From Scenedesmus sp. ARA3 (Eukaryota; Chlorophyta; Chlorophyceae; Sphaeropleales; Scenedesmaceae): a stretch of 64,000 bases of DNA. The DNA is taken from NCBI GenBank assembly GCA_004335835.1, contig RWJK01001070.1:2797-66796 (forward strand), given 5' to 3'. The notes under the pieces were generated by a model that saw only the letters and a program-made list of their open reading frames with translations, was not told the origin of the DNA and made no database searches. A program made the translations under genes and the position numbers. Each line of letters opens with the position of its first letter. The first letter of the stretch is position 1. Of the stretch, positions 1 to 64,000 are shown one piece after another.

Positions 1-213
1 TGCCTCAGGATCTAGCCGCACCATCACCCCAGCCAGCCACCAACACCTGCTGCTGCTGCTGCTATTTCTGCTGCTGCTGCTGCTCTCAGCTGCGTGGTCT
101 CACGCTGATGGATGCTTCAGGCTCCATCCCCACCATCACCCCAGCCAGTGACCCACACCTGCTGCTGCTGCCGCCGCCGCCGCATCTGCTGCTGCTACTG
201 TTCTGGTGTGCAG
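1..213 (+). repeat. Two upstream copies of the 5' edge of exon 214-591
   Basis: Segments at about 1-55 and 82-170 repeat the exon start (CTGATGGATGCTTCAGG... ending in CCAGCCAGTGACCCACACCT), separated by CTG/CCG-rich tracts. Only the third copy, from 214, runs on into the conserved FAD-domain sequence. Confidence 0.8.
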
Positions 214-904
214 CTGCGCGGGCTTACCCTGATGGATGCTTCAGGATCTATCCGCAGCATCACCCCAAGCAGTGACCCACACCTCTGGAGGGCCGCTTCA
301 GTCTCAGCCGGCCGGCTGGGCATCATTCTGGATGTGACAATCTCCATCGTCAAAAACACGGCAGTGCGCCGCAGCAAGGAGGATATCAGCACCGAGGAGT
401 TTGTCACATCGCTGCAGAGGCTGCAGGAAGATTACAAGGCAGCAGCGGGGCCTGCTGTTGCAGCAAGCTCCGGAGCAGCAAACCAGGATGGTGGCAATGC
501 TACTGCTGCTGCTGCTGGCGGGCTGGGCAGTATCAGTCCACTGGCGAGCTACGCTGTCTGGCAGGCCGTCAAGTCGTTCGATGAAGTGCAGGTGGGAGTG
601 CATGCTGCTGTAGATTTACAGCTGCATGCGCTGCTGAACCTTGGAATGCCTGCTGTCAGTTGCTGATATTGGCGGAGCAGGTGCAGCTACATGCGCCAAA
701 ACTTCTGCAGGCAGCTTCTTCAGTGACGGTCAACTCTACTGTCACTATCAGAACAGCGCGCAACGCCCAACCGTGCGGCAGCCAGGGGCTATGCAATCCA
801 GCTTCTGCACGTACATGTGATTCCAGCCTACCACAGCACGCCTGCACAGTGCACCACAGCCTATCAAGGTGAACAGCAGCTTAGCCGCATGTAACGTTCT
901 GCTC

Positions 905-939
<35 letters not shown>

Positions 940-3900
940 AGCTGTTCTGGTTCATCCCCAGCCGCATGCTGTGGAGGGTCACCTTTGAGCGGCTCACTGA
1001 CGGCCTCAGCGATGAGGAAGCAGCCAAGGTGAGGCTGCCATGCCACATGACACGTGAAGTAACGCGTGCCTGAGCAGTATGTTTGAGTAAGTGAGTGTGA
1101 TTCAGGTGGAGAAGGAGGACCTTTGAGCGACTCACTGATGGCCTCAGCGATCGGGAGGCCGCCAAGGTGCGTGTGGCTGAGGGTCACCTGTTGGGTGTGT
1201 CTTTGGGTTTGTCAGTGCGTTAAAGGTCACCGGTGAGCGCCTCATGGATGGCCTCAGCGACGAGGAGGCAGCCAAGGTGAGGCTGCGTGTGACTGTGACT
1301 GTGTGGGTGTGTTGGGGCATGAATGGTGGGTGTTTACTCACTGATGGCCTCATCAATGAGGAAGCTGCCAAGGTGTGTGGGGCTGAGGGTCACCTGTTGA
1401 GTGTGTTTGTGAGTTTGTCAGTGTCTTGAGGGTCACCTGTTGAGTGTGTTTGTGAGTTTGTCAGTGTCTTGAGGGTCACCTGTTGAGTGTGTTTGTGAGT
1501 TTGTCAGTGTCTTGAGGGTCACCTGTTGAGTGTGTTTGTGAGTTTGTCAGTGTCTTGAGGGTCACCTGTTGAGTGTGTTTGTGAGTTTGTCAGTGTCTTG
1601 AGGGTCACCTGTTGAGTGTGTTTGTGAGTTTGTCAGTGTCTTGAGGGTCACCTTTGAGCGCCTCACTGACGGCCTCAGCGATGAGGAGGCTGCCAAGGTG
1701 AGCCTGCGTGTGTGTCTTAGCATTAGCGTGACTTTGTGAAAATGGTTGTGCAGGGCAGAAAGGAACTGGTGATGGTGTTGTTGCTGGGGCATGTTGGGTG
1801 ACATGATGGAGGGGGCGCCGAGGTGGGCTGTTATGGTGTCACATTGGCGCGGTGTTGTTAATCGTTGTTGCATGCTGTGGAGGGTCACCTTTGAGCGCCT
1901 CACTGATGGCCTCAGCAACGAGGAAGCAGCCAAGGTGAGGCTGCGTGTGTTATGTGTGCATGTGCGTTATTGTAAGTGAGTGTGTGATTGCAGTTGGGGC
2001 AGGGAAGGAGCAGTGGTGATGGTGTTGTTGCTGGGGCCTTTTTGGTGACAACGTGTCGCATAGTGGTGCTGAGTTTTGTTGCTGTGGCTTGGAGCCGAGA
2101 TGCTGTCGCTGGCCCAAGTAGTGCTGAGACATTCTGGAATCAACCGGAAGCAAGAATCCGTGCAACAGTGTGTGCAGCATCTTGGAGCATTGCTCAACGC
2201 TGCCGCTTGATTGTATGTGCTGTGCAGGTGATGGCGGCAGACGGTCCATCCAACGGCCTACCTGAGGGAGCGCATGCACAGATGAAAGTCAACGCTGTCG
2301 GCACAGGTGGGCAGCAGTTCCTTGGCCGAACACTACTGCGCATGTGACCTGTAGCCGATTGTTGCAATAGAGGCCAGCAAGCCAGACACAGCTGATTTCT
2401 TCTTCAGCCTGAGGCGGACATGCTGTTGCTTTCAAGCGGTGCAAGTCTCTTGAAGCGCCAGGTTTTGTGTGTTACAAAGGGAAGGTGCAATCTGGTGTGG
2501 TGCCTGCACTCCATGATGGCACCAACGGCATTGCACAATAGATTGGCTCTAGGTGCGAAGGTCCAGAGCCGAAAGGGAATCAGCCCCCGATAAGGACTGG
2601 TTCGTGAAATGCACGGCTTGTTCAACTGCATTCGCTGCCTCGATGTCACCCCTGCAGGCATCGGCATTGATATGGCACCCACCTATTGGTCTCCAATAAG
2701 CAATGACAGTTGTGTGCCCCTCGCTTATTGAATGTTGCAGGCATCGGCATTGATGTGGCCCCCACCTACTGGTCTGACCAATACCGGCTGTACCTCTCAA
2801 TCAACGTGGTGCCTGGAGTCTACCCGGCAAGGGAGTGAGTGCTGCTGCAATGTCACATTGCAGTGTGCGGAATGGCTGTGTCTCACTTGCGCAATGAGCA
2901 GCCCTTTGGTGTCTGCCAATCAAGACATGCATTTGTTTTACGATCAAAAGTGTATCACGTCTGCGTGCCTGCCAAAAACAGCTGCATCACAACGACCAGC
3001 ACTACAGCAGCTGTACATGCCGCAGCCTGCAGCGCAGCAGTCACAGTGCGTAAGCTGCTGCAGGCACTAACATCTGAAATGACTCTGTTCTCCACGTCCG
3101 CAGGTCGTACGTGTCGATCAGTGAGATGGAAAACAAGTTGTACGCAGCATGGAACAGCTACGATCAATATGAGGTAAGTGTCTTATAAGGCCTGCTTGGG
3201 CATCAATGTATGAAGCCAATGCACAGCCTGTACAGTTGCTATGCATCTGATGCCTGATACAGCTGCAACCAAGTCCAGGTATGCCATTGTCCAGTGGTTG
3301 CAACTGCATGGCACATCCCCAGTTTCTGTTTCACACAATCTTGACCCCAACAGAATGCCGTCACGTGTGTAACATTTCCACTCTCCACACTGTGCGCTGC
3401 CGCACGCTCGCCGCAATGCCTGCACAGGTGGCTGTGCCGCTGTCTAAGGCTGGCGACTGCCTGGGGGCAGTGACCAAGGAGCTGTACGGGCCTGCCCAGC
3501 GCTGGAGGGGCTTCAGGTCACCCGCGCTGGTGCGCTTCATCAGAGGTGAGCGGGAGCATGGACCGCAATCACTCCCATGAGCAGAGCAGCGGCTGCAGCT
3601 GGTTGGGCTATTACTAGAGTGAGGAAACTGGAGGAGCTCACGCAATTGTGTTGCTGCCTGTCTTCTTGTGCCTCAACCCAGCACTCCTGCTTGTCATTGT
3701 CTGTGGGATTGGCAATGTCACCATCGCAGTTGAATCGGTGATGTTGTAACTCTGTTGTGCTGCTTTCTGTCGTCCTTGCGCCTGCAGCTGAGCACTCCTA
3801 CCTGTCACCTGCTGTTGGTGAGGCGGTGATGTACGTCAACATGGAGGACCACCTCAGCTACATCAATGGCAACACAAATGAGGACTTCCAGGTAAAAAGA

Positions 3901-6123
3901 TCGAGTGAGAAAGAGGGATGCTTAGAGTGATGACAGTGAGTGGCTGAGTGACTGATGTATGTGAACATGGAAGATCACCTGAGCTACATCAATGGCAAGA
4001 CAAACGAGGACTTCCAGGTGAGTGGGAGTGCAGCAAGAGAAAGAGACATAGCGTGTTTGTGTGAGTGTGATGTACGCCAACATGGAGGACCACCTGAGCT
4101 ATATCAACGGCAAGACAAACGAGGACTTCCAGGTAAACGATCGAGTGAGAAAGAGGGATGCTTAGAGTGATGACAGTGAGGGCTGAGTGACTGATGTATG
4201 TGAACATGGAAGATCACCTGAGCTACATCAATGGCAAGACAAACGAGGACTTCCAGGTTAGCAAGCAACGGTTTACCTGGCAGTTAAGAGCAGTGAACCC
4301 AGCTGAGCGCTTCCCGCAGCAGTGCGCTGGGTCAGTGTGCACATGGCGTTGCATGCATCCCTGGTGTCCACCGATGACTCTGCGCACTGCCAGCCGCATT
4401 GCTTAGGAGAGCACTCCACATGTTGCTTTCATGCCTGCATCAAGCAGCTGCAGTGCATGCGTGTGCACACATGCATGCACTGAAATTAATCACAGCCAGC
4501 TGCTACATTGTGTGTGCTGTGGTCTGCGCTTGCTTTGCAGGCAGTGCTGAGTGTGTTCAGGTCGGGGTGTGGCCCTGCAAGGCTGCAATTATACACGCAC
4601 TGAACTTACTAACAGCCAGCTGCTACTTCGTGTGTGCTGTGGCCTGCGCTTCCCCGGCAGGCGGTGCTGAGTGTGTTCAGGTTGCCTGTGTGTGGCCCAG
4701 TGCGGCTGCAATCATACACGCGCTGAACTTACTGACAGCCAGCTGCTACATTGTCTGCGCTGTTGCCTGCCCTTCCCCTGCAGGCGGTGCTGGGTGTGTT
4801 CAGGTTGCCTGTGTGTGGCCCAGCAAGGCTGCCATCATACACGCACTGAACTAACAGCCAGCTGCTGAACTGTGTGCGCTGTGGTCTGCCCTTCCCCTGC
4901 AGGCGGTTCTGAGTGTGTTCAGGTTGCCTGTGTGTGGCCCAGCAAGGCTGCCATCATACACGCACTGAACTAACAGCCAGCTGCTGAACTGTGTGCGCTG
5001 TGGTCTGCCCTTCCCCTGCAGGCGGTTCTGCGTGTGTGCAGGCTGCCTGTGTGTGGGCCAGCGCGGCTGCATCCATACACGCACTGAACTTACTGACAGC
5101 CAGCTGCTGAACTGTGTGTGCTGTGGCTTGGGCTTCCTCTGCAGGCGGTGCTGAGTGTGTTCAGGCCGCCTGTGTGCGGGCCAGCGCAGCTGCAATCATG
5201 CTCGCGCCGAACTTTCTAATAGCCAGCTGCTACATTGTGTGCGCTGTGGCCTGCGCTTCCTCTGCAGGCGGTGCTGAGTGTGTTCAGGTCGCCTGTGTGA
5301 AGGCCAGCGCAGCTGCAATCATACACGCACTGAACTCATTAACAGCTAGCTGCTGCATTGTTTGCGCTTTTGCCTGCGCTTCCCCTGCAGGCGGTGCTGC
5401 GTGTGTTCAGGTCGCCTGTGTGTGGCCCAGCGCGGCTGCACTGGGGCAAGGCAGGCTGGCCGCAGCATGCACAGTGCTTCGACGGCGCTGCAGAATACCC
5501 TAAGACCTGGTGTGACTTCGGGTGAGACGTTTGACCGGATGTTGACCAGATGTTGACTGGACGTTGACTGGGTCAACAGAGCATATGTGATCAGACAGCA
5601 GCAGCGCAACATTGTTCCTGACTATGGGCTTCTGTCCAACAAACAGCAAGAAGCCTACTGGTGTTTTCAGCGATTGTTGGCTGCTTGTCTCGTCACTGGT
5701 ACTGGATCATGTGCCTGCAAAGCTTCAGAAACAGCATAACACCGCACCTCTGGCTGCCTGGCTGCCTGGCTGTGTTCCCCTTGCAGGTGTGCTGTGCATC
5801 AGCTGGACCCCACCGGCAAGTTCTCTGCTGAGGCTGACCAAGACATCTGGCAATGAAATTCTCAAAAGCATCAGCCAGATCCTAGCTAGATCTTGACAAT
5901 CCACCTCTGCTGTCGGCTGTGTGCCGCTTGCAGGTGTGCTGTTCACCAGCTGGACCCCACCGGCAAGTTTTCTGCTGAGGCTGACAGGGACATCTGGCAG
6001 TGGAGCGCAACAGACAGCAGCACAGGGCAGCGCGTGGCAGACGCTGGCAGCTGCTGCAGCAGCAGCGGCTTCGACCATGCCCGCTGCAAGTGTGCGTCGC
6101 GCACAGATTGCTCGAAGGAGTAG
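1..6123 (+). CDS. FAD-linked aldonolactone oxidase-like protein (3' part, 5' end outside window)
   Basis: Inferred exons: 214-591, 942-1028, 2228-2306, 2741-2834, 3104-3173, 3428-3545, 3788-3891, 5391-5521 and 5934-6123 (stop TAG). All phases close, giving 416 residues in the window. Exon 1 holds the end of an FAD-binding PCMH-type fold (GLTLMDASGS, then WRAASVSAGRLGIILDVTIS). Exon 2 gives LFWFIPSRMLWRVTFERL. The C-terminal exons give ARLHWGKAGWPQ, FDGAAEYPKTWCDFG and CAVHQLDPTGKF, which are hallmarks of the C-terminal domain of L-gulono-1,4-lactone / D-arabinono-lactone oxidase relatives. The expected reaction is flavin-dependent oxidation of an aldonolactone or sugar; the substrate cannot be told. 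The tail is Cys-rich (KCASRTDCSKE), suggesting a secreted or disulphide-bonded end. The N-terminal FAD-binding half lies left of the window. The introns are filled with copies of exon edges (listed separately). Confidence 0.8.
1105..1934 (+). repeat. Five downstream copies of the 3' edge of exon 942-1028 with their 5' splice sites
   Basis: The segment coding TFERLTDGLSDEEAAK, followed by GTGNG, recurs ending at about 1166, 1276, 1371, 1697 and 1934. Codons vary (e.g. INEEAAK, SNEEAAK) but the AAG|GT donor is kept each time. None of the five has a convincing acceptor directly in front, so they look like partial exon copies inside the intron rather than alternative exons. Confidence 0.85.
1385..1642. 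repeat. 43-bp minisatellite, six copies
   Basis: Units begin at 1385, 1428, 1471, 1514, 1557 and 1600, exactly 43 bp apart, and are near identical. Each starts GAGGGTCACCT, the same bases as the start of the exon-edge copy at 1643. The satellite therefore seems to have grown out of an exon-edge copy plus flanking intron. Confidence 0.95.
2654..2690 (+). repeat. Upstream copy of the 5' edge of exon 2741-2834
   Basis: A CTGCAG acceptor followed by the start GCATCGGCATTGATATGGCA matches the real exon start GCATCGGCATTGATGTGGCC about 85 bp later, then diverges at an in-frame TAA. Confidence 0.8.
3952..4256 (+). repeat. Three downstream copies of the 3' edge of exon 3788-3891
   Basis: The segment coding YVNMEDHLSYINGKTNEDFQ plus its GT donor recurs ending at 4017, 4132 and 4256. 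Flanking intron is copied too: sequence after 3891 recurs after 4132, a higher-order period of 241 bp. Reading on through the first donor meets an in-frame TGA within about 40 bases. Confidence 0.9.
4541..5390 (+). repeat. Tandem array of seven copies of the 3' splice site and 5' edge of exon 5391-5521
   Basis: CAG|GCGGTGCTG-type junctions occur at 4541, 4661, 4784, 4903, 5022, 5145 and 5268 before the real one at 5391 (spacing 119-123 bp). Each unit carries a polypyrimidine tract, an AG and about 45 exonic bases, and then drops back into intron. Translating from the 4541 or 5268 site in the gene's frame gives early stops. Confidence 0.92.
5785..5850 (+). repeat. Upstream copy of the 5' edge of terminal exon 5934-6123
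   Basis: TTGCAG|GTGTGCTGTGCATCAGCTGG matches the real junction at 5934 and reads CAVHQLDPTGKFSAEAD in another frame context. It then diverges. Confidence 0.85.
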
Positions 6124-9100
6124 GGAGGAGGCATGCTCTGTTGCACTGGCCATTGATTCATAGCCTGGTGCTACTTCTAGCTACACACTGTTCAGTGTTT
6201 TGTGGTTTTGAAGACACAGCGTGCCAGGCAACAGACAGGCCATGGCCAGTGGGCATATGTGTGGTGAAATTTGTATCTACTTGCTGATAGTATGCACCTG
6301 TGTGCGCAGATTTGTGTTTATGGGTGATTGGCCTTGCACATATCACACGCAAGTCGGGTTTTGCATTAGATAAGCATGTGGTATGCTGCGTGCTGTTTCC
6401 AGCGCCACTAGTAGTACTGCGATCAGCTGGCTGCTCAGAAGCGCAGCTGCAGCTGCAGCCCTGCGCACAACTGTGACTCTTTGTTCCACAGTTTTCTATT
6501 GGCACCTTGTGATTAGTGAAGTGTGATTTGTTGACAGATCAGCAAATGGGCCCAAGTAGTCCTGCAGGCAGTTTATTTGTGTGTCATACCAGGCACATTA
6601 CACAGCAATGGTATCGTACAGGCCATCCGCAGTGTCTGGTGTTGTTTATTTGGTTCGTTGCCGAGCAGTGCAGCTTTCTGTAACAGCGTCCTTTATCCCT
6701 GCAGTCGCAATCTCGCCAGTCACAGCCGTCAGCTCAGTCATTTGCTGGTGTGCCATGCGCCATCACGATTCAAGTGATGGCAGCATGCATGCATGCAGCT
6801 GCATATGCAGCCACTACCAGGCCGCATGCACATGGCACTCCGGCCGAATGCTAAGCCTAGGGTTTCACGTGACGTTGATTCTGCAGCTGGTTGGATCGAC
6901 AATTTATGTCTAACGCGCTCCTGTTTGTGGGCGGAACGCTGGAGCAGCTAAGGGCAGGCCAAGGAACGGCCAGCTGTTCCAGTGTTCGTAGTTGTTACTT
7001 GCGCAACGGCTTATATTCCGGCTTATTCCGGCGTGCATACACTACAGAAGAGGGTTAGTGAGCCGAGACTCCTCAATGTCGTGACATAACCCCCTACGTA
7101 TGGTATACCATCCCGTCCAGCTGACAGCGGCCAAGAGTTACAACTCTAATTAGTTGTGTACGCATGCTGACGTGTGCGCCACCACTCACGCAGCATGCAA
7201 GCCTGTTTTGAATACGCTGCAGTTGTCAAAGCGTGGAACTATATGCGTTGTGCAGCCGCTGCTGTTGACGCCATGTGTTGCCTGCCGTGTGTTGTGTGGT
7301 TGGTGACATGAAGGTGGTGGTGCCCTGAGCATGTGCATACTCTACCCCATCCACGTAGCTGTCCCCAAGGCCTGGCCATGTCGCCGGCAGATAGATGCAC
7401 GTGTGGTGTGCAACCTGCGGTGTGCAGCACTCAATGCCGCTGTAAGATGCACCTGTGGTGTGCAACGCCTGAGGTATCAAGGCAACTGCTGCTGACACAG
7501 CATATTGAAGACCAGTACTAGACTGCACCTGCGTCGTCATGCTTGGTGCCAGGTGTGGTTTATTTAGGGTTTGAGCATCACGCAAGCTTGCGCTGCAAAG
7601 CAAACAAGGATGTCTTGTGCTCCTGTGCCGCAGTTGTTGATGGCCGCACAGCTTTAGTCGGGTGGGTTGGCAGCTGCTGTTGTGTGTCACCATGATGGCC
7701 TGATACATGAAGGTGTGGCCGTTCCACAGCGGGGTGCAACTGCTGGGAGCGGCTGCCCGTGGTGTGCAACATCGTAGGGAACAAGGTTTGTGCTTGCTTG
7801 AGTCTAGCCGCATATATGGTATTTGGCACCTGCTGCTGTGCAGGCCAACAGTTTCCTTCCAATGGGTTGACATCTGCAGACATCCATCGTACTTTCCAGC
7901 TGCCACTGCCTCGTACTTTCTGGCTGCCACTGCCTCGAACTTGAATCGGCAAAGACTGACAAGAACGTTGACCGAATCTTGACTGAGTCAACTATACTCC
8001 CAGACTAGCAGTGTGCGCACGCTTCTTACATGGGAAAGAGTGGGGCTGCTGGGGATAAAACTACTGCCAGTGCCCAGACAACCAAGCAAAAAAATGGGAA
8101 CAGCTACCTGGACCAACGGTGTCCAAGGCAAGGCAGGATTTGTCTATAGGTGGCCTGCAGATCACCAGCCAACAGGAGCAAAATGTTGAGCATGACTTCG
8201 AGTAGGAGATGCAAGAGTGGGACCAACATGCTTAGCTGGCGGCCCCGCTAAGAGGCGTAATACAGCCTTGCAGGCAACACACTGGTCTGCCACAACCAGA
8301 CAAAACAATCGAGGAGCCATTACTGCCACGAAGATGCGCCTGAGCTGCTACCACACACCTACAAATAATTGACTGTGCCACATGTGACGGCAATGGAAAC
8401 AAATCCTTGGTTGCCGGCTGGCTGGCTGCAGCCGCAATGTTGCAAGCTCAGCAAAACAGAAGCAACCCCGATAGCACCCCCATAGCTGCTGCTGGATGCA
8501 CTGGGCCACCAGCAGTTGCTGGAGCAGGGCCTCATCAAAGTAAGGCCGGTGCAGGTTGACTGGACTGCTTTGAGAACTGCGCTGCCTCGCTTGTTTTAAC
8601 TCTGCCCTTGAAAGGCCCCAACAAGTCTTCATAGGTCCGCCTGCAGCACGACACAACCAACAGCACCAGTGTGAGCGTGTTGTGAGCGCACGCCCAGCTG
8701 CAGATCTTGCGCGGGCCCTGGAAGCTACTACAACTCGGACAACCGCTGCTGCTGCGTGCGCACGTGGAAGATACACCGCACCAGCATGCATGCCAAGAAC
8801 TGCTCACAGCCCGCAACTACGCAAGTGGGTGGGTGTGCAGAAGTCTCCATTGTGCAAGCAGGCAGTAAGCCATAAACACACCTTGCCCCACACGCCACCA
8901 CGCAGAGATACAACTGGCAGGCAGCACATCTGCGCAACGCATTTGTCTGGTGCTGCAGGCTAGCCTGTGGCCCAGCTCACCTGTTGCCCTGTGCGCCACC
9001 AAGAATCTTCCGCTGCTGTGTTGCCACGCGCCGCTGCTGAGCAGTCGCGACAACTCCCCTTGAGGCGATCATCCAGACACATGCTTGCCGGAACGGCAGG

Positions 9101-9859
9101 ACATCAGCAGAGCAGTGTGCGACTACACTGGCACTGCACTGTGTCTCAGCAACTGCTACGCCAGCTGCCTGGGCTGCCAGCACCAGTACAGTATGTGCAG
9201 CACATTGCAAGGACTGCGCGGGAAGGCAGCACGCGCTATGCGGTGCGTCTAGACGCACATATCTATTGCACCTGAAGCTGCCTCTTGTCAACAGACACCG
9301 CACACATCTGGCATTGACAGGTATATGCAAAGAAGCATGCTCAGGAGCCTTTTCTTGAGTAGCATCAGGGCACCAGCTGTGCTGTGGAACAATTGAAACA
9401 AGATGGCACCAACACAGCCCAGTTCTGACGCACAAGGCGGCAGAGGCTGCGCAACAACCGCCACAGCAGGCTGACAAGTGCACACTGAAAGTGCTGTTTT
9501 CACAGCGCTTGCAGGTGTACCCCTTCAATGCATATAGCCAGCCGCTGCTGCAAGTAACTGCGGGGGCGGACACTGTCGAATGCAGCACTCCTGCAGTGGG
9601 CATGTCCAGAGATGCCCCACGTTGACAGTTGATTGTGCTGGTGATGGTGTATGCTGGTCGAGGCGTAGTCAGCGGCGCAGCTCAGGCTGCTGCAATGATT
9701 GGTGACATGTGCAATGGCCCGACCAGTAGTGAAGCAAACAGCCTGGCTGAAGCACAAACAGGGTGCATATGCAACAGCACGTATGATGCAGCTGCGTAAC
9801 CTGCTGCAAGTGGCAAAAGCGAGTGAACAAGAAAGTCACATGGACAGGCCTGGGCTTGC
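6124..9859. other. Convergent intergenic region, no recognised gene
   Basis: 3.7 kb lie between the stops of the FAD oxidase (+) and the SMG7-like gene (-). Open frames exist, the longest on the minus strand at 7226-7930, but they show no recognisable motif, no consistent splice structure and no low-complexity bias like the real exons. A GTTGACC...GTCAAC-rich stretch at 7960-7992 resembles one inside the last intron of the upstream gene (5529-5577). Confidence 0.55.
6679..6683 (+). terminator. Candidate TGTAA polyadenylation signal
   Basis: TGTAA is the usual chlorophyte poly(A) signal. This is the first one on the sense strand after the stop of the FAD oxidase gene, 556 bases downstream. 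The motif is short and could be chance. Confidence 0.3.
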
Positions 9860-12657
9860 TCACGACGCAAAGGGGTTCTGCGACTGTACAATGTCCAGTG
9901 GCGGCAGCAGCACTGCAGGCCCGCCGCCTGCAAACAGCCCTGCGCCAGACACTGCACCTGCCCCGCCAAACGCCCCGCTGCCAAGCCCTAAACCCAGGCC
10001 CTGCTGCGCCCCAAGCCCCATACCACCTCCCCCAAACCCTACACCATTGTACCCTGGTGGTGGGTTCAAAGCCCCTGCCAGAGCCCCAGCTGCGCCTCCT
10101 GCAGCAGCAGCCGGATCAATGCCTGACAATGCGCCGGCTAGCTGCTGCTGCTGTTGCTGCTGCTGCTTTGCCAAGTACTCTAGCAGGGTGAGGCCATCAC
10201 CTTCTGGGGAGGTGGGGCTGTCAGGTGCTAAACCCTCGCCCTGAGCAAGCCCAAACCCTGAACCCTGGTCATGGCCTGCTAAACCGCCCAGCTGGAGAGG
10301 TCCTGGCACACCCGAGACAAAGCCAGCAGCAGCACCAGCAGCAGCAGCAGGGGGAATGCTCTGCTGCGATGAGTGAGAGCCTGTCATACTGCTGCTGCTG
10401 ATCCTGCGCTGTTGCAGGCCGGCATCAGCTGCTGCTGCTGCACCGCCAAACATGCTGGGCCCTGAAAACATGGCATAGCTGTCCTGCAGGCCGCCAAACT
10501 GCCCAGCAGCAGCAGCAGCAGCAGGGCTGTACAATGAGCCATCATCACTTGGCCTACCCAGCACAGAGGGTGCTGAGATCCTGCCAAGCGGCGGCAACTG
10601 CTGTTGCTGCTGCTGCTGCTGCTGTGGTGCATGGAATGCACCCCTGCCAAAGCTGGCACCTGCAAGTGCTGAGGGGCTACTGACTGGACCGCCAGCTCCT
10701 GAAAGCCTGTGTGACAACAGCTGCTGCTGCTGCTGCTGTTGGTGTTGCTGCGTGTGCAGCGCAGAGGTCAGCCCGCCTGCTGACACGCCTGCCGCTGCAG
10801 CAGCAGCAGCCAGGTCACTACTGCCTGCCAGCCCTGTTGCTGGCAATAAGCTACTGCCAAAGGCAGGCGCGAGGCCAGTAAGCCCACTGTACTGCTGCTG
10901 CTGCTGCTGAAGCTGCTGCTGCTGTGCAAGCTGTTGCTGCTGTAAAAGTTGCTGCTGCTGCTGCTGCTGCGCAAGCTGCTGCTGCGCAAGCTGCTGCTGC
11001 TGCAGCAGCTGCAGCCCAGTGTCATGCTCCGGTGACAGGATCCTGTCGGCTGCTGCCCTTGCTGTCCGCTCCAGCTCGTACGCTGCAGCAGCACTGCTGC
11101 CCAGCTGCTGCAGCTCCTGCTGCTGTGCAATGCTGATCGGAGCTGACGGATAGCCTATCCCACCAGCTGCTGCTGCTGCTGCCGCACCACCAGCGCCCCC
11201 CAGCAGACCCAGCATAGGATCATCAAACCCTGCCCCAGTGCCCCCAGGGCTTAAGGCGCTGCTGAGCCCAAACCCTAGCGGGTCAAAACCCTCGAAGTTG
11301 CCACCTAAACCCTGCTGGCTAAGCCCAAGGCCAAACCCTAAGTTTAGGGATACAGGGTCTCCGCCACCCAGCAGCTGCTGCTGCTGCTGCCCAGGCACAA
11401 GAGACGACAGCTGTAGCCCCAGCCCTCCAAGATTGGCATCAGCACCCCAGTAGCCGCCTCCTGCTGCTGCTGCTGCTGCTGCTCCTGCAGCGCCACCCAA
11501 GCCGCCCATCAACTGCTGCTGCTGCTGCTGCAGCTGCAGCCCTGCAGGCGCCTGTAAGCCGCCAGCCAGTGCACCAGGACCTAGCACAGCCCCTGCTGCT
11601 GCTGCCCCTCCAAACACTGCCGGAGACGGCGGCTGAGACCTCAGACTGCTGCTTGTAAGCCCACTGCCTGTCCTGTTGAACCCTGGCACAGGACCCTGCT
11701 GGCCGCCACCAAACGAGCTGAACCCTGGCGCAGGCGGCAAGCCGCCGCCTAAACCTGAAGGGCCTAAACCGCCGCCAGCACCAGCACCAGCACCTAAACC
11801 GCCGCCAGCAAGGGCCTGCGGAGGCGTCTTAGCATTGAGGCGTGCAAGCAGCATATCGGATGCAGCTTGAGCTTGTTGCAGGTCCAGTGCTGTGGCAGCA
11901 TGCCCATGAAGCAGCATGCCTGCTGCACCACCGCTGCCAGTGCCACCAGCAGCAGCAGCAGCAGCAGCAGGGACTGCCGGCATGCTACTGCCAGATTGAG
12001 GTGTGGAGCTACGGCTGCCGCCTGCAGGTGGGCCTGGTTTTGCTACCTCTGCTGCTGCTGCTGCTGCTGCTTTGTCCTGCTTTGTATTGCCTGGCTGGGG
12101 GCTGATCACCATTGCATCAACAGGCTGCGGCCGCTGCTGCCGCACAGGCGAGCCGGCAGCAGCAGCAGGCGAGGAAACACCGGACGCACACTGGCTGCTG
12201 CTGGCAGACAGCCGGCCCTGCTGCCGGCTGGCCAGCAGCTGCTGCGGCAGCGGCGGCGGCTCGGCAGCAGCAGCAGCTGCTGCAGACGGCGGCGGCCGCA
12301 GCGGCTGCAGCATGGCAGGTGGACCACTCGCTGCTGCTGCTGCTGCTGGTGCTGCTGCTGCTGGCGCCAATCCATCATCGCTTGCTGCCGAGGGTCGAGC
12401 AGTACGAGGCTTGAACACGATCACCTCTTCAGCATCCTCCTCATCCTCCTGCTGCTGCTGCTGCTTCCGAGGAGACGGCAAGTCTGTGTCCATTGCCACT
12501 GCATCGTTTGCAGCCCCAGCGCCAGCGCTGTTGCCTGCAGCAGCTGCTGCGGCAGCAGCAGCACCAGGTGCACGCCGCCCTGCCGCCCCTGCCGCAGCAG
12601 CTGCAGACTGCAACCCCTGCTCAGCTGCACTGCCTGCTGCCGCAGCAGCCCCTCCTC

Positions 12658-12689
<32 letters not shown>

Positions 12690-12896
12690 ACTGCCTCCAC
12701 AAACTGCTGTACAGAGCCCGCGACCTGCCGCAGCGTCTGCGGCTGCACACCTCCAGCAGCTGCTGCTGCTGCTGCGTGCCGCCCCAGCTGCTGCTCTGCT
12801 GCCAGCGATGCTGACACCACGCGCGCTGCCGCCAGCATGCGGCAGGCGCGCGTGGCTGGCTCATCCACTGCAGCTTTGCCCACATCGGTCACCTGC

Positions 12897-12933
<37 letters not shown>

Positions 12934-15047
12934 AAGCAGCACAACATGTGTTCAGCGCTGCGTAGACGTCAAGCAATTCACACAAACATACTGCACAAAC
13001 ACAAGAACAATTTCCCCTCACATGGATGCAGAGCAGTAGCCTCGTGCAAAACAAACAAACAAACAGCGGGACTCACGTGCCAGTGGTGCTTGGACCGCAG
13101 CGGCTCAAACCCTAGCAGCTCCAGCTCCTCCGGCAGTGCAGTTCAAGCCGCAAACAGATCTCAGCCCACCATGCCCACAACTTCACTTTACGTCACGCAG
13201 CACAGTGCAGCACACACAGACTCATATCGCTCCAAATATTCCTTGGGACGCGCAGCTCCCCTTGCCACGCGCAGCTCCGCATGCCGCATTTTCAACCGAC
13301 AGCTAACAGCGCAACAAACTCACGTGCCAGTGGTGCTTGGACCGCAGCGGCTCACACCCTCACAGGCAAGCAGCAGATTTCTTGCAGACGAACAGCTCAT
13401 CTTTGCCGCATTACGCGAAACAGCCAACAAACACTCACGTGCCAGTGGTGCTTGGACCGCAGCGGCTCAAACCCTAGCAGCTCCAGCTCCTCCGGCAGCG
13501 CCCCGCCATCACACGCAGCATCGCCGCCAGCAGAGCCGCTGCCGCCACGCGCTGCTGCTGCTGCTGCTGCTGCGCCAGCCTGCGCTGCATTTGCGGCTCT
13601 CACAGGCTTGCCGCAAGCACCCTGAGAGGCCGCAGCAGGGAAGGCAGCTGTCAGCGCTGCAATGAGCTGCGCTGCTGCTGCCCAGAATGCTGCGCGGGCC
13701 TTGCCTTCATCCTCGCTGGCATGCGTTGGGTGCAGCACTGCCAGTGACGGCTGCGCCGCAAGCCACTGCAGCAGCACATTCGCAGCCACCAGCAGGCGTG
13801 CCGCCCCTGCACCTGCCCGCTGCAACTGCACTCCTGCAGCTGCAGCAGCAGCAGCAGCCCCACTGCCATTGCCATTGCCAGAAGCATCAGCGTTGCTCGC
13901 GCTGCCAGCTGCAGCACTCGGCACTGCTGCTGCTGCCGCCTGCAGCAGCAGCCGCCCCGTGCGGAAGGCTGTGGCCAGCGCCCGGCTGCGCTGCATGCTG
14001 CGCTGCGCAGCATCCCCATAGCTGCCAGGCCCCTGCTGCACTGCTGCTGCTGCTGCTGCTGCCAGCCCGCCGGAGCCCGCCCCAACCGCTGCTTCGCCGC
14101 CGCTGGCCCGCCGATCGCTGCTGCTGCTGCATGCGTTGTGCACGGCAAAGATGCTGAGCACAACTAGGTGCAGTGGCGTGCTGTCTGCCCTGCCTTGGCG
14201 TGCAAGGCCATCTAGCAGCAGCGGGTGGCTCAAGAATGACCCCAAGGCAGCAGCAGCGGCGTCTGAAACTGGCTGGTACTCGTGCTGGTTGATCTTGTCA
14301 AAGAGCAGCCCTGACAGCCGCACGTAGCAGATGCTGACGTCAGACAGCAGCTGGCCCAGCTGCTGCTGCTGCTGCTGCGGGCGCTGCCTGCGCTGAGCTG
14401 CAAACTCGCCATACCTGCAGGCATGCAGGTGAGATGAAGCCATGTGAGTACATGCTGAAAAGAGTGGACCCTGCACTACAAATAGCAAAGCCCTGCCTGC
14501 CATGCATTAAACGCGGTCATCCGTCACCAACGCCATCCACCCTGCACATAACTCATGGCCCAGCTAAATGCTGCATGCTCCAGGCGCCGCCCAGTCTAGT
14601 CCACCCATACAGCACGCGTGCCTCATCTGCTGCTGTAATTGCTGCTGCACATCTTGCTGATAATTGCCGCCACCCACCTGGCCCTGTTCTGCTCAAACAG
14701 CAGCAGCAGGTTCTCCCGCGCCGTCCAGAAGGGGATGCCCACGCACAAGCTGCGCGCGTAGTGATACACAGCCCGCAGCGCCTCCCCCACCATCACAGAC
14801 ATCACAGCCAGCTGGTTGTGCGGATTGCCGCTGCGAGGCAGCACGCGCGCAGCCAGCCGGTAGTAGTACCCTGCGCGCTGCCAGTCTGGCATGGCGGCTG
14901 GGTGCTGGCCGGGGCCTGCGCCTGCTGCTGCTGCTGCTGCTGGGGCTGCTTTGGGCGCTGCCTGGGCTGTGTAGCGAGCCAGGTCCCCCAGGTAGATCAG
15001 GCAGCGGTGGATGCTGGGGCGCACGTCCCTGGGGGCAGAGGAGCCCT

Positions 15048-15094
<47 letters not shown>

Positions 15095-17045
15095 GGTAAC
15101 ACATGGATTGAAACAGTGCGCTTTGACTAGAGAAGACCGAGGCAGCTACGCAGTTCTGAACAACGTGTTGTTTTAAGGGTCAGGCACGATCAAGGTGAGG
15201 GTGGACTTTGCGTTGCGTGGTCAAACAAAGCATTGAAGAAGGGCACTGAAAGCAGTGTTGCGTGGGGCTGTGCACAGCCACAGTGATACAGCAGCTGCAG
15301 CCAGACGCTACAGTTTGGATAGCACCCACGCCTACAAGCATGCAACATTACAGTCCTGAAAGCAGCTGTCCTGCAAGCAAATTTCCTGCCACCAGTTATT
15401 CTGCAAGCAGCATCCCTGCGCGCAACTCACCGAGCTGCACAGCATCGCTGCTGCTCCATTCGCTGCCGCCACACCCCCACCAGCTGCACCAGCCGCCTCC
15501 ACTGCCAGCTTCACACCCACATCACCATAGGCTGCCTGCAGCTGCATAACCAGCCGCCTATAGAAGAGCGAGGCCTCCTCCAGGAACCGCATGAAGGCAG
15601 CAGCCACTTTGGGTCCTGCTGAAGCGCCTGCATCCCCGGCCTGCAGGAAGAAACAGGAGTGTGCAGGACAACAAGATACGCACACGCTGTCAGCTTCATT
15701 GAAGGATATGTCTCCGTGTTATGTAGTTGTTGTAAGCATTGTTGTGGTTGTGGGCAAGGGACGCGGTAAGCATAGACATGCTGTGCATGCATGCAGAAGA
15801 GTGAGGCCTCCTCCAGGAACCGCATGAAGGCAGCAGCCACTTTAGGACCTGCGGAGGCGCCTGCATCTCCGGCCTGCAGGAAACACAAAATCACAAGAAA
15901 TTAATGTGAGCTACACAATCCTCGTTGACTGCATGCTTGAAACACACCAGCAACGAACACGGTACACATCAGCATGCATCACGCAGAGGCAATCGCAGAT
16001 GCCACCTTGGGGCCTGCGGAGGCCGCTGCATTGCCAGCCTGCAGGAGACACAACCAGGGATCTCAAACCACATAATAGTAATTTATTATGATAATTCACA
16101 CACACCTTCAGGTCCCTTGCTGCAGTATCAAGACCTGCATAGCCGCAGTTGGCATGTGCATGCTTGCATTCAACAAAGGCAAGATTGTTGCAGCGCCCAC
16201 TTGTCAGCCGCACACCTTGTCAGCCTGCTTCAGCCGCGTCCTGAACTCCTCAATGGGCCGGTAGAACACGCCCTTCCATAGCGCCAGCTCCACGTCGTTT
16301 GCTGCTGCGAAAGCTGCATCCAAGAACAGCAGCGACTCGTAGGCTGACCGCAGCTGCCCGCGCAGCGTACGTGCCTCTGGGTCATAGAAGCTGCGCTTCC
16401 TGCAAGCAGAGAGGCGGGAACGGCAGCAAAGAAGAAGCAAAAGGGCGGGAAAGCAGCAGAAGACAAGTGAGAAGCAGGAGCAGAGGAAGCGTGTTGCGTT
16501 GGACAAGCCGTGCTTAATGTTCGACCCCGCGGACTTGCAAAGCTGCACTTCCTGCAAGCAGCAGGGGCAAAACCCTTCTTCTATAGAAGCAGCAGAAAGC
16601 AGATCGCACTGCACTCATGTGTGACGAGCTTTTTATCATGTTGTGTGTGCTGCGCAACCAGCTTGCAGGAAAGCTGCGGTGATCATCCCTTTCATGTGAG
16701 GTACGTCAGGCTGCATTTGGTGCTGCAGGAGCCACCAGCAGCTGCTTGGTTGCTGGAGATGATGGATCACTGGAAGCACCCGTCCATGCAGGAAGCTCCT
16801 CATCTTGCTGTGCACATGCTGTTGTGCTGAACACAGCTGCCACACTATGCACAAGCCACAACTTGTTGGCCAAGCTTCGGCTGCTGCAATGCAAAAGCAT
16901 GCACAGCAGTTGGCTGCAGCTGGAGGGGGTGGCCTGGACCAGCATATGGCACGCACCTGTATGTGGCTTTCAGGCGCCTCTCCAGCTCAAGAGCACGCTG
17001 CCACTCGCTCTCCGCCTTGCTGTGAGCGCTCCTGGCATCTGCCAT
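9860..17045 (-). CDS. SMG7: SMG7/EST1-family nonsense-mediated decay factor
   Basis: Six exons on the minus strand: 16957-17045, 16216-16399, 15431-15640, 14678-15045, 13439-14414 and 9860-12892. All phases close, giving 1619 residues. The N-terminal 14-3-3-like half shows ELALWKGVFYRPIEEFRTRL (exon 2), FMRFLEEASLFYRRLVMQLQ (exon 3) and CLIYLGDLARY (about residues 176-186, with the phosphopeptide-binding Arg region of SMG5/6/7). Next come SGNPHNQLAVMS and FWTARENLLLLFEQNR, the TPR-like repeats of EST1/SMG proteins. LPEELELLGFEPL (590-602) is the family signature opening the EST1 central domain. The last 1000 residues are Ala/Gln/Gly-rich low complexity with no PIN nuclease domain, so SMG7 fits better than SMG5/6. 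Role known for the family: binding phosphorylated UPF1 and recruiting decay factors; plant SMG7 also acts in meiotic exit. The start ATG is chosen as the first codon giving the ELERRLKATYRKRSFYDPEA N-terminus. Confidence 0.88.
13077..13362 (-). repeat. Two downstream copies of the 3' edge of SMG7 exon 13439-14414
   Basis: The coding end (LRSKHHWH with its CAC|GTGAGT donor) recurs at 13318-13362 and, more completely (including LGFEPL), at 13077-13137. Both lie in the following intron on the minus strand. Confidence 0.88.
15046..15092. repeat. CAG/CTG microsatellite forming an intron 3' end
   Basis: About 15 perfect triplets. On the SMG7 sense strand they read CTG and run directly into the CAG acceptor of exon 14678-15045, so the repeat takes the place of the polypyrimidine tract. 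Confidence 0.9.
15795..16038 (-). repeat. Two upstream copies of the 5' edge of SMG7 exon 15431-15640
   Basis: CCTGCAG|GCCGGAGATGC and the following codons (AGDAGASAGPKVAAAFMRF) recur at 15795-15873, and a shorter, more diverged copy lies at 15998-16038. Both keep the acceptor. Confidence 0.88.
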
Positions 17046-18297
17046 CGCTGCTGCGGGAGAAGCACGGCCTGACCCACAGCTCCTTTCAAACGCCTGGGCA
17101 CTGCTGCAGCAACAACAGCACTACTGCCCGGCAGCGTAGCATCTGCAACGGGCAGCGACAGGCAGTTGACGTTGTGGGCATAGCGGCAAAGGATCCAAGG
17201 CTGCGTGCATCACCACGTCAACAGATCGAGCAGAGCTGCCACCACATCACAGCAGCGCACGGCACTGATCGTCCCGCTTGCCTGGCATGCACTTCAAGTG
17301 ATACGTGCAGTGCTTATGTATGTCAACGAACCACGTCTGCCCGCATAACGCACGCAAGTGCGCTGCTACACAGCAGCTGTACGCTGTCAGCAGCTTGCAG
17401 AGTCGCCTGCATATGCGTGGGACATCGCTCTTACAAGAATGACTCACCATTTAGATCATCATTGCTCCATGCTTGTGCTGTCCGGCACTGAACAGGCAAG
17501 CGGCTGTGCTATGTGTGCAGTGGGTGTGCACACTGTGTTGGTTCACGGGGGTGTTGATTCAACACGTCGTTTCTTGATACCAAACAGCACATACGAGTGT
17601 TACGCCTGGTGTGCGAGATGGTGCCAGCTGCGCAAGCAGCAGAGCACATGCCAGCAGGCTCAGGTTCAGGGGTTGTGAGGGTGAGGTACAACAACAGGCT
17701 GTACAACAAACCAGCAAGTTGCACCGTTTTGCTATGAAAACTCTAATATTTCCTGTGTCACCCACATCCTTGAACATCACAGCCTGCCTGCACAACAGCG
17801 GCAAGTTCATGCAGTCCCATGTTCATCATCAGCCCTGCTAGCGAGAAGCAACGTGGCCTGCACCACATGCTGGGACTAGAGTCATTAGAGTCAGAGTCAT
17901 TGGCTCGCTGATAAAAACCTTTTAAAGGCAATTTACAACACAGCAGGCCGCACAATCCGCCGCAAAACCTCACTGAAGGGGGGGGGAGTGTTACAAGGGC
18001 TTTGGTTAAACCAATGATCCAGCTTACAGTGCCAACAAACCGCATGCGATTTTGACACAACCGTCATCAAACAACCAAAGGGGATTTCAGCTGATTGCTA
18101 CGCGTAGCTGTCTGCAGCTGCATCAGCCCGCCATGCTGTGTGGGCCGTGCTGTGTTTAAACTTATGACACCTGCTGCCTGCTAGTTTGAGCTCACTTCCA
18201 CTAAGAACGCTGCATTTGAACACTGTTTAGATACGTGCTGCAACCACTGATCGCTGTTTTGGAAAGCACGAGCTGTGCTCCGCACTTGGTGTCAGAC
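17046..18297. promoter_or_regulatory. Divergent intergenic region between SMG7-like and AP2 genes
   Basis: 1.25 kb separate the two start codons, which point away from each other, so both promoters should lie here. No TATA box in a convincing position and no recognised operator was seen. A run of nine G lies near 17977-17987. No gene is supported. Confidence 0.45.
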
Positions 18298-18670
18298 ATG
18301 GCCGCCCAAGGCGTTGCAGACATCGTGGATCTTACTTTCGACTCCGAAGACGACGAATATCTGGGTAGGGTGGCTTGCAGCGCCTTGCAGCAACGCCTGC
18401 TGTTGCCATGCTACTGTCCAATGCAGCAATGCTGCTGCACCTGGGCTTGCCATCAAACCTCTTCACACAGCTTGATAGCCTTCATAAACTACTCAAATGC
18501 GTATTATCCTCTATCCAACGCAAGAATTACTCAGGATCCTCTTCCTGCTACTGCACTGCTCTCTCCCAGGCTCGCCTCTGCACCAGCCTGCCACCCCACT
18601 GGCAAGCCACCAGAGCAGCGACCGCCTCCACACCCGGCCCAGAAAAAAGCAGCGCACCAACCCTACAGCC

Positions 18671-18711
<41 letters not shown>

Positions 18712-18808
18712 CAGCAGCCTGCCACATTGGCACCACTCACACCTCACCCCCACCACGAGCTCTGCCTGGGATGAGGAAGAGGATGCTGACGTGGCAGCTA
18801 AGCGGCGT

Positions 18809-18843
<35 letters not shown>

Positions 18844-18941
18844 GACGCCCCACAAGCGGCCAGCACCAGCAGCGGCAGCAGCAGAGGCAGCGGGCACACC
18901 CAGTAAGAAGCAAGCAGCAGTACACAGCAGGCTAGCCAATT

Positions 18942-18972
<31 letters not shown>

Positions 18973-19310
18973 GGACTTGGCCGACCCCCTGTTGCTGGAG
19001 CTAGATGAATGCATTGACAGGCACCTAGCCAAAGCAGCAGCAGCAAAACAGATGAATGGTGCTGCAGGTGCTGCTGCAGCTGGCGGTGCCAGCGGAACAG
19101 GGGCTCTGGCAGTGGGTGCTGCTGCAGGTGACCAGCAGCAGCAGCAGCAGCAGCAGAGGGCTGCAGTGGCCACAGACGAGCAGCCAGCAGCAGACCCAGG
19201 GGTAGAAGTAGCAACAGCAGCAGCAGCAGCAGCAGAGGAAGAAGACGCATTTGGGACAGACACAGCAGCGCAAGCAGGGCAGCTGCACCCTGTTACACAA
19301 TCCAAGGTTG

Positions 19311-19356
<46 letters not shown>

Positions 19357-19433
19357 TGGCCGCCCAATGCAACAGGCTGCGCAGCAGCAGGATGAGGAAG
19401 TGCACTCGTTCCAGGCAGATCATGGGGCAGAGC

Positions 19434-19483
<50 letters not shown>

Positions 19484-21271
19484 CTGGGGTGTGGCGCTCC
19501 TGATTTAGGGGTGGACACAAGCAGCCCTGCAGCAGCAGCAGCAGCAGCAGCGGGTGCTGCTGGCCCAATCAGGTGTGCTGTGTCAGGGCAGCCAGCACCA
19601 GCAGGAGAAGCAGGACATGGCTCGGCAGCAGCAGCAGCAGCAGGCCACGCTGCAGCTGGCAGTGCGGCGCAGCCAGCACATGTAAGCCTGACCTCGCGAT
19701 CGCATTACGCTGGCGTGACACTTCACAGGCGCAATCGTTGGCAGGCGAACATCAAAGTCAAGGAGCTTGGCAGGTGAATGAGGTTGAACGGCACCTATAA
19801 GCAATGCTAGTGTGACATGAAGTGCAGTGAAAAGTCGTTTAGCGGCAAGCATGCAGTTGAGGATTGCAGCTTGAAATGCGCGATGTTGCTACAGACAGGC
19901 TGTGTGTGGTAAGCTGTGTGTTGGTTGATCAAGTGGGGAGGGGTTTGTGCTGCAAATTATGCCAGTTGCTTGTTACAGCTACTGTCCGCCAAACCGCCTC
20001 TAATTTCACAATCGGTCAGCTTTCCTGCTCAGCTGCTGCGTCAAAGCGGTGCAACTCATCAAGTTCTTTGGTTATCATTGCTTGCTGCATACATGTGCTG
20101 CTGCTGCTGCTGCTGCTGCTGCTGCAGGAAGGTGTACATTGGGAGCTATGAGCTGGAGGACACAGCAGCAGAGGCATTTGACATGGTGAGGCGCACAACA
20201 CTGCACTCCATTTAGCACCAGTGTGGCCTAAGTGTGCCAACTGCTGTGAATGTACACGTCCACGATGTTATGCATCCAGTAATTTTGTGCTGCCACAGCA
20301 GATTGGCTTAAAGCTTTTACCCACTTAGTAGCAACAGGTAAGCTGATGCCCTACTGAGATGAACTGAGTGCTGCTTGGTAAAGAACAGGGTGAAAGCATG
20401 GTCACCTGTAGTGGACAATCAACCACGCTAGATGAGAGCAGAACATTGTACCAGGTGCAATGGCAGGTCCTGCCAGCTGGCGGTATCCATTCTGCCCATG
20501 GCCCAGTGAACATATGGTACCTACTCATATAAGCACCTCTCTTCAATATCACTTTTTTGCCGCGCGCTGCTGCCAGGTTGCACCCAACTGCAGGGGTGCT
20601 GGCACTGCCACCAACCTCCCAGGTCCCGGCCCTATGCTGGCCTGGCAGGCATGCGCACAGTCACCTCTCTTTATTGACTCAATTATCGGATGATTGTGTT
20701 CATACTGTCGCTGCCTGCTGTCAGGTTGCGCTGAAGTGCAGGGGCGCTGGCGCTGCCACCAACTTCCCTGCTGAGCGCTACGCTGGTCTGGCGGGATCCA
20801 TGGGCAGCATGAGCTTAGAAGAGGTCATCATGGAGGCACGGCGGCTGGTGTGTTTAGGGTTTCAATTGTTCATTCAGGGTTTCAATGGTTTAGGGTTTGG
20901 CTTCCAAGGGTCTGCACACTGCCCAGCATGGGCTTAGATGAGGTCATCATGGCGGTAAGGCATTTGGTGGGTTTGAGGTTGCAACAGTTTGGGGTTTGAG
21001 CTGGGGATTCAAGGGGCTGTCTCCCAAACACACGCAGGAGAGACTGCGTACAGCACCATCGGTGAGCAGAGCAGCAGCTCGCTACACTTGTGCTTGGGGT
21101 CGGATCCAGCATTAGGGTGTGCGGGTTGCTGCAACTTCTGGCACTTACACAGCTGTCATCCTGCAAAGATAGGGCCCAGCGGCTGTCCTTGTTTCATCAG
21201 CGTGACTGCGTGCACTATGCTGCTGCTGTTGCTGCTGCCAGGGTTGCTCTGGTGGTGTGACTTTAGGAGGA

Positions 21272-21315
<44 letters not shown>

Positions 21316-21421
21316 GGCGGCGGCAACCGGGGCGGCAGAAGCAGCGCAGCTGCGAACTGGTGCAGGGTCTGAGGATGTGAAGATGCAGCAGGTTGACCAG
21401 CATCTGAAACCGGCTGCACAG

Positions 21422-21462
<41 letters not shown>

Positions 21463-21512
21463 GGAAGAGGAGGAGGAGCTGCAGTTGCTTCAGGCAGGGT
21501 TTGAAGCAGATG

Positions 21513-21552
<40 letters not shown>

Positions 21553-22896
21553 GGCGGCGGGGACGGCAGAAGCAGCGCAGCTGCGGACTGGTGTAGGGTC
21601 CAAGGTTGAGGAAACGCAGCAGGTTGACCAGCATGTGGATCCGGCTGCACAGCAGCAGCAGCAGCAGCAGCAACATGAGGAGGAGGAGGAGCTAAAGTTG
21701 CTTCAGGCAGGGACTGGTGCAGATAAAGCAGCATCAGCAGCAGCAGCAGGGCTGGGATGCGGCACTATGGATGCAGGTTCGCGGAGCAGCAAACCTGCAG
21801 CAGCAGGAGCCACAGCAGCAACAGCAGCAGGAGGTGCTGCTTTCTTCTACAGGCGTTACCTGTCAGTGCCGCCTATAGTTGCAGTAGAAGCAGAGGCAGC
21901 AGCACAGGGTTTGACTGCAGCAGGCAACATGTTAGCAACAAACCCACAGCCAACTGCTGGTGCTGTTGCTGATGCCACTGAACATCCATCAACGACGGCG
22001 GCGGCAGCAGCAGCAGCAACAGCAGCCGCCCCGGCAGCGGCAGCAGCACCGATCGCAGCTGCTGTCAGGAGCAGGCGCAAGCCGTTGAAACCTCACCGCA
22101 TACCATCAGCAGCACAGCCTGTGCGGCACGACAGCCCTACAGCAGCAGCAGCAGCAGCAGCAGAAGCAGCAGCAGCAAAAGCAGCTGCAGCAGCGGCAGC
22201 AGCAGCACCTTCCAAAACAGCAGCTGGAGCAGCTGCTGGGGCTGAGGGTCGTGGCAGGGTGACGAGGACGCATGCTGTGCAGACAAAGCAACGGCAGCAG
22301 CAGAAGCGGCAGCAGCCGCCGCAGCAGGGTGTCCAGGCTGGTGCAGCAGTAGTACCTGCTGGAGCAGCAGGAGCAGCAGCAGCAGCAGCAGCAGCAATGA
22401 CAGCTGTAGATGTTTATGCTGCCATCTTTGCAGCATTCCCTGCTGCATGTGCTGGCAGCCGCATCACAAAGCGCAGCCGCAAGGAGCAGGGGGAAAAGCA
22501 GCAGCAGCAGCAGCAGCAGGTGAAGGATTTGCCGCGGCAGCTGCCACGGGCAAGCAAAAAGCCACATGCACCAGCAGTGGCAGCAGCAGCAGCAACAACA
22601 GCAGCTGGAAAGCAGCACACCAGGCCTGCTCCAGCTGCTGCAGCAGCAGCAGCAGCAGCAGCAGCTGCTGCTGCTACTGCTGGTCCCCAACAGCTGCAGC
22701 CTAGGGAAGCAGCAGCACCACCACCAGCAGCAGGAGGAGCAGCAGCAGCAGCGCATGCACAGGCCCTGGCAGCACCAGCAGCTCCACCACCAATGGCTGT
22801 ACCAAACCAACACGCTGACCCCTATGACTTCCCTGCTGACTCTGACTCAGAGGGTGGCGGCTGTAGCAGCGAGCCGCCGTTGCCTGCTGCGGCCGT

Positions 22897-22935
<39 letters not shown>

Positions 22936-23974
22936 CGGGCCCTTGCCTGCTGATGTGCCTGGCAGCAGCAAGCGCAGCAAGGGCTTGCCTGGCACTGCTG
23001 GCGGCGGCTGCAGTGGAGGCGGCACACCAGCTGGTGTCAAGGCTGGCAGGACCATCAGCAGGCAGCGTAAGGCTGCAGCAGTGCCAGAAACAGAACAGCA
23101 TACCCCAGCAGCAGCTGCAGGTGCGCCGCAAATGGGTGCTGCAGGCGGGCACTTGCCTGCTATTGCAGGACTGACTGGCAGCGCTGGTATCCCAGCATCT
23201 GCTGCGGCTGCTGAGTCACTGCTGGCTGGCATTGCTGATGTGACATCAGCAGCAGCACCAGCAGCAGCAGCAGCAGCAGCAGTGCCAGCAGCAGCAGCAG
23301 CGCCAGCGGTTGCTGTTGAGGAGCTGCTGGCTGGCATTGCTGATGTGGCAGCAGCAGGCGTGGCAGTGGTGCAGAGGCTGGAAGATCTGCAGGTGTGTGG
23401 CCTACTAACTGTGGTACAGCCCAGGCGTGTGTGACATATCTTATTGTAGCACCATGCACCCCGTGCGCATTCCCAGTACATGGCACCCTACCAAGTGGCA
23501 CAGGAGGAATCATCTGGCAGTGCATGCTTTCACAATGCTTGTAACCAGTGGCTGCGGTCATGCGCCAGCTACTGCACTTCACAGCCTTTGACTTGCCAAC
23601 TTCTGTTCACCCAACTGCTGGACTGCCACTGCTTTCTGCTGCTGCAGGTGGATGCCGCAGCCGTCCACCAGGCAGACACGCATGTGAAGGAGGTGCTGCT
23701 AGCACTTGCCGAGCGCTTTGAAACCAACACCGCAGAAACAGTCTCAACAGCAGCAGCAGCAGCAGCAGATGCATCAGCTGGCAGCGGCCAGCCGCAGCTG
23801 CTGTCAGCCAGTCAAGTGCGGCTATGGCTGCTCATCACAGGCAGCAGCATCCAGGCTCTGGCTAGGCGCAGCAGAGGCCTAGATGGCCCTGGCAGCAGTG
23901 CCGCCTGGCAGGATGAGGCTCTGGCGCAGCTGCTGGCCTGCCACAAGCCTTACTTGGGTGACCTGGCAGGCTGA
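18298..23974 (+). CDS. AP2-domain transcription factor with N-terminal SUMO-interacting motif
   Basis: Exons: 18298-18364, 18570-19773, 20128-20185, 20725-20847, probable 24-base microexon 21038-21061, 21242-23392 and 23648-23974. Phases close, giving about 1317 residues (1309 without the microexon). Residues 6-18 read VADIVDLTFDSED, a hydrophobic core plus acidic tail typical of a SUMO-interacting motif. RPRKKQR soon after is a likely nuclear signal. The single AP2/ERF DNA-binding domain spans about residues 400-458 over three exons: HYAGVTLHRRNRWQANIKV, KVYIGSYELEDTAAEAFDM and VALKCRGAGAATNFP. The remainder is Ala/Gln/Glu low complexity with basic patches (SRRKPLKPHRIP, SRITKRSRKEQ) and an ordered-looking C-terminus from VDAAAVHQADTHVKEVLLAL. 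The start at 18298 is preferred over an upstream in-frame ATG at 18235 because the SIM follows directly. The exact left edge of the sixth exon is uncertain. Confidence 0.84.
20577..20958 (+). repeat. Copies of both edges of AP2 exon 20725-20847
   Basis: A 5'-edge copy at about 20577-20650 (after TGCCAG; GCTGGCACTGCCACCAACCT) precedes the exon. A 3'-edge copy at about 20925-20958 (AGCATGGGCTTAGATGAGGT) follows it. Both are inside introns. Confidence 0.82.
21330..21730 (+). repeat. In-frame internal duplication in the AP2 gene
   Basis: Two coding units are tandem: AEAAQLRTGAGSEDVKMQQV...Gln run...EEEEELQLLQAG and AEAAQLRTGVGSKVEETQQV...Gln run...EEEEELKLLQAG. Unlike the intronic copies, this duplication keeps the frame and has accumulated amino-acid changes. 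Confidence 0.85.
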
Positions 23975-24641
23975 GGCATACAGGTGTTACAGCAGCTGCG
24001 GGCCTTGCTGGCCCTGAGCAGCAGTGCGGCCTGGCAGGCTGATGAGAAAATGTGCTGCAGCAGCTGCAGGCCTGCCACAAGCCTTACCTGGGTGACCTGG
24101 CAGCCTGATGCACTGAGGCAGTGGCGCAGCTGCAGGCCTGCTACAAGCCCTACCTGGACAACGTGGCGGGCTGATGCGCACAAGTGTTACAGCAGCTGAT
24201 GCTCAGAGGCGCTGGTGCAGCTGCCGGCTGCTGCAAGCCCTAACTGGCAGACCTGGCTGAGCCCCAGCCAGCAGCACACCCAGGTGGCCTGTTGCTGCCT
24301 AAAGCTGGTGTGTACTATGGTACCTATGTAGATATTCTTTCATAGAGCATGTGTGCAAGCTAGGGCTAGCGAGTTGTCGGCTTGTGTCAAGGGTGTGCCA
24401 CACCAGTTGACCGCACGGGTTGCAGTTGTTGCAGAAGGCTTGTTTGCTGAGGGATGCGGCTGGCCCCTGCATGCAGCAGCTGCGAGCAGTCAAAGGCAAC
24501 GCAGCGCAGATTGGCAGCTGTGGTAGAGTAGCTTTTATTGTGCTATCATGCATGTTGTTAGACATGCAGGTGTTGTGTTGCGCAGGATTTAGTCATTCAG
24601 AACTATGCAGGTGATACAAGGAAGCACAATTGCAGGATAGC

Positions 24642-24646
24642 TGTAA
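24642..24646 (+). terminator. Candidate TGTAA polyadenylation signal of the AP2 gene
   Basis: First sense-strand TGTAA after the AP2 stop, about 670 bases downstream. Short motif, low certainty. Confidence 0.28.
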
Positions 24647-25114
24647 CAACAGCTGTAGGAAAATTGCAGGATGGAATGGTGACACACAGTGCAGACAGTC
24701 AAGAAATTCAGAGACACTTTGGCCACAACTGGCAGTTGTGCGCGCTTGCCTCGACATTGATTGTGTTGTAGTGCGCAGCATGTTGGGCTGTGCAGTGTGT
24801 TGGGCTGTACAACGTTTTTACAGGATGGATGTGTTGCAGTTGCGACGCAACCGCCATGAGGGACAAAGGGTGCAGGCATCCGCAGTGAGTTGCAGCACAC
24901 TGCAAGTTGGCTGCTGCACAGCATGTAACACTGATAAACTGCTGGCAGCAGTGACTGGCTGGGTTGATTGCCTTTGGTTTTAAGTAAAAACAGTTTATTG
25001 CAAGCTGAAGGCGTCTTGCTTGCAAGTTGCAACTCCTGGCACCTACGCATGCTCACTCAGCGTAGTTTGTGTTGCATGTCATGTCAGTCATCTTCGACTT
25101 GACAGTCCACATGG

Positions 25115-25119
25115 TTACA
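25115..25119 (-). terminator. Candidate TGTAA polyadenylation signal of the enkurin gene
   Basis: TTACA on the plus strand (TGTAA on the sense strand), about 510 bases beyond the enkurin stop codon. Confidence 0.28.
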
Positions 25120-25627
25120 CACATGCCTTGCGCAACATATGTAAGGTGCAGCTGACACGAGGTCACCAGTGGCTGACAGGGACGCAATATGCTTGGGGAC
25201 GTCCTGACGGCACACTCAACTTCACAGGCAAGACCGCCATTGCCGACAGCGTGAACGCCACAGCCATCGTGGCAGCTGATCAGAACACGTAAAGGTGCGC
25301 CTTTATGCCGCCACTGCCCGTAATGTACAATCAACAGCTCTTGTCGTGGCGGCTGCAGCTGCCAGGGTCACAGCTCGTTCTGGATAAGCCAGCAGTTGTG
25401 ACAACAACAACAGCCAGGACCGGATCAGCTTGCAACCAGAACTACAGGCCAGCTTCCGCTCGACCCCTGCCTCTCCTGGTACCGACTAGTTGCAGCTGCC
25501 GCTGTCTCTGACACCACCAGCACCACGCCGCTCCTCAGCCTGAGGCCTTATCAGCATGATGAGCAGTAGCCATGCAGGCCAGCGTCACTCAACCGCCGTG
25601 CCCCTCCCCGCCTCCTCTTGAAACCAA

Positions 25628-28102
25628 CTAGTAGCCGCTGCCGTTGTCAGGCACCACCAGCACCACGTCGCCCGCCTCCAGTGTGCGGATGTCGCTCTCG
25701 ATCTCAGCCAGCTGCGCCTCCATGGCCTCGTGGCGCTTCACCTTGCTGCCAATGTCCATCACAAAGCCCAGCTTTTGGTACTCTGCGGGTGCACGCAAAC
25801 GACGCAGCGGCAGTGGCAGAGGTTGCCGTTGGCTGCATGCATGCATGCTTGGAAACCACAGCAGTAGCAGGGAGTGCAAATTGTTGCTGCTCAGATCAAG
25901 CTGCCTCCATCTTGCTTGCAGCAAAAGCAGGGGGCCTGCTTGCAGGACATTGCAGGTCTGCTTGCATGGCATAGACACGGCATATTATCCACTGGCTGCG
26001 TCATTGCACACAGCACCTGCGGTTAGGTACGTGCGCCAGCAAGCATGCATCTTGAACACACAGGCACTGCCTGCATCTGAATTCATGTGTTAAGCTGCCG
26101 CACCTGCGTTGAGCGTGGCCCACTTGATCTTGAGGTGGCGCAGCAGCTCCCCGCGCTCCTCCTCCGACATGGGCACAGCAGTGGGCTGGTTGGACTGCAG
26201 CAGGTGCAGAACATGCCATGAAGCAGGAGTGCATGTCAGTGGTTGCTCAAACTCTTGCTGCTTATGCTTATTCTGCAAAGTTTGCTGGTGCTCAAGTTGC
26301 ATGAACAGAGCATGCCATGTTATCTCACCATCGCATGCTTGCAGGAGCGTCATGTATGACAGGATACTGAGACACAATTGGTTTCCCCAGCAACATTAGC
26401 TGTGCTGGCTGCCTGTTGTGCGATATTGGCTTGCCTGCTGCTCATGCTGACGCAGCAGTATTGGCAACTGGTTCAGCTCGTCTGCAGCATTCGTTACTGC
26501 TCTGCTGAGGCTGCCTGCCTCCATATCACAACCATATCACAACCATATCACAACCGCTGCTGTCACACCCCTCACCGGCTGCTCCCTGAGCCGCAGGTAC
26601 TGCTCCAGCTGCTGCTGCTCCAGCGTGATCTGCTGCTTGTTGCGCTTCAGGTAGGCAGGCACCTGCAGCAGCAGGCAGCAAAGTGCAAGCACACAACAGC
26701 TTTGTAACAGCGAGGTTTGACCCCTGATGATGTGGTCAACGCCAGCAGCTGGCTGCCTGATGCAGGAATTGGGACTGCTTGGTGGCTCGTTGACAGCTAA
26801 TCGCTGTCGGCAGGTATTGTACTCATGTCAAGTGCTGGCGGTCAACAACGCGGGCGTGCATGTTCGGCAGTTGGCTGTAAACCTAGAAGCACAGGATACA
26901 GCTGCATCATAAGCTGCTGCTGCCGCACCTTGCCGAAGCCTGGCTTCTCCACAAACAGCTTCTCCTCCTTTGGCACCTTCTTGGGGGCAGCCAGAATCAC
27001 CTCAACTGCAGCAGCAGTAGCAGCAGCAGCAAGCATGTGCAGTCCTGAACTGTGCTTGCTCGCATGTCAAAAGCATGGCTGCTGCTCCATAGTGAGCTGC
27101 TGCTTGTCAGCACAGGTGTGCTGTGGCAACACAGAGCCAGGCGTTGCTTGCTGCTGGCTGGCATTGAACCACTAGCACGCTTTTAGACGGGCGCTGCTGT
27201 GTCTGATGCTATCTCCTGCAAGGCCCTGCAGCCTGCTGCTGCGCCTATTGCTGCTGTTGCCTGCGCACCTGCGTTTGTGGTGATGAAGTTTTTGTTGCTG
27301 GTGAGCCCCATGATGGGCTTCTCTGTGCGTGCTGGCACTGGGGCCTTCAGCTTCTCTTTGGGCCTGCTGGGGGAGTTGGCTGCAGGCCACAACGCCACAC
27401 CACAGTTTGCAGGACAACAGGCACAAGAGACAAAGCGCTTGGGCAAAGTTGTTTTGGGGACGTGGTTGCCTGAGTCAGTGCGCTGAGAGCAGGCGACTGC
27501 TAACTGCCTGTTGAGGCAGGCATGTTTGACATTGCTGTCACCTCATTATCTTTGTATTGCGTACTAGGGCATACCGTGGCAAAGCTTTCTGACCTTTGTC
27601 AGTGAAGCAGCGTGCTTGCAGGAACCCAATTGTGTAGCACAACTGCAGCGTCAACACCTGCTGGCCAGCCTGGCAGGGCAACTCTGCAAAATTCACTCTA
27701 TGATTCATGCCAAACAGCATGCCTAGCTGAGACATGAAAACAGTGATGTTGTGAGGTGTTGTTGCTGCTGGTCTGCGTTGGCACTCACGCTGCGGCAGTA
27801 CTGGCTCCTTTGCATGCTTGCGCAGGAAGGCCTCTGGGTGCTCTGCATTCTGCCCTATAGCCTTGCCCATAGTGGCTGTCGCCCGGATTTTTGAGGCCCC
27901 ATAGTCTCGTGGGTCAACTTCTCCAGCGTGCTGCAGTGCAGCAGAGACTGTGAGTGGCCTGCTGCTGCTTCTGCTGTGTACTTGACTGCTAGCAGGTGGC
28001 ACTCACTCTTGACCGGTACATAGGTGGACGCTCCATTACTACTTGCTGCCGTGGCAGCAAGTTATATATGCTCTCATCGCTCTTGCTCTGCGTGGCCTGC
28101 AT
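25628..28102 (-). CDS. ENKUR: Enkurin (flagellar inner-junction protein, FAP106 orthologue), complete
   Basis: Seven exons on the minus strand: 28007-28102, 27789-27930, 27269-27379, 26929-27005, 26576-26662, 26104-26194 and 25628-25782. All phases close, giving 252 residues, almost exactly the length of animal enkurin (about 256). The N-terminus SDESIYNLLPRQ and PPMYRSR, then TMGKA...HPEAFLRKHAKEP, KNFITTNAVEVILAAPKK, PGFGKVPAYLKRNKQQ and the C-terminal enkurin domain (MSEEERGELLRHLKIKW; YQKLGFVMDIGSKVKR; LEAGDVVLVVPD) follow the family order. Known role: a microtubule inner protein at the inner junction of axonemal doublets, supporting normal flagellar beating. The gene has ordinary introns, almost no homopolymer tracts and no exon-edge copies, in contrast to its neighbours. 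Gene 5 starts upstream in the same direction. Confidence 0.94.
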
Positions 28103-28579
28103 TCTTGCTGCAAGCTCAGATGGTCACTTGTGAAACTTTAAGCGACACGTCATTGATGCGCCAAAACGCCAGTGAAAGGTACCAATGCGTTTTCTGACCG
28201 CTTTGATGCTTTCAGGAACCACCTCGAAAGAGGAATACCCCGAGCAGCAAACCCTAGTCCGGATGACTGAGCTCGACTTGGCACAATGTACACGCAGTTC
28301 AATAGCCCGTGCACAGGAACCACTGTACGTGCATGAACATTTGATATTCGGCCACCATTCGAGAAATTATCATCCGTGACCCTGGCGCTCAACAACAGTG
28401 GTGGTCCTCAAAGCCAAAGCTGAAGCAGGTTCACAATTACCGCAGGCGCATTCTGCTGGTGCACTCAGTCAGCAGCAACGCGTCTCAGCGTTGTGTACAA
28501 GAGCAGCCTGGCTATTGACTGCCATGTGCTGCCGGCAACACAAGAGCAGCAGCACATGCACATGGAGGCACGTTACGCC
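28103..28579. other. Short spacer between gene 5 (-) stop and enkurin (-) start
   Basis: About 480 bases hold the 3' end of the upstream minus-strand gene and the enkurin promoter. I see no motif I can name and no coding exon. Confidence 0.5.
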
Positions 28580-31500
28580 CTAACTCGTGGTCAGCAGCGC
28601 CAGCAGCTCCCCAAGGTCATCATCGTCATCTGCTCCTCCTGCTGCTGCTGCTGGTGGTGGCTGTGCTGCAGCAGCTGGGAAGCTGAAGGGTGCTGCTGCA
28701 GCTGCCGCCTGCGGCTGCTGCCACTGTAGCGGCGCCGGCTGGTACGCAGTTGGCTGCTGCTGTTGGAATTGTAGTGATGGAACAGCTGCGCCTGGCGCAG
28801 CTGTGGCAGCAGGGGGAGCTGCTGCCGGAGTGTACTGCATGGGCACGTGGTAAGAGGGCTGCTGCTGGTACAGCTGGGGCTGCTGCTGCTGCACAGCTGC
28901 TGCAGGTGGCATGGCTACAGCAGCAGCACCGCTCTGCCAGCTGAGTGCTACTGCTACTGCTGCTGGCTGCTGCGGGGCTTGGTAGTAGGACAATATGGGC
29001 ACAGACGCGGAAGCGGTAGCAGCAGCAGGAGCAGCAGCCCGCCAAGGCTCCTGCAGCATCGGCTGCTGCTGCTGCTGCTGTGGCATCGGCTGGCGCTGCG
29101 TGTTAAAAGCAGCCAGCAGTGCTGCCTGCGCCTCACGCTCCTGCCTCTGCTTCTCCTCCTCCGCTCTCTTGCTCTCCGCCATAGCAATTGCCAGCTGCCG
29201 TTCAAATTCATCCTCTTCGCCGCCCGCAGCAGCTGGCGCAGCAGCCACAGCAGCAGCAGACTCCGCAAGCGCCGCCCTGAGCAGCGCCTCCTCATGCGGG
29301 GTGCGGACCCCTGCAGGGCCCCCTGCTGTTGCTGCTGCTGCCGCTGCTACTGCTGCTGGCAGGCCCTGCCATGCGCCGTCCTCAGCTGCATCCGGCGGCG
29401 GCTGCCAGCCTGCTGCTCTGGCTGCCTGTTCGTATTCCTGCTGTGCCTGTACGTCTGCCGCCTCTTCATCGTCGCTTGGCTGCTCGCTGTCATCTTCGTC
29501 GTCGGAGCTGTCCGACCCCAGCTGCATGGCCAGCAGGGCGTTGAACTTGGAGATGTCTGAGCAGCAGCAGCAGCAGCAGCAGCAGCACGGCAGCACACAG
29601 CGCCAGCAGCACCAGGGTTACTGATTGACTGCTGGTATCAGCCAGTGTCGACGAGCAACAGTGAGTTTGACCACTTCCGATCAAGCTATGTCCTGGCAAC
29701 ATCGGCCACATGCAAATCTTTACATATGCTTTACCGCTTGCAAGCTCACTGCATAGGTTGACCATTGCCTCCATGTGCAGCTGCTCCATTTGCATCTCTC
29801 TCTTTCCTGCAACTCTCTCTTTCCTGCAAGCCCTGCTCTCTCACCCTCTCATATCAAACCGCAATCTCATCCAGCCCTCCACACCCACCTGTGATGAACT
29901 TGCCAGTGCCCATGATGCTAGCGTGGTCCACTGAGCCACCCCCAGTGGATCCAGCAGCGCCACTCACACCAAAGCCACTGGCAGCCTCTCCGAGCCCCGA
30001 CTCGTTCGCAGCGTTGCTGCCCTGCTCCCAGCCAGCCGACGATGCGCCGTCTCCCGCCTCTGCTGCTTTGCGCCTGGCTGCTCGCCGCTGGTTCTTTTTG
30101 GCAGCCTTGCCAGCGCCTGCAGCAGTAGCAGCATGGGAAGTGTCAGGGACGGGCAGTACAGCTGCTGTGTCGCAGCTCCGGCGGACCGTTGTCCAGGCTG
30201 ATTTCAAGGCGCAACCCCGCAACAGAGACAGTACTCTCGTCTGTGCGTGCGTAGTGCGACATGCATTCGGCCCACCTGGCCCAAGGAGCTGTCACCAAAG
30301 CAACAAGATAATGTTAGTCACTAGCAGTATGCCGTCGGCGCACCCCCGCTGTCTTCAACCAGCTCCATGCCAGGTGGCAGCTGCTGCAGCTTCCTACCCC
30401 TGGCCAGAAACATTACAGTTACAGGCATAATCAACTATATTTCACATGTCACTGACACTAAAAGGCAGGCAGCGCACCCCCGCTGTCTTCAGCCAGCTCC
30501 ATGCCAGGTGGCAGCTCCTGGGGCCCCTTGTCCTTGCTCAGGTTGCGCCCCAGCGGGTCAGCTTTAGGCACAAACGGGATGGGGCTGCAGCGCAGCAAGT
30601 GACGCAGCGGCAGCAGCATTTTGCAGTGTAGGCACAGTCAGGTTGCGCCCCAGCGGGTCAGCTTTAGGCACAAACGGGATGGGGCTGCAGCGCAGCAAGT
30701 GACGCAGCGGCAGCAGCATTTTGCAGTGTAGGCACAGTCAGGTTGCACCCCAGCGGGTCAGCTTTAGGCACAGAGGGGATGGGGCTGCAGCGCAGCAAGT
30801 GACGCAGCGGCAGCAGCATTTTGCAGTGTAGGCACAGTCAGGTTGCGCCCCAGCGGGTCAGCTTTAGGCACAAACGGGATGGGGCTGCAGGGCAGCAAGT
30901 GACGCAGCAGAAGCAGCATCTCGCAGTGTAAGTGCTAGGCGAAGTCAGGTTGCGCCCCGGCGGGCCAGGCCTGGGGGCAGTGACGATGAGCTGCAGCGCA
31001 CGATAACCAAACAACTGAACGGCACAGTCACAAGTTGGTGCTCCACACATGTGAGACGGTTTCAAAAGTCGCTGTGCCATTGTGTCATAGCGGGTATGCT
31101 GTGGACCCCGCCAGCTTTGTGGCGCAAGCGCACTCAATGGCGTCAAGCAGCTAGTGCATATAAGGCGGCCACAGCACTCTGCGCAGGCAGTACCAGCCGC
31201 TGCATCTGCAGTTGCGCAGCTGCACAGTTGCAGCAACCTGTAACAACTGTCCTCGCACTTACAACACAGCATGCACTACAGGCACAGCACAGCATCCGTT
31301 GCATCCGCGGACGACTTTGCTCTGACACAACATATGCAATCTCTCTGTCCACAGCAGGCACTCACGGCAGCTTCACCACTGCCGGTTGAGGCATGGACAG
31401 CCGCGGCTGCTGCGGCTTCTTCTTCTTGGGCGGTGCTGCTGCTTGCCCCTCTGCAGCATTGCTAGCTGTGCCGGCCCCCTTGCCCCGCTTGCTGCTGCTG

Positions 31501-33422
31501 GCTCCATTGCTGGCCTGCAGCATTGCAAATAAGGCAGGCACATGACAGCAGCAGTGTGCATTCGTCCTCTGGTCAGCATCGACTTAGCATTGCCAACGCA
31601 GCACAACAACAATGCTGCGTTGCTGTCAAAGGTTTCAATGTTTCAAATCACACCACTTCCGTCTGCTAGCCAGGCTTGCCATGCCGATGCACCAGCAACG
31701 CTGTGCCACAGACTGCTGGTGCTGCTGCAGTCTCGTGCAGCAGCCACAGCGTGTTGCCTCAATCAAACCAACGCTGCAGCTGACTGTGCCGCCACAAGCG
31801 CCACCCTGTCAGGCTGTTGCTGCTGATGAGATGAATGCCGTGTGCACCGTTGCGCATGCACCAGACTGATTCCACCAGTTGCTGTTTCGGGTGCATACAG
31901 AGAGCAGCACGTGTGCGCTGCGCGCCTGTGCACATGAACAGGCGGCACACGCTGCATGATGCTCTTTCATGTGCGCACGGAGCAGCGCTGGGCTGCTGCC
32001 GCCTCACCTGCACGGGGACTGGCGGCGGTTTTGCCTCCGTCCTTGCATAGATGCGCTTGCAGTGCAGCACGAGCCCCTTGCAGACTTCCTCAGATGCAGA
32101 CTTACTGGTCTTGCCCTTTGGGCAGGCTGCAGGTGCAGCAGCAGCAGCGGCAGTCAACATAAGAAACAAGACATCGCTCATTGTGACAGAGCCAAGGCTG
32201 CAACTGCTTGCAGGACGCACATCTGACAGCCGCAGGAGCGCTCAGACAAGCCACACTGCTGGTCAACTGGCAATCAAGCAGCGGTAGAGTAAAGCCACGA
32301 GGCCAGGAAAGCCTCTGTAACGTGGACGCAACACCAGCACACTGCTGCGAGCTGCATGCATTGCCGCTACTCACCAAAATTGCTGTAGGGAATTTTGGGG
32401 CACCTGCAGACGGCAGCAGGAGCAGCATCCGGTGTATTCGATACTATGCCACGCGGCAGCCACTTCGGTAACATTAGGTCAAAACAGTGCGCTTTCCTGC
32501 CAGACGTTTCTGTATGCAACTGCTTGCATGATTATGTGCACTGCTGACTGCTGGCATTGGTGGGGTACTGCAGTACTGCTTGCAGGACGTTGGTGAGGTG
32601 CAGCATCCTAGTCAGTAGCCAAGGCTGCCAACATTCAACATCACACCTACAATGAGCATCCTTTGCTACTAATACTTCTCTCTTGAACCACCGGTTCACT
32701 GTCACTGACTAATCTGGACTCCTCCTCTGTGCCAGCTGCTTCGACTGCTCTGAGCCCAAACTGCATTGGCCACAACTGCTGCTGGAATGGTGCTAGGCTG
32801 CTGCACCTTTCCTGTTTGTTGCTTGATCATAATGCTGCAATTGATCATATTGCTGCAGTTGGATCCTAAGGCTGCAATCAGTGTGCCCTAAAGTGACCAT
32901 GGCCTCGACTGTGTAATATATGGTGAGCCGTTACCCTGGCTGTGCATTGTAGACCTGTTTGGTGGCGCACACCTATTCTTTCTTTGCCTTGCACTCACTT
33001 GCCCTGCGTGCCCTTTGATCCTGAACTGACATACTTCTTTATACACTGTGTGTGGTAGATGTCGCCATCAGGCACTCGGTGGCAGTTGGCTGAGCACTCG
33101 ACGCTGACGCATTCCTGCAAGCAGAGGCAAGAGTACACATGCCCAGGTGCACGCAGTGCAGGCCAGTCTGCTGTCCATGCATGACCTGCTGGTGCCTACG
33201 TGGGTTCAGACCTGCTGCTACTACTAACAGACAGTATCACCCGAGGCGGCAGCTGCGAATCAGGGCCATCAGCAAAGAGAGATCTTGCTGGAGGGGTGTA
33301 GTACTGCTGCTGCACAAGCCAAAACGCGGCATGTCCAAGCGGCTGCTTGCCTCTACTTCGGCGTCAGCCTCCTTCCCACAAATATCACACGTCCCGCGGT
33401 AAGCCTGCTCCAGCGTGCCCAT
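28580..33422 (-). CDS. Unrecognised Cys/His-rich protein with ubiquitin-interacting motifs
   Basis: Eight inferred exons on the minus strand: 33357-33422, 33035-33114, 32375-32403, 32008-32126, 31366-31514, 30478-30584, 29889-30116 and 28580-29556. Phases close, giving 584 residues. The N-terminus is a compact Cys/His cluster (CDICGKEADAEECVSVEC, SANCHRVPDGDIYHTQC, CPKGKTSKSASEEVCKG) that probably binds zinc; I cannot assign it to a named finger family. A conserved-looking linker follows (LPPIPFVPKADPLGRNLSKD, PQELPPGMELAED), then a basic patch (KKNQRRAARRKAAEA) and an acidic stretch. Two helices resemble UIMs: EEALLRAALAES and DEFERQLAIAMAESKRAEEE. The tail is Gln/Ala/Pro-rich and ends DDDDDLGELLALL. 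A ubiquitin-linked role is inference. The first donor (GTAGAG) and the 29-base exon are the least certain parts. Confidence 0.58.
30340..30990 (-). repeat. 100-bp tandem array of an exon 5' edge plus one 3'-edge copy (exon 30478-30584)
   Basis: The exon start (CTGCAG acceptor, then PIPFVPKADPLGRN codons) recurs upstream on the sense strand. On the plus strand, units begin at 30539 (real), 30639, 30739, 30839 and 30945, i.e. exactly 100 bp three times and then 106. A copy of the other exon end (ELPPGMELVEDSG) lies at 30340-30375. Confidence 0.93.
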
Positions 33423-35989
33423 CCGTGGAGACTGCTGGTGCTACACGCTCAGCAATCCAGGGCCAGGCGATGCTTGGCGATGCACGAGGTCAAACAACGT
33501 AACCTGTACCAACTTAAAGCACATAAACTATCACACGTTGGGTGAACATCAGTCGCTGACGCGTGTATTTGGCAGCAAACGCAGCAAACTGTCTTTCACG
33601 GTGTGTGCTTGCCGATCGGTGGGTGGCTGCAGCACAAAGTTCGCTACACTCAACAGGTCAAATCTATGGTTCTGGCTTGCTTCGCATATCCGGGCTGTGA
33701 CTTGTCAGTGGCTGGGCTTCAGGTTTTCACCGCATTCAAAAAGGTGCACCATGTGGCTTTATTGCCCCCAGGCTGGTGTTGTAAGGTCTGCTCCCGCTGC
33801 CATTCAGTCTGTAACCGACTGTTGATACGAGGACAAATGACCAAGTGTACCTTTGTGCAAGTAGGGTTTGAGCAAGTGCCTGAGGCCTCAAGTCAACGAT
33901 CAACACTTGCGCATCACCACACCTGCAAAGCAACAGTAAGCTGGAAAGTATGGAAGCACAGCAGATGAACTGCATGCAGTGTACAATGTGGACGGCTGAT
34001 ACTGGCGCAACTCAGTGGCAGTAACAGCTTGCTAAACCGTCAGGCCCTGCAACTGTGGGACACACTGCCTTTGCCTCCACAACCTGGTATGCTGTCAGTG
34101 CGTGTTCCAAAGCCTCTAGAACCATATCTTGAACAAACTAAAAACACACAGGCTTGAGGCTGCCAGCCAACAGAGCATGCCGCACTGCCTCTACTGTGCA
34201 GGAAACCTGGGCCTGACGTAGACACAGCGCCTGGGCAGCTGTGACTGCCACTGAAACAGCCTGATAGGTGCACCTGTCAGGCGCTGCAAGAAAATGATGA
34301 AGAGTCCTGTGCACAGTGTGAGCCTGCGGCACATGGAACATGCTGAAAGTGCGAGGACACAACCGCAGATGCTACGGAACCGTCAGCGCAACAGATGACA
34401 CGGCATATGTGGCTACTGCAGTACTGCTCATCATCAAACAGCGCAACATTGGCAACAAGACACGTGCATGATGGCGCACAGCTGCCATGCACACACACGC
34501 CTGGCTTGCAGGATTTGCGCAGCACATGTGCGTGATGCAACAGTGCACAGCTGGGGAGCCACAGCAAGCAGGCGCACAAACCATTAGGGCCTAATACCCC
34601 GATTCTATGATAATCACCAGAAAAGTCACCTCAAAACCCAAGGAGCTACCGTGAATGCGGTGTGAACTATGAACTTTGAAGTGTTGCAGCCTGAGGAAGC
34701 AAGGCTCTGCTACTGCTGCAGCCAGGCAACCCAAAAAGAAACTGTCAGGTGCCTTGGACATGTGCAGAAGAGCGGGAGCAACAATCATGCAGCTGCTTGC
34801 ACCAATCAGAGGACAGATTCGAACAACAGTCACCGTACTAGGCGCCACACCGAAACCCATCATGTTTTGCAGCTCCAAGCACCATGTTCGGCCAGTCCAG
34901 CACTGAAATGCTGCGTCTTCTGGGCGCGCCGCATGTGATCTTTGCCGCGGCGCCCTAAGCGGCATTGGCACGCCACCATGCAGCTGGGATCAAACGCTGG
35001 AGCGCCATACAGTGGCAAGTGGCGAGGGCAGACACAATTGCAACTTTCAGCTGTTCTGGATGCGCGCATTCCACCAACTGTGCACCCAGACATAGCACTC
35101 CCCTAAGTACATAACCAACAGCGCAGCGGGGTGCCACTGCCCTGTACAAGCAAGTCTTGCAGAGTACATTGTGCTGCAGCCAGCACTGCACACCATGATA
35201 TATGCTACCTTCTGCACCCAGCCGCCTGGTTGAAGTGGAGGCAGATTCTTCTGTCATGTGCCAACGTGGCCGCATTGTGCTGCGCCCATAGGACTAAACT
35301 AGCTTCCTGTAAGTCTTCAGCCGATTCGCAGGCTGAAGCAGTGCCGCAGTGTCTTGAACACTAGTCTTGAGGTCCTGACGCGTGCGCACTGTCCATGCCC
35401 TGACGATGACTCACCAACCCCAGCAAGCATCGATCTGCATTGCCTCCGCATGGCTCAGCTGTCCAGCGCAGCGGCATTGCCACAGTATGGCCCAGCTGTC
35501 CAGCGCAGCTGCATTGCCACAGTATGGCCCAGCTGTCCAGCGCAGCTGCATTGCCACAGTATGGCCCAGCTGTCCAGCGCAGCTGCATTGCCACAGTATG
35601 GCCCAGCTGTCCAGCGCAGCTGTCCAGCGGATCTGCATTGCCACCGTATGGCTCAGCTGTCCATGGCAGCTGTTCAGCGCAGCGGCATTGCCACAGTATG
35701 GCTCAACTGTCCAGCGCAGCGTCTGGCTGCTGCAGCCAGAACTGGGTTCGCTGCCCTTGTTCGAACCACACAAGCCGCCAGCACAGCAGCTGCCGCTGCA
35801 CTTCCCAGCTGTTCTGTTGTACATTGTACCAAAGCCAACCCTCAGCCTGCCGGCCGCTGCCCTGCTGCACCCTGAAGCGAGGACTGCAGCGGCAGCGGCG
35901 CATTGCTCTGCAGCCAGTCACCTCATCTGTGTCGCCTGAAATAACTGCAGCCATCGTGAGCAAATGTTTTGCTGCACTTCAGTCAACCT
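33423..35989. other. Intergenic region upstream of gene 5 and downstream of the cyclase gene
   Basis: 2.5 kb contain the presumed gene 5 promoter, the 37-bp minisatellite at 35448-35722 and, at about 35837-35925, a copy of the last codons and stop region of the cyclase gene (compare 35986-36065). No further gene is supported. Confidence 0.5.
35448..35722. repeat. 37-bp minisatellite, about seven copies
   Basis: Unit GCATTGCCACAGTATGGCCC + AGCTGTCCAGCGCAGCT repeats at 35474, 35511, 35548 and 35585 with perfect 37-bp spacing. Less regular copies follow to 35722. It lies just beyond the cyclase stop codon, so it is probably in the 3' UTR or flank. It is open in several frames, which explains misleading ORFs here. 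Confidence 0.9.
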
Positions 35990-36399
35990 TCAGCCTGCCG
36001 GCCGCTGCCCTGCTGCACCCTGCAGCGAGGCCTCCCGCTGCAGCGGCGCGTTGCTCTGCAGCGATTGCTCTCGCTGCAACAAGCCGGCGTCCTCCGCCGC
36101 CGCAGCACCTGCGCCCGCCGCCGCGGCAGCAGCAGCAGCCTGCCGCATTATTGCAGCCTGCCAGGTCGCCACAAGCTTCCCTGGGACAGCCAGCTGCACC
36201 TCGGGTAAGCCCTCAACCCTGCCTGATGCTGCAACGAGTCTGGCGCCCTTACCCCTGGGGGCCTCGAGTGGGAAAGCTCTGCCTGACAGGCTGTCACTGA
36301 TGATTTGAACCATGTCAAAAGTGCCGCTGCCTTTGAAGCTGAAGCTGCCCAAATGCACCGCCCACACTGCCTCCCGCTGGGCTGGCAGCTGCTCCGCTG

Positions 36400-36430
<31 letters not shown>

Positions 36431-38786
36431 CTCGCTTGTAGGAGGTGCATCAGCAGCATCAGCAGCAGCAGCAGCAGCAGGTGCAGCAGTGGCTGCTGCT
36501 GCTGGCGGCGGCTGGGGCAGCACCAAAAGGCTTGCATCCGGCACTCCAGGCCTACTGCAGGGCACCAGCGGCGAGGTACTGAAGCTGTGGGCCCTAGGCG
36601 TCAGCTCTACTGCACAATTGGCCCCAGCCCCTCGCTGTACTGCTGCTGCTGCTGCTGCTGGGTGGGCAGATCCTGAACCTTGGACGTCATCCGCTGGTAC
36701 TGCATCTAGCGGCCCACTTGTAGCTTCTTCGTGCAGCGGCAGCGGCGGTAAGCCATGGCCTAAACCAGGCAGCCCAGCCCTCCAGCCTCCTAAACCATAG
36801 GCATGCATTGCTCCGCTGCTGCTGCTGTTGCTGCTGAGGTAGCGAGCAGCAGTCTCGCTCCTGCTCCTGCCCACCACAAGCAGGTCTGCAGTATCAGCAC
36901 CAAACTCATCTGCTGCTGCTGCTGCTGCTGCTGCTGACAGCCGCCGGCCTGCAAAAGCAGCCCAGCGGCCGCCGCCCGCCCGCAGCTGCTGCTGCTGCTG
37001 CTGCGCCGCAGGCGCGGCTGCGCCGATGCTGCTGCTGCGCACGCTGCTGCCTGTTGCTGCGCTGCGCAGCGCCGGCTGGTGCTGCTGCAGGGTTTGCTCG
37101 TGGTGGCGCAGCAGGTTCTCAGTTAACTGCAGGCCCTGCTGCTCTGCGTCCCACAGCTTATCACTGTTGTCAGGGGCTGGGGCTGGCATGCTGGCCTCTA
37201 CGCCGCTGTCTACGGAGGCCCAGGCTGCAAACAGCTTCTGGGCTAGCGCCAGGTCCGTCACGATCTGCAGGAAGCGGCACAGTGGCAGGCGAAAGCATAT
37301 CAGAAAGGCAGTGAGGAAGCATGTGCTGGGGTGTGGCTTGCCTCTCACTTACACCTTACAGCTGACGGATGTTGCAAAAAAAAGCCGCGTCTGCAATGGC
37401 ACAGCCACTGGCAGGGTTGACTATGGTTTGCCTGCCGGCCAGCTGCGGCGCCCAGCCATCTAACCCCTGCTGCTTGTGCTCCTGCAACCTTTCAATTTAC
37501 CACATTGCAAACACACCACACGTTTGTAACAACGCAATTGAACATTCACTTAACCCCAAACGCACCTGCCCGCCGCCGCAGCTGCATCCATGTAGCGCGC
37601 CGCACAGTTTACGCTGTGGCCATAGTACGAGGCGCGCCCCGTGTGGTCCGGCAGGATCCTGTCAGCCGCCCCGCAGCTAGCCCATGCAAAAGTAGAATAG
37701 TTATCACATAATCATACAATATTACATATAATGTAACATGTAACATGGCCCACCTGCCCGCCGTGTGCAGCTGCATCCATGTAGCGCGCCGCACAATTTA
37801 CGCTGTGGCCGTAGTACGAGGCGCGCCCCGTATGGTCCGGCAGGATCCTGTCAGGCCGCCCAGCAGCCAGGCCCATGCGCAGTCGGGGGCCGCGGAACAG
37901 TAACAAGCCTGAGGCAGGGTCTAGCACCTCGCTGAACCCTGGGAAGGACAGCGCGGCGGCTGGCCAGTCCGCACACAGCAGGGCCTCCTGCAGGGTTTGA
38001 AAAAAGCGGGGCGGCATGGGATACTGTCAGGTTTAGGGAAGGGCTTAGCGTGGTTGGCGCAGCATCAAGGGATATAAGAGAGTGTCTCAGCATGTCGTGC
38101 CATGTCATGCCAAATGCCTCATGCGCCTGCGGAAAAGTAACAAGCCCGATGCAGGGTCCTGAACCCTGGGAAGGACAGGGCGGCGACTGGCCAGTCCGCA
38201 TACAGCAGCGCCTCCTGCAGGGTTGAAGGGTTCAGTTAGCGTATGTGGGGCTGTTTAGGGAAGAATGTGGGTTTGGGAAGAGGATGGGTTAGGGGACACA
38301 CATGGTGGAGTGGGGCAAGTTGAGCGAGGACTGACGCTGCAGGGTTGGTGCAGGGCCATAGGTGCAGACTACAGTACAGTGAACTACATCGCAGCACAAT
38401 GTCTCATGCCAGGTGGTGTGTTGCAACTGCCACTGTCGGTTACCATCTGCAATAAAACAGTTTTGGTCATCCCAATCAGCGCTGGCCGCACCTGCACCAG
38501 CAGGCACCACTGCACCGCCAGGTGTGGCTGCGTGAATGCCGCAATGTACTTTGTGTCGCTGTCCCTGCAGCGGCACAAATAGCCATCCCTCCCAGAAATC
38601 GCCTCCAGCTGCTGCAGCATGACCTGCCGGATGGTTTTACAGACCTCCTGAACCTCAGGGCGGCTGAACCGCGCCGTGAACACGTCAGCATCTGCCACGC
38701 TGGCGAAGACGATTGTTACTTCCGGCAGCTGCTGCAGCTCCCTGCTGCTGCTGGAGGTGGGGCTGAGGTCCATCTGGTGCGCGCCT

Positions 38787-38817
<31 letters not shown>

Positions 38818-39384
38818 ATTGGTGGAAGGCACGCAGAGGAAGCATAGACAAATGTAGAATGCGCAGCACACACATACTATGGCGATGTTCGCTGCATGCT
38901 GAAGTACTATAGAGAGGCTGTTGAATTTCTTGTGCAATGCGACCTCAAGCACAATGCCTTGCTGCATTCATCGCAAAGCAAGCGCAGCGCGACCGCTGCA
39001 TACAACAACACGCTGACAAAACACCACAGCGCTGCACTTGCCAGGGCCCTCTCACCCGGCGCATCAAAGAAGCCCTTCTGCTTCTGCCTCCACCCGCGCT
39101 TCATGTTGATAGGAGCAGTCCACGCAGCACACGCAGCAAGCTCCTGCGTGGACTCAGCCGCCCGCCGCATGCCTGGCGCTGCAATGCTGTACACGTGCAG
39201 CAACTGCGACTCGTCTTTCTGCTTCTTGCGCTGCCTCAGCGGTAGCAGTGAATGCTGCTGCTGCTGCTGTGCTGCGCGTGGGCTGCTTTTGCGGGGTTCC
39301 CCATCGGCAGGCTGCGCCTCTGCTGCTGCCGCTGCCTGTGTGTTATCGGCACTGATGCTCTTCCGCCGCTTGTCCACAGCAGCC

Positions 39385-39434
<50 letters not shown>

Positions 39435-41894
39435 CGCTGCTGACTGCTTGTCATCTGCACTGATGCTCTTCCGCCGCTTGTCCACAACAACCGTGGCGTG
39501 CCTGGCACCACCTGCTGCTGCTGTTGCTGGCCCTGCTGCTGCTGCTGCTGCTGCTGCAGCCGCACTCGGCGAGCGTGGCTGCTTCTTTGCTGAGAATGAC
39601 GCAGTGGGTGACAGCCCTGATGCTGCTGCCGGCCCTGCTGCTGGCGCTGCTGCTGCTGCTGGCTCTGCTGTGAGGCCCTTGAAGCCTGGCACTTCAAAAG
39701 CCCCCATGTGAGCCACCATTGCATCGTTGTCATGGCTCACGTCCCTGAAGTCAAATGATCCTGCAAATGAGGCGGGAGAAGGCCTGCAGCAGCAGCAGCA
39801 GCAGTTGACAGCATGTGTGTCATTGTCGTGGCTGACGTCCCTGAAATTGAAGCATCCTGCAAAGGACGCGGCAGAAGGCCTGCAGCAGCAACAGCAGCAG
39901 CAGCAGCAGCAGCGGCGGTTGAGCATGTGTGACAAACACGGCCACCAAACATAGCAGCGCGCAACAGCCATGCCAACCACTCCGCTTCACAAGTAGCACA
40001 TTCGCCTGCCCACCTGACGCAGAGCGCTGCACAGGCCACCTGCCGCTTCATCTTTTCGACGACCTGGCCCCGCATCAGGTCCTGCAGCAGTGCATCATCA
40101 TAGCCGCCATCGTTGACCGTGCCCAGCACCGCCAGGGAGTCTTTGACCAGGCTGAAGGTGGGCTCATCCAGCAAGATCTGGCCGCCGTTGGCCACATCGC
40201 TCAGCAGCTCTGCAGCAACAACGGCAGGCAGCAAACATCAGGCTGCATGAGTGCGTGTGGTGTGATCTCAAAATTGGAGGTGGGTCGTCTAGCAGGATCT
40301 AGCCATTGGCCATGTCACTCAGCAGCTCTGCAGTAATATTCAAATGCAGGCAGCAGAGATGTAGGCTGGTTAGCGCATGGTTGTTTGACCATGCTGCCGG
40401 TGGGCTCGTCCAGCAGGATCTGGCCCCTGTTAGCGACGTCACTCAGCAGCTCTGCAGACGCACAAGTAGAGACATCGCAAAGCAAACATGCGGTCAGCAG
40501 TGAAGTGTTAGAATGTTGACCAGGCTGAAGGTGGGCTCATCGAGTAAGATCTGGCCGCCATTGGCCACATCACTCAGCAGCTCTGCAGTGCAAGGCAGGC
40601 GGCAATAATAGTGTCGTTGGGGGTTTAGTGTGTGCATTTGACCAGGCTGAAGGTGGGCTCATCCAGCAGGATCTGGCCGCCATTGGCCACGTCACTCAGC
40701 AGCTCTGCAGGCAGGCACCAAGCAGCAGTGATTTCCTGATTGTGCTGGATTAGCACATAGTTTCAGAGTTGGCCTTGTCCAGCAGGACCTGGCTGCCGTT
40801 GGCGACGCCACTCAGCAGCACTGCAGCAACACGGACAGAACAGCTTGCCACGTCACCAACAACACGGCGACAGCATTCACTTTGTTATGCATAGCAAGTC
40901 TGCAAGCACCTTGTATGTTCAGGACGAGTGGCACACCAGATACCATGCGACCTGCGAAAAAAACGCAACCATACACATGGTGCGCCACCTTTGGCGCGGT
41001 CCTTGACGGCGCAGCTCGCCACGTCACCGCCAGCCGTCAGCGGCCCCGTAGCCACGCCAATCCTCACCACCACGCACATGAGCAGCAACAGACCGCGGCA
41101 CACCGTGCAAACCACAGCAACAATAGCAACTGCAGAACACGCCGCAACATGCATCAGCAGATCCACAAGCATCTTGTACTTTCTCACATTGCAAGGCCTT
41201 AGCCACACACATGGCGCCGCACCTTTTGCGCGGTCCTTGACAGCGCAGCTCGCCACGTCGCTGCCAGCCGTCAGCGGCCCCGTAGCCACGCCAATCCTCA
41301 CCACCACACACATGAGCAGCCACAGACCAGGCCACGATGTGCAGCAAAGACACAATGCACCACAACATGCATCTCGGCGTTTTCTGGACAACTGACGAAG
41401 CACAGCCGGCAACCACACCCAACCATACACAAGGCTGAGCTCCTACCTTTCGCGCGGTCCTTGACAGCACAGCTTGCCACGTCGCTGCCAGCCGTCAGCG
41501 GCCCCGTAGCAACGCCAATCCTCACCACCACGCGCACCATCTGCAGCGGAGCCTGCAGCCCCTGCAGAACCGCTGCATGCCCTGGCGGCGTGAGCCTCCC
41601 GCTACCACCTACAGCCGGAGCAGCCCTACTTAGGGTTCTGGAGAACCTCAGCGCTAAACCTGAGGCGCTCCAAAGCCGCATCCCACTGCCTTCATGAGAG
41701 GTCTGGCGCTCCATACTGCTATACGTGCTGACTTGTGTGCTCATCGTGCCAGTGCCGCCGCCTTCATGTGTTATGCTAGGCACTCCGGATGACGATCTGC
41801 CGCTGAGAGGCGCACTGTGGGACTGCTGCTGCCCGGCTGCCACCCAGCAGGGGGCAGCAGAGCTGTGGTTCGGCCCTTGCCAGGTGTCACCCTC

Positions 41895-41928
<34 letters not shown>

Positions 41929-44117
41929 ATGGCAGCAGCAGCTGCAGCATCCTTGCTGTGGCTAGAGGGAATGCGGCTGGCGCCGCCGTCGGAGTGATTC
42001 AGCCGCTGCTGCTGACTCTGCCGCTGCTCAGATGCTGAGTCATCGCGCAAGCGGTGCACGTCTGCCGGCAGCTGCAGCACCCCATCCTGATCTGCTGCCC
42101 TGCTGCTGCTGTCATGTGCAGCTGCTGCTGCTGCTCTGCTGGACGCCCCTGCTGCTGCTGCTGCGTGTGTGCCCACATGTGCGGTCCGCTGCTGCCGCTC
42201 AACATCATCTACTGACACATTTAAATCAAGCCTTACTGAAGGATACAGCCCAAGTGCCTCAGCTCTGCCGCTACGGCCACTGCTAAAGCTACTGGTCCCT
42301 CCCATCAAGCCACTTCCGACGCCACTCGTAAAACTGGCTGCGCTGCGCCGCACCAAATTGGCCGCCGCTGCCATGTCATCAGCTTGCAGCAGCTGCTGCT
42401 GCTGCTGTTTTGAGGCGCTTGCGGTGCGGCCCGAGCGCTCAGCAGCACTGCCAGAATGTGTGCTGCTGCCGTGCAGCGCGGGAGCAGATGATATGCTGCT
42501 GCTGGTGTTGGTGCGCTGCCAGAAGCGGCCAAACAGAGTGCTGTCTGTCTGCTGTAGCTCAGGTGGCAGCTGCTCGCCAGGGCGGATGCCCCATGCCTTC
42601 AGCTGCGCAAACGCCTGCTGCACCTGCGCAGCATGTGGCGATTGCATGTGGGTGAAAGTGTTAGCACACGGCTTAGCTTGCTGGCAGCATCCATTGGGCG
42701 GATGCCCCAGGCCTTGAGCTGCGCAAACGCCTGCTGCACCTGTATACGCAGCATACATGGCAAACGGCATCAAGGCGGCAGGAGCAGCATGTGGCTTAGC
42801 TTGCTTGCAGCATTATTTCGGCAAATGCCCCAGGCCTTGAGCTGCGGGAAGGCCTGCAGCACCTGCACAGCATAAGCCAGAATGCTCAGCATCATTCTGG
42901 ATGTGACGGCAGCATGGCGTGGTGAGTTGCTAAAGATGCGTATGTACGCCTGCTGCAGCTCAGGGGGCAGCTGCTCGCCGGGGCGGATGCCCCAAACCTT
43001 GAGCTGCGCAAACGCCTGCTGCACCTGTATATGCAGCATACACAGCAACGGTGACAAAAGATAGCATTTGGCATGTGGCGTGGCTTCACTTACAGCATCA
43101 TATGAGCGGATGCGGCTGGCCAACGCAGCTGCCACGAATCAAGTTATACTGATCTGCAAACGCTCTGTTCATGGCAAAGATTGTGAATATGAAGCTAAGC
43201 GTTACGTGCCTGATATCATAGCAGAATAACTGCAGCACAAACTCATGGAAGCTGACACAGCATGCAGCACAACATGCGGGTTGATTGTGACTGCAGTACA
43301 ATCAGCAGCTCACCTGCAGGCTGAAGGCCACAGCATCCAGCGCGTCATGGAAGGCGATGCACCAGCTGTCACCCTCCTGGTCCAGCACATAACCTGCGTG
43401 GCTGTGGCACCCCTGCCCAGCATCATATGAAGGATGGGACAATGGCTGCCAGGCTTCAGAGATGACTCATGGTTATTGTGAAGGCTGTGTGTCATACTGC
43501 TTTCGTGGTAGTTTTGGGCAGGAAGCGTGCTTAGCTTGTTTATGCTAGACCATGCTGCAGCTGAGCGGCACCTCCTCAGGCAGCTTCGTAGCAGCTGGCA
43601 CGAGCGGCGCTTCAAATGGGCCACACTGTGCCGCAGCACTTGCCAAATGGCAGATCTGACTCACCGTGCACCAGATGCAGTTGTAGCTGCAAGATGCAAG
43701 TTGCTGCTTGCAGGAATTCAGCCTGTGGCATATGCAGCCTTGGCGGCAGCATGCTATTGTGGCTGCAAGATGCTGCAGAGTTTTGCTTCAAAACATCCGG
43801 CTGTGTCAGCATACTGTTCAGCTGCTCACCTTGCGCAGGATGCTGTTGTGGCTGCAGGTTGCCAGCATGCTGCTGTGTGTGTGGTGTTGTGGCTGCAGCA
43901 TGCTGCTATTCGGTTTTCACCTTTGCGCAAAATGCTGTTGCGGTTGAGAGGGTTGCTATCACAACTGATCATTAAATTCACCAATTCAGCCATAGCAGTA
44001 ACACCTGGGATGCTGCTCAGCCTCTCACCTTGCGCAGGATGCTGTTGTGGCTGCCCATGGCCTTGGACATCAGCTGAGGGTACTTGCGCGTGAGCTCGGT
44101 GAAGTCCTGCAGCAGCA

Positions 44118-44148
<31 letters not shown>

Positions 44149-45678
44149 GTTGTGACTGCGCTGAGGACGTGCAAGCAGCACAGCCGCGGCCACGTCCGCC
44201 GGCAGCTGCAGGCTCAAGAGGCAGCACCCCACGGCATTGCAATGCTCCTATCATGCTACCAAACCCTTCCACACAGAACCCTGCAAACTCAAGCCTCACC
44301 TTCACATCTGTCACCCCTCAGCAGCTCAAACCTACCTCCAGCTACTCAGTCCTCAACACAAAACCCCCGCCACCCAAAACCCTGCCTTCACATCTGTCAC
44401 CATTCTGACCGACGCCTTGTGCCCCACCCTCTAAGCAACTGGCGCGCCCTTCAACCAATCAGTCCTGAGCACAAAACCCCACTCCTTCAAACCTCACCTT
44501 CACATCTGTCACCACGATGCTGACCGACGCCTTATCTCCAAGCCTCGATGCAACTGGCGCGCCCTTCAGCCGCTTGGCCTGCTGCTGCCTCTCCCGCAGC
44601 CACCGCGGGCGCGTTCTGAGGTACACCAGCCAGGCGAACAGCCCCGCCAGCACAAAAGCCACTCCAAAAACATTGCCCAGGATGACTGCCTGCAGCTTAC
44701 GCCTCGTCTCCACCCTACCACGCACTAAACAAAAATACGCCGCCAACCCTTACCTTCACATCTGTCACCACGATGCTGACGGACGCCTTGTCTCCGAGTC
44801 TTGATGCCACCGGCGCACCCTTCAGCCGCTTGGCCTGCTGCTGCCTCTCTCTTAGCCACCTGGGCCTCGTCCTCAGATAACAAGCCAGGTAAAGAGCCCC
44901 GGCAGCACAAAGGCCACGCTGACTTCTACAAAAACCTCTAGCCACAAAGCCCCGAGCAACAAAACCCCACCACCAAAACCCTCACCTTCACATCCGTCAC
45001 TACAATGCTGACCGACGCCTTATCTCCGAGCCTCGATGCAACTGGCGCACCCTTCAGCCGCTTGGCTTGCTGCTGCCTCTCTCTTAGCCACCTTGGTCTT
45101 GTCCTCAGATAAACGAGCCAGGCAAAGAGCCCTGCCAGAACAAAAGCCACTCCAAAGACAGTGCCAAGGATGACCGCCTGCAGCTGGTTGCGGCTGCTGT
45201 CATTGGAGCGCACGCAGGTGAGCGTGGTGCGGTTGGCGTCCCAACTTGGTTCATATCCCTGGTGAATACAAAGCATGGCAAGCATGTGCAGGGGCCATCA
45301 GCAATGGCAGTCGGCAGATACAACTGTTGCTACAAGCCAGGCGGTGGCATGACTTGCAGGATGCAAAAACAGTGCTGTACGCAGGTGAGCGTGGTGCGGT
45401 TGGCGTCCCAGCTCGGCTCGTATCCCTGCGCAGGTGCAGGTTTGACGTTTGAGTGGCAGGTGTGCAAGGGTTTGTAGAGGGTTGCCAGCAGCGTCAGGTG
45501 GCACAGAGGCATGTCGGTTTAGCGCACGCCAGGCTATGGTGTGGCGTGCAGCAACACCAATGTGCATATTTTGCACTTGCGTGCTGCAGCCGGTGCCACT
45601 GGCCAACCCTTGTCATGGAGCTGGCACTAACGAGCACCATGCAAAAACCTCCCTGGATAGGTCATCATCTTCTTTGCC

Positions 45679-45711
<33 letters not shown>

Positions 45712-47656
45712 CACTGCTTCAGCAGATGTCTGCACAATTGCCCAGTGCATGCTGTTCACGCATCCATCACTCGCAACCAGCACTTGCTGCTGCTGCTGCT
45801 GCTACTTCTGCTGCTATTGCATGCTGCTGCAGCCTCCTTACCACACCCCGGCCGACAGAACTGCAGAAGGCACTCACGAACAAACACTCGCAGACTTGGT
45901 ACTGGTAGTAGCTGGGATCAATGCTCCACTCCTGCTCAGCCTGATCAGGCCAGATGGCTGGCAGCATCCCGGCCTGATCCCCCAGCCCCACAGCGCTCGT
46001 TGCAGCGCACACTTCTTGCGCATTGTCAGGCTCCCTGCGCAGAATGACCTGGCGGCAGCAGCAGCAGTAGAGAAAGAAGACGAAGAAGGTTGAGTATGCA
46101 TGCTGGCAGAGAGCAGGTGCCACCGTCGTCGTAGAAGCAGCACCTGCAGCAGGAACAAGACAGAGGCTGGTGAGCAAGCATGTTAGTGTGATGTCTGGCA
46201 GCAGCCCGGCCTGATCCCCCAGCCCCACAGCGCTCGTTGCAGCGCAGGCCTCTTGCGCATTGTCAGGCTCCCTGCGCAGGATGACCTGACGGCAGCAGCA
46301 GCGGCAGCGGCAGCAGCAGCAGCAGCAGCGGCAACAGTAGCAGCAGCAGCGGCGACAGCGGCAGCAGCATCGGCAGCACCAGCAGCAGCATGCAATGAGA
46401 GAAATGCAAGCGGAAGCACGGCAGCAGCTGCCCCGGGCCGTACAGCACACCAAACACGCCCGACACACCCAACAAAACCCGAGAAACCTGACCAACCTGT
46501 CAAACATAACACCTCAGACACATCCTGACACATGCTGACTCCTGGCACAGAAGCATCCATCATGGTTCACAGTCTGCCGCGCATGGCGCTACATCAATAT
46601 CTCTCTCCCCCACCTTGCATCGCATGTTGCTGGCATCGTCGCGTGGCACCATCCAATCAGAGAAGCGCAGGAAGCACGGCAGCAGCTGCTCCGGCGCGCA
46701 CAGCACGCCAGCGTCAGAGGCGTTGCCGATCGTCTCTGGCGTGGTGCACTCTCGCGGGTCTGTGCAGCTGGAGTTGGTTGTCACGTTGTACGGCCGAATG
46801 ATGCCTGCAAGTTTGGTGAACAACATTTGCAAAAGTATGAGTATGCACGCGCGCGCACATCAGCAATCAGGCAATCACAGTTCTGTTGTGTGCTGCAATT
46901 GCCAGCACTAGCTTTGGTCTGTGCAGCTGGAGTTGGTTGTCACATTGTACGGCCGGATGATGCCTGCAAGTATGGCAGGTCAGCAGGTGCAGGCATGTGA
47001 GTGTGCACATGCATGCAGACTGCAACAGCAGAAGCAAAAAGTGCTGTGGTCACGTTGTACGGCCGGATGATGCCTGCAGGTTCAACAGATCAGCAATCAG
47101 GCAATCACAGTTCTGTTGTGTGCTGCAAGTGCCAGCACTAGCTTTGGTCTGTGCAGGTGGAGTTGGTTGTCACATTGTAACGGCGGATGATGCGTGCATC
47201 TTGAAGTTTTAACAGTTGCAGGCAGTTGAGAGCGCATGCATGCATGATGACTCGAGTGGAGGACGTTCACCTGCGCAGGACATGCTGCTGCTGCTGCTGC
47301 TGGCCTTGAAGAAGCGCAAGCTTACAAGCAAGCATGTCAGCCACGTCAGCAAACAGTGCAGAGAAGCGTGCCATGAACTTGCAGCTGCAGCAGCAGCAGC
47401 AGCAGCAGCAGGCCACCTGTGCAGGATATGCTGGTATAATTCCGTTTAAAAAGCGAAGCAACCAAACCAGCATTAACTCATTGCATTGAGATCAGGTAAA
47501 TGCGAAAATTCAGATCAGGTCACCTGCACAGGACATGCTGGTGTTGCGGCCCTTGAAAGAATTGAATCTGGCCAGCAGGCCGATCTCAGGCGGCAGCTGC
47601 CCGGTGAGCCCCGTGTTGTTACTCAGATCTACGCCCTCCAAGCTGTACGACAGCCT

Positions 47657-47698
<42 letters not shown>

Positions 47699-47780
47699 CA
47701 AGCAGCAAGAGTAGCAGTAGGAGTAGCGTCAGCTCTGTGTTGTTGCTCAGGTCAACGTCCTCCAAGCTGTACGACAGCCT

Positions 47781-47813
<33 letters not shown>

Positions 47814-48563
47814 GCAGCAGCAGCAGCAGCAGCTTTTCGTTGGAAAGCATTCACCGCATTGCACGTCCATGCCGTGCTTCAGGGCGCACACTCATGCAGG
47901 CCGCCAACACCAGCCAAACATGTGAAAATATTTGTCTCACCTCGGCTGTAGACATCATCGTAACATGAACACAGCACAGTCTGGCCCTGCCAGCAACAAA
48001 ACAGCTTGCAGCGGCCCTGCACTCACCCAATCGCCGCAGGGATGGTGCCTACAAAGTTGTTGTTGCTTGCATCCAGCTGCGCCAGCGCGGGCAGGTAGTA
48101 CAGGTCACCGCTGAGCACCCTTTTGTGCCGGCACCCAACGCAGCCAAACTTGAGGAGGAAAGTATGTTGTGCCCACGCAACACACACCAATTCAAAGTCA
48201 ACAGCAGCAATGACTCAGCCCTGCCAGTGACAAGGAGAATCGCAGCATCCTTCAACTCACCCAATCGCCGCAGGAATGGTGCCCACAAAGTTGTTGTTGG
48301 AGGCGTCCAGCTGAGCCAGCGCAGGCAGGTAGTACAAATCCCCACTGAGTGTGCCACTGAGCTGGTTGTCGGCGATGTCGAGGCTCTGCAGGCTGCTGAG
48401 CAGCGTGATCACGGTCGGCAGCTGCGGAAGCAAGCAGAGATGCAGCGTATAATGCAGGCAGGTGGGCAAATGTTTAACAGTGTGGGCGATGTCGAGGCTC
48501 TGCAGGCTGCTGAGCAGCGTGATCACGGTCGGCAGCTGTAAGGGGAGATAGTGCAGGGTTCAG

Positions 48564-48594
<31 letters not shown>

Positions 48595-50353
48595 TTCAGT
48601 GAAACATGAGAGTTGGTTTGTATCAACCTACTGATGTTGAGGGACTGCAGGCTGCTGAGCAGAGTAATCATCGGCGAAAGCTGCAGGAACAAGCAGAGGT
48701 GCAGGACAGGCAGGCAAGTGGACAAGGCTTGTTACTTACAACCTACACACACGCGACCAGTCAGCGTGTTGCCAGACAATCCCAAGCGCCCCAGGTCAGG
48801 CGTGCATACAGCGCCAGCGCCTCCTGTTAAGCTATGGATTAAATGTCATTTGTCATAACGTAACACCTACACACTCCTGATCAGTCAGCGTGTTGCCAGG
48901 CGTGCCCAGGCGCCCCAGGTAAGGCGTGCATACAGCGCCAGCGCCTCTTGCCACTACCTTGTGGGTCATGCGTCATACCTTCACCTTCACACATCCCTGA
49001 TCAGTCAGAGCGCTGAGATGTACTGATGCTCCAGGTTGCGTGCATACAGCGCGAGCGCCTCCAAGCAAACCATGAACTCTTTATATGTTATGTCAAGTGA
49101 CAAATCACAACAACTCCACACACACCTGGCCAGTCAGCGCGTTGCCGGAGATGTCGTGATGCTCCAGGTTAGGTGCATACAGAGTGAGCGCGTCTGGCAC
49201 GGTTGCAAGTCATATGTCGGTTTACATACCATACGTGCGATCATGACATGTCACATAACATGTGACACACCATACCAGTTACACACACCTGACCAGTCAA
49301 CGCATTGCCGGATATGTCCAGGTGCTCCAGGTTGCGTGCATACAGCGCGAGCGCCTCTTGCAAGACTGTCACATGTCACATGCCATATGACATGTCATGA
49401 CATGTGACCATCACACGTCATGTAAAATGTGACATAACATAACAGATACACACACCTGGCCAGTCAAGGCGTTGCCGGATATGTCCAGGTGCTCCAGGTT
49501 GCGTGCATACAGCGCGAGCGCCTCTTGCAACACTGTCACATGTCACATGCCATATGACATGTCATGACATGTGACCATCACACGTCATGTAAAATGTGAC
49601 ATAACATAACAGATACACACACCTGGCCAGTCAAGGCGTTGCCGGATATGTCCAGGTGCTCCAGGTTGCGTGCATACAGCGCCAGCGCCTTGGGAAATGA
49701 CCCACTGAAGCCGTTGTTTGCTGCGCTGTAGGTGGTCAGCTCGCTCCAATCGCGGCTGGCAGGCTGCAGAAACGGCAATAATACAAAGCGCAAAAGGCAG
49801 CAGGCAGCGATTTGCGTGTCAGGAACAGAACCGGCAGTTACGTCAGGTGTGTGCAAGGTGCAGCAAGGCAGTGGTGGCTGGGTATGTGCTAGGCGGTTGC
49901 AGCTAGCTTCGGCAGCTTTGCAGGCAGTTGCGTCCAGCTCAGGTGCCAGAATATTCAATCAGTTGCGCTGCCACTTCATCCACAACTGGCTCAGCAAGCA
50001 GCGCTGATCTCCAAAAGCCGTGCAGGCATTCCGTCTGGTGCTGCTGCGTGTCCTCAAGCCACTGCCCCCCTTACCAGTGCCCCTATAAGTGCATTGCTGG
50101 CCAGATTAAGCTGCATCAGCTTCCTGCAGCGCTCCACCACGCCTGTGCGGCTAGTTCATGAGATGTCATATGTCATGTGACATAACATAACATGACTCAC
50201 ACAACCGACTAGCCAACCCTTCTCACCAGTGGGCCTGTGAGTGCATTGCTGGCCAGGTTGAGCTGCATCAGCTTCCTGCAGCGCTCCACCACACTTGCCG
50301 GGCCGTCCAGCAGGTTCACGCGCACATTCAGCACTGCCAACTCGCTGGCATCT

Positions 50354-50400
<47 letters not shown>

Positions 50401-51563
50401 TGGCTGTCCAGACTCACAGCAGCGCATCAGCAGACCTAGACAAACACCTAGAGAACACGCTGCATCAACGGTCTGCTGCATTGGTGCTTGCCTGCTCAAA
50501 GCACTTTTGAAACCATGCTTTTCTCACCGCTGCACAGGGTGGGTGGCAGCTCCCCACTGAGAAATCATCTCCAGCAATGCAGTAACAAACTTCATCTTAC
50601 ACATGCTGCGTACCAGCTGTTCGGCAGCAGTGCGGCAGAACCACAAATCAACCCACTCTCCGCTCACCGCTGCACAGGGTGGGTGGCAGCTCCCCACTGA
50701 GCGAGTTCATCTCCAGGTTCAACTGCCGCAGCCCCTTCAGCTGCCCCAGCTGCTGCGGCAGCTGCCCAGTCAGCCCTAAGAGCTCCTCGCTGCCTTCATT
50801 GCCTCCAAACTGTGTGCCCAGGTTGATGTGCTGCAGCTTGCTGAGCGTGTGCAGCCAGCCGGGCAGCGGGCCATTCATCCAGTTGTTGGACAAGTTGATG
50901 TAGGTGAGGTTGCGCAGCTTGGACAGGGCAGCGGGGATGGTGCCTGACACCCAGCACGCGGCTGCAGAGGTGGGCGGAGCGGGCAGTCACAGAACGCAGC
51001 TGTTTAGTGCGAAGCAGACGGTGTTGAGCACAGTCAGCCCGCAACAGTGCCTGCTTTCAACAGTTGCTGCAAGATCCTGTTGCACGTCTGTTACACGCAT
51101 GTTGCACGCCTGCCCAACGCCCCCACGCCATGCTGCGGCTGCTGCTGCTGCTGCTGTTCACCTAAGTTGAGGACCTTCAGGTTCACCAGCTGCGAGTACT
51201 GCTCGGGAATGCTTCCAGCCAAATTGTTGGCCTCAAGATTGAGCACAGTCAGCCCACAGGCGTGGATGGATAACAGGCTGCTGACCATGCCTGGGTTGGA
51301 CAGGCTGGCATTCAAATTGTTGCTGCGGTACAGAGCAGTACGGTACACCATTGCAGGTTACAGTCTGGCAGCGGAAGGTAGCAGTAGGTTGGTGCGTGGT
51401 GTTTGGCTGCAGTGCTGGAAACAAGGGGTGCCGTTGCTGCTGCAAGCGTCTGCAGCAGCGCCAGCGCGAGGTTACTGCTGCTGCTGCTAACAGTACTGCT
51501 GCTCCACACAAGCCATGAAGCGCGCTTGTTGCATTACGTCCCAGTCCCTGCTGTCAAGTCTGC

Positions 51564-51598
<35 letters not shown>

Positions 51599-52072
51599 GG
51601 ATGCAATGTGCACTTTGAGTACGCATCATATCCCATTGTGCTTGTGATGTGTGACCTGCAACTCTTTATGCTGTGGAGGCCACCTTCCCAATGCCAATGA
51701 GTGACAGTAGATGCATAACCGCACATAATGCTAGCCCTGCCAGCCAGACTGCTACTCACATCGGCAGGTCAATCGCCTTGATGCCATGCACAGCGCTGCA
51801 GTCTCCCTTTGCCACATCCGCTGCCTGGCAGCAGGTGATACCCCACCACCGGCAATAGGCAGGTGATCCTGCTGCTGCTACAGGTGTCACAAGCTTGCTG
51901 CAAGGCGTGCTCTTCACACGCTGCCATCCATACTCCTTGTCCCATGGGTCTGACACGTTATTTGTTACTTTATAGAAAGTGGCAAGCGCCTCACACAAGT
52001 ACAGCTGGCAGCTGCTGCCGCAGACACCGTTGGATACTCCAGGGCATGACTGTGGCAGGGGTGACCTGCTGC

Positions 52073-52105
<33 letters not shown>

Positions 52106-52217
52106 CGCCCGTAGCTCCGAGCGCTGAAGGAGCAGCTGCGACTGTGTTCGAGGACTGAACCGCGAACAGCAGGCACAAAGCTGCGAGCCACAGCAAGCAG
52201 CAGTTCCTGCTGCTCAT
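35990..52217 (-). CDS. LRR-receptor class III nucleotide cyclase, tandem C1/C2 (single-pass membrane protein)
   Basis: Nineteen phase-consistent minus-strand exons: 51760-52217, 51162-51322, 50668-50961, 50227-50351, 49623-49763, 48261-48421, 47524-47654, 46614-46804, 45878-46048, 44986-45258, 44029-44106, 43314-43412, 41447-42623, 40910-40951, 40014-40209, 39056-39783, 38492-38784, 37754-37987 and 35990-37264; 2075 residues. Signal peptide (CCLLWLAALCLLFAV) and LRR N-cap (YCRWWGITCC), then plant-type LRRs to about 490 (LTVLNLEANNLAGSIPEQYS; LEHLDISGNALTG; LAQLDASNNNFVGTIP). A Cys-rich juxtamembrane region precedes the span at 639-662 (AVILGTVFGVAFVLAGLFAW). C1 has VVTDVKDFTEL (Asp700) and LDQEGDSWCIAF (Asp743), but GVPLVLNIQELL replaces the Asn/Arg motif. 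C2 has VTIVFASVADADV (Ser1504 at the first Asp site) and YGHSVNCAARY (Asn1637, Arg1641). A low-complexity insert of roughly 370 residues (exon 13) splits C1. cAMP versus cGMP cannot be settled. There is no kinase domain. Confidence 0.86.
37567..38216 (-). repeat. Copies of both edges of cyclase exon 37754-37987
   Basis: A 3'-edge copy (GHSVNCAARYMDAAA codons plus donor) lies at about 37567-37680, downstream on the sense strand. A 5'-edge copy (EALLYADWPVAALSFPGF-like plus CTGCAG acceptor) lies at about 38148-38216. Confidence 0.85.
39826..39883 (-). repeat. Upstream copy of the 5' edge of cyclase exon 39056-39783
   Basis: The start (PSAASFAGCFNFRDVSHDND codons with CTGCAG acceptor) repeats the real exon start PSPASFAGSFDFRDVSHDND about 100 bp away. 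Confidence 0.88.
40266..40822 (-). repeat. Tandem array of five copies of the 3' splice site and 5' edge of cyclase exon 40014-40209
   Basis: Exon starts (AG|AGCTGCTGAGTGACGTGGCC family, coding ELLSDVANGGQILLDEPTFS) end at 40327, 40451, 40582, 40704 and 40820, with the real one at 40209; spacing is 116-131 bp. All keep the CTGCAG acceptor. The farthest copy is the most diverged. Confidence 0.92.
40988..41315 (-). repeat. Two downstream copies of the 3' edge of cyclase exon 41447-42623
   Basis: The bases coding VVVRIGVATGPLTAGSDVAS and CAVKDRAK recur at about 41222-41315 and 40988-41083, each followed by a GT donor. They are near identical at the nucleotide level. Confidence 0.92.
42695..43026 (-). 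repeat. Three upstream copies of the 5' edge of cyclase exon 41447-42623
   Basis: VQQAFAQLKAWGIRP codons with their acceptor recur at 42695-42740, 42805-42863 and 42935-43026. The last extends through GEQLPPELQQ. Confidence 0.9.
43662..43945 (-). repeat. Three downstream copies of the 3' edge of cyclase exon 44029-44106
   Basis: The donor and the codons of SHNSILRK (plus-strand CTCACCTTGCGCAGGATGCT family) recur at about 43662-43692, 43826-43857 and 43918-43945, increasingly diverged. Confidence 0.78.
44502..44935 (-). repeat. Two large downstream copies of the transmembrane exon 44986-45258
   Basis: A copy at about 44502-44712 preserves the whole span and cytoplasmic linker (LQAVILGNVFGVAFVLAGLF, then RPRWLRERQQQAKRLKG and ASVSIVVTDVKV) with a donor. 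A second copy at about 44750-44935 has lost part of the span. Shorter traces of the last bases occur at about 44297, 44386 and 44498. Confidence 0.9.
45381..45430 (-). repeat. Upstream copy of the 5' edge of cyclase exon 44986-45258
   Basis: Codons for GYEPSWDANRTTLTC recur with an acceptor-like CGCAG in front. Confidence 0.85.
46193..46288 (-). repeat. Upstream copy of the 5' edge of cyclase exon 45878-46048
   Basis: Codons VILRREPDNAQEACAATSAV and GLGDQAGLLPDI repeat the exon start, about 95 bases nearly unchanged, with the CAG acceptor. Confidence 0.9.
46914..47202 (-). repeat. Three upstream copies of the 5' edge of cyclase exon 46614-46804
   Basis: Codons GIIRPYNVTTNSSCTD recur at about 46914-46964, 47046-47078 and 47146-47202. 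The first two keep the CTTGCAG/CCTGCAG acceptor and the third has lost it. Confidence 0.86.
47655..47700. repeat. CAG/CTG microsatellite at a cyclase acceptor
   Basis: About 14 triplets, CTG on the sense strand, directly before the acceptor of exon 47524-47654. Confidence 0.9.
47727..47776 (-). repeat. Upstream copy of the 5' edge of cyclase exon 47524-47654
   Basis: LSYSLEDVDLSNNTEL codons follow a (CTG)nCAG acceptor, mirroring the real junction at 47654. Short copies of the other exon end (SMSCAG plus GT) sit at about 47267-47290 and 47410-47433. Confidence 0.86.
48027..48118 (-). repeat. Downstream copy of the 3' edge of LRR exon 48261-48421
   Basis: Codons LSGDLYYLPALAQLDASNNN and FVGTIPAAIG with the GTGAGT donor recur 230 bp downstream on the sense strand. 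The copy encodes a complete LRR segment. Confidence 0.9.
48484..48682 (-). repeat. Two upstream copies of the 5' edge of LRR exon 48261-48421
   Basis: LPTVITLLSSLQSLDIA codons recur at about 48484-48535 and, diverged (LSPMITLLSSLQSLNI), at 48640-48682. A GGCA tetranucleotide run lies between them at 48563-48593. Confidence 0.88.
48753..49530 (-). repeat. Tandem array of six copies of the 3' edge of LRR exon 49623-49763
   Basis: Codons ALALYARNLEHLDISGNALTG with CAG|GTGTGT recur from about 49456, 49289, 49126, 48997, 48877 and 48753 (real at 49623). Spacing is 167, 167, 163, 129, 120 and 124 bp. The two units nearest the exon share intron sequence rich in CATG-centred palindromes (ATGACATGTCATGACATGTG). 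Distal units are more diverged. Confidence 0.92.
50072..50145 (-). repeat. Downstream copy of the 3' edge of LRR exon 50227-50351
   Basis: VVERCRKLMQLNLASNALIG codons with a GTAAGG donor recur about 150 bp beyond the real donor. An acceptor-like CACAG precedes it, but the phase does not fit exon inclusion. Confidence 0.86.
50352..50399. repeat. CAG/CTG microsatellite at a cyclase acceptor
   Basis: About 16 triplets, CTG on the sense strand, ending in the CAG acceptor of exon 50227-50351. Confidence 0.9.
50527..50568 (-). repeat. Downstream copy of the 3' edge of LRR exon 50668-50961
   Basis: The last exon bases (SGELPPTLCSG codons) with the GTGAGC-type donor are repeated 140 bp downstream. 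Confidence 0.85.
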
Positions 52218-53383
52218 GGCAGCTAGCAGCGGCTCTCCCGCGCAGGGATCGCCGTGGTTTTACTTAAATGTATGTTGCATATCGTTGACCTCAGCTTCAT
52301 CCAGCGAGCAGCAGTTTAGCGGCCCGGTGTGTTGGAAAATGCTGTTGAATGGGCGAAGGCGATTGACCGGTCTCCTTGCGAACAAGCTGAACCAACAAAC
52401 AGTTGAAAACACTGAATGGCTGCACAGTAAGCTGGGTGAAGCACACAAGTCGCTGCAGTTCTTGCCCGAGTTCAGTTAGGAGCCAGTGTGTGTGACAATG
52501 TCCGGCCCGCTTCAACATACAGCCGCATGTGCGCTGCGGAATGTGCATATTTGTTATTATGTATAAGTTATTTAACTGTCTAACAAGAACTTAGAGGAAG
52601 ACTCGCGATGGCCCGGACACCTAAATGTACGAAGTACTCGCAAGAACCACCCAGAGTGGAGTGAGGTCACAGCAGAGGCGGTGCAGCTTGGCTTCATCAA
52701 CTTCCACTGCTGCTCCTGTTAGCCCCTTACACCATCGAATCCCATGTCCCGTTGTAGTCTCAGTCACCATCATGGCATGACACTCACCACAGCTGGCAGT
52801 ATCACAAGCCCAGTGCTGTAGAGCACAAGTGCACGGCACGCAAGCATGTACTGTGTTGAGCTTCTTGCACACAAACTCACGGCGAGCTGCGAGCGCTGGC
52901 TCCAGTTCTGCCCCGCAGGCTGCACCATCTGCTGCAGCAGCTGCTGCACAATTTCCTGAGGCAACTCCTCTGCCAGCTCTACTGCAGCGAGATTGCTGCG
53001 CAGCTGCTGCGGGCTGGCTGCCCCGCTGAGGTATACTCACCTCAACTTCAAGTGTCGCCAGACTTAGAGCTCTACAGCAAGACAACACAGCACTTCCGGG
53101 CATGTGCTTTTTGAGGCTAGTTTCAAGCTAGCTGTGAGCATTGGCTCCAGTACTCCCCAGCAGGCTGCACCATCTGCTGCAGCAACTGCTGCGCCACTTC
53201 TCCTGGCAGCTCCTCTGCCAGCTCTACTGGCACAAGGCTGCTTCCCACGACAGTATCTCACTGCCCAGAATGCCGTGCTCCTTATTGCCACATGATATAC
53301 ACACCACAACTAGCACTACCGCCAGACTTGCAGCTCTGCGGCGCGGCCAGACTACACCACATCACTACCACGTGCTGTCCTGG
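52218..53383. other. Spacer between aldo/keto reductase stop and cyclase start
   Basis: It holds the presumed cyclase promoter (52218-52620, no named motif seen). It also holds two long diverged copies of the reductase's terminal coding segment at 52872-53025 and 53124-53225. Confidence 0.6.
52872..53225 (-). repeat. Two downstream copies of the reductase terminal exon's 3' part
   Basis: The stretch coding AASPQQLRSN...ELAEELPQEIVQQLLQQM and WSQRSQLA is repeated beyond the stop codon. The 52872-53025 copy is about 150 bases and still almost fully open; the 53124-53225 copy is shorter and more diverged. Confidence 0.88.
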
Positions 53384-56300
53384 CTAGTTCCAAGCCAGCT
53401 GCGAGCGCTGGCTCCAGTACTCCTCGGCAGGCTGCACCATCTGCTGCAGCAGCTGCTGCACAATCTCCTGCGGCAGCTCCTCTGCCAGCTCCACTGCAGC
53501 AAAGTTGCTGCGCAGCTGCTGCGGGCTGGCTGCGCCACTGAGCACCATGGGGCTGAATGGCTGCTGCAGCACACAGGCCAGCGCCAGCGCGTCTGCTGTA
53601 GTGTCGTACTGCAGGATTGAGAAGGGCAGCACAGAAAGAAGTGGTGTGAGCACCATGGGGTTGAGTAATTGCTGCAGCACACAGGCCAGCGCCAGTGCAT
53701 CTACTGTGGTGTCCTACTGCAGAATTGGGCGGCGTAGGCAGCACAAACAGGGCGTCCCAAAGGTGATGTACTATTGAGCATGGTGCACAGTGCTAGGTTT
53801 CTTTACACCGCCACAGGCGCCGCCTGCGGCAGGAAGCGTTCAGGCCAGGAACAGCTGGCAACACACGTGCTCCAGGCTGTACAGCGTTGCTTGCAGGATG
53901 GAGGTGTGCACGCCACACATGTACAAGCCTACTAGCCTGCAGAGCTGTGCGACTGTTCGGCGCCCCAACCTACAATGACGCAGCTAGGCTGACATAGGGG
54001 CTGCGTGCTGCTGCTGCTGCTGCTGCTGCTGCTGCGCACCTGCTGCGCCGTGTCCTGCAAGAGCACCAGCCGTGATGCGAATTTAGGGTCGCTGTTACGG
54101 GCAGTGAGCCGCCCATTGGCCATGGCCTCCTTGATGATGACTGACAGGCCTGCCTGGTGGGCGGCCAGCAGCGCAGGGCCTGCAGCAGCAGATGCAACAC
54201 ACGATTTGAGATGGTGCCAGGACCCACATGCGTCTGTTCTGAAAAAACCAACCACACAGAGGTTGGACAACATCAAGCTGCCTCCTGACCATGCGGCATT
54301 GCCTCCTTTGCACAGACTGACAGGCCTGCCTGGTGGGCGGCCAGCAGAGCAGGACCTGCGGCAGCAGGGTACAACACCACAGCCATAACATAAACGACTC
54401 AATGTGCTTATTCTTCAACATGCGCTGGCTGCACCGCTGCAGGTGTGTTGCTTGGTGTGTTCGTGATGCTATGCAAGTGCAACTCACGCCTGATCCTGAT
54501 CCTGGTGCAGGTGCCTTGCGCCGTCATTCTGTTCCTTATGCGCGTGCGCTGCATCAAACACTGCTGCCATCCAGCATTGGGTTGAAGGTGTTAACCATGC
54601 ATTACTGCATAACATCGTTCCTGTACACACCTGCGGACTGCTCCAGCAGGTTCCAGGTGGCCTGCACGCTGTCAAACAGCAGCTGACCGTCAGGAGCTTG
54701 CGCCTGCAGCGCCTGCTGAATGACCGCAGCCTGCTGCTCGCCTGCAGCAGCAAGTGGGTGGCGGCGCAGCAGCAGGGCGCAGCAAGAAGGCAGTCGTGCG
54801 GCAGTTATTGTGATGCAACAGTGACAAGTGAGCAGTCAGCGCCTGTTGGATGGCTGCAGCCTGTTGCTCGCCTGAGGCAGGCAGCGGCGGGAGAGTGAGC
54901 AGCAGGGCAAATTGACATGCTGGGTGGTGTGTCTGAGAATGCCGCTAGCAGGTGTACATTTGAGAGCATGCTTGAATATTTCAATGAAACTGTGATGCAC
55001 ACGCACCAGACACCGATAGGCCTAGCGCCCAGCCCCTCTCAGCCTTCAGCTGCGCCAGTGCTGCCAGCACCTCAGCATTGGCCAGCACGCCACTCTCTAG
55101 CGTGGCAGAGTGGATCTGGTACAGGTCTAAGAAGGGGCCTAGATGCTGGTCCGTCTGCAAAGCAAAGCAGTACAAAGAGGCAGAAGCATGTTACAGCATG
55201 CAGCAGTTGATGCGTGTGTGGTGGGGTGGATTTGGTACAGGTCTAGGAAGGGGCCTAAGTGCTGGTCTGTCTGCAAAACACATCAAGAATGCAAGCGCGT
55301 CTCAGCAGATAATGCTTGTATAACCGACTGAATCTGGTGCAGGACCGAGGTGATGGTCTGTCTGCGCAGGAGAGCAGCACAAAGAGGCAAACGCAAGTTA
55401 TGACGTGCAGCAGTGAAGGCTTGTGTTGCCAAGTGGATCCGGTACAAGTCAGCAGGGCAGGGCATCTCCAAAGAGGCACAGGCATGTTACGGCATGCAGC
55501 AGTGAATGCATGCGTTGCGGGGCGGATCTGGTGCAGGACCAGCAAGGGACTCAGGTGCTGATCTTGTTGGACAGGCAGGAACAACGCACAATAAGGCACG
55601 CAGCAAAGAGTGTTGTCAGACAGCATGGCATGACAGGGTTACATGACATGATTGCATGACAGAGTATCATGGCAGCATGCGGCTACCGGCGGCCGCTCAC
55701 CTCTGCAGCCTGAGTCAGCAGGTTGGCTGCTGTGTGCTCCTTCACCTCGTGGGGCTGGCCCTGCGTGTCCACTGCAGGGAGCAGCGGTAGCAGCAGCAGC
55801 AGCAGCAGCAGCAGGAGTGGCGGCGGCGGCAGCGGCAGCAGCAGCAACGTGACTACCACAGCAGCAGCACTGGTGACGTCATGGGGGTGCATTACGCCCT
55901 CTTGCCCGCTTCCTACTGCCAGGCACATCCCAAGGCATCCTGGCATCCACCAGCCAGTGACCATATCCAGCATGGTGTATGCAATTGAGACGCAGCTGAC
56001 GGCATCAGGATGTACTGACAGACCTTGAAGCACAAGCGGCACAGCTGCAGTTTCACAAACGCATCTATTCAAGCACCTTGCCAGCCGGCGGTGTGCACGT
56101 AGCCCCACTTGCTGCCCACCACCGCACAGGCGCGATAACGCATCTCGACATCGATGCCACCCACTTGCCCCTATCCTACTGCCAGGACATTCATCAACAT
56201 GCACAGGAATGCACCAGGCACCGGCCACATCTATGTGTAGCATACATGTTGCAGCACCAGCGACGCAGCCGCAACTGCACACAAACAGCATTATGGTACA

Positions 56301-57993
56301 CTGCACCTTGCCAGCCAGCGGTGTACACGTAGCCCCACTTGCTGCCCACCACCACCTCCTCAGGCCCAATGCCACGCGCTGCCAGCCAGCCCCCGAGGAA
56401 CTCCTCAGCACGCCCATAGCTCCTAGCAGCGTCAAAGTACCTGCATGCGTGCAGCAGACATTACGGCAAACACGACTCATGTCTCAAGGGAAGGAGTGCT
56501 GCTGCTGCTGCCAGCCAGCCCCCAAGGAACCAATCGGCACGCCCGAAACTCCTGGCGGCGTCAGTCAAAGTACCTGCATGCGTGCAGCAGATATCATGGC
56601 AAACACCACTCATGCCTCAAGGGAAGGAGTGCTGCTGCTGCTGCCAGCCAGCCCCCGAGGAACTCCTCAGCACGCCCGTAGCTCCTGACAGCATCAAAGT
56701 ACCTGCAGCGTGCAAGCGATTTTGCGAACGTTACACGATTTTTCCCGAAAGGGAATGCTGCTGCTGCTTCTTGAACTGACATGGTAACCGAACACTGGTG
56801 ATTGGCGTAGGGCATCTGCTGCAACGTTTATCAACGGTCAAACCTGGTCAAACATAACACCCCCCACCTGACGCCACAGGCCCAGGCCTCGTGCAGCACC
56901 TGCCAGCAGTGCTGGATGTCGCTCCCCTGGCCCACCTGCCCAAGCTGTCAGCATACTGTATTGCAGTCAAACCTGGCCAAACTTGGTCAAACCTGGTCAA
57001 ACCTGCCTCACCTGACGCCGCAGGCCCATGCCTCGTCCAGCACCTGCCAGCAGTGCTGCCTCATTGCCTCCACGTCAGCGCCGCCTGCCAGGTCAGCGCT
57101 GTGGCCCAGGTTGATGTAGCCGGGCCTGAGTGACATGGAAGAGGCAAACGAAGTGTCACGTGCGTGGTGAAGTCGTGTATTTATGGTGCACGCATAGTGT
57201 GAATGCACTTTGGTGTCTGCTGGGGCAGAGCTGCGGCCCAGGTTGATGTAGCCGGGCCTTGAAAGCACAACAATCGGCATTTTTTTAGTCAGTTGTGTCA
57301 CCTGCCGCTGCCGTCAAGTACATGCAGTAGTAGCTTGCACATTGTGAATGATTGTTTTGGGGCAAATTATGGGGCTGCCAGGTCAGCGCTGTGCCCCAGG
57401 TTGATGTGGCCAGGCCTCAGCGCGCATTGCAAAAGAGTTTGTACTGGAGTTGTACTATGAGTGCATAGCTTGTGCGCACTGAGAAGTCATTATGTATATG
57501 TCATGTGAATGTGATGGACGTAAGTTGCTTTGTGTTATCTTGATTGCGGGTTGAGGCGAAGCACATGCAGCGTTACAGCATGCGCAGCCAGTTGCTGTGG
57601 CTGCTGATTCCCCAGGCAGCTCCTGCTGGGGACGTATTCCCCGTACACAGGCAAGTCAGCAATGGGCACTGCAGCTGGCAAAACTGTGCGCATTCTAGGA
57701 GCGGCTGCAGCAGCTGCTGGCGGCTAGCTGCTGCATTTCCAGCCGCACCTGCCTAATGCTGCAAGGCCCAGCCCCAGGTGCGGCATGCACAGCGGGCCTT
57801 GGGCCTTGTGCAAGAACCTCAGCGCTGCTGCTGCTGCCCCTGACGTTGCAGCCTCTGGGGTGGCGGCTGCTGCTGCTGCTGCTGCGCTGGCTGGTCTAGT
57901 TGCTGCTGCTGCTGTTCGTCGCTGCTGCTGGCTTGCAGCGCAGCTTGCAGGCCCTGCAGGGGGACTCCTGCAGTAACGCAATGACAGCGTCAT
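53384..57993 (-). CDS. Aldo/keto reductase, probably plastid-targeted
   Basis: Eight exons on the minus strand: 57749-57993, 57012-57125, 56307-56440, 55701-55771, 55007-55154, 54631-54741, 54040-54179 and 53384-53608. All phases close, giving 395 residues. The first 60 residues are Ala/Ser/Arg-rich with few acids, like a green-algal transit peptide. The fold then opens with CMPHLGLGLAALGRPGYINL. The catalytic tetrad of the family is visible: Asp123 and Tyr128 in FDAARSYGRAEEFLG, Lys154 in VVVGSKWGYVYT and His203 in DLYQIHSATLESG. Later motifs GLSVSG, FDSVQATWNLLE and GLSVIIKEAMANGRLT also match. It should reduce an aldehyde or ketone with NAD(P)H; the substrate is unknown. The layout resembles plant and algal plastid reductases of the L-galactose-dehydrogenase/YajO-like branch. 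Confidence 0.92.
53647..53718 (-). repeat. Upstream copy of the 5' edge of reductase exon 53384-53608
   Basis: DALALACVLQQLLNPMVL codons preceded by a CTGCAG-type acceptor repeat the exon start 110 bp away. Confidence 0.88.
54310..54362 (-). repeat. Upstream copy of the 5' edge of reductase exon 54040-54179
   Basis: GPALLAAHQAGLSV codons with acceptor recur about 180 bp upstream on the sense strand. Confidence 0.87.
54837..54876 (-). repeat. Upstream copy of the 5' edge of reductase exon 54631-54741
   Basis: GEQQAAAIQQAL codons preceded by a CTCAG acceptor recur about 135 bp upstream. Confidence 0.82.
55206..55565 (-). repeat. Tandem array of four copies of the 5' edge of reductase exon 55007-55154
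   Basis: Codons of DQHLGPFLDLYQIHSAT recur at about 55206-55260, 55323-55360, 55425-55460 and 55515-55562, with spacing around 105-120 bp. Divergence increases away from the exon and some copies have lost the acceptor. Confidence 0.87.
56076..56702 (-). repeat. Copies of both edges of reductase exon 56307-56440
   Basis: Two 5'-edge copies (FDAVRSYGRAEEFLGGW codons with CTGCAGG/CATGCAG acceptor) lie at 56642-56702 and 56505-56577. One 3'-edge copy (SKWGYVHTAGWQ codons plus donor) lies at 56076-56128. Confidence 0.9.
56868..57420 (-). repeat. Copies of both edges of reductase exon 57012-57125
   Basis: A 3'-edge copy at about 56868-56935 repeats HCWQVLHEAWACGVR codons with the donor. 5'-edge copies at about 57223-57258 and 57374-57420 repeat RPGYINLGHSADLAG codons. 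Confidence 0.88.
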
Positions 57994-59377
57994 GCTTCAG
58001 AACGTCAGCATTTCAGTCAGCAGATCACAGTCGTTTGATCTATTGTGTTTTTAAAATTTTGGACTGGGCCCTCACACAAGTCGTGTCTGCTTCAAGCAGG
58101 ACAACTGGTGCAGCAGCAGCACAGCAGCAGGGTCCAGGCCCGTGCATCTTCACCTGCCGATGCCGACACCTGGGCTCCATATCGACGTGGTGTGTCGTGG
58201 TTGTTGAACCGGGTGTCTGCCAATGTGGCTGCCTTGCCCAAGCACGTTCATGTCGTGAGAGTGCAGGCCACCGGTTGATTGTGTCGCAGGAGGTGAAGCT
58301 GGCACGCAGACGATTGATCCTGATTTTGTATGGATTAGTTTCATATTTCTCGACAGCTGGCTGCGTGCACATCAGCACGCCAAGGCTGCGTGATTTATTG
58401 TGCCGGTTGTAACGGTTGCAATGACATGTTGCAGTCAGGCCTAGTTCCTTGCTGGAATTTCGGGAACGGTGGTGTGAAGGACCGTTGAGCACATGGAACG
58501 CCCCTTAAAACGCACACAAACGTTCCTGTCAAGTCAGCTACCAACTGTCAGAAAGCATTTGCTGTTGATTTGAAACTATTGATGGGCTCAGCAAGGGCCC
58601 GTTGACTCCCCTAACTCCCTGTCACACCCCTTCAAGGGTGACGGTTGTACTATGTGCGATGGTGGAGCCCATCAGGGTAATTCATAGACCAGATTGTTAC
58701 GCAAGCGTCGTTGGAAACCAGGGCAACAACATGCCATTGCCCTGGCCAGGGTGTGCCATGGCACAACACCAGCAAATGTTGATGTGCCTCAAACAAGGTG
58801 GTGGTGCACCACCTGATGGTAGCGGTGGTGAATGTGGTGCTGGCCGCACCCCTTTCAGGGGGTGCGACACCCAAAGCCCGGTTGCGGCCCGTAGGCAGTA
58901 GCATGACACAAAAGGACCAACAACTAGTGAGTACTCGTAGCGGACTGGCTCTGATTCTCTCCGCCTTCCCGTCAAACAAGCCTGGATGTTTATTCATGAA
59001 GGAGTCACACCCCTTTTCAACAAGAGCCATGCGGTGTTCACAAACCAAAGATGCATAGGCATGTTGCATACCCTGAGGGCCCAAGGCTCGGGATCACGGA
59101 CACCATGCCCGTTGCTCACCAGAGGCACGCCATGGCAAATGTTGGCTAGTCGAGTAGTATTGTTCGGCTGTATACCAACTCAAGTGCAAGACACGTCTGA
59201 GCATACATAACAGCCTAGACAAAGCATGCGCACATGCACCACACACAAGCATGTGGCATATATTGTCTATTGTATGCAAGAACACCACCGCAATGATGAC
59301 AAGCTGAGTGAACAGGTCAGAGATGTAGGCTAGATGTAGCTGCACCTATAGGTGCAGACGACCACCGCAACCTACAA

Positions 59378-59718
59378 GCATGCACAGAGATCGACCAACC
59401 TGCAGGCATACCAAAGGACCTATCACATGGTTGAAGCTTGCAGGCATACCAAGGGGCCAACCGACCTGCAGGCACACCAAGCGATCAAAGCAGCATGCAC
59501 GCATACCAAAGGATCAACCGACCTGCAGACACACCGAGGGACCGAAGCAGCATGTAGGCACACCAAGGGACCGACACAGCATGAAAGCACTGCTTGGGTT
59601 GGCCCCAACGGACCGAGTCGAGGCAGTTTGTGGGCACATTAAGCGACTGAAGCAGCATGCAGGCATACCAAGGGACTAAACAGCATGCATGCATACAAAG
59701 GCACCGAAGGAGATGCAG
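59378..59718. repeat. About 28-bp minisatellite, roughly ten diverged copies
   Basis: Units of the form GGCACACCAAGGGACCGAAG + CAGCATGCA repeat with spacing of 27-31 bp and alternate endings (CAGCATGCA or CGACCTGCA). One longer interruption occurs at about 59590-59635. Confidence 0.85.
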
Positions 59719-61064
59719 GCGATTCGCGGGACCGTTGTTCCTGTCATACCTGTTCTTTGGCACAAGCATGCACCGCGTGTGTATACCGTTTGCATGTGAG
59801 CAATGGGCCGGGTGTGTGCTTTGCTATGGCAACGGTGGCAACACAGGGGCGCACCTAGCAATGGTGTGGTGAATCAAAGGCACACACATATCTTTGTGTC
59901 GAGACACGCATCCTCAGCGGTTGTCAATGTTGCATAGCGCTGATCAGCACCCAGCTCAGAACAGTGTGCACAACCAGTGAGAGCACGCGTCATACGCCAA
60001 AGGCAGTGCACGCAATGCAGCAACACCGCCTCTGGGGCCACTCCATGAACCACAACAGTCTGCCGCAGTTGGCAACCGCGCTGCTCAGCAAGTTGCCGCC
60101 GAACGGCTCACCACGAGGCCACAGTTGAATTGTTGTGGCGGGCAGCAGAGGTCACGCGTGATGGTGGTTGCGCTGAGCAAGATCCTCCACCATGGCTGCC
60201 CAGATGTGTAAGCCACAAACAAGCACCCAAGCAACATCACATCAGTAATCCTACACAGCAACGACACAACTCCAACAAGTATCACAGCTACAAATAGGTA
60301 AGTTGTAACATGCAGATGCACCTGCTCCCCAAGTTGTGATCACCGCTTTCTCTGATGGAAACACAAACATCTGTGCAAAAGGATTGCTGGGTTGTGCTGT
60401 CAAATCTGCTTCAACATCTGCTGGTGGTGACCAGCAGCCCACCGCCCTCGTCTACAGACATATGCTGTTTGATCCACCATCATGTCTGATGCAAGAGCCG
60501 CGGCACGGTGGCCCATTGCCCACAAGTACACACAAGTATATACGAGGGCTGCAAAAGCGACTCAGTATAGGCCACGCAGTGACAGGTCGCCCGCCCATGC
60601 CACACACTAGTGAGACGCGGCGCAACACGCAGTAGTACAATATTATAGTAGATAGCTCCTTTATGCCAGGCAGCACATAAAAAACCACAACCTTCAACCT
60701 GGCTCAGCATGCCCTGATTCGTTAGTAAGCGTTTGGTGACATAACAACACAGCAGTGCCATCCCATGTGGTGGGCCGTAACAACAACTCAATGTGGCTTC
60801 CAACAACCACAACATGCAGTTGTTCCATTCCGTGGTGTGAGAATGGAAGAGACCTGGAATGCACCTCCGCCGGGCTGTGTGATGTTGCGAGTGAACTGGG
60901 TTGCACCTGTGTCAGGGGAATGGACACAGCAGCAAGTATATGAAGGTGGCACACTGTCCACAGCCTTGCAAGGCTGCAACAGCATCATCACGGCTGTTGC
61001 CGAGTGCAGCATGCTATCAATTGCAACATGCTCCCTGCAACTTGCTGGGCGGCACCACTTCATC

Positions 61065-61069
61065 TTACA
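61065..61069 (-). terminator. Candidate TGTAA polyadenylation signal of the Cys-rich secreted gene
   Basis: TTACA on the plus strand, about 240 bases beyond the stop at 61308. Confidence 0.3.
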
Positions 61070-61307
61070 AGCCTTGCTGAAGCGTGCAGTGCAAACACAC
61101 CATGCGGTAGCTCATTCGTTCATGTATTCATGCAGCTGCCGTTGCTTTGGTACCTGCTTATGCGGAACCCTCTGCAGCTGGCGGTTCGTCATCAGAGCTG
61201 CGCGTGCTGCTGCTGCTGCTGCTGCCGCTGCTGCCGCCCAGCTCAGTCAGCTCTGCATCACCTGCAGATGACACAGTTATGTTATCAGTTCCAAAGGACA
61301 GGGTGCC

Positions 61308-62677
61308 CTATGTGGCAACCTGCTGCACTGCTGCCGTGTCAAGAGTCACAGCCACAGATGTCATGGACTGCTCCACGTATTCCGCTGATGTGCTCGGTGC
61401 CGGGGCGCTTGATATTCCAAACAGCGCCGCCCAATCCACACCACCCCCGCCCATCAATCCGAGGAAGTTGAAGGCATCAACACGTGGCCATTGCGTGGCG
61501 GAGACACTGCGAATGCCGACTGCTGCAGCACTGGCAGCTGCCGAGAAAGAACGCGCTGTTGGGTCGTACGTGACACTGCTTGTGGCAGAGCTCGTGTAGA
61601 CCTGCACAGATCCTGCAGCCTGCACCACATGGACAGCAGCAGCAGCATCGAACGCACACTTAGCACGCTGAACACCTGGCCAGGGTCGTACGTTACATGG
61701 GTCGTACGTCACACTGTTTGTGGCAGAGCACGTGCAACAGGTGCACGCGTACTACAGTGTTAGTAACAGTGTTAGTAACAGGTGCAGCGAAGGGCAGCTG
61801 CCTGCCAGCTCCACTCCATGCCGAAGTATGCTGCATCAAGCAGCTGCGGACGTGAAACCAACGAGGCCGCAACAGCCGACACATCCTGTGGTTGCCGCAG
61901 CAGCTGCACAAAGCAACCATGCACAGCTGCAGACCTACTGACTCGCATCGAGAAATGCTCACCTCTGTGCAGTTGATGACTTCTGTCACGAAGCTCAGCC
62001 GCAGGGATTCGAGTGCGGCTGCCTTGCCCTTTTCACCGTTGTACTTTGCAGCCAATGCATCACCCAAAGCTTTGCTGCAGGTAGGAGTCGCCAGTGTAAA
62101 CCTTGCATCTGTTCTCAGGCCGATTGGGAAGCTCGTGTTGGCGGCTGCGGGTTCGACAGCAATGGCAGCAACAGAAGCAGCAACAGAAGCAGCAACAGAA
62201 GCAGCAGCAGCAGCAGCAACGGCAGCAACGGCAGCAGAGTGAAGACCGTGTGGGTGCTGCGTGAGGCGTCCGATCATGCTTGCCGGGTGTTGATGTTGAG
62301 CAGCGGCTCTGCTGCATGTATCTTGTTGCATTATGCATATCCAGATGAGGGTGGAGCTTGCAGAGCTGCCCTGCAGGCAACATACAACGGCGATTCTATG
62401 CATAGTGAATGCATAAATGCGAGCCTTCAAGCAATGCTGGACAGGCTGTGGCGGGGGCATGGGCGCGCTAGTGACTGGCAACTCATCAGCAACATCAGCC
62501 CACCTATCGTCAAGTTCACACAGTCGGCCCTCATGGCGGCGCCTCGGATAAGCGAATACGTGCCATCAGGGCAAGCACGGCACTTGGCAAACTTGGATGA
62601 GCCCCCACGGGACCAGAAACCAAGGTTGCATATGTAACAGGAGAGGCCACCAAAGCCTGGCTTGCAGGCTGCGACCC

Positions 62678-62717
<40 letters not shown>

Positions 62718-62783
62718 GAGTAGCCGCAGCAGACGCAGCAGGAGTAGCCGCAGCAGACGCAGCAGGAGCAGCAGTGGCGGCGG

Positions 62784-62819
<36 letters not shown>

Positions 62820-63386
62820 CAGGAGCTTGCGTCGAAAAAAGCAACGTCAAAGGAAGTGGATGGCAGTCGCGATTTTGATGGTCATAAACAAAGCGTTATA
62901 GAATGATCACTTGAACTACCTGCATCAGCAACAGGCTGAAACGGCACCACATATCCTGCAACACAGCGCACAAGTTTATGCTGGTTCAAATGTCAACTGG
63001 CGAGTTTCTTGGCAGTTGAGCTTATACTACGCTGCATCTGCTGCCTAGTCATCAGAAAAGCGCACAGCTTACCGCTACAGCAGACCCTTTTGCTCTGCAG
63101 CTCCTGGGGAACCAAAGATACAGCAGCGCAGAGTTTCTAGGCCCCACGCTGCTTGACACTCAAGCCCATCCTGTGCTGCATTTACTGCCTATTCATCACC
63201 ACTCAAGCGCACAACTCACCGCCACAGCGGACCCTGTTGGCTCCCAGCGTTGTTGTGTTGCCGCTGCATGCGGTGCAGGTGGGCTTGGCGCTCAGCAGCC
63301 CCCCCGGGGAGGTGAAGCCTGCCTTGCACACCGTGCAGGCAGCGCCGTTGAACTCCCTGCCAGCAGGGCAGGCTGCACAGCAGAAA

Positions 63387-63427
<41 letters not shown>

Positions 63428-63507
63428 TCAGTCAGCAGTACACACCCTGCAGGCAATGCTTTGATGGTGCCTTTTGTGAGCTGCCTGCCAGCACGGCAGG
63501 CTGCACG

Positions 63508-63573
<66 letters not shown>

Positions 63574-63841
63574 TTAAGCCAACAGCAGCAGCAGCAGCAG
63601 CGTCAAGCCAGCAGCTCACAGCCTGCAGGCAGTACTGTTGGTGCCTGGCGTGAGCTCCCTGCCAGCAGGCCAGGCTGCACAGCAGCAGCAGCTGCAGCAG
63701 CAGCAGCAGCGGCAGCAGCGGCAGCAGCGGCAGCAGCAGCATAAGTCAACAACACACACCCTGTAGGCAGGGCTATTGGCACGTTGCGTGCACTCCTTGC
63801 CAGCAGGGCTGAACAGCAGCAGCCAGCAGCAGCAGCAGCAG

Positions 63842-63900
<59 letters not shown>

Positions 63901-64000
63901 TTGGCCAGCAGTAGATACAGTGCAGGAAGTGTTGTTGGTGCCTGGCGTGAGCTCCTTGCCAGCAGGGCAGGTTGCACAGCAGCAGCAACAGCAGCAGAAG
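61308..64000 (-). CDS. Secreted EPH-receptor-like Cys-rich repeat protein (3' part; 5' end beyond right edge)
   Basis: Minus-strand exons: 63220-63372, 62920-62955, 62504-62668, 61963-62144 and 61308-61601 (stop TAG). Phases close through all five. The first reads CPAGREFNGAACTVCKAGFT and CTACSGNTTTLGANRVRCG, the third CKPGFGGLSCYICNLGFWS and CRACPDGTYSLIRGA. This is the C-x2-CP-x-G-T rhythm of ephrin-receptor-like (GCC2/GCC3) repeats, common in large secreted proteins of green algae. The C-terminal part (ARFTLATPTCSKALGDALA, LSFVTEVINCTEVYTSSATS) is a distinct module I cannot name; DAFNFLGLMGGGGVDWAALF lies near the end. An extracellular or cell-wall location is inferred. Upstream exons lie outside the window. 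The region to the right is filled with copies of one exon start. Confidence 0.7.
61698..61742 (-). repeat. Upstream copy of the 5' edge of terminal exon 61308-61601
   Basis: SSATNSVTYDP-like codons with a preceding acceptor-like sequence repeat the exon start about 140 bp away. Confidence 0.8.
63449..63985 (-). repeat. Array of four exon-start copies upstream of exon 63220-63372
   Basis: CPAGKELTPGTNNTSC-type starts behind a GTGCAG or GTGCAAC junction end near 63510, 63674, 63815 and 63972, with the real exon at 63372 (spacing about 138-164 bp). They are separated by long CTG runs on the sense strand. They may derive from a real exon to the right of the window rather than from 63220-63372, because they match it only over about 30 bases. 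Confidence 0.75.
63511..63573. repeat. Long CAG/CTG microsatellite
   Basis: About 20 uninterrupted triplets (CAG on the plus strand), the longest pure tract I noted in the window. It is intronic for the minus-strand gene. Confidence 0.93.

Follow-up and report, generated by a model that had tools for sequence, protein, structure and literature searches.

Local direct copies of exon edges in introns of Tetradesmus obliquus

A stretch of DNA of 64,000 nucleotides (hereafter, the window), which belongs to Tetradesmus obliquus, raises the question of how its introns came to hold copies of the ends of the exons they adjoin. We compared the window with itself, curated the copies, and analyzed how they differ from their exons and whether similar copies occur elsewhere in the genome.

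Copies at coding boundaries in the window and beyond

Self-comparison of the window, which is free of N letters, yielded 132 direct repeat pairs versus two inverted ones, and 131 of the direct pairs lie at a spacing of 1 kb or less. Arm length reaches at least 0.9 of the spacing in only 20 of the 132, so many pairs are not clean tandem units, although some arrays are. Curation by eye from BLAST pairs, which was not blind, gave 44 coding boundaries holding 88 copies (Table 1), namely 23 acceptor edges, 15 donor edges, one near-donor edge and five stop-codon ends. The first-pass annotation had described direct local copies of exon ends that carry splice sites, at more than 30 exon edges and with one to seven copies per junction; all of this is borne out, the largest number being at the exon starting at 5391. 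Its description of the copies as copies of junctions fits the splice edges and is too narrow overall, as CDS stop-codon ends are copied too, and its statement that divergence often rises with distance holds only weakly, the nearer copy being the more similar in 53 of 87 comparisons (p = 0.053). At least two copies are present at 20 of the 44 edges, of which 19 show at least three distinct versions, counting the exon. The curated set leaves aside repeat pairs within exons (21335/21566, 23207/23312 and 39341/39449), a Cys-rich region (63434-63970), an array at 35435-35720, an intergenic region at 59435-59720 and some weaker self-comparison pairs.

Table 1. Gene models and copies of coding boundaries in the window (positions in nucleotides; Fn, curated family).
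Feature	Copies	Family	Position	Strand
Exon starting 214, 5' edge	two upstream, outer cut by window start	F1	1..151	+
Exon 942-1028, 3' edge	five downstream, GT after each	F2	1111..1938	+
Exon starting 2741, 5' edge	one upstream	F3	2655..2698	+
Exon ending 3891, 3' edge	three downstream, two identical	F4	3953..4257	+
Exon starting 5391, 5' edge	seven upstream, about 120-bp units	F5	4538..5335	+
Exon starting 5934, 5' edge	one upstream	F6	5780..5855	+
SMG7-like exon 13439-14414, 3' edge	two downstream, both GTGAGT	F8	13071..13415	-
SMG7-like exon starting 15640, 5' edge	two upstream	F7	15780..16046	-
Exon 20725-20847, 5' edge	one upstream	F39	20572..20660	+
Exon 20725-20847, 3' edge	one downstream	F40	20915..20970	+
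CDS stop end (real end 23974)	three	F41	23990..24262	+
Enkurin CDS stop end (last exon 25628-25782)	one	F9	25480..25560	-
CDS stop end of exon 30458-30584	one	F10b	30310..30400	-
Exon 30458-30584, 5' edge	four upstream, 100 bp	F10a	30630..31000	-
LRR - transmembrane - nucleotide cyclase gene	18 exons, 17 GT-AG introns		35990..52217	-
Cyclase CDS stop end	one	F42	35835..35920	-
Cyclase exon 17 (37754-37987), 3' edge	one downstream	F11b	37560..37700	-
Cyclase exon 17, 5' edge	one upstream	F11a	38120..38222	-
Cyclase exon 15, 5' edge	one upstream	F12	39800..39866	-
Cyclase exon 14 (starts 40209), 5' edge	five upstream, about 122-bp units	F13	40262..40825	-
Cyclase exon 13 (ends 41447), 3' edge	two downstream	F14	40985..41315	-
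Cyclase exon 13 (starts 42623), 5' edge	three upstream	F15	42680..43030	-
Cyclase exon 11, 3' edge	two downstream	F16	43822..43970	-
Cyclase transmembrane exon 10 (44986-45258), 3' edge	three downstream, plus one short, uncounted	F17b	44289..44930	-
Cyclase exon 10, 5' edge	one upstream	F17a	45370..45428	-
Cyclase exon 9, 5' edge, and exon 8, 3' part	one upstream (F18), one downstream (F20)	F18, F20	46180..46460	-
Cyclase exon 8, 5' edge	three upstream	F19	46900..47190	-
Cyclase exon 7, 5' edge	one upstream	F21	47710..47778	-
Cyclase exon 6, 3' edge	one downstream	F23	48027..48120	-
Cyclase exon 6, 5' edge	two upstream	F24	48470..48690	-
Cyclase exon 5 (49623-49763), 3' edge	six downstream	F25	48740..49535	-
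Cyclase exon 4, 3' edge	one downstream	F26	50070..50150	-
Cyclase exon 3, 3' edge	one downstream	F27	50520..50585	-
Aldo-keto reductase (AKR) gene	9 exons, 8 GT-AG introns		53384..58250	-
AKR CDS stop end	two	F28	52880..53240	-
AKR exon 9, 5' edge	one upstream	F29	53640..53727	-
AKR exon 8, 5' edge	one upstream	F30	54270..54377	-
AKR exon 7, 5' edge	one upstream	F31	54790..54908	-
AKR exon 6, 5' part	four upstream, two to edge, two truncated	F32	55210..55570	-
AKR exon 4, 3' edge	one downstream	F33	56070..56135	-
AKR exon 4, 5' edge	two upstream	F34	56500..56714	-
AKR exon 3, 3' edge	one downstream	F35	56860..56925	-
AKR exon 3, 5' edge	two upstream	F36	57200..57420	-
Exon starting 61601, 5' edge	one upstream	F37	61680..61745	-
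Exon ending 63220, 3' edge	one downstream	F38	63070..63115	-

The side on which copies lie was examined in the cyclase and AKR genes, with 25 GT-AG introns between them, each edge being judged against 60 shuffled introns. Both gene models match T. obliquus database proteins: 327 of 327 queried AKR residues are identical to OEZ85_000872, and the cyclase model differs from record P0122 (2046 aa) at 27 of 2037 aligned residues. A copy on the edge's own side, in the adjoining intron, was found at 26 of 50 edges (cyclase 18/34, AKR 8/16; acceptor 15/25, donor 11/25), compared with wrong-side copies at 5 of 46, and reverse-complement copies sought at the same edges were absent (0/50). All five wrong-side matches came from 90-nt acceptor-edge probes on exons of 78-161 nt; by our reading, four reflect a probe reaching the exon's own donor-edge copies, and the fifth, at cyclase exon 2 and about 20 bp long, is genuine. 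On this reading, it is the one exception in these two genes to the rule that copies always lie upstream of a 5' edge and downstream of a 3' edge. Within these two genes, the copies sit inside single introns of the models, and reading of 68 repeat pairs gave no intron-only duplication of similar size, against a geometric null of 22-61%.

Individual families show further structure. In the cyclase exon 5 array, five of six copies start at one common exon position, and in the exon 14 array the end falls at exon position 65-67 for three of five; the copy of the 3' part of exon 8 ends short of the donor. A 43-bp minisatellite (1384-1658) lies within the region spanned by the copies of the exon 942-1028 edge. 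Not all genes in the window are affected: none of 12 enkurin splice edges checked and one of eight tested SMG7-like edges carry copies. Pfam searches of chosen translations (on the plus strand, two frames over 1-15.0 kb and three over 17.4-27.4 kb; on the minus strand, three frames over 8.4-18.4 and 25.0-63.9 kb) detected EST1, LRR, enkurin and, weakly, aldo-keto reductase (E.006), leaving undetected the cyclase and the gene of exon 20725-20847, which looks AP2-like by eye. A relative of the transmembrane exon was sought among viral contigs, and none was found.

Outside the window, edge copies also occur, patchily, in chaperonin and HSP90 genes. The chaperonin loci set comprises 15 edges with 28 copies. 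Three ambiguous overlaps of the chaperonin search (C1492:10629-10769; C1016:37784-37918 with 38381-38455; C1184:7162-7305 with 6277-6444) were left uncounted, and in the gene on contig C1492 all five copies start within exon positions 65-67. Seven adaptin-like contigs searched gave no clear edge copy; the adaptin gene count omits contigs C1524, C449, C951 and C1417. In the same search, C1524 and C449 showed overlapping matches within long open frames, and C367:28281-28994 a long match with five stops. The proposed genome-wide association with exon edges is upheld only as a patchy one. These conserved-family searches replaced a survey of random 10-kb stretches (199 kb), which is too mixed for edge copies there to be either proven or excluded: it gave 239 local direct versus 33 inverted pairs, with 66 of the 239 from a single stretch overlapping the window, and local direct repeats make up at most 2% of bases in 11 of the 19 other stretches and at least 6% in eight. 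Codon-phase bias was clear in L026, one of the random stretches, and less marked in a second, L027. In the window pairs, conserved donor-like motifs showed no clear enrichment (9.1 vs 8.5 per kb), and the random-stretch pairs had fewer of them (2.5 per kb).

Differences between copies and their exons

Changes between exons and copies in the window number 360 synonymous (S) against 259 nonsynonymous (N), where 260 S are expected under the null. This corresponds to z 8.1 under the empirical spectrum, with the caveat that copies sharing an edge are not independent, and falls to z 1.3 under an extreme spectrum (transitions x6, GC>AT x5). A spectrum-matched test, which is independent of that extreme assumption, gave an observed/predicted S ratio of 3.79 at splice edges (bootstrap 2.7-5.1) and 6.9 at the chaperonin loci (4.0-13), and showed no excess at stop edges (1.97; 0.7-3.5). 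For a dead copy in one genome this ratio should be at most 2, because constraint within a single genome cannot act on both copies. By family, the S excess is of moderate significance (29 of 44 above the null, Wilcoxon p.0013). The three counted donor-edge copies of cyclase exon 10, mosaic in look by eye, carry 49 synonymous versus 8 other changes; the donor-edge copy of cyclase exon 6 carries 10 versus 2, and the nearer copy of the SMG7-like 15640 edge 6 versus 0. CpG hypermutability does not explain the excess, as C/G to T/A changes in splice-edge copies of the window are more frequent at S than at N positions both at CpG sites (.246 and.063) and at non-CpG sites (.049 and.031). Gene conversion within one genome was set aside by reasoning, since constraint can act there on just one copy at a time.

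Similarity also drops at the splice junction. Mean identity is.89 in the exon part and.59 in the intron tail (.39 when shuffled), and exon-part and tail identity are uncorrelated (88 of 107 copies, the other 19 being skipped for an alignment short of the edge or too short a flank). Tails are more alike (.53-1.00, mean.74) in the nine copies whose exon identity is 95% or higher, the pattern expected of plain young duplications. The arrays F5 and F10a are young with neutral-looking changes; two F10a copies match the exon part exactly, and in F10a and one F25 copy the tail equals the exon part in similarity. Frame shifts account for 35 of 42 gaps in the aligned copies, and some copies contain stops. 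Strain-variable sites inside copied codons number only three, of which two agree with the other strain; at cyclase exon 17, the upstream copy encodes Y, as does strain record P0122, where the local exon encodes C.

Origin of the copies

We consider it highly probable that the copies arose by local, same-orientation duplication across coding boundaries, with their one-sidedness following from geometry and selection. Short stretches, mostly of 100-250 bp, would have been duplicated astride a boundary, and purifying selection together with geometry would have retained copies only on the non-coding side, because a coding-side copy would break the protein. The placement rule by itself calls for no special mechanism. 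Each retained duplication would lengthen an intron or a 3' flank, after which the copy would decay as intron sequence. Repeated local tandem duplication as a means of intron growth, as first proposed, is upheld in its local, direct, boundary-crossing form, but leaves three observations poorly explained: the lack of intron-only duplications among the 68 pairs of the two genes, the synonymous excess and the sharp drop at the junction. Genes without clear splice-edge copies, such as enkurin and those on the adaptin-like contigs, count against the proposed explanation, as a general process should be less patchy.

The synonymous-rich differences and the drop in similarity at the junction resemble those between genes of diverged lineages, which suggests that the lineage of a copy served as coding sequence during some of its past, in a different genome or haplotype. 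We lean slightly towards a second step in which exchange between diverged haplotypes made the duplications or later reshuffled them, perhaps through aborted strand-exchange repair or unequal exchange. A T. obliquus strain has been reported, as cited in PMC12633428, to be diploid, very heterozygous and possibly hybrid (Biondi et al. 2024). The presumed alleles OEZ85_006309 and OEZ86_006000 differ at roughly 5% of ungapped residues. A bolder version, which we hold only tentatively, is that T. obliquus introns grow where templates are switched between diverged haplotypes at the edges of exons: exons would be the sole homology between fast-changing introns, repair would start there, and its abortion past the splice junction would leave behind an exon-edge fragment of the other haplotype. 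In that case each intron would preserve, like a fossil, the haplotypes its gene had met, and intron length could be read as a measure of hybridisation.

The rival that must be taken most seriously, although we judge it unlikely, is ordinary tandem duplication within one genome (through slippage, sister exchange or end-fill repair) with subsequent neutral decay, the S excess being an artefact of mutation spectrum or curation. It accounts for orientation, spacing and the side rule, for stop-edge copies at the neutral expectation (1.97 versus 2), for the neutral-looking F5 and F10a, for the equally similar tails in F10a and one F25 copy, and for the loss of most of the window's S excess under the extreme spectrum. 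However, matched ratios of 3.8 in the window and 6.9 in the chaperonin loci exceed the ceiling of 2, S exceeds N within both CpG and non-CpG sites, divergence is far greater in the intron than in the exon parts of the units, and by our reading the 68 pairs hold no intron-only family. We regard as improbable an assembly artefact in which a diverged diploid was collapsed and overlapping ends of its two haplotypes were joined. Synonymous divergence would fit two haplotypes, the assembly is fragmented (1567 contigs), and one T. obliquus strain is reported, as cited in PMC12633428, to be a very heterozygous diploid. Against this, a diploid gives at most two versions and 19 of 20 multi-copy edges hold at least three, copies within each of two arrays mostly or all have a common exon start (cyclase exon 5, five of six; the chaperonin gene on C1492, five of five), the window contains no N, and the farther copy of the AKR stop end also forms the N-terminus of a database protein, OEZ85_000871, whose record sits on a 3.9-Mb contig.

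That the copies are functional, being translated alternative or cassette exon ends and hence constrained, is quite improbable. Splice sites are kept, changes are mostly synonymous, and T. obliquus record P0131 contains the 13-aa segment SLPVLGYLNLANN twice; yet the copies are partial, donor-edge copies in the few arrays read have no evident acceptor at their start, frame-shifting gaps and stops are present, and the database predictions P0001, which matches the AKR model over 100% of 327 aa, and P0122 have no room for intron copies. Introners or other transposable elements inserting at exon edges can be almost wholly dismissed, in agreement with the first-pass annotation: nothing more than the intronic location favors them, whereas every copy matches its own exon and only one direct pair in the window exceeds 1 kb (E 1e-3), so at that threshold no element family is common to different window genes.

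Significance and comparison with known systems

What is new here is that exon-copy differences are mainly synonymous beyond what decay in one genome allows, and that similarity drops at the splice junction. Single events of intron lengthening are, to our knowledge, poorly documented; here many growth events are kept per gene, chaperonin genes included. Duplication with haplotype exchange would link intron growth to recombination between diverged haplotypes, a link that is testable in phased genomes. Edge copies may also bear on the long introns of T. obliquus, whose mean is 462 bp, whereas three other Sphaeropleales average 230, 302 and 284 bp (Table 1 of PMC5966456). Gene finders can take up copies, OEZ85_000871 being an example, and this calls for caution.

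Among the papers listed by searches of the open-licence PMC literature, we recognized none on multi-copy exon-edge duplications, which is not proof of absence. Assemblies of heterozygous genomes can hold false tandem duplications, in which diverged copies of a locus are placed side by side; unlike these, the present edges hold several versions, and one copy appears in another record. Introner elements are dispersed, similar elements that cause lineage-specific intron expansion; such expansion is shared here, but each copy comes from the adjacent exon. CST-guided Pol alpha-primase fill-in makes small tandem duplications at DNA breaks (PMC8355091), a head-to-tail repair outcome that the direct, local copies here resemble in part; the abstract of that study names neither an association with exon edges nor haplotype divergence between copies. 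There is also a likeness to the origin of new introns by tandem duplication, in which the duplication likewise crosses an intron-exon boundary and the parental edge passes on its splice signals. There a new intron is born, whereas here an existing intron grows, with up to seven copies per edge and at many edges.

Exon-edge copies and their placement

The exon-edge copies described in the first-pass annotation, direct copies of acceptor and donor edges in the adjoining intron, are real and local, and stop-codon ends are copied as well. Self-BLAST of the window (E 1e-3, triplet repeats masked) yielded 132 direct repeat pairs versus 2 inverted pairs, with 131 of the 132 lying at most 1 kb apart. 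In an edge test, 90 nt of exon edge were sought in the adjoining intron and scored against 60 shuffled introns, for 50 intron-facing edges of two genes. Own-side copies were detected at 26/50 edges (cyclase, 18/34; aldo-keto reductase (AKR), 8/16), whereas other-side intron matches were observed at 5/46 edges and reverse-complement copies at 0/50. All five wrong-side matches involved exons of 78-161 nt; by our reading, four reflect the probe extending to the exon's opposite edge and the fifth is a small exon-internal piece. Curation, performed by eye unlike the edge test, gave 44 boundaries with 88 copies in the window, including five stop-codon ends.

The spliced minus-strand AKR model is identical to Tetradesmus obliquus OEZ85_000872 at 327/327 queried residues. 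The adjoining gene encodes an LRR-transmembrane-nucleotide cyclase (18 exons, 17 GT-AG introns, 0 internal stops), and its model shows 27 differences from T. obliquus record P0122 in 2037 aligned residues; 660 consecutive residues of OEZ85_000871 are the same as in our model. A search of the assembly (87.27 Mb, 1567 contigs; the window there is C755:2797-66796) revealed no paralogue or second haplotype of AKR, as 11/11 matches at E 1e-3 fell inside the window.

The rule-like placement noted earlier was likewise observed, but it needs no special mechanism, since geometry and selection account for the side. A boundary-straddling duplication would create two boundaries, and the protein would stay intact only if the boundary attached to the remaining exon were used, which would be the last copy at an acceptor edge and the first at a donor edge. 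Extra copies therefore fall on the non-coding side, whatever mechanism produced them; the same geometry would apply to stop-codon ends. The placement rule thus follows from selection, and this geometric argument agrees with the own-side and wrong-side counts.

We classified 68 local direct pairs in cyclase and AKR (E 1e-2, within 1.5 kb) as 46 exon edge-intron, 21 intron-intron and 1 exon-exon. Both members overlapped edge copies in 18 of the 21 intron-intron pairs (overlap.41-1.00); by our reading, two of the others involve a short uncounted fourth copy of the cyclase transmembrane exon 10 donor edge (F17b), and one represents simple repeats across different introns. Geometry does not account for this composition, since random placement of 100-240-bp duplications predicts an intron-only share of 22-61%, varying with the assumed original intron length, whereas by our reading the pairs include no intron-only family. 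Part of this gap is detection bias, because intron-only duplications decay faster; short-period repeats, which are present in introns, were excluded from the intron-only count.

Beyond these two genes, genome-wide occurrence was only partly borne out. Protein-level family searches, which detect long copies only and hence give lower bounds, found chaperonin (PF00118) matches on 11 contigs, taken as 11 genes. Four of these carried extra overlapping matches, 10 of them unambiguous (three ambiguous ones were left uncounted), and 10/10 lay on the expected side, acceptor edges upstream and donor edges downstream. HSP90 showed copies on 1/3 contigs (three donor-edge copies, 3/3 downstream), whereas no clear copy was found across seven contigs taken as adaptin genes. 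Within the window, enkurin had 0/12 splice edges copied and the SMG7-like gene 1/8 tested, its exon 5 donor edge (F8, two copies) being outside that test. Collectively, these findings indicate that the process is widespread but patchy.

Features of the window associated with the copies and repeats
Feature	Position	Strand
43-bp minisatellite, 6.4 copies; unit holds part of a copied exon edge	1384-1658	
37-bp and 50-bp tandem array directly downstream of the cyclase stop-end copy	35435-35720	
Palindromic CATGTCATATGACATG-like intron motifs, source of the only two inverted pairs	49373-49567, 50156-50183	
Start of OEZ85_000871: translated AKR stop-end copy fused to cyclase exon	52880-52935	minus
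Repeated Cys-rich segments, CPAGKELTPGT-like, CAG tracts between; repeat exons or copies	63434-63970	minus

Long copies may serve as seeds of minisatellites. Similar TTACATGT-rich sequence was seen in another stretch of the assembly, L031.

Silent-site excess in the copies

Read in the exon frame, 630 copy-exon differences were distributed over codon positions 1/2/3 as 145/126/359. Window copies carried 360 synonymous (S) and 259 non-synonymous (N) differences. Under a null model with a neutral copy and a constrained exon, 260 S are expected from the empirical spectrum of non-coding sequence (z 8.1, with copies of one edge non-independent), and 269, 324 and 344 S from stronger assumed mutation biases (z 7.3, 2.9 and 1.3). 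Because the mutation spectrum matters to z, we used a spectrum-matched test, in which the expected S count is derived, with no assumed spectrum, from the rate of each change class at N sites within those very copies. For two copies in one genome, the ceiling is twice this prediction.

The observed/predicted ratio was 3.79 (bootstrap 2.72-5.12) at splice edges, 3.32 (2.56-4.24) without the strongest family, 3.18 (2.18-5.34) in single-copy families and 1.97 (0.71-3.46) at stop edges. At chaperonin loci, picked because the protein search revealed copies there and read directly as DNA of six stretches, it reached 6.87 (4.04-13.1; S 108, N 41; 15 edges, 28 copies). Families exceeded the null in 29/44 cases (Wilcoxon p.0013; splice-edge 28/39, stop 1/5). 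Gaps per substitution were.067 in copied exon parts versus.149 in non-coding repeats.

CpG context was ruled out as the cause of the S excess, since S exceeded N both in CpG and elsewhere in splice-edge and chaperonin copies. C/G-to-T/A rates in window splice-edge copies were S.246 and N.063 at CpG, and S.049 and N.031 elsewhere; the corresponding values were.253,.030,.024 and.013 in chaperonins, and.136,.059,.047 and.046 in the few stop-edge copies. Synonymous change at CpG was approximately fivefold that at other C/G in window splice-edge copies and approximately tenfold at chaperonin loci L029-L034. This elevated CpG change fits reports of gene-body CpG methylation in T. obliquus (as cited in PMC12633428).

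Origin of the copies

Exon-part identity averaged.89 and remained high right to the junction (88 of 107 copies). On the intron side, ungapped identity was high across the splice signal; past it, acceptors showed.62 at 6-10 bases and ~.5 farther out, and donors.46 and.3-.45, respectively. Gapped identity of the 40-nt intron tail was.59 versus.39 when shuffled, indicating that the tails are related and belonged to the unit that was duplicated, although their divergence generally far exceeds that of the exon part. Exon and tail identity were uncorrelated (rho.08; 88 of 107 copies); nine copies with >=95% exon identity had tails of.53-1.00 (mean.74). The young array F10a (30630-31000) and one copy of the cyclase exon 5 donor edge (F25) are plain young duplications.

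In one haploid lineage, only one of two copies would be constrained at any time, so that the N rate could not drop under half the S rate. N change is below half the synonymous rate, which argues that both lineages were coding simultaneously, either in different genomes or haplotypes or because both were translated. Translation of the copies is unlikely: records P0001 (AKR) and P0122 (cyclase) have no space for them, the donor-edge copies examined were without an acceptor, and frame-shifting gaps were frequent in aligned copies (35/42). In P0131 (OEZ85_006309), SLPVLGYLNLANN occurs twice in tandem, versus once in its presumed allele P0130, and may represent an edge copy that turned coding.

The assembly is fragmented, and the copies could be artefacts of a collapsed diploid. 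However, 20/44 edges have >=2 copies, and 19 of those 20 have >=3 distinct versions, exon included. The same exon start position (+/- one base) is shared by 5/6 F25 copies and by 5/5 donor-edge copies on chaperonin contig C1492; three of five cyclase exon 14 copies (F13) have a common breakpoint. Moreover, the farther copy of the AKR stop end (F28) is found as exact MVQPAGQNWSQRSQLA at the N-terminal start of OEZ85_000871, on a 3.9-Mb contig. Presence in a separate assembly is thus documented for this copy only; that gene-model start is likely a prediction error due to the copy.

Boundary-spanning local duplication together with exchange between diverged haplotypes is the most likely mechanism, the exchange step by indirect argument. 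Local duplication would span the coding boundary. Copies downstream of the transmembrane exon (F17b) look, by eye, like mosaics of one another and the exon, which also points to exchange. Among three strain-variable residues within copied codons, the copy has the P0122 residue, not the local exon's, at two. From S/site.276 minus twice N/site.067, we infer a rough silent divergence of ~.14 at the time of copying. OEZ86_006000 and OEZ85_006309, taken to be an allele pair, are identical at 1625 of 1791 aligned columns; 86 columns are gaps, leaving ~80 substitutions. Exchange between haplotypes is plausible in T. obliquus, whose strain UTEX 3031 is described by Biondi et al. 2024 (as cited in PMC12633428) as diploid, extensively heterozygous and possibly a hybrid. 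The similarity profile across the junction resembles that of orthologous genes of diverged lineages.
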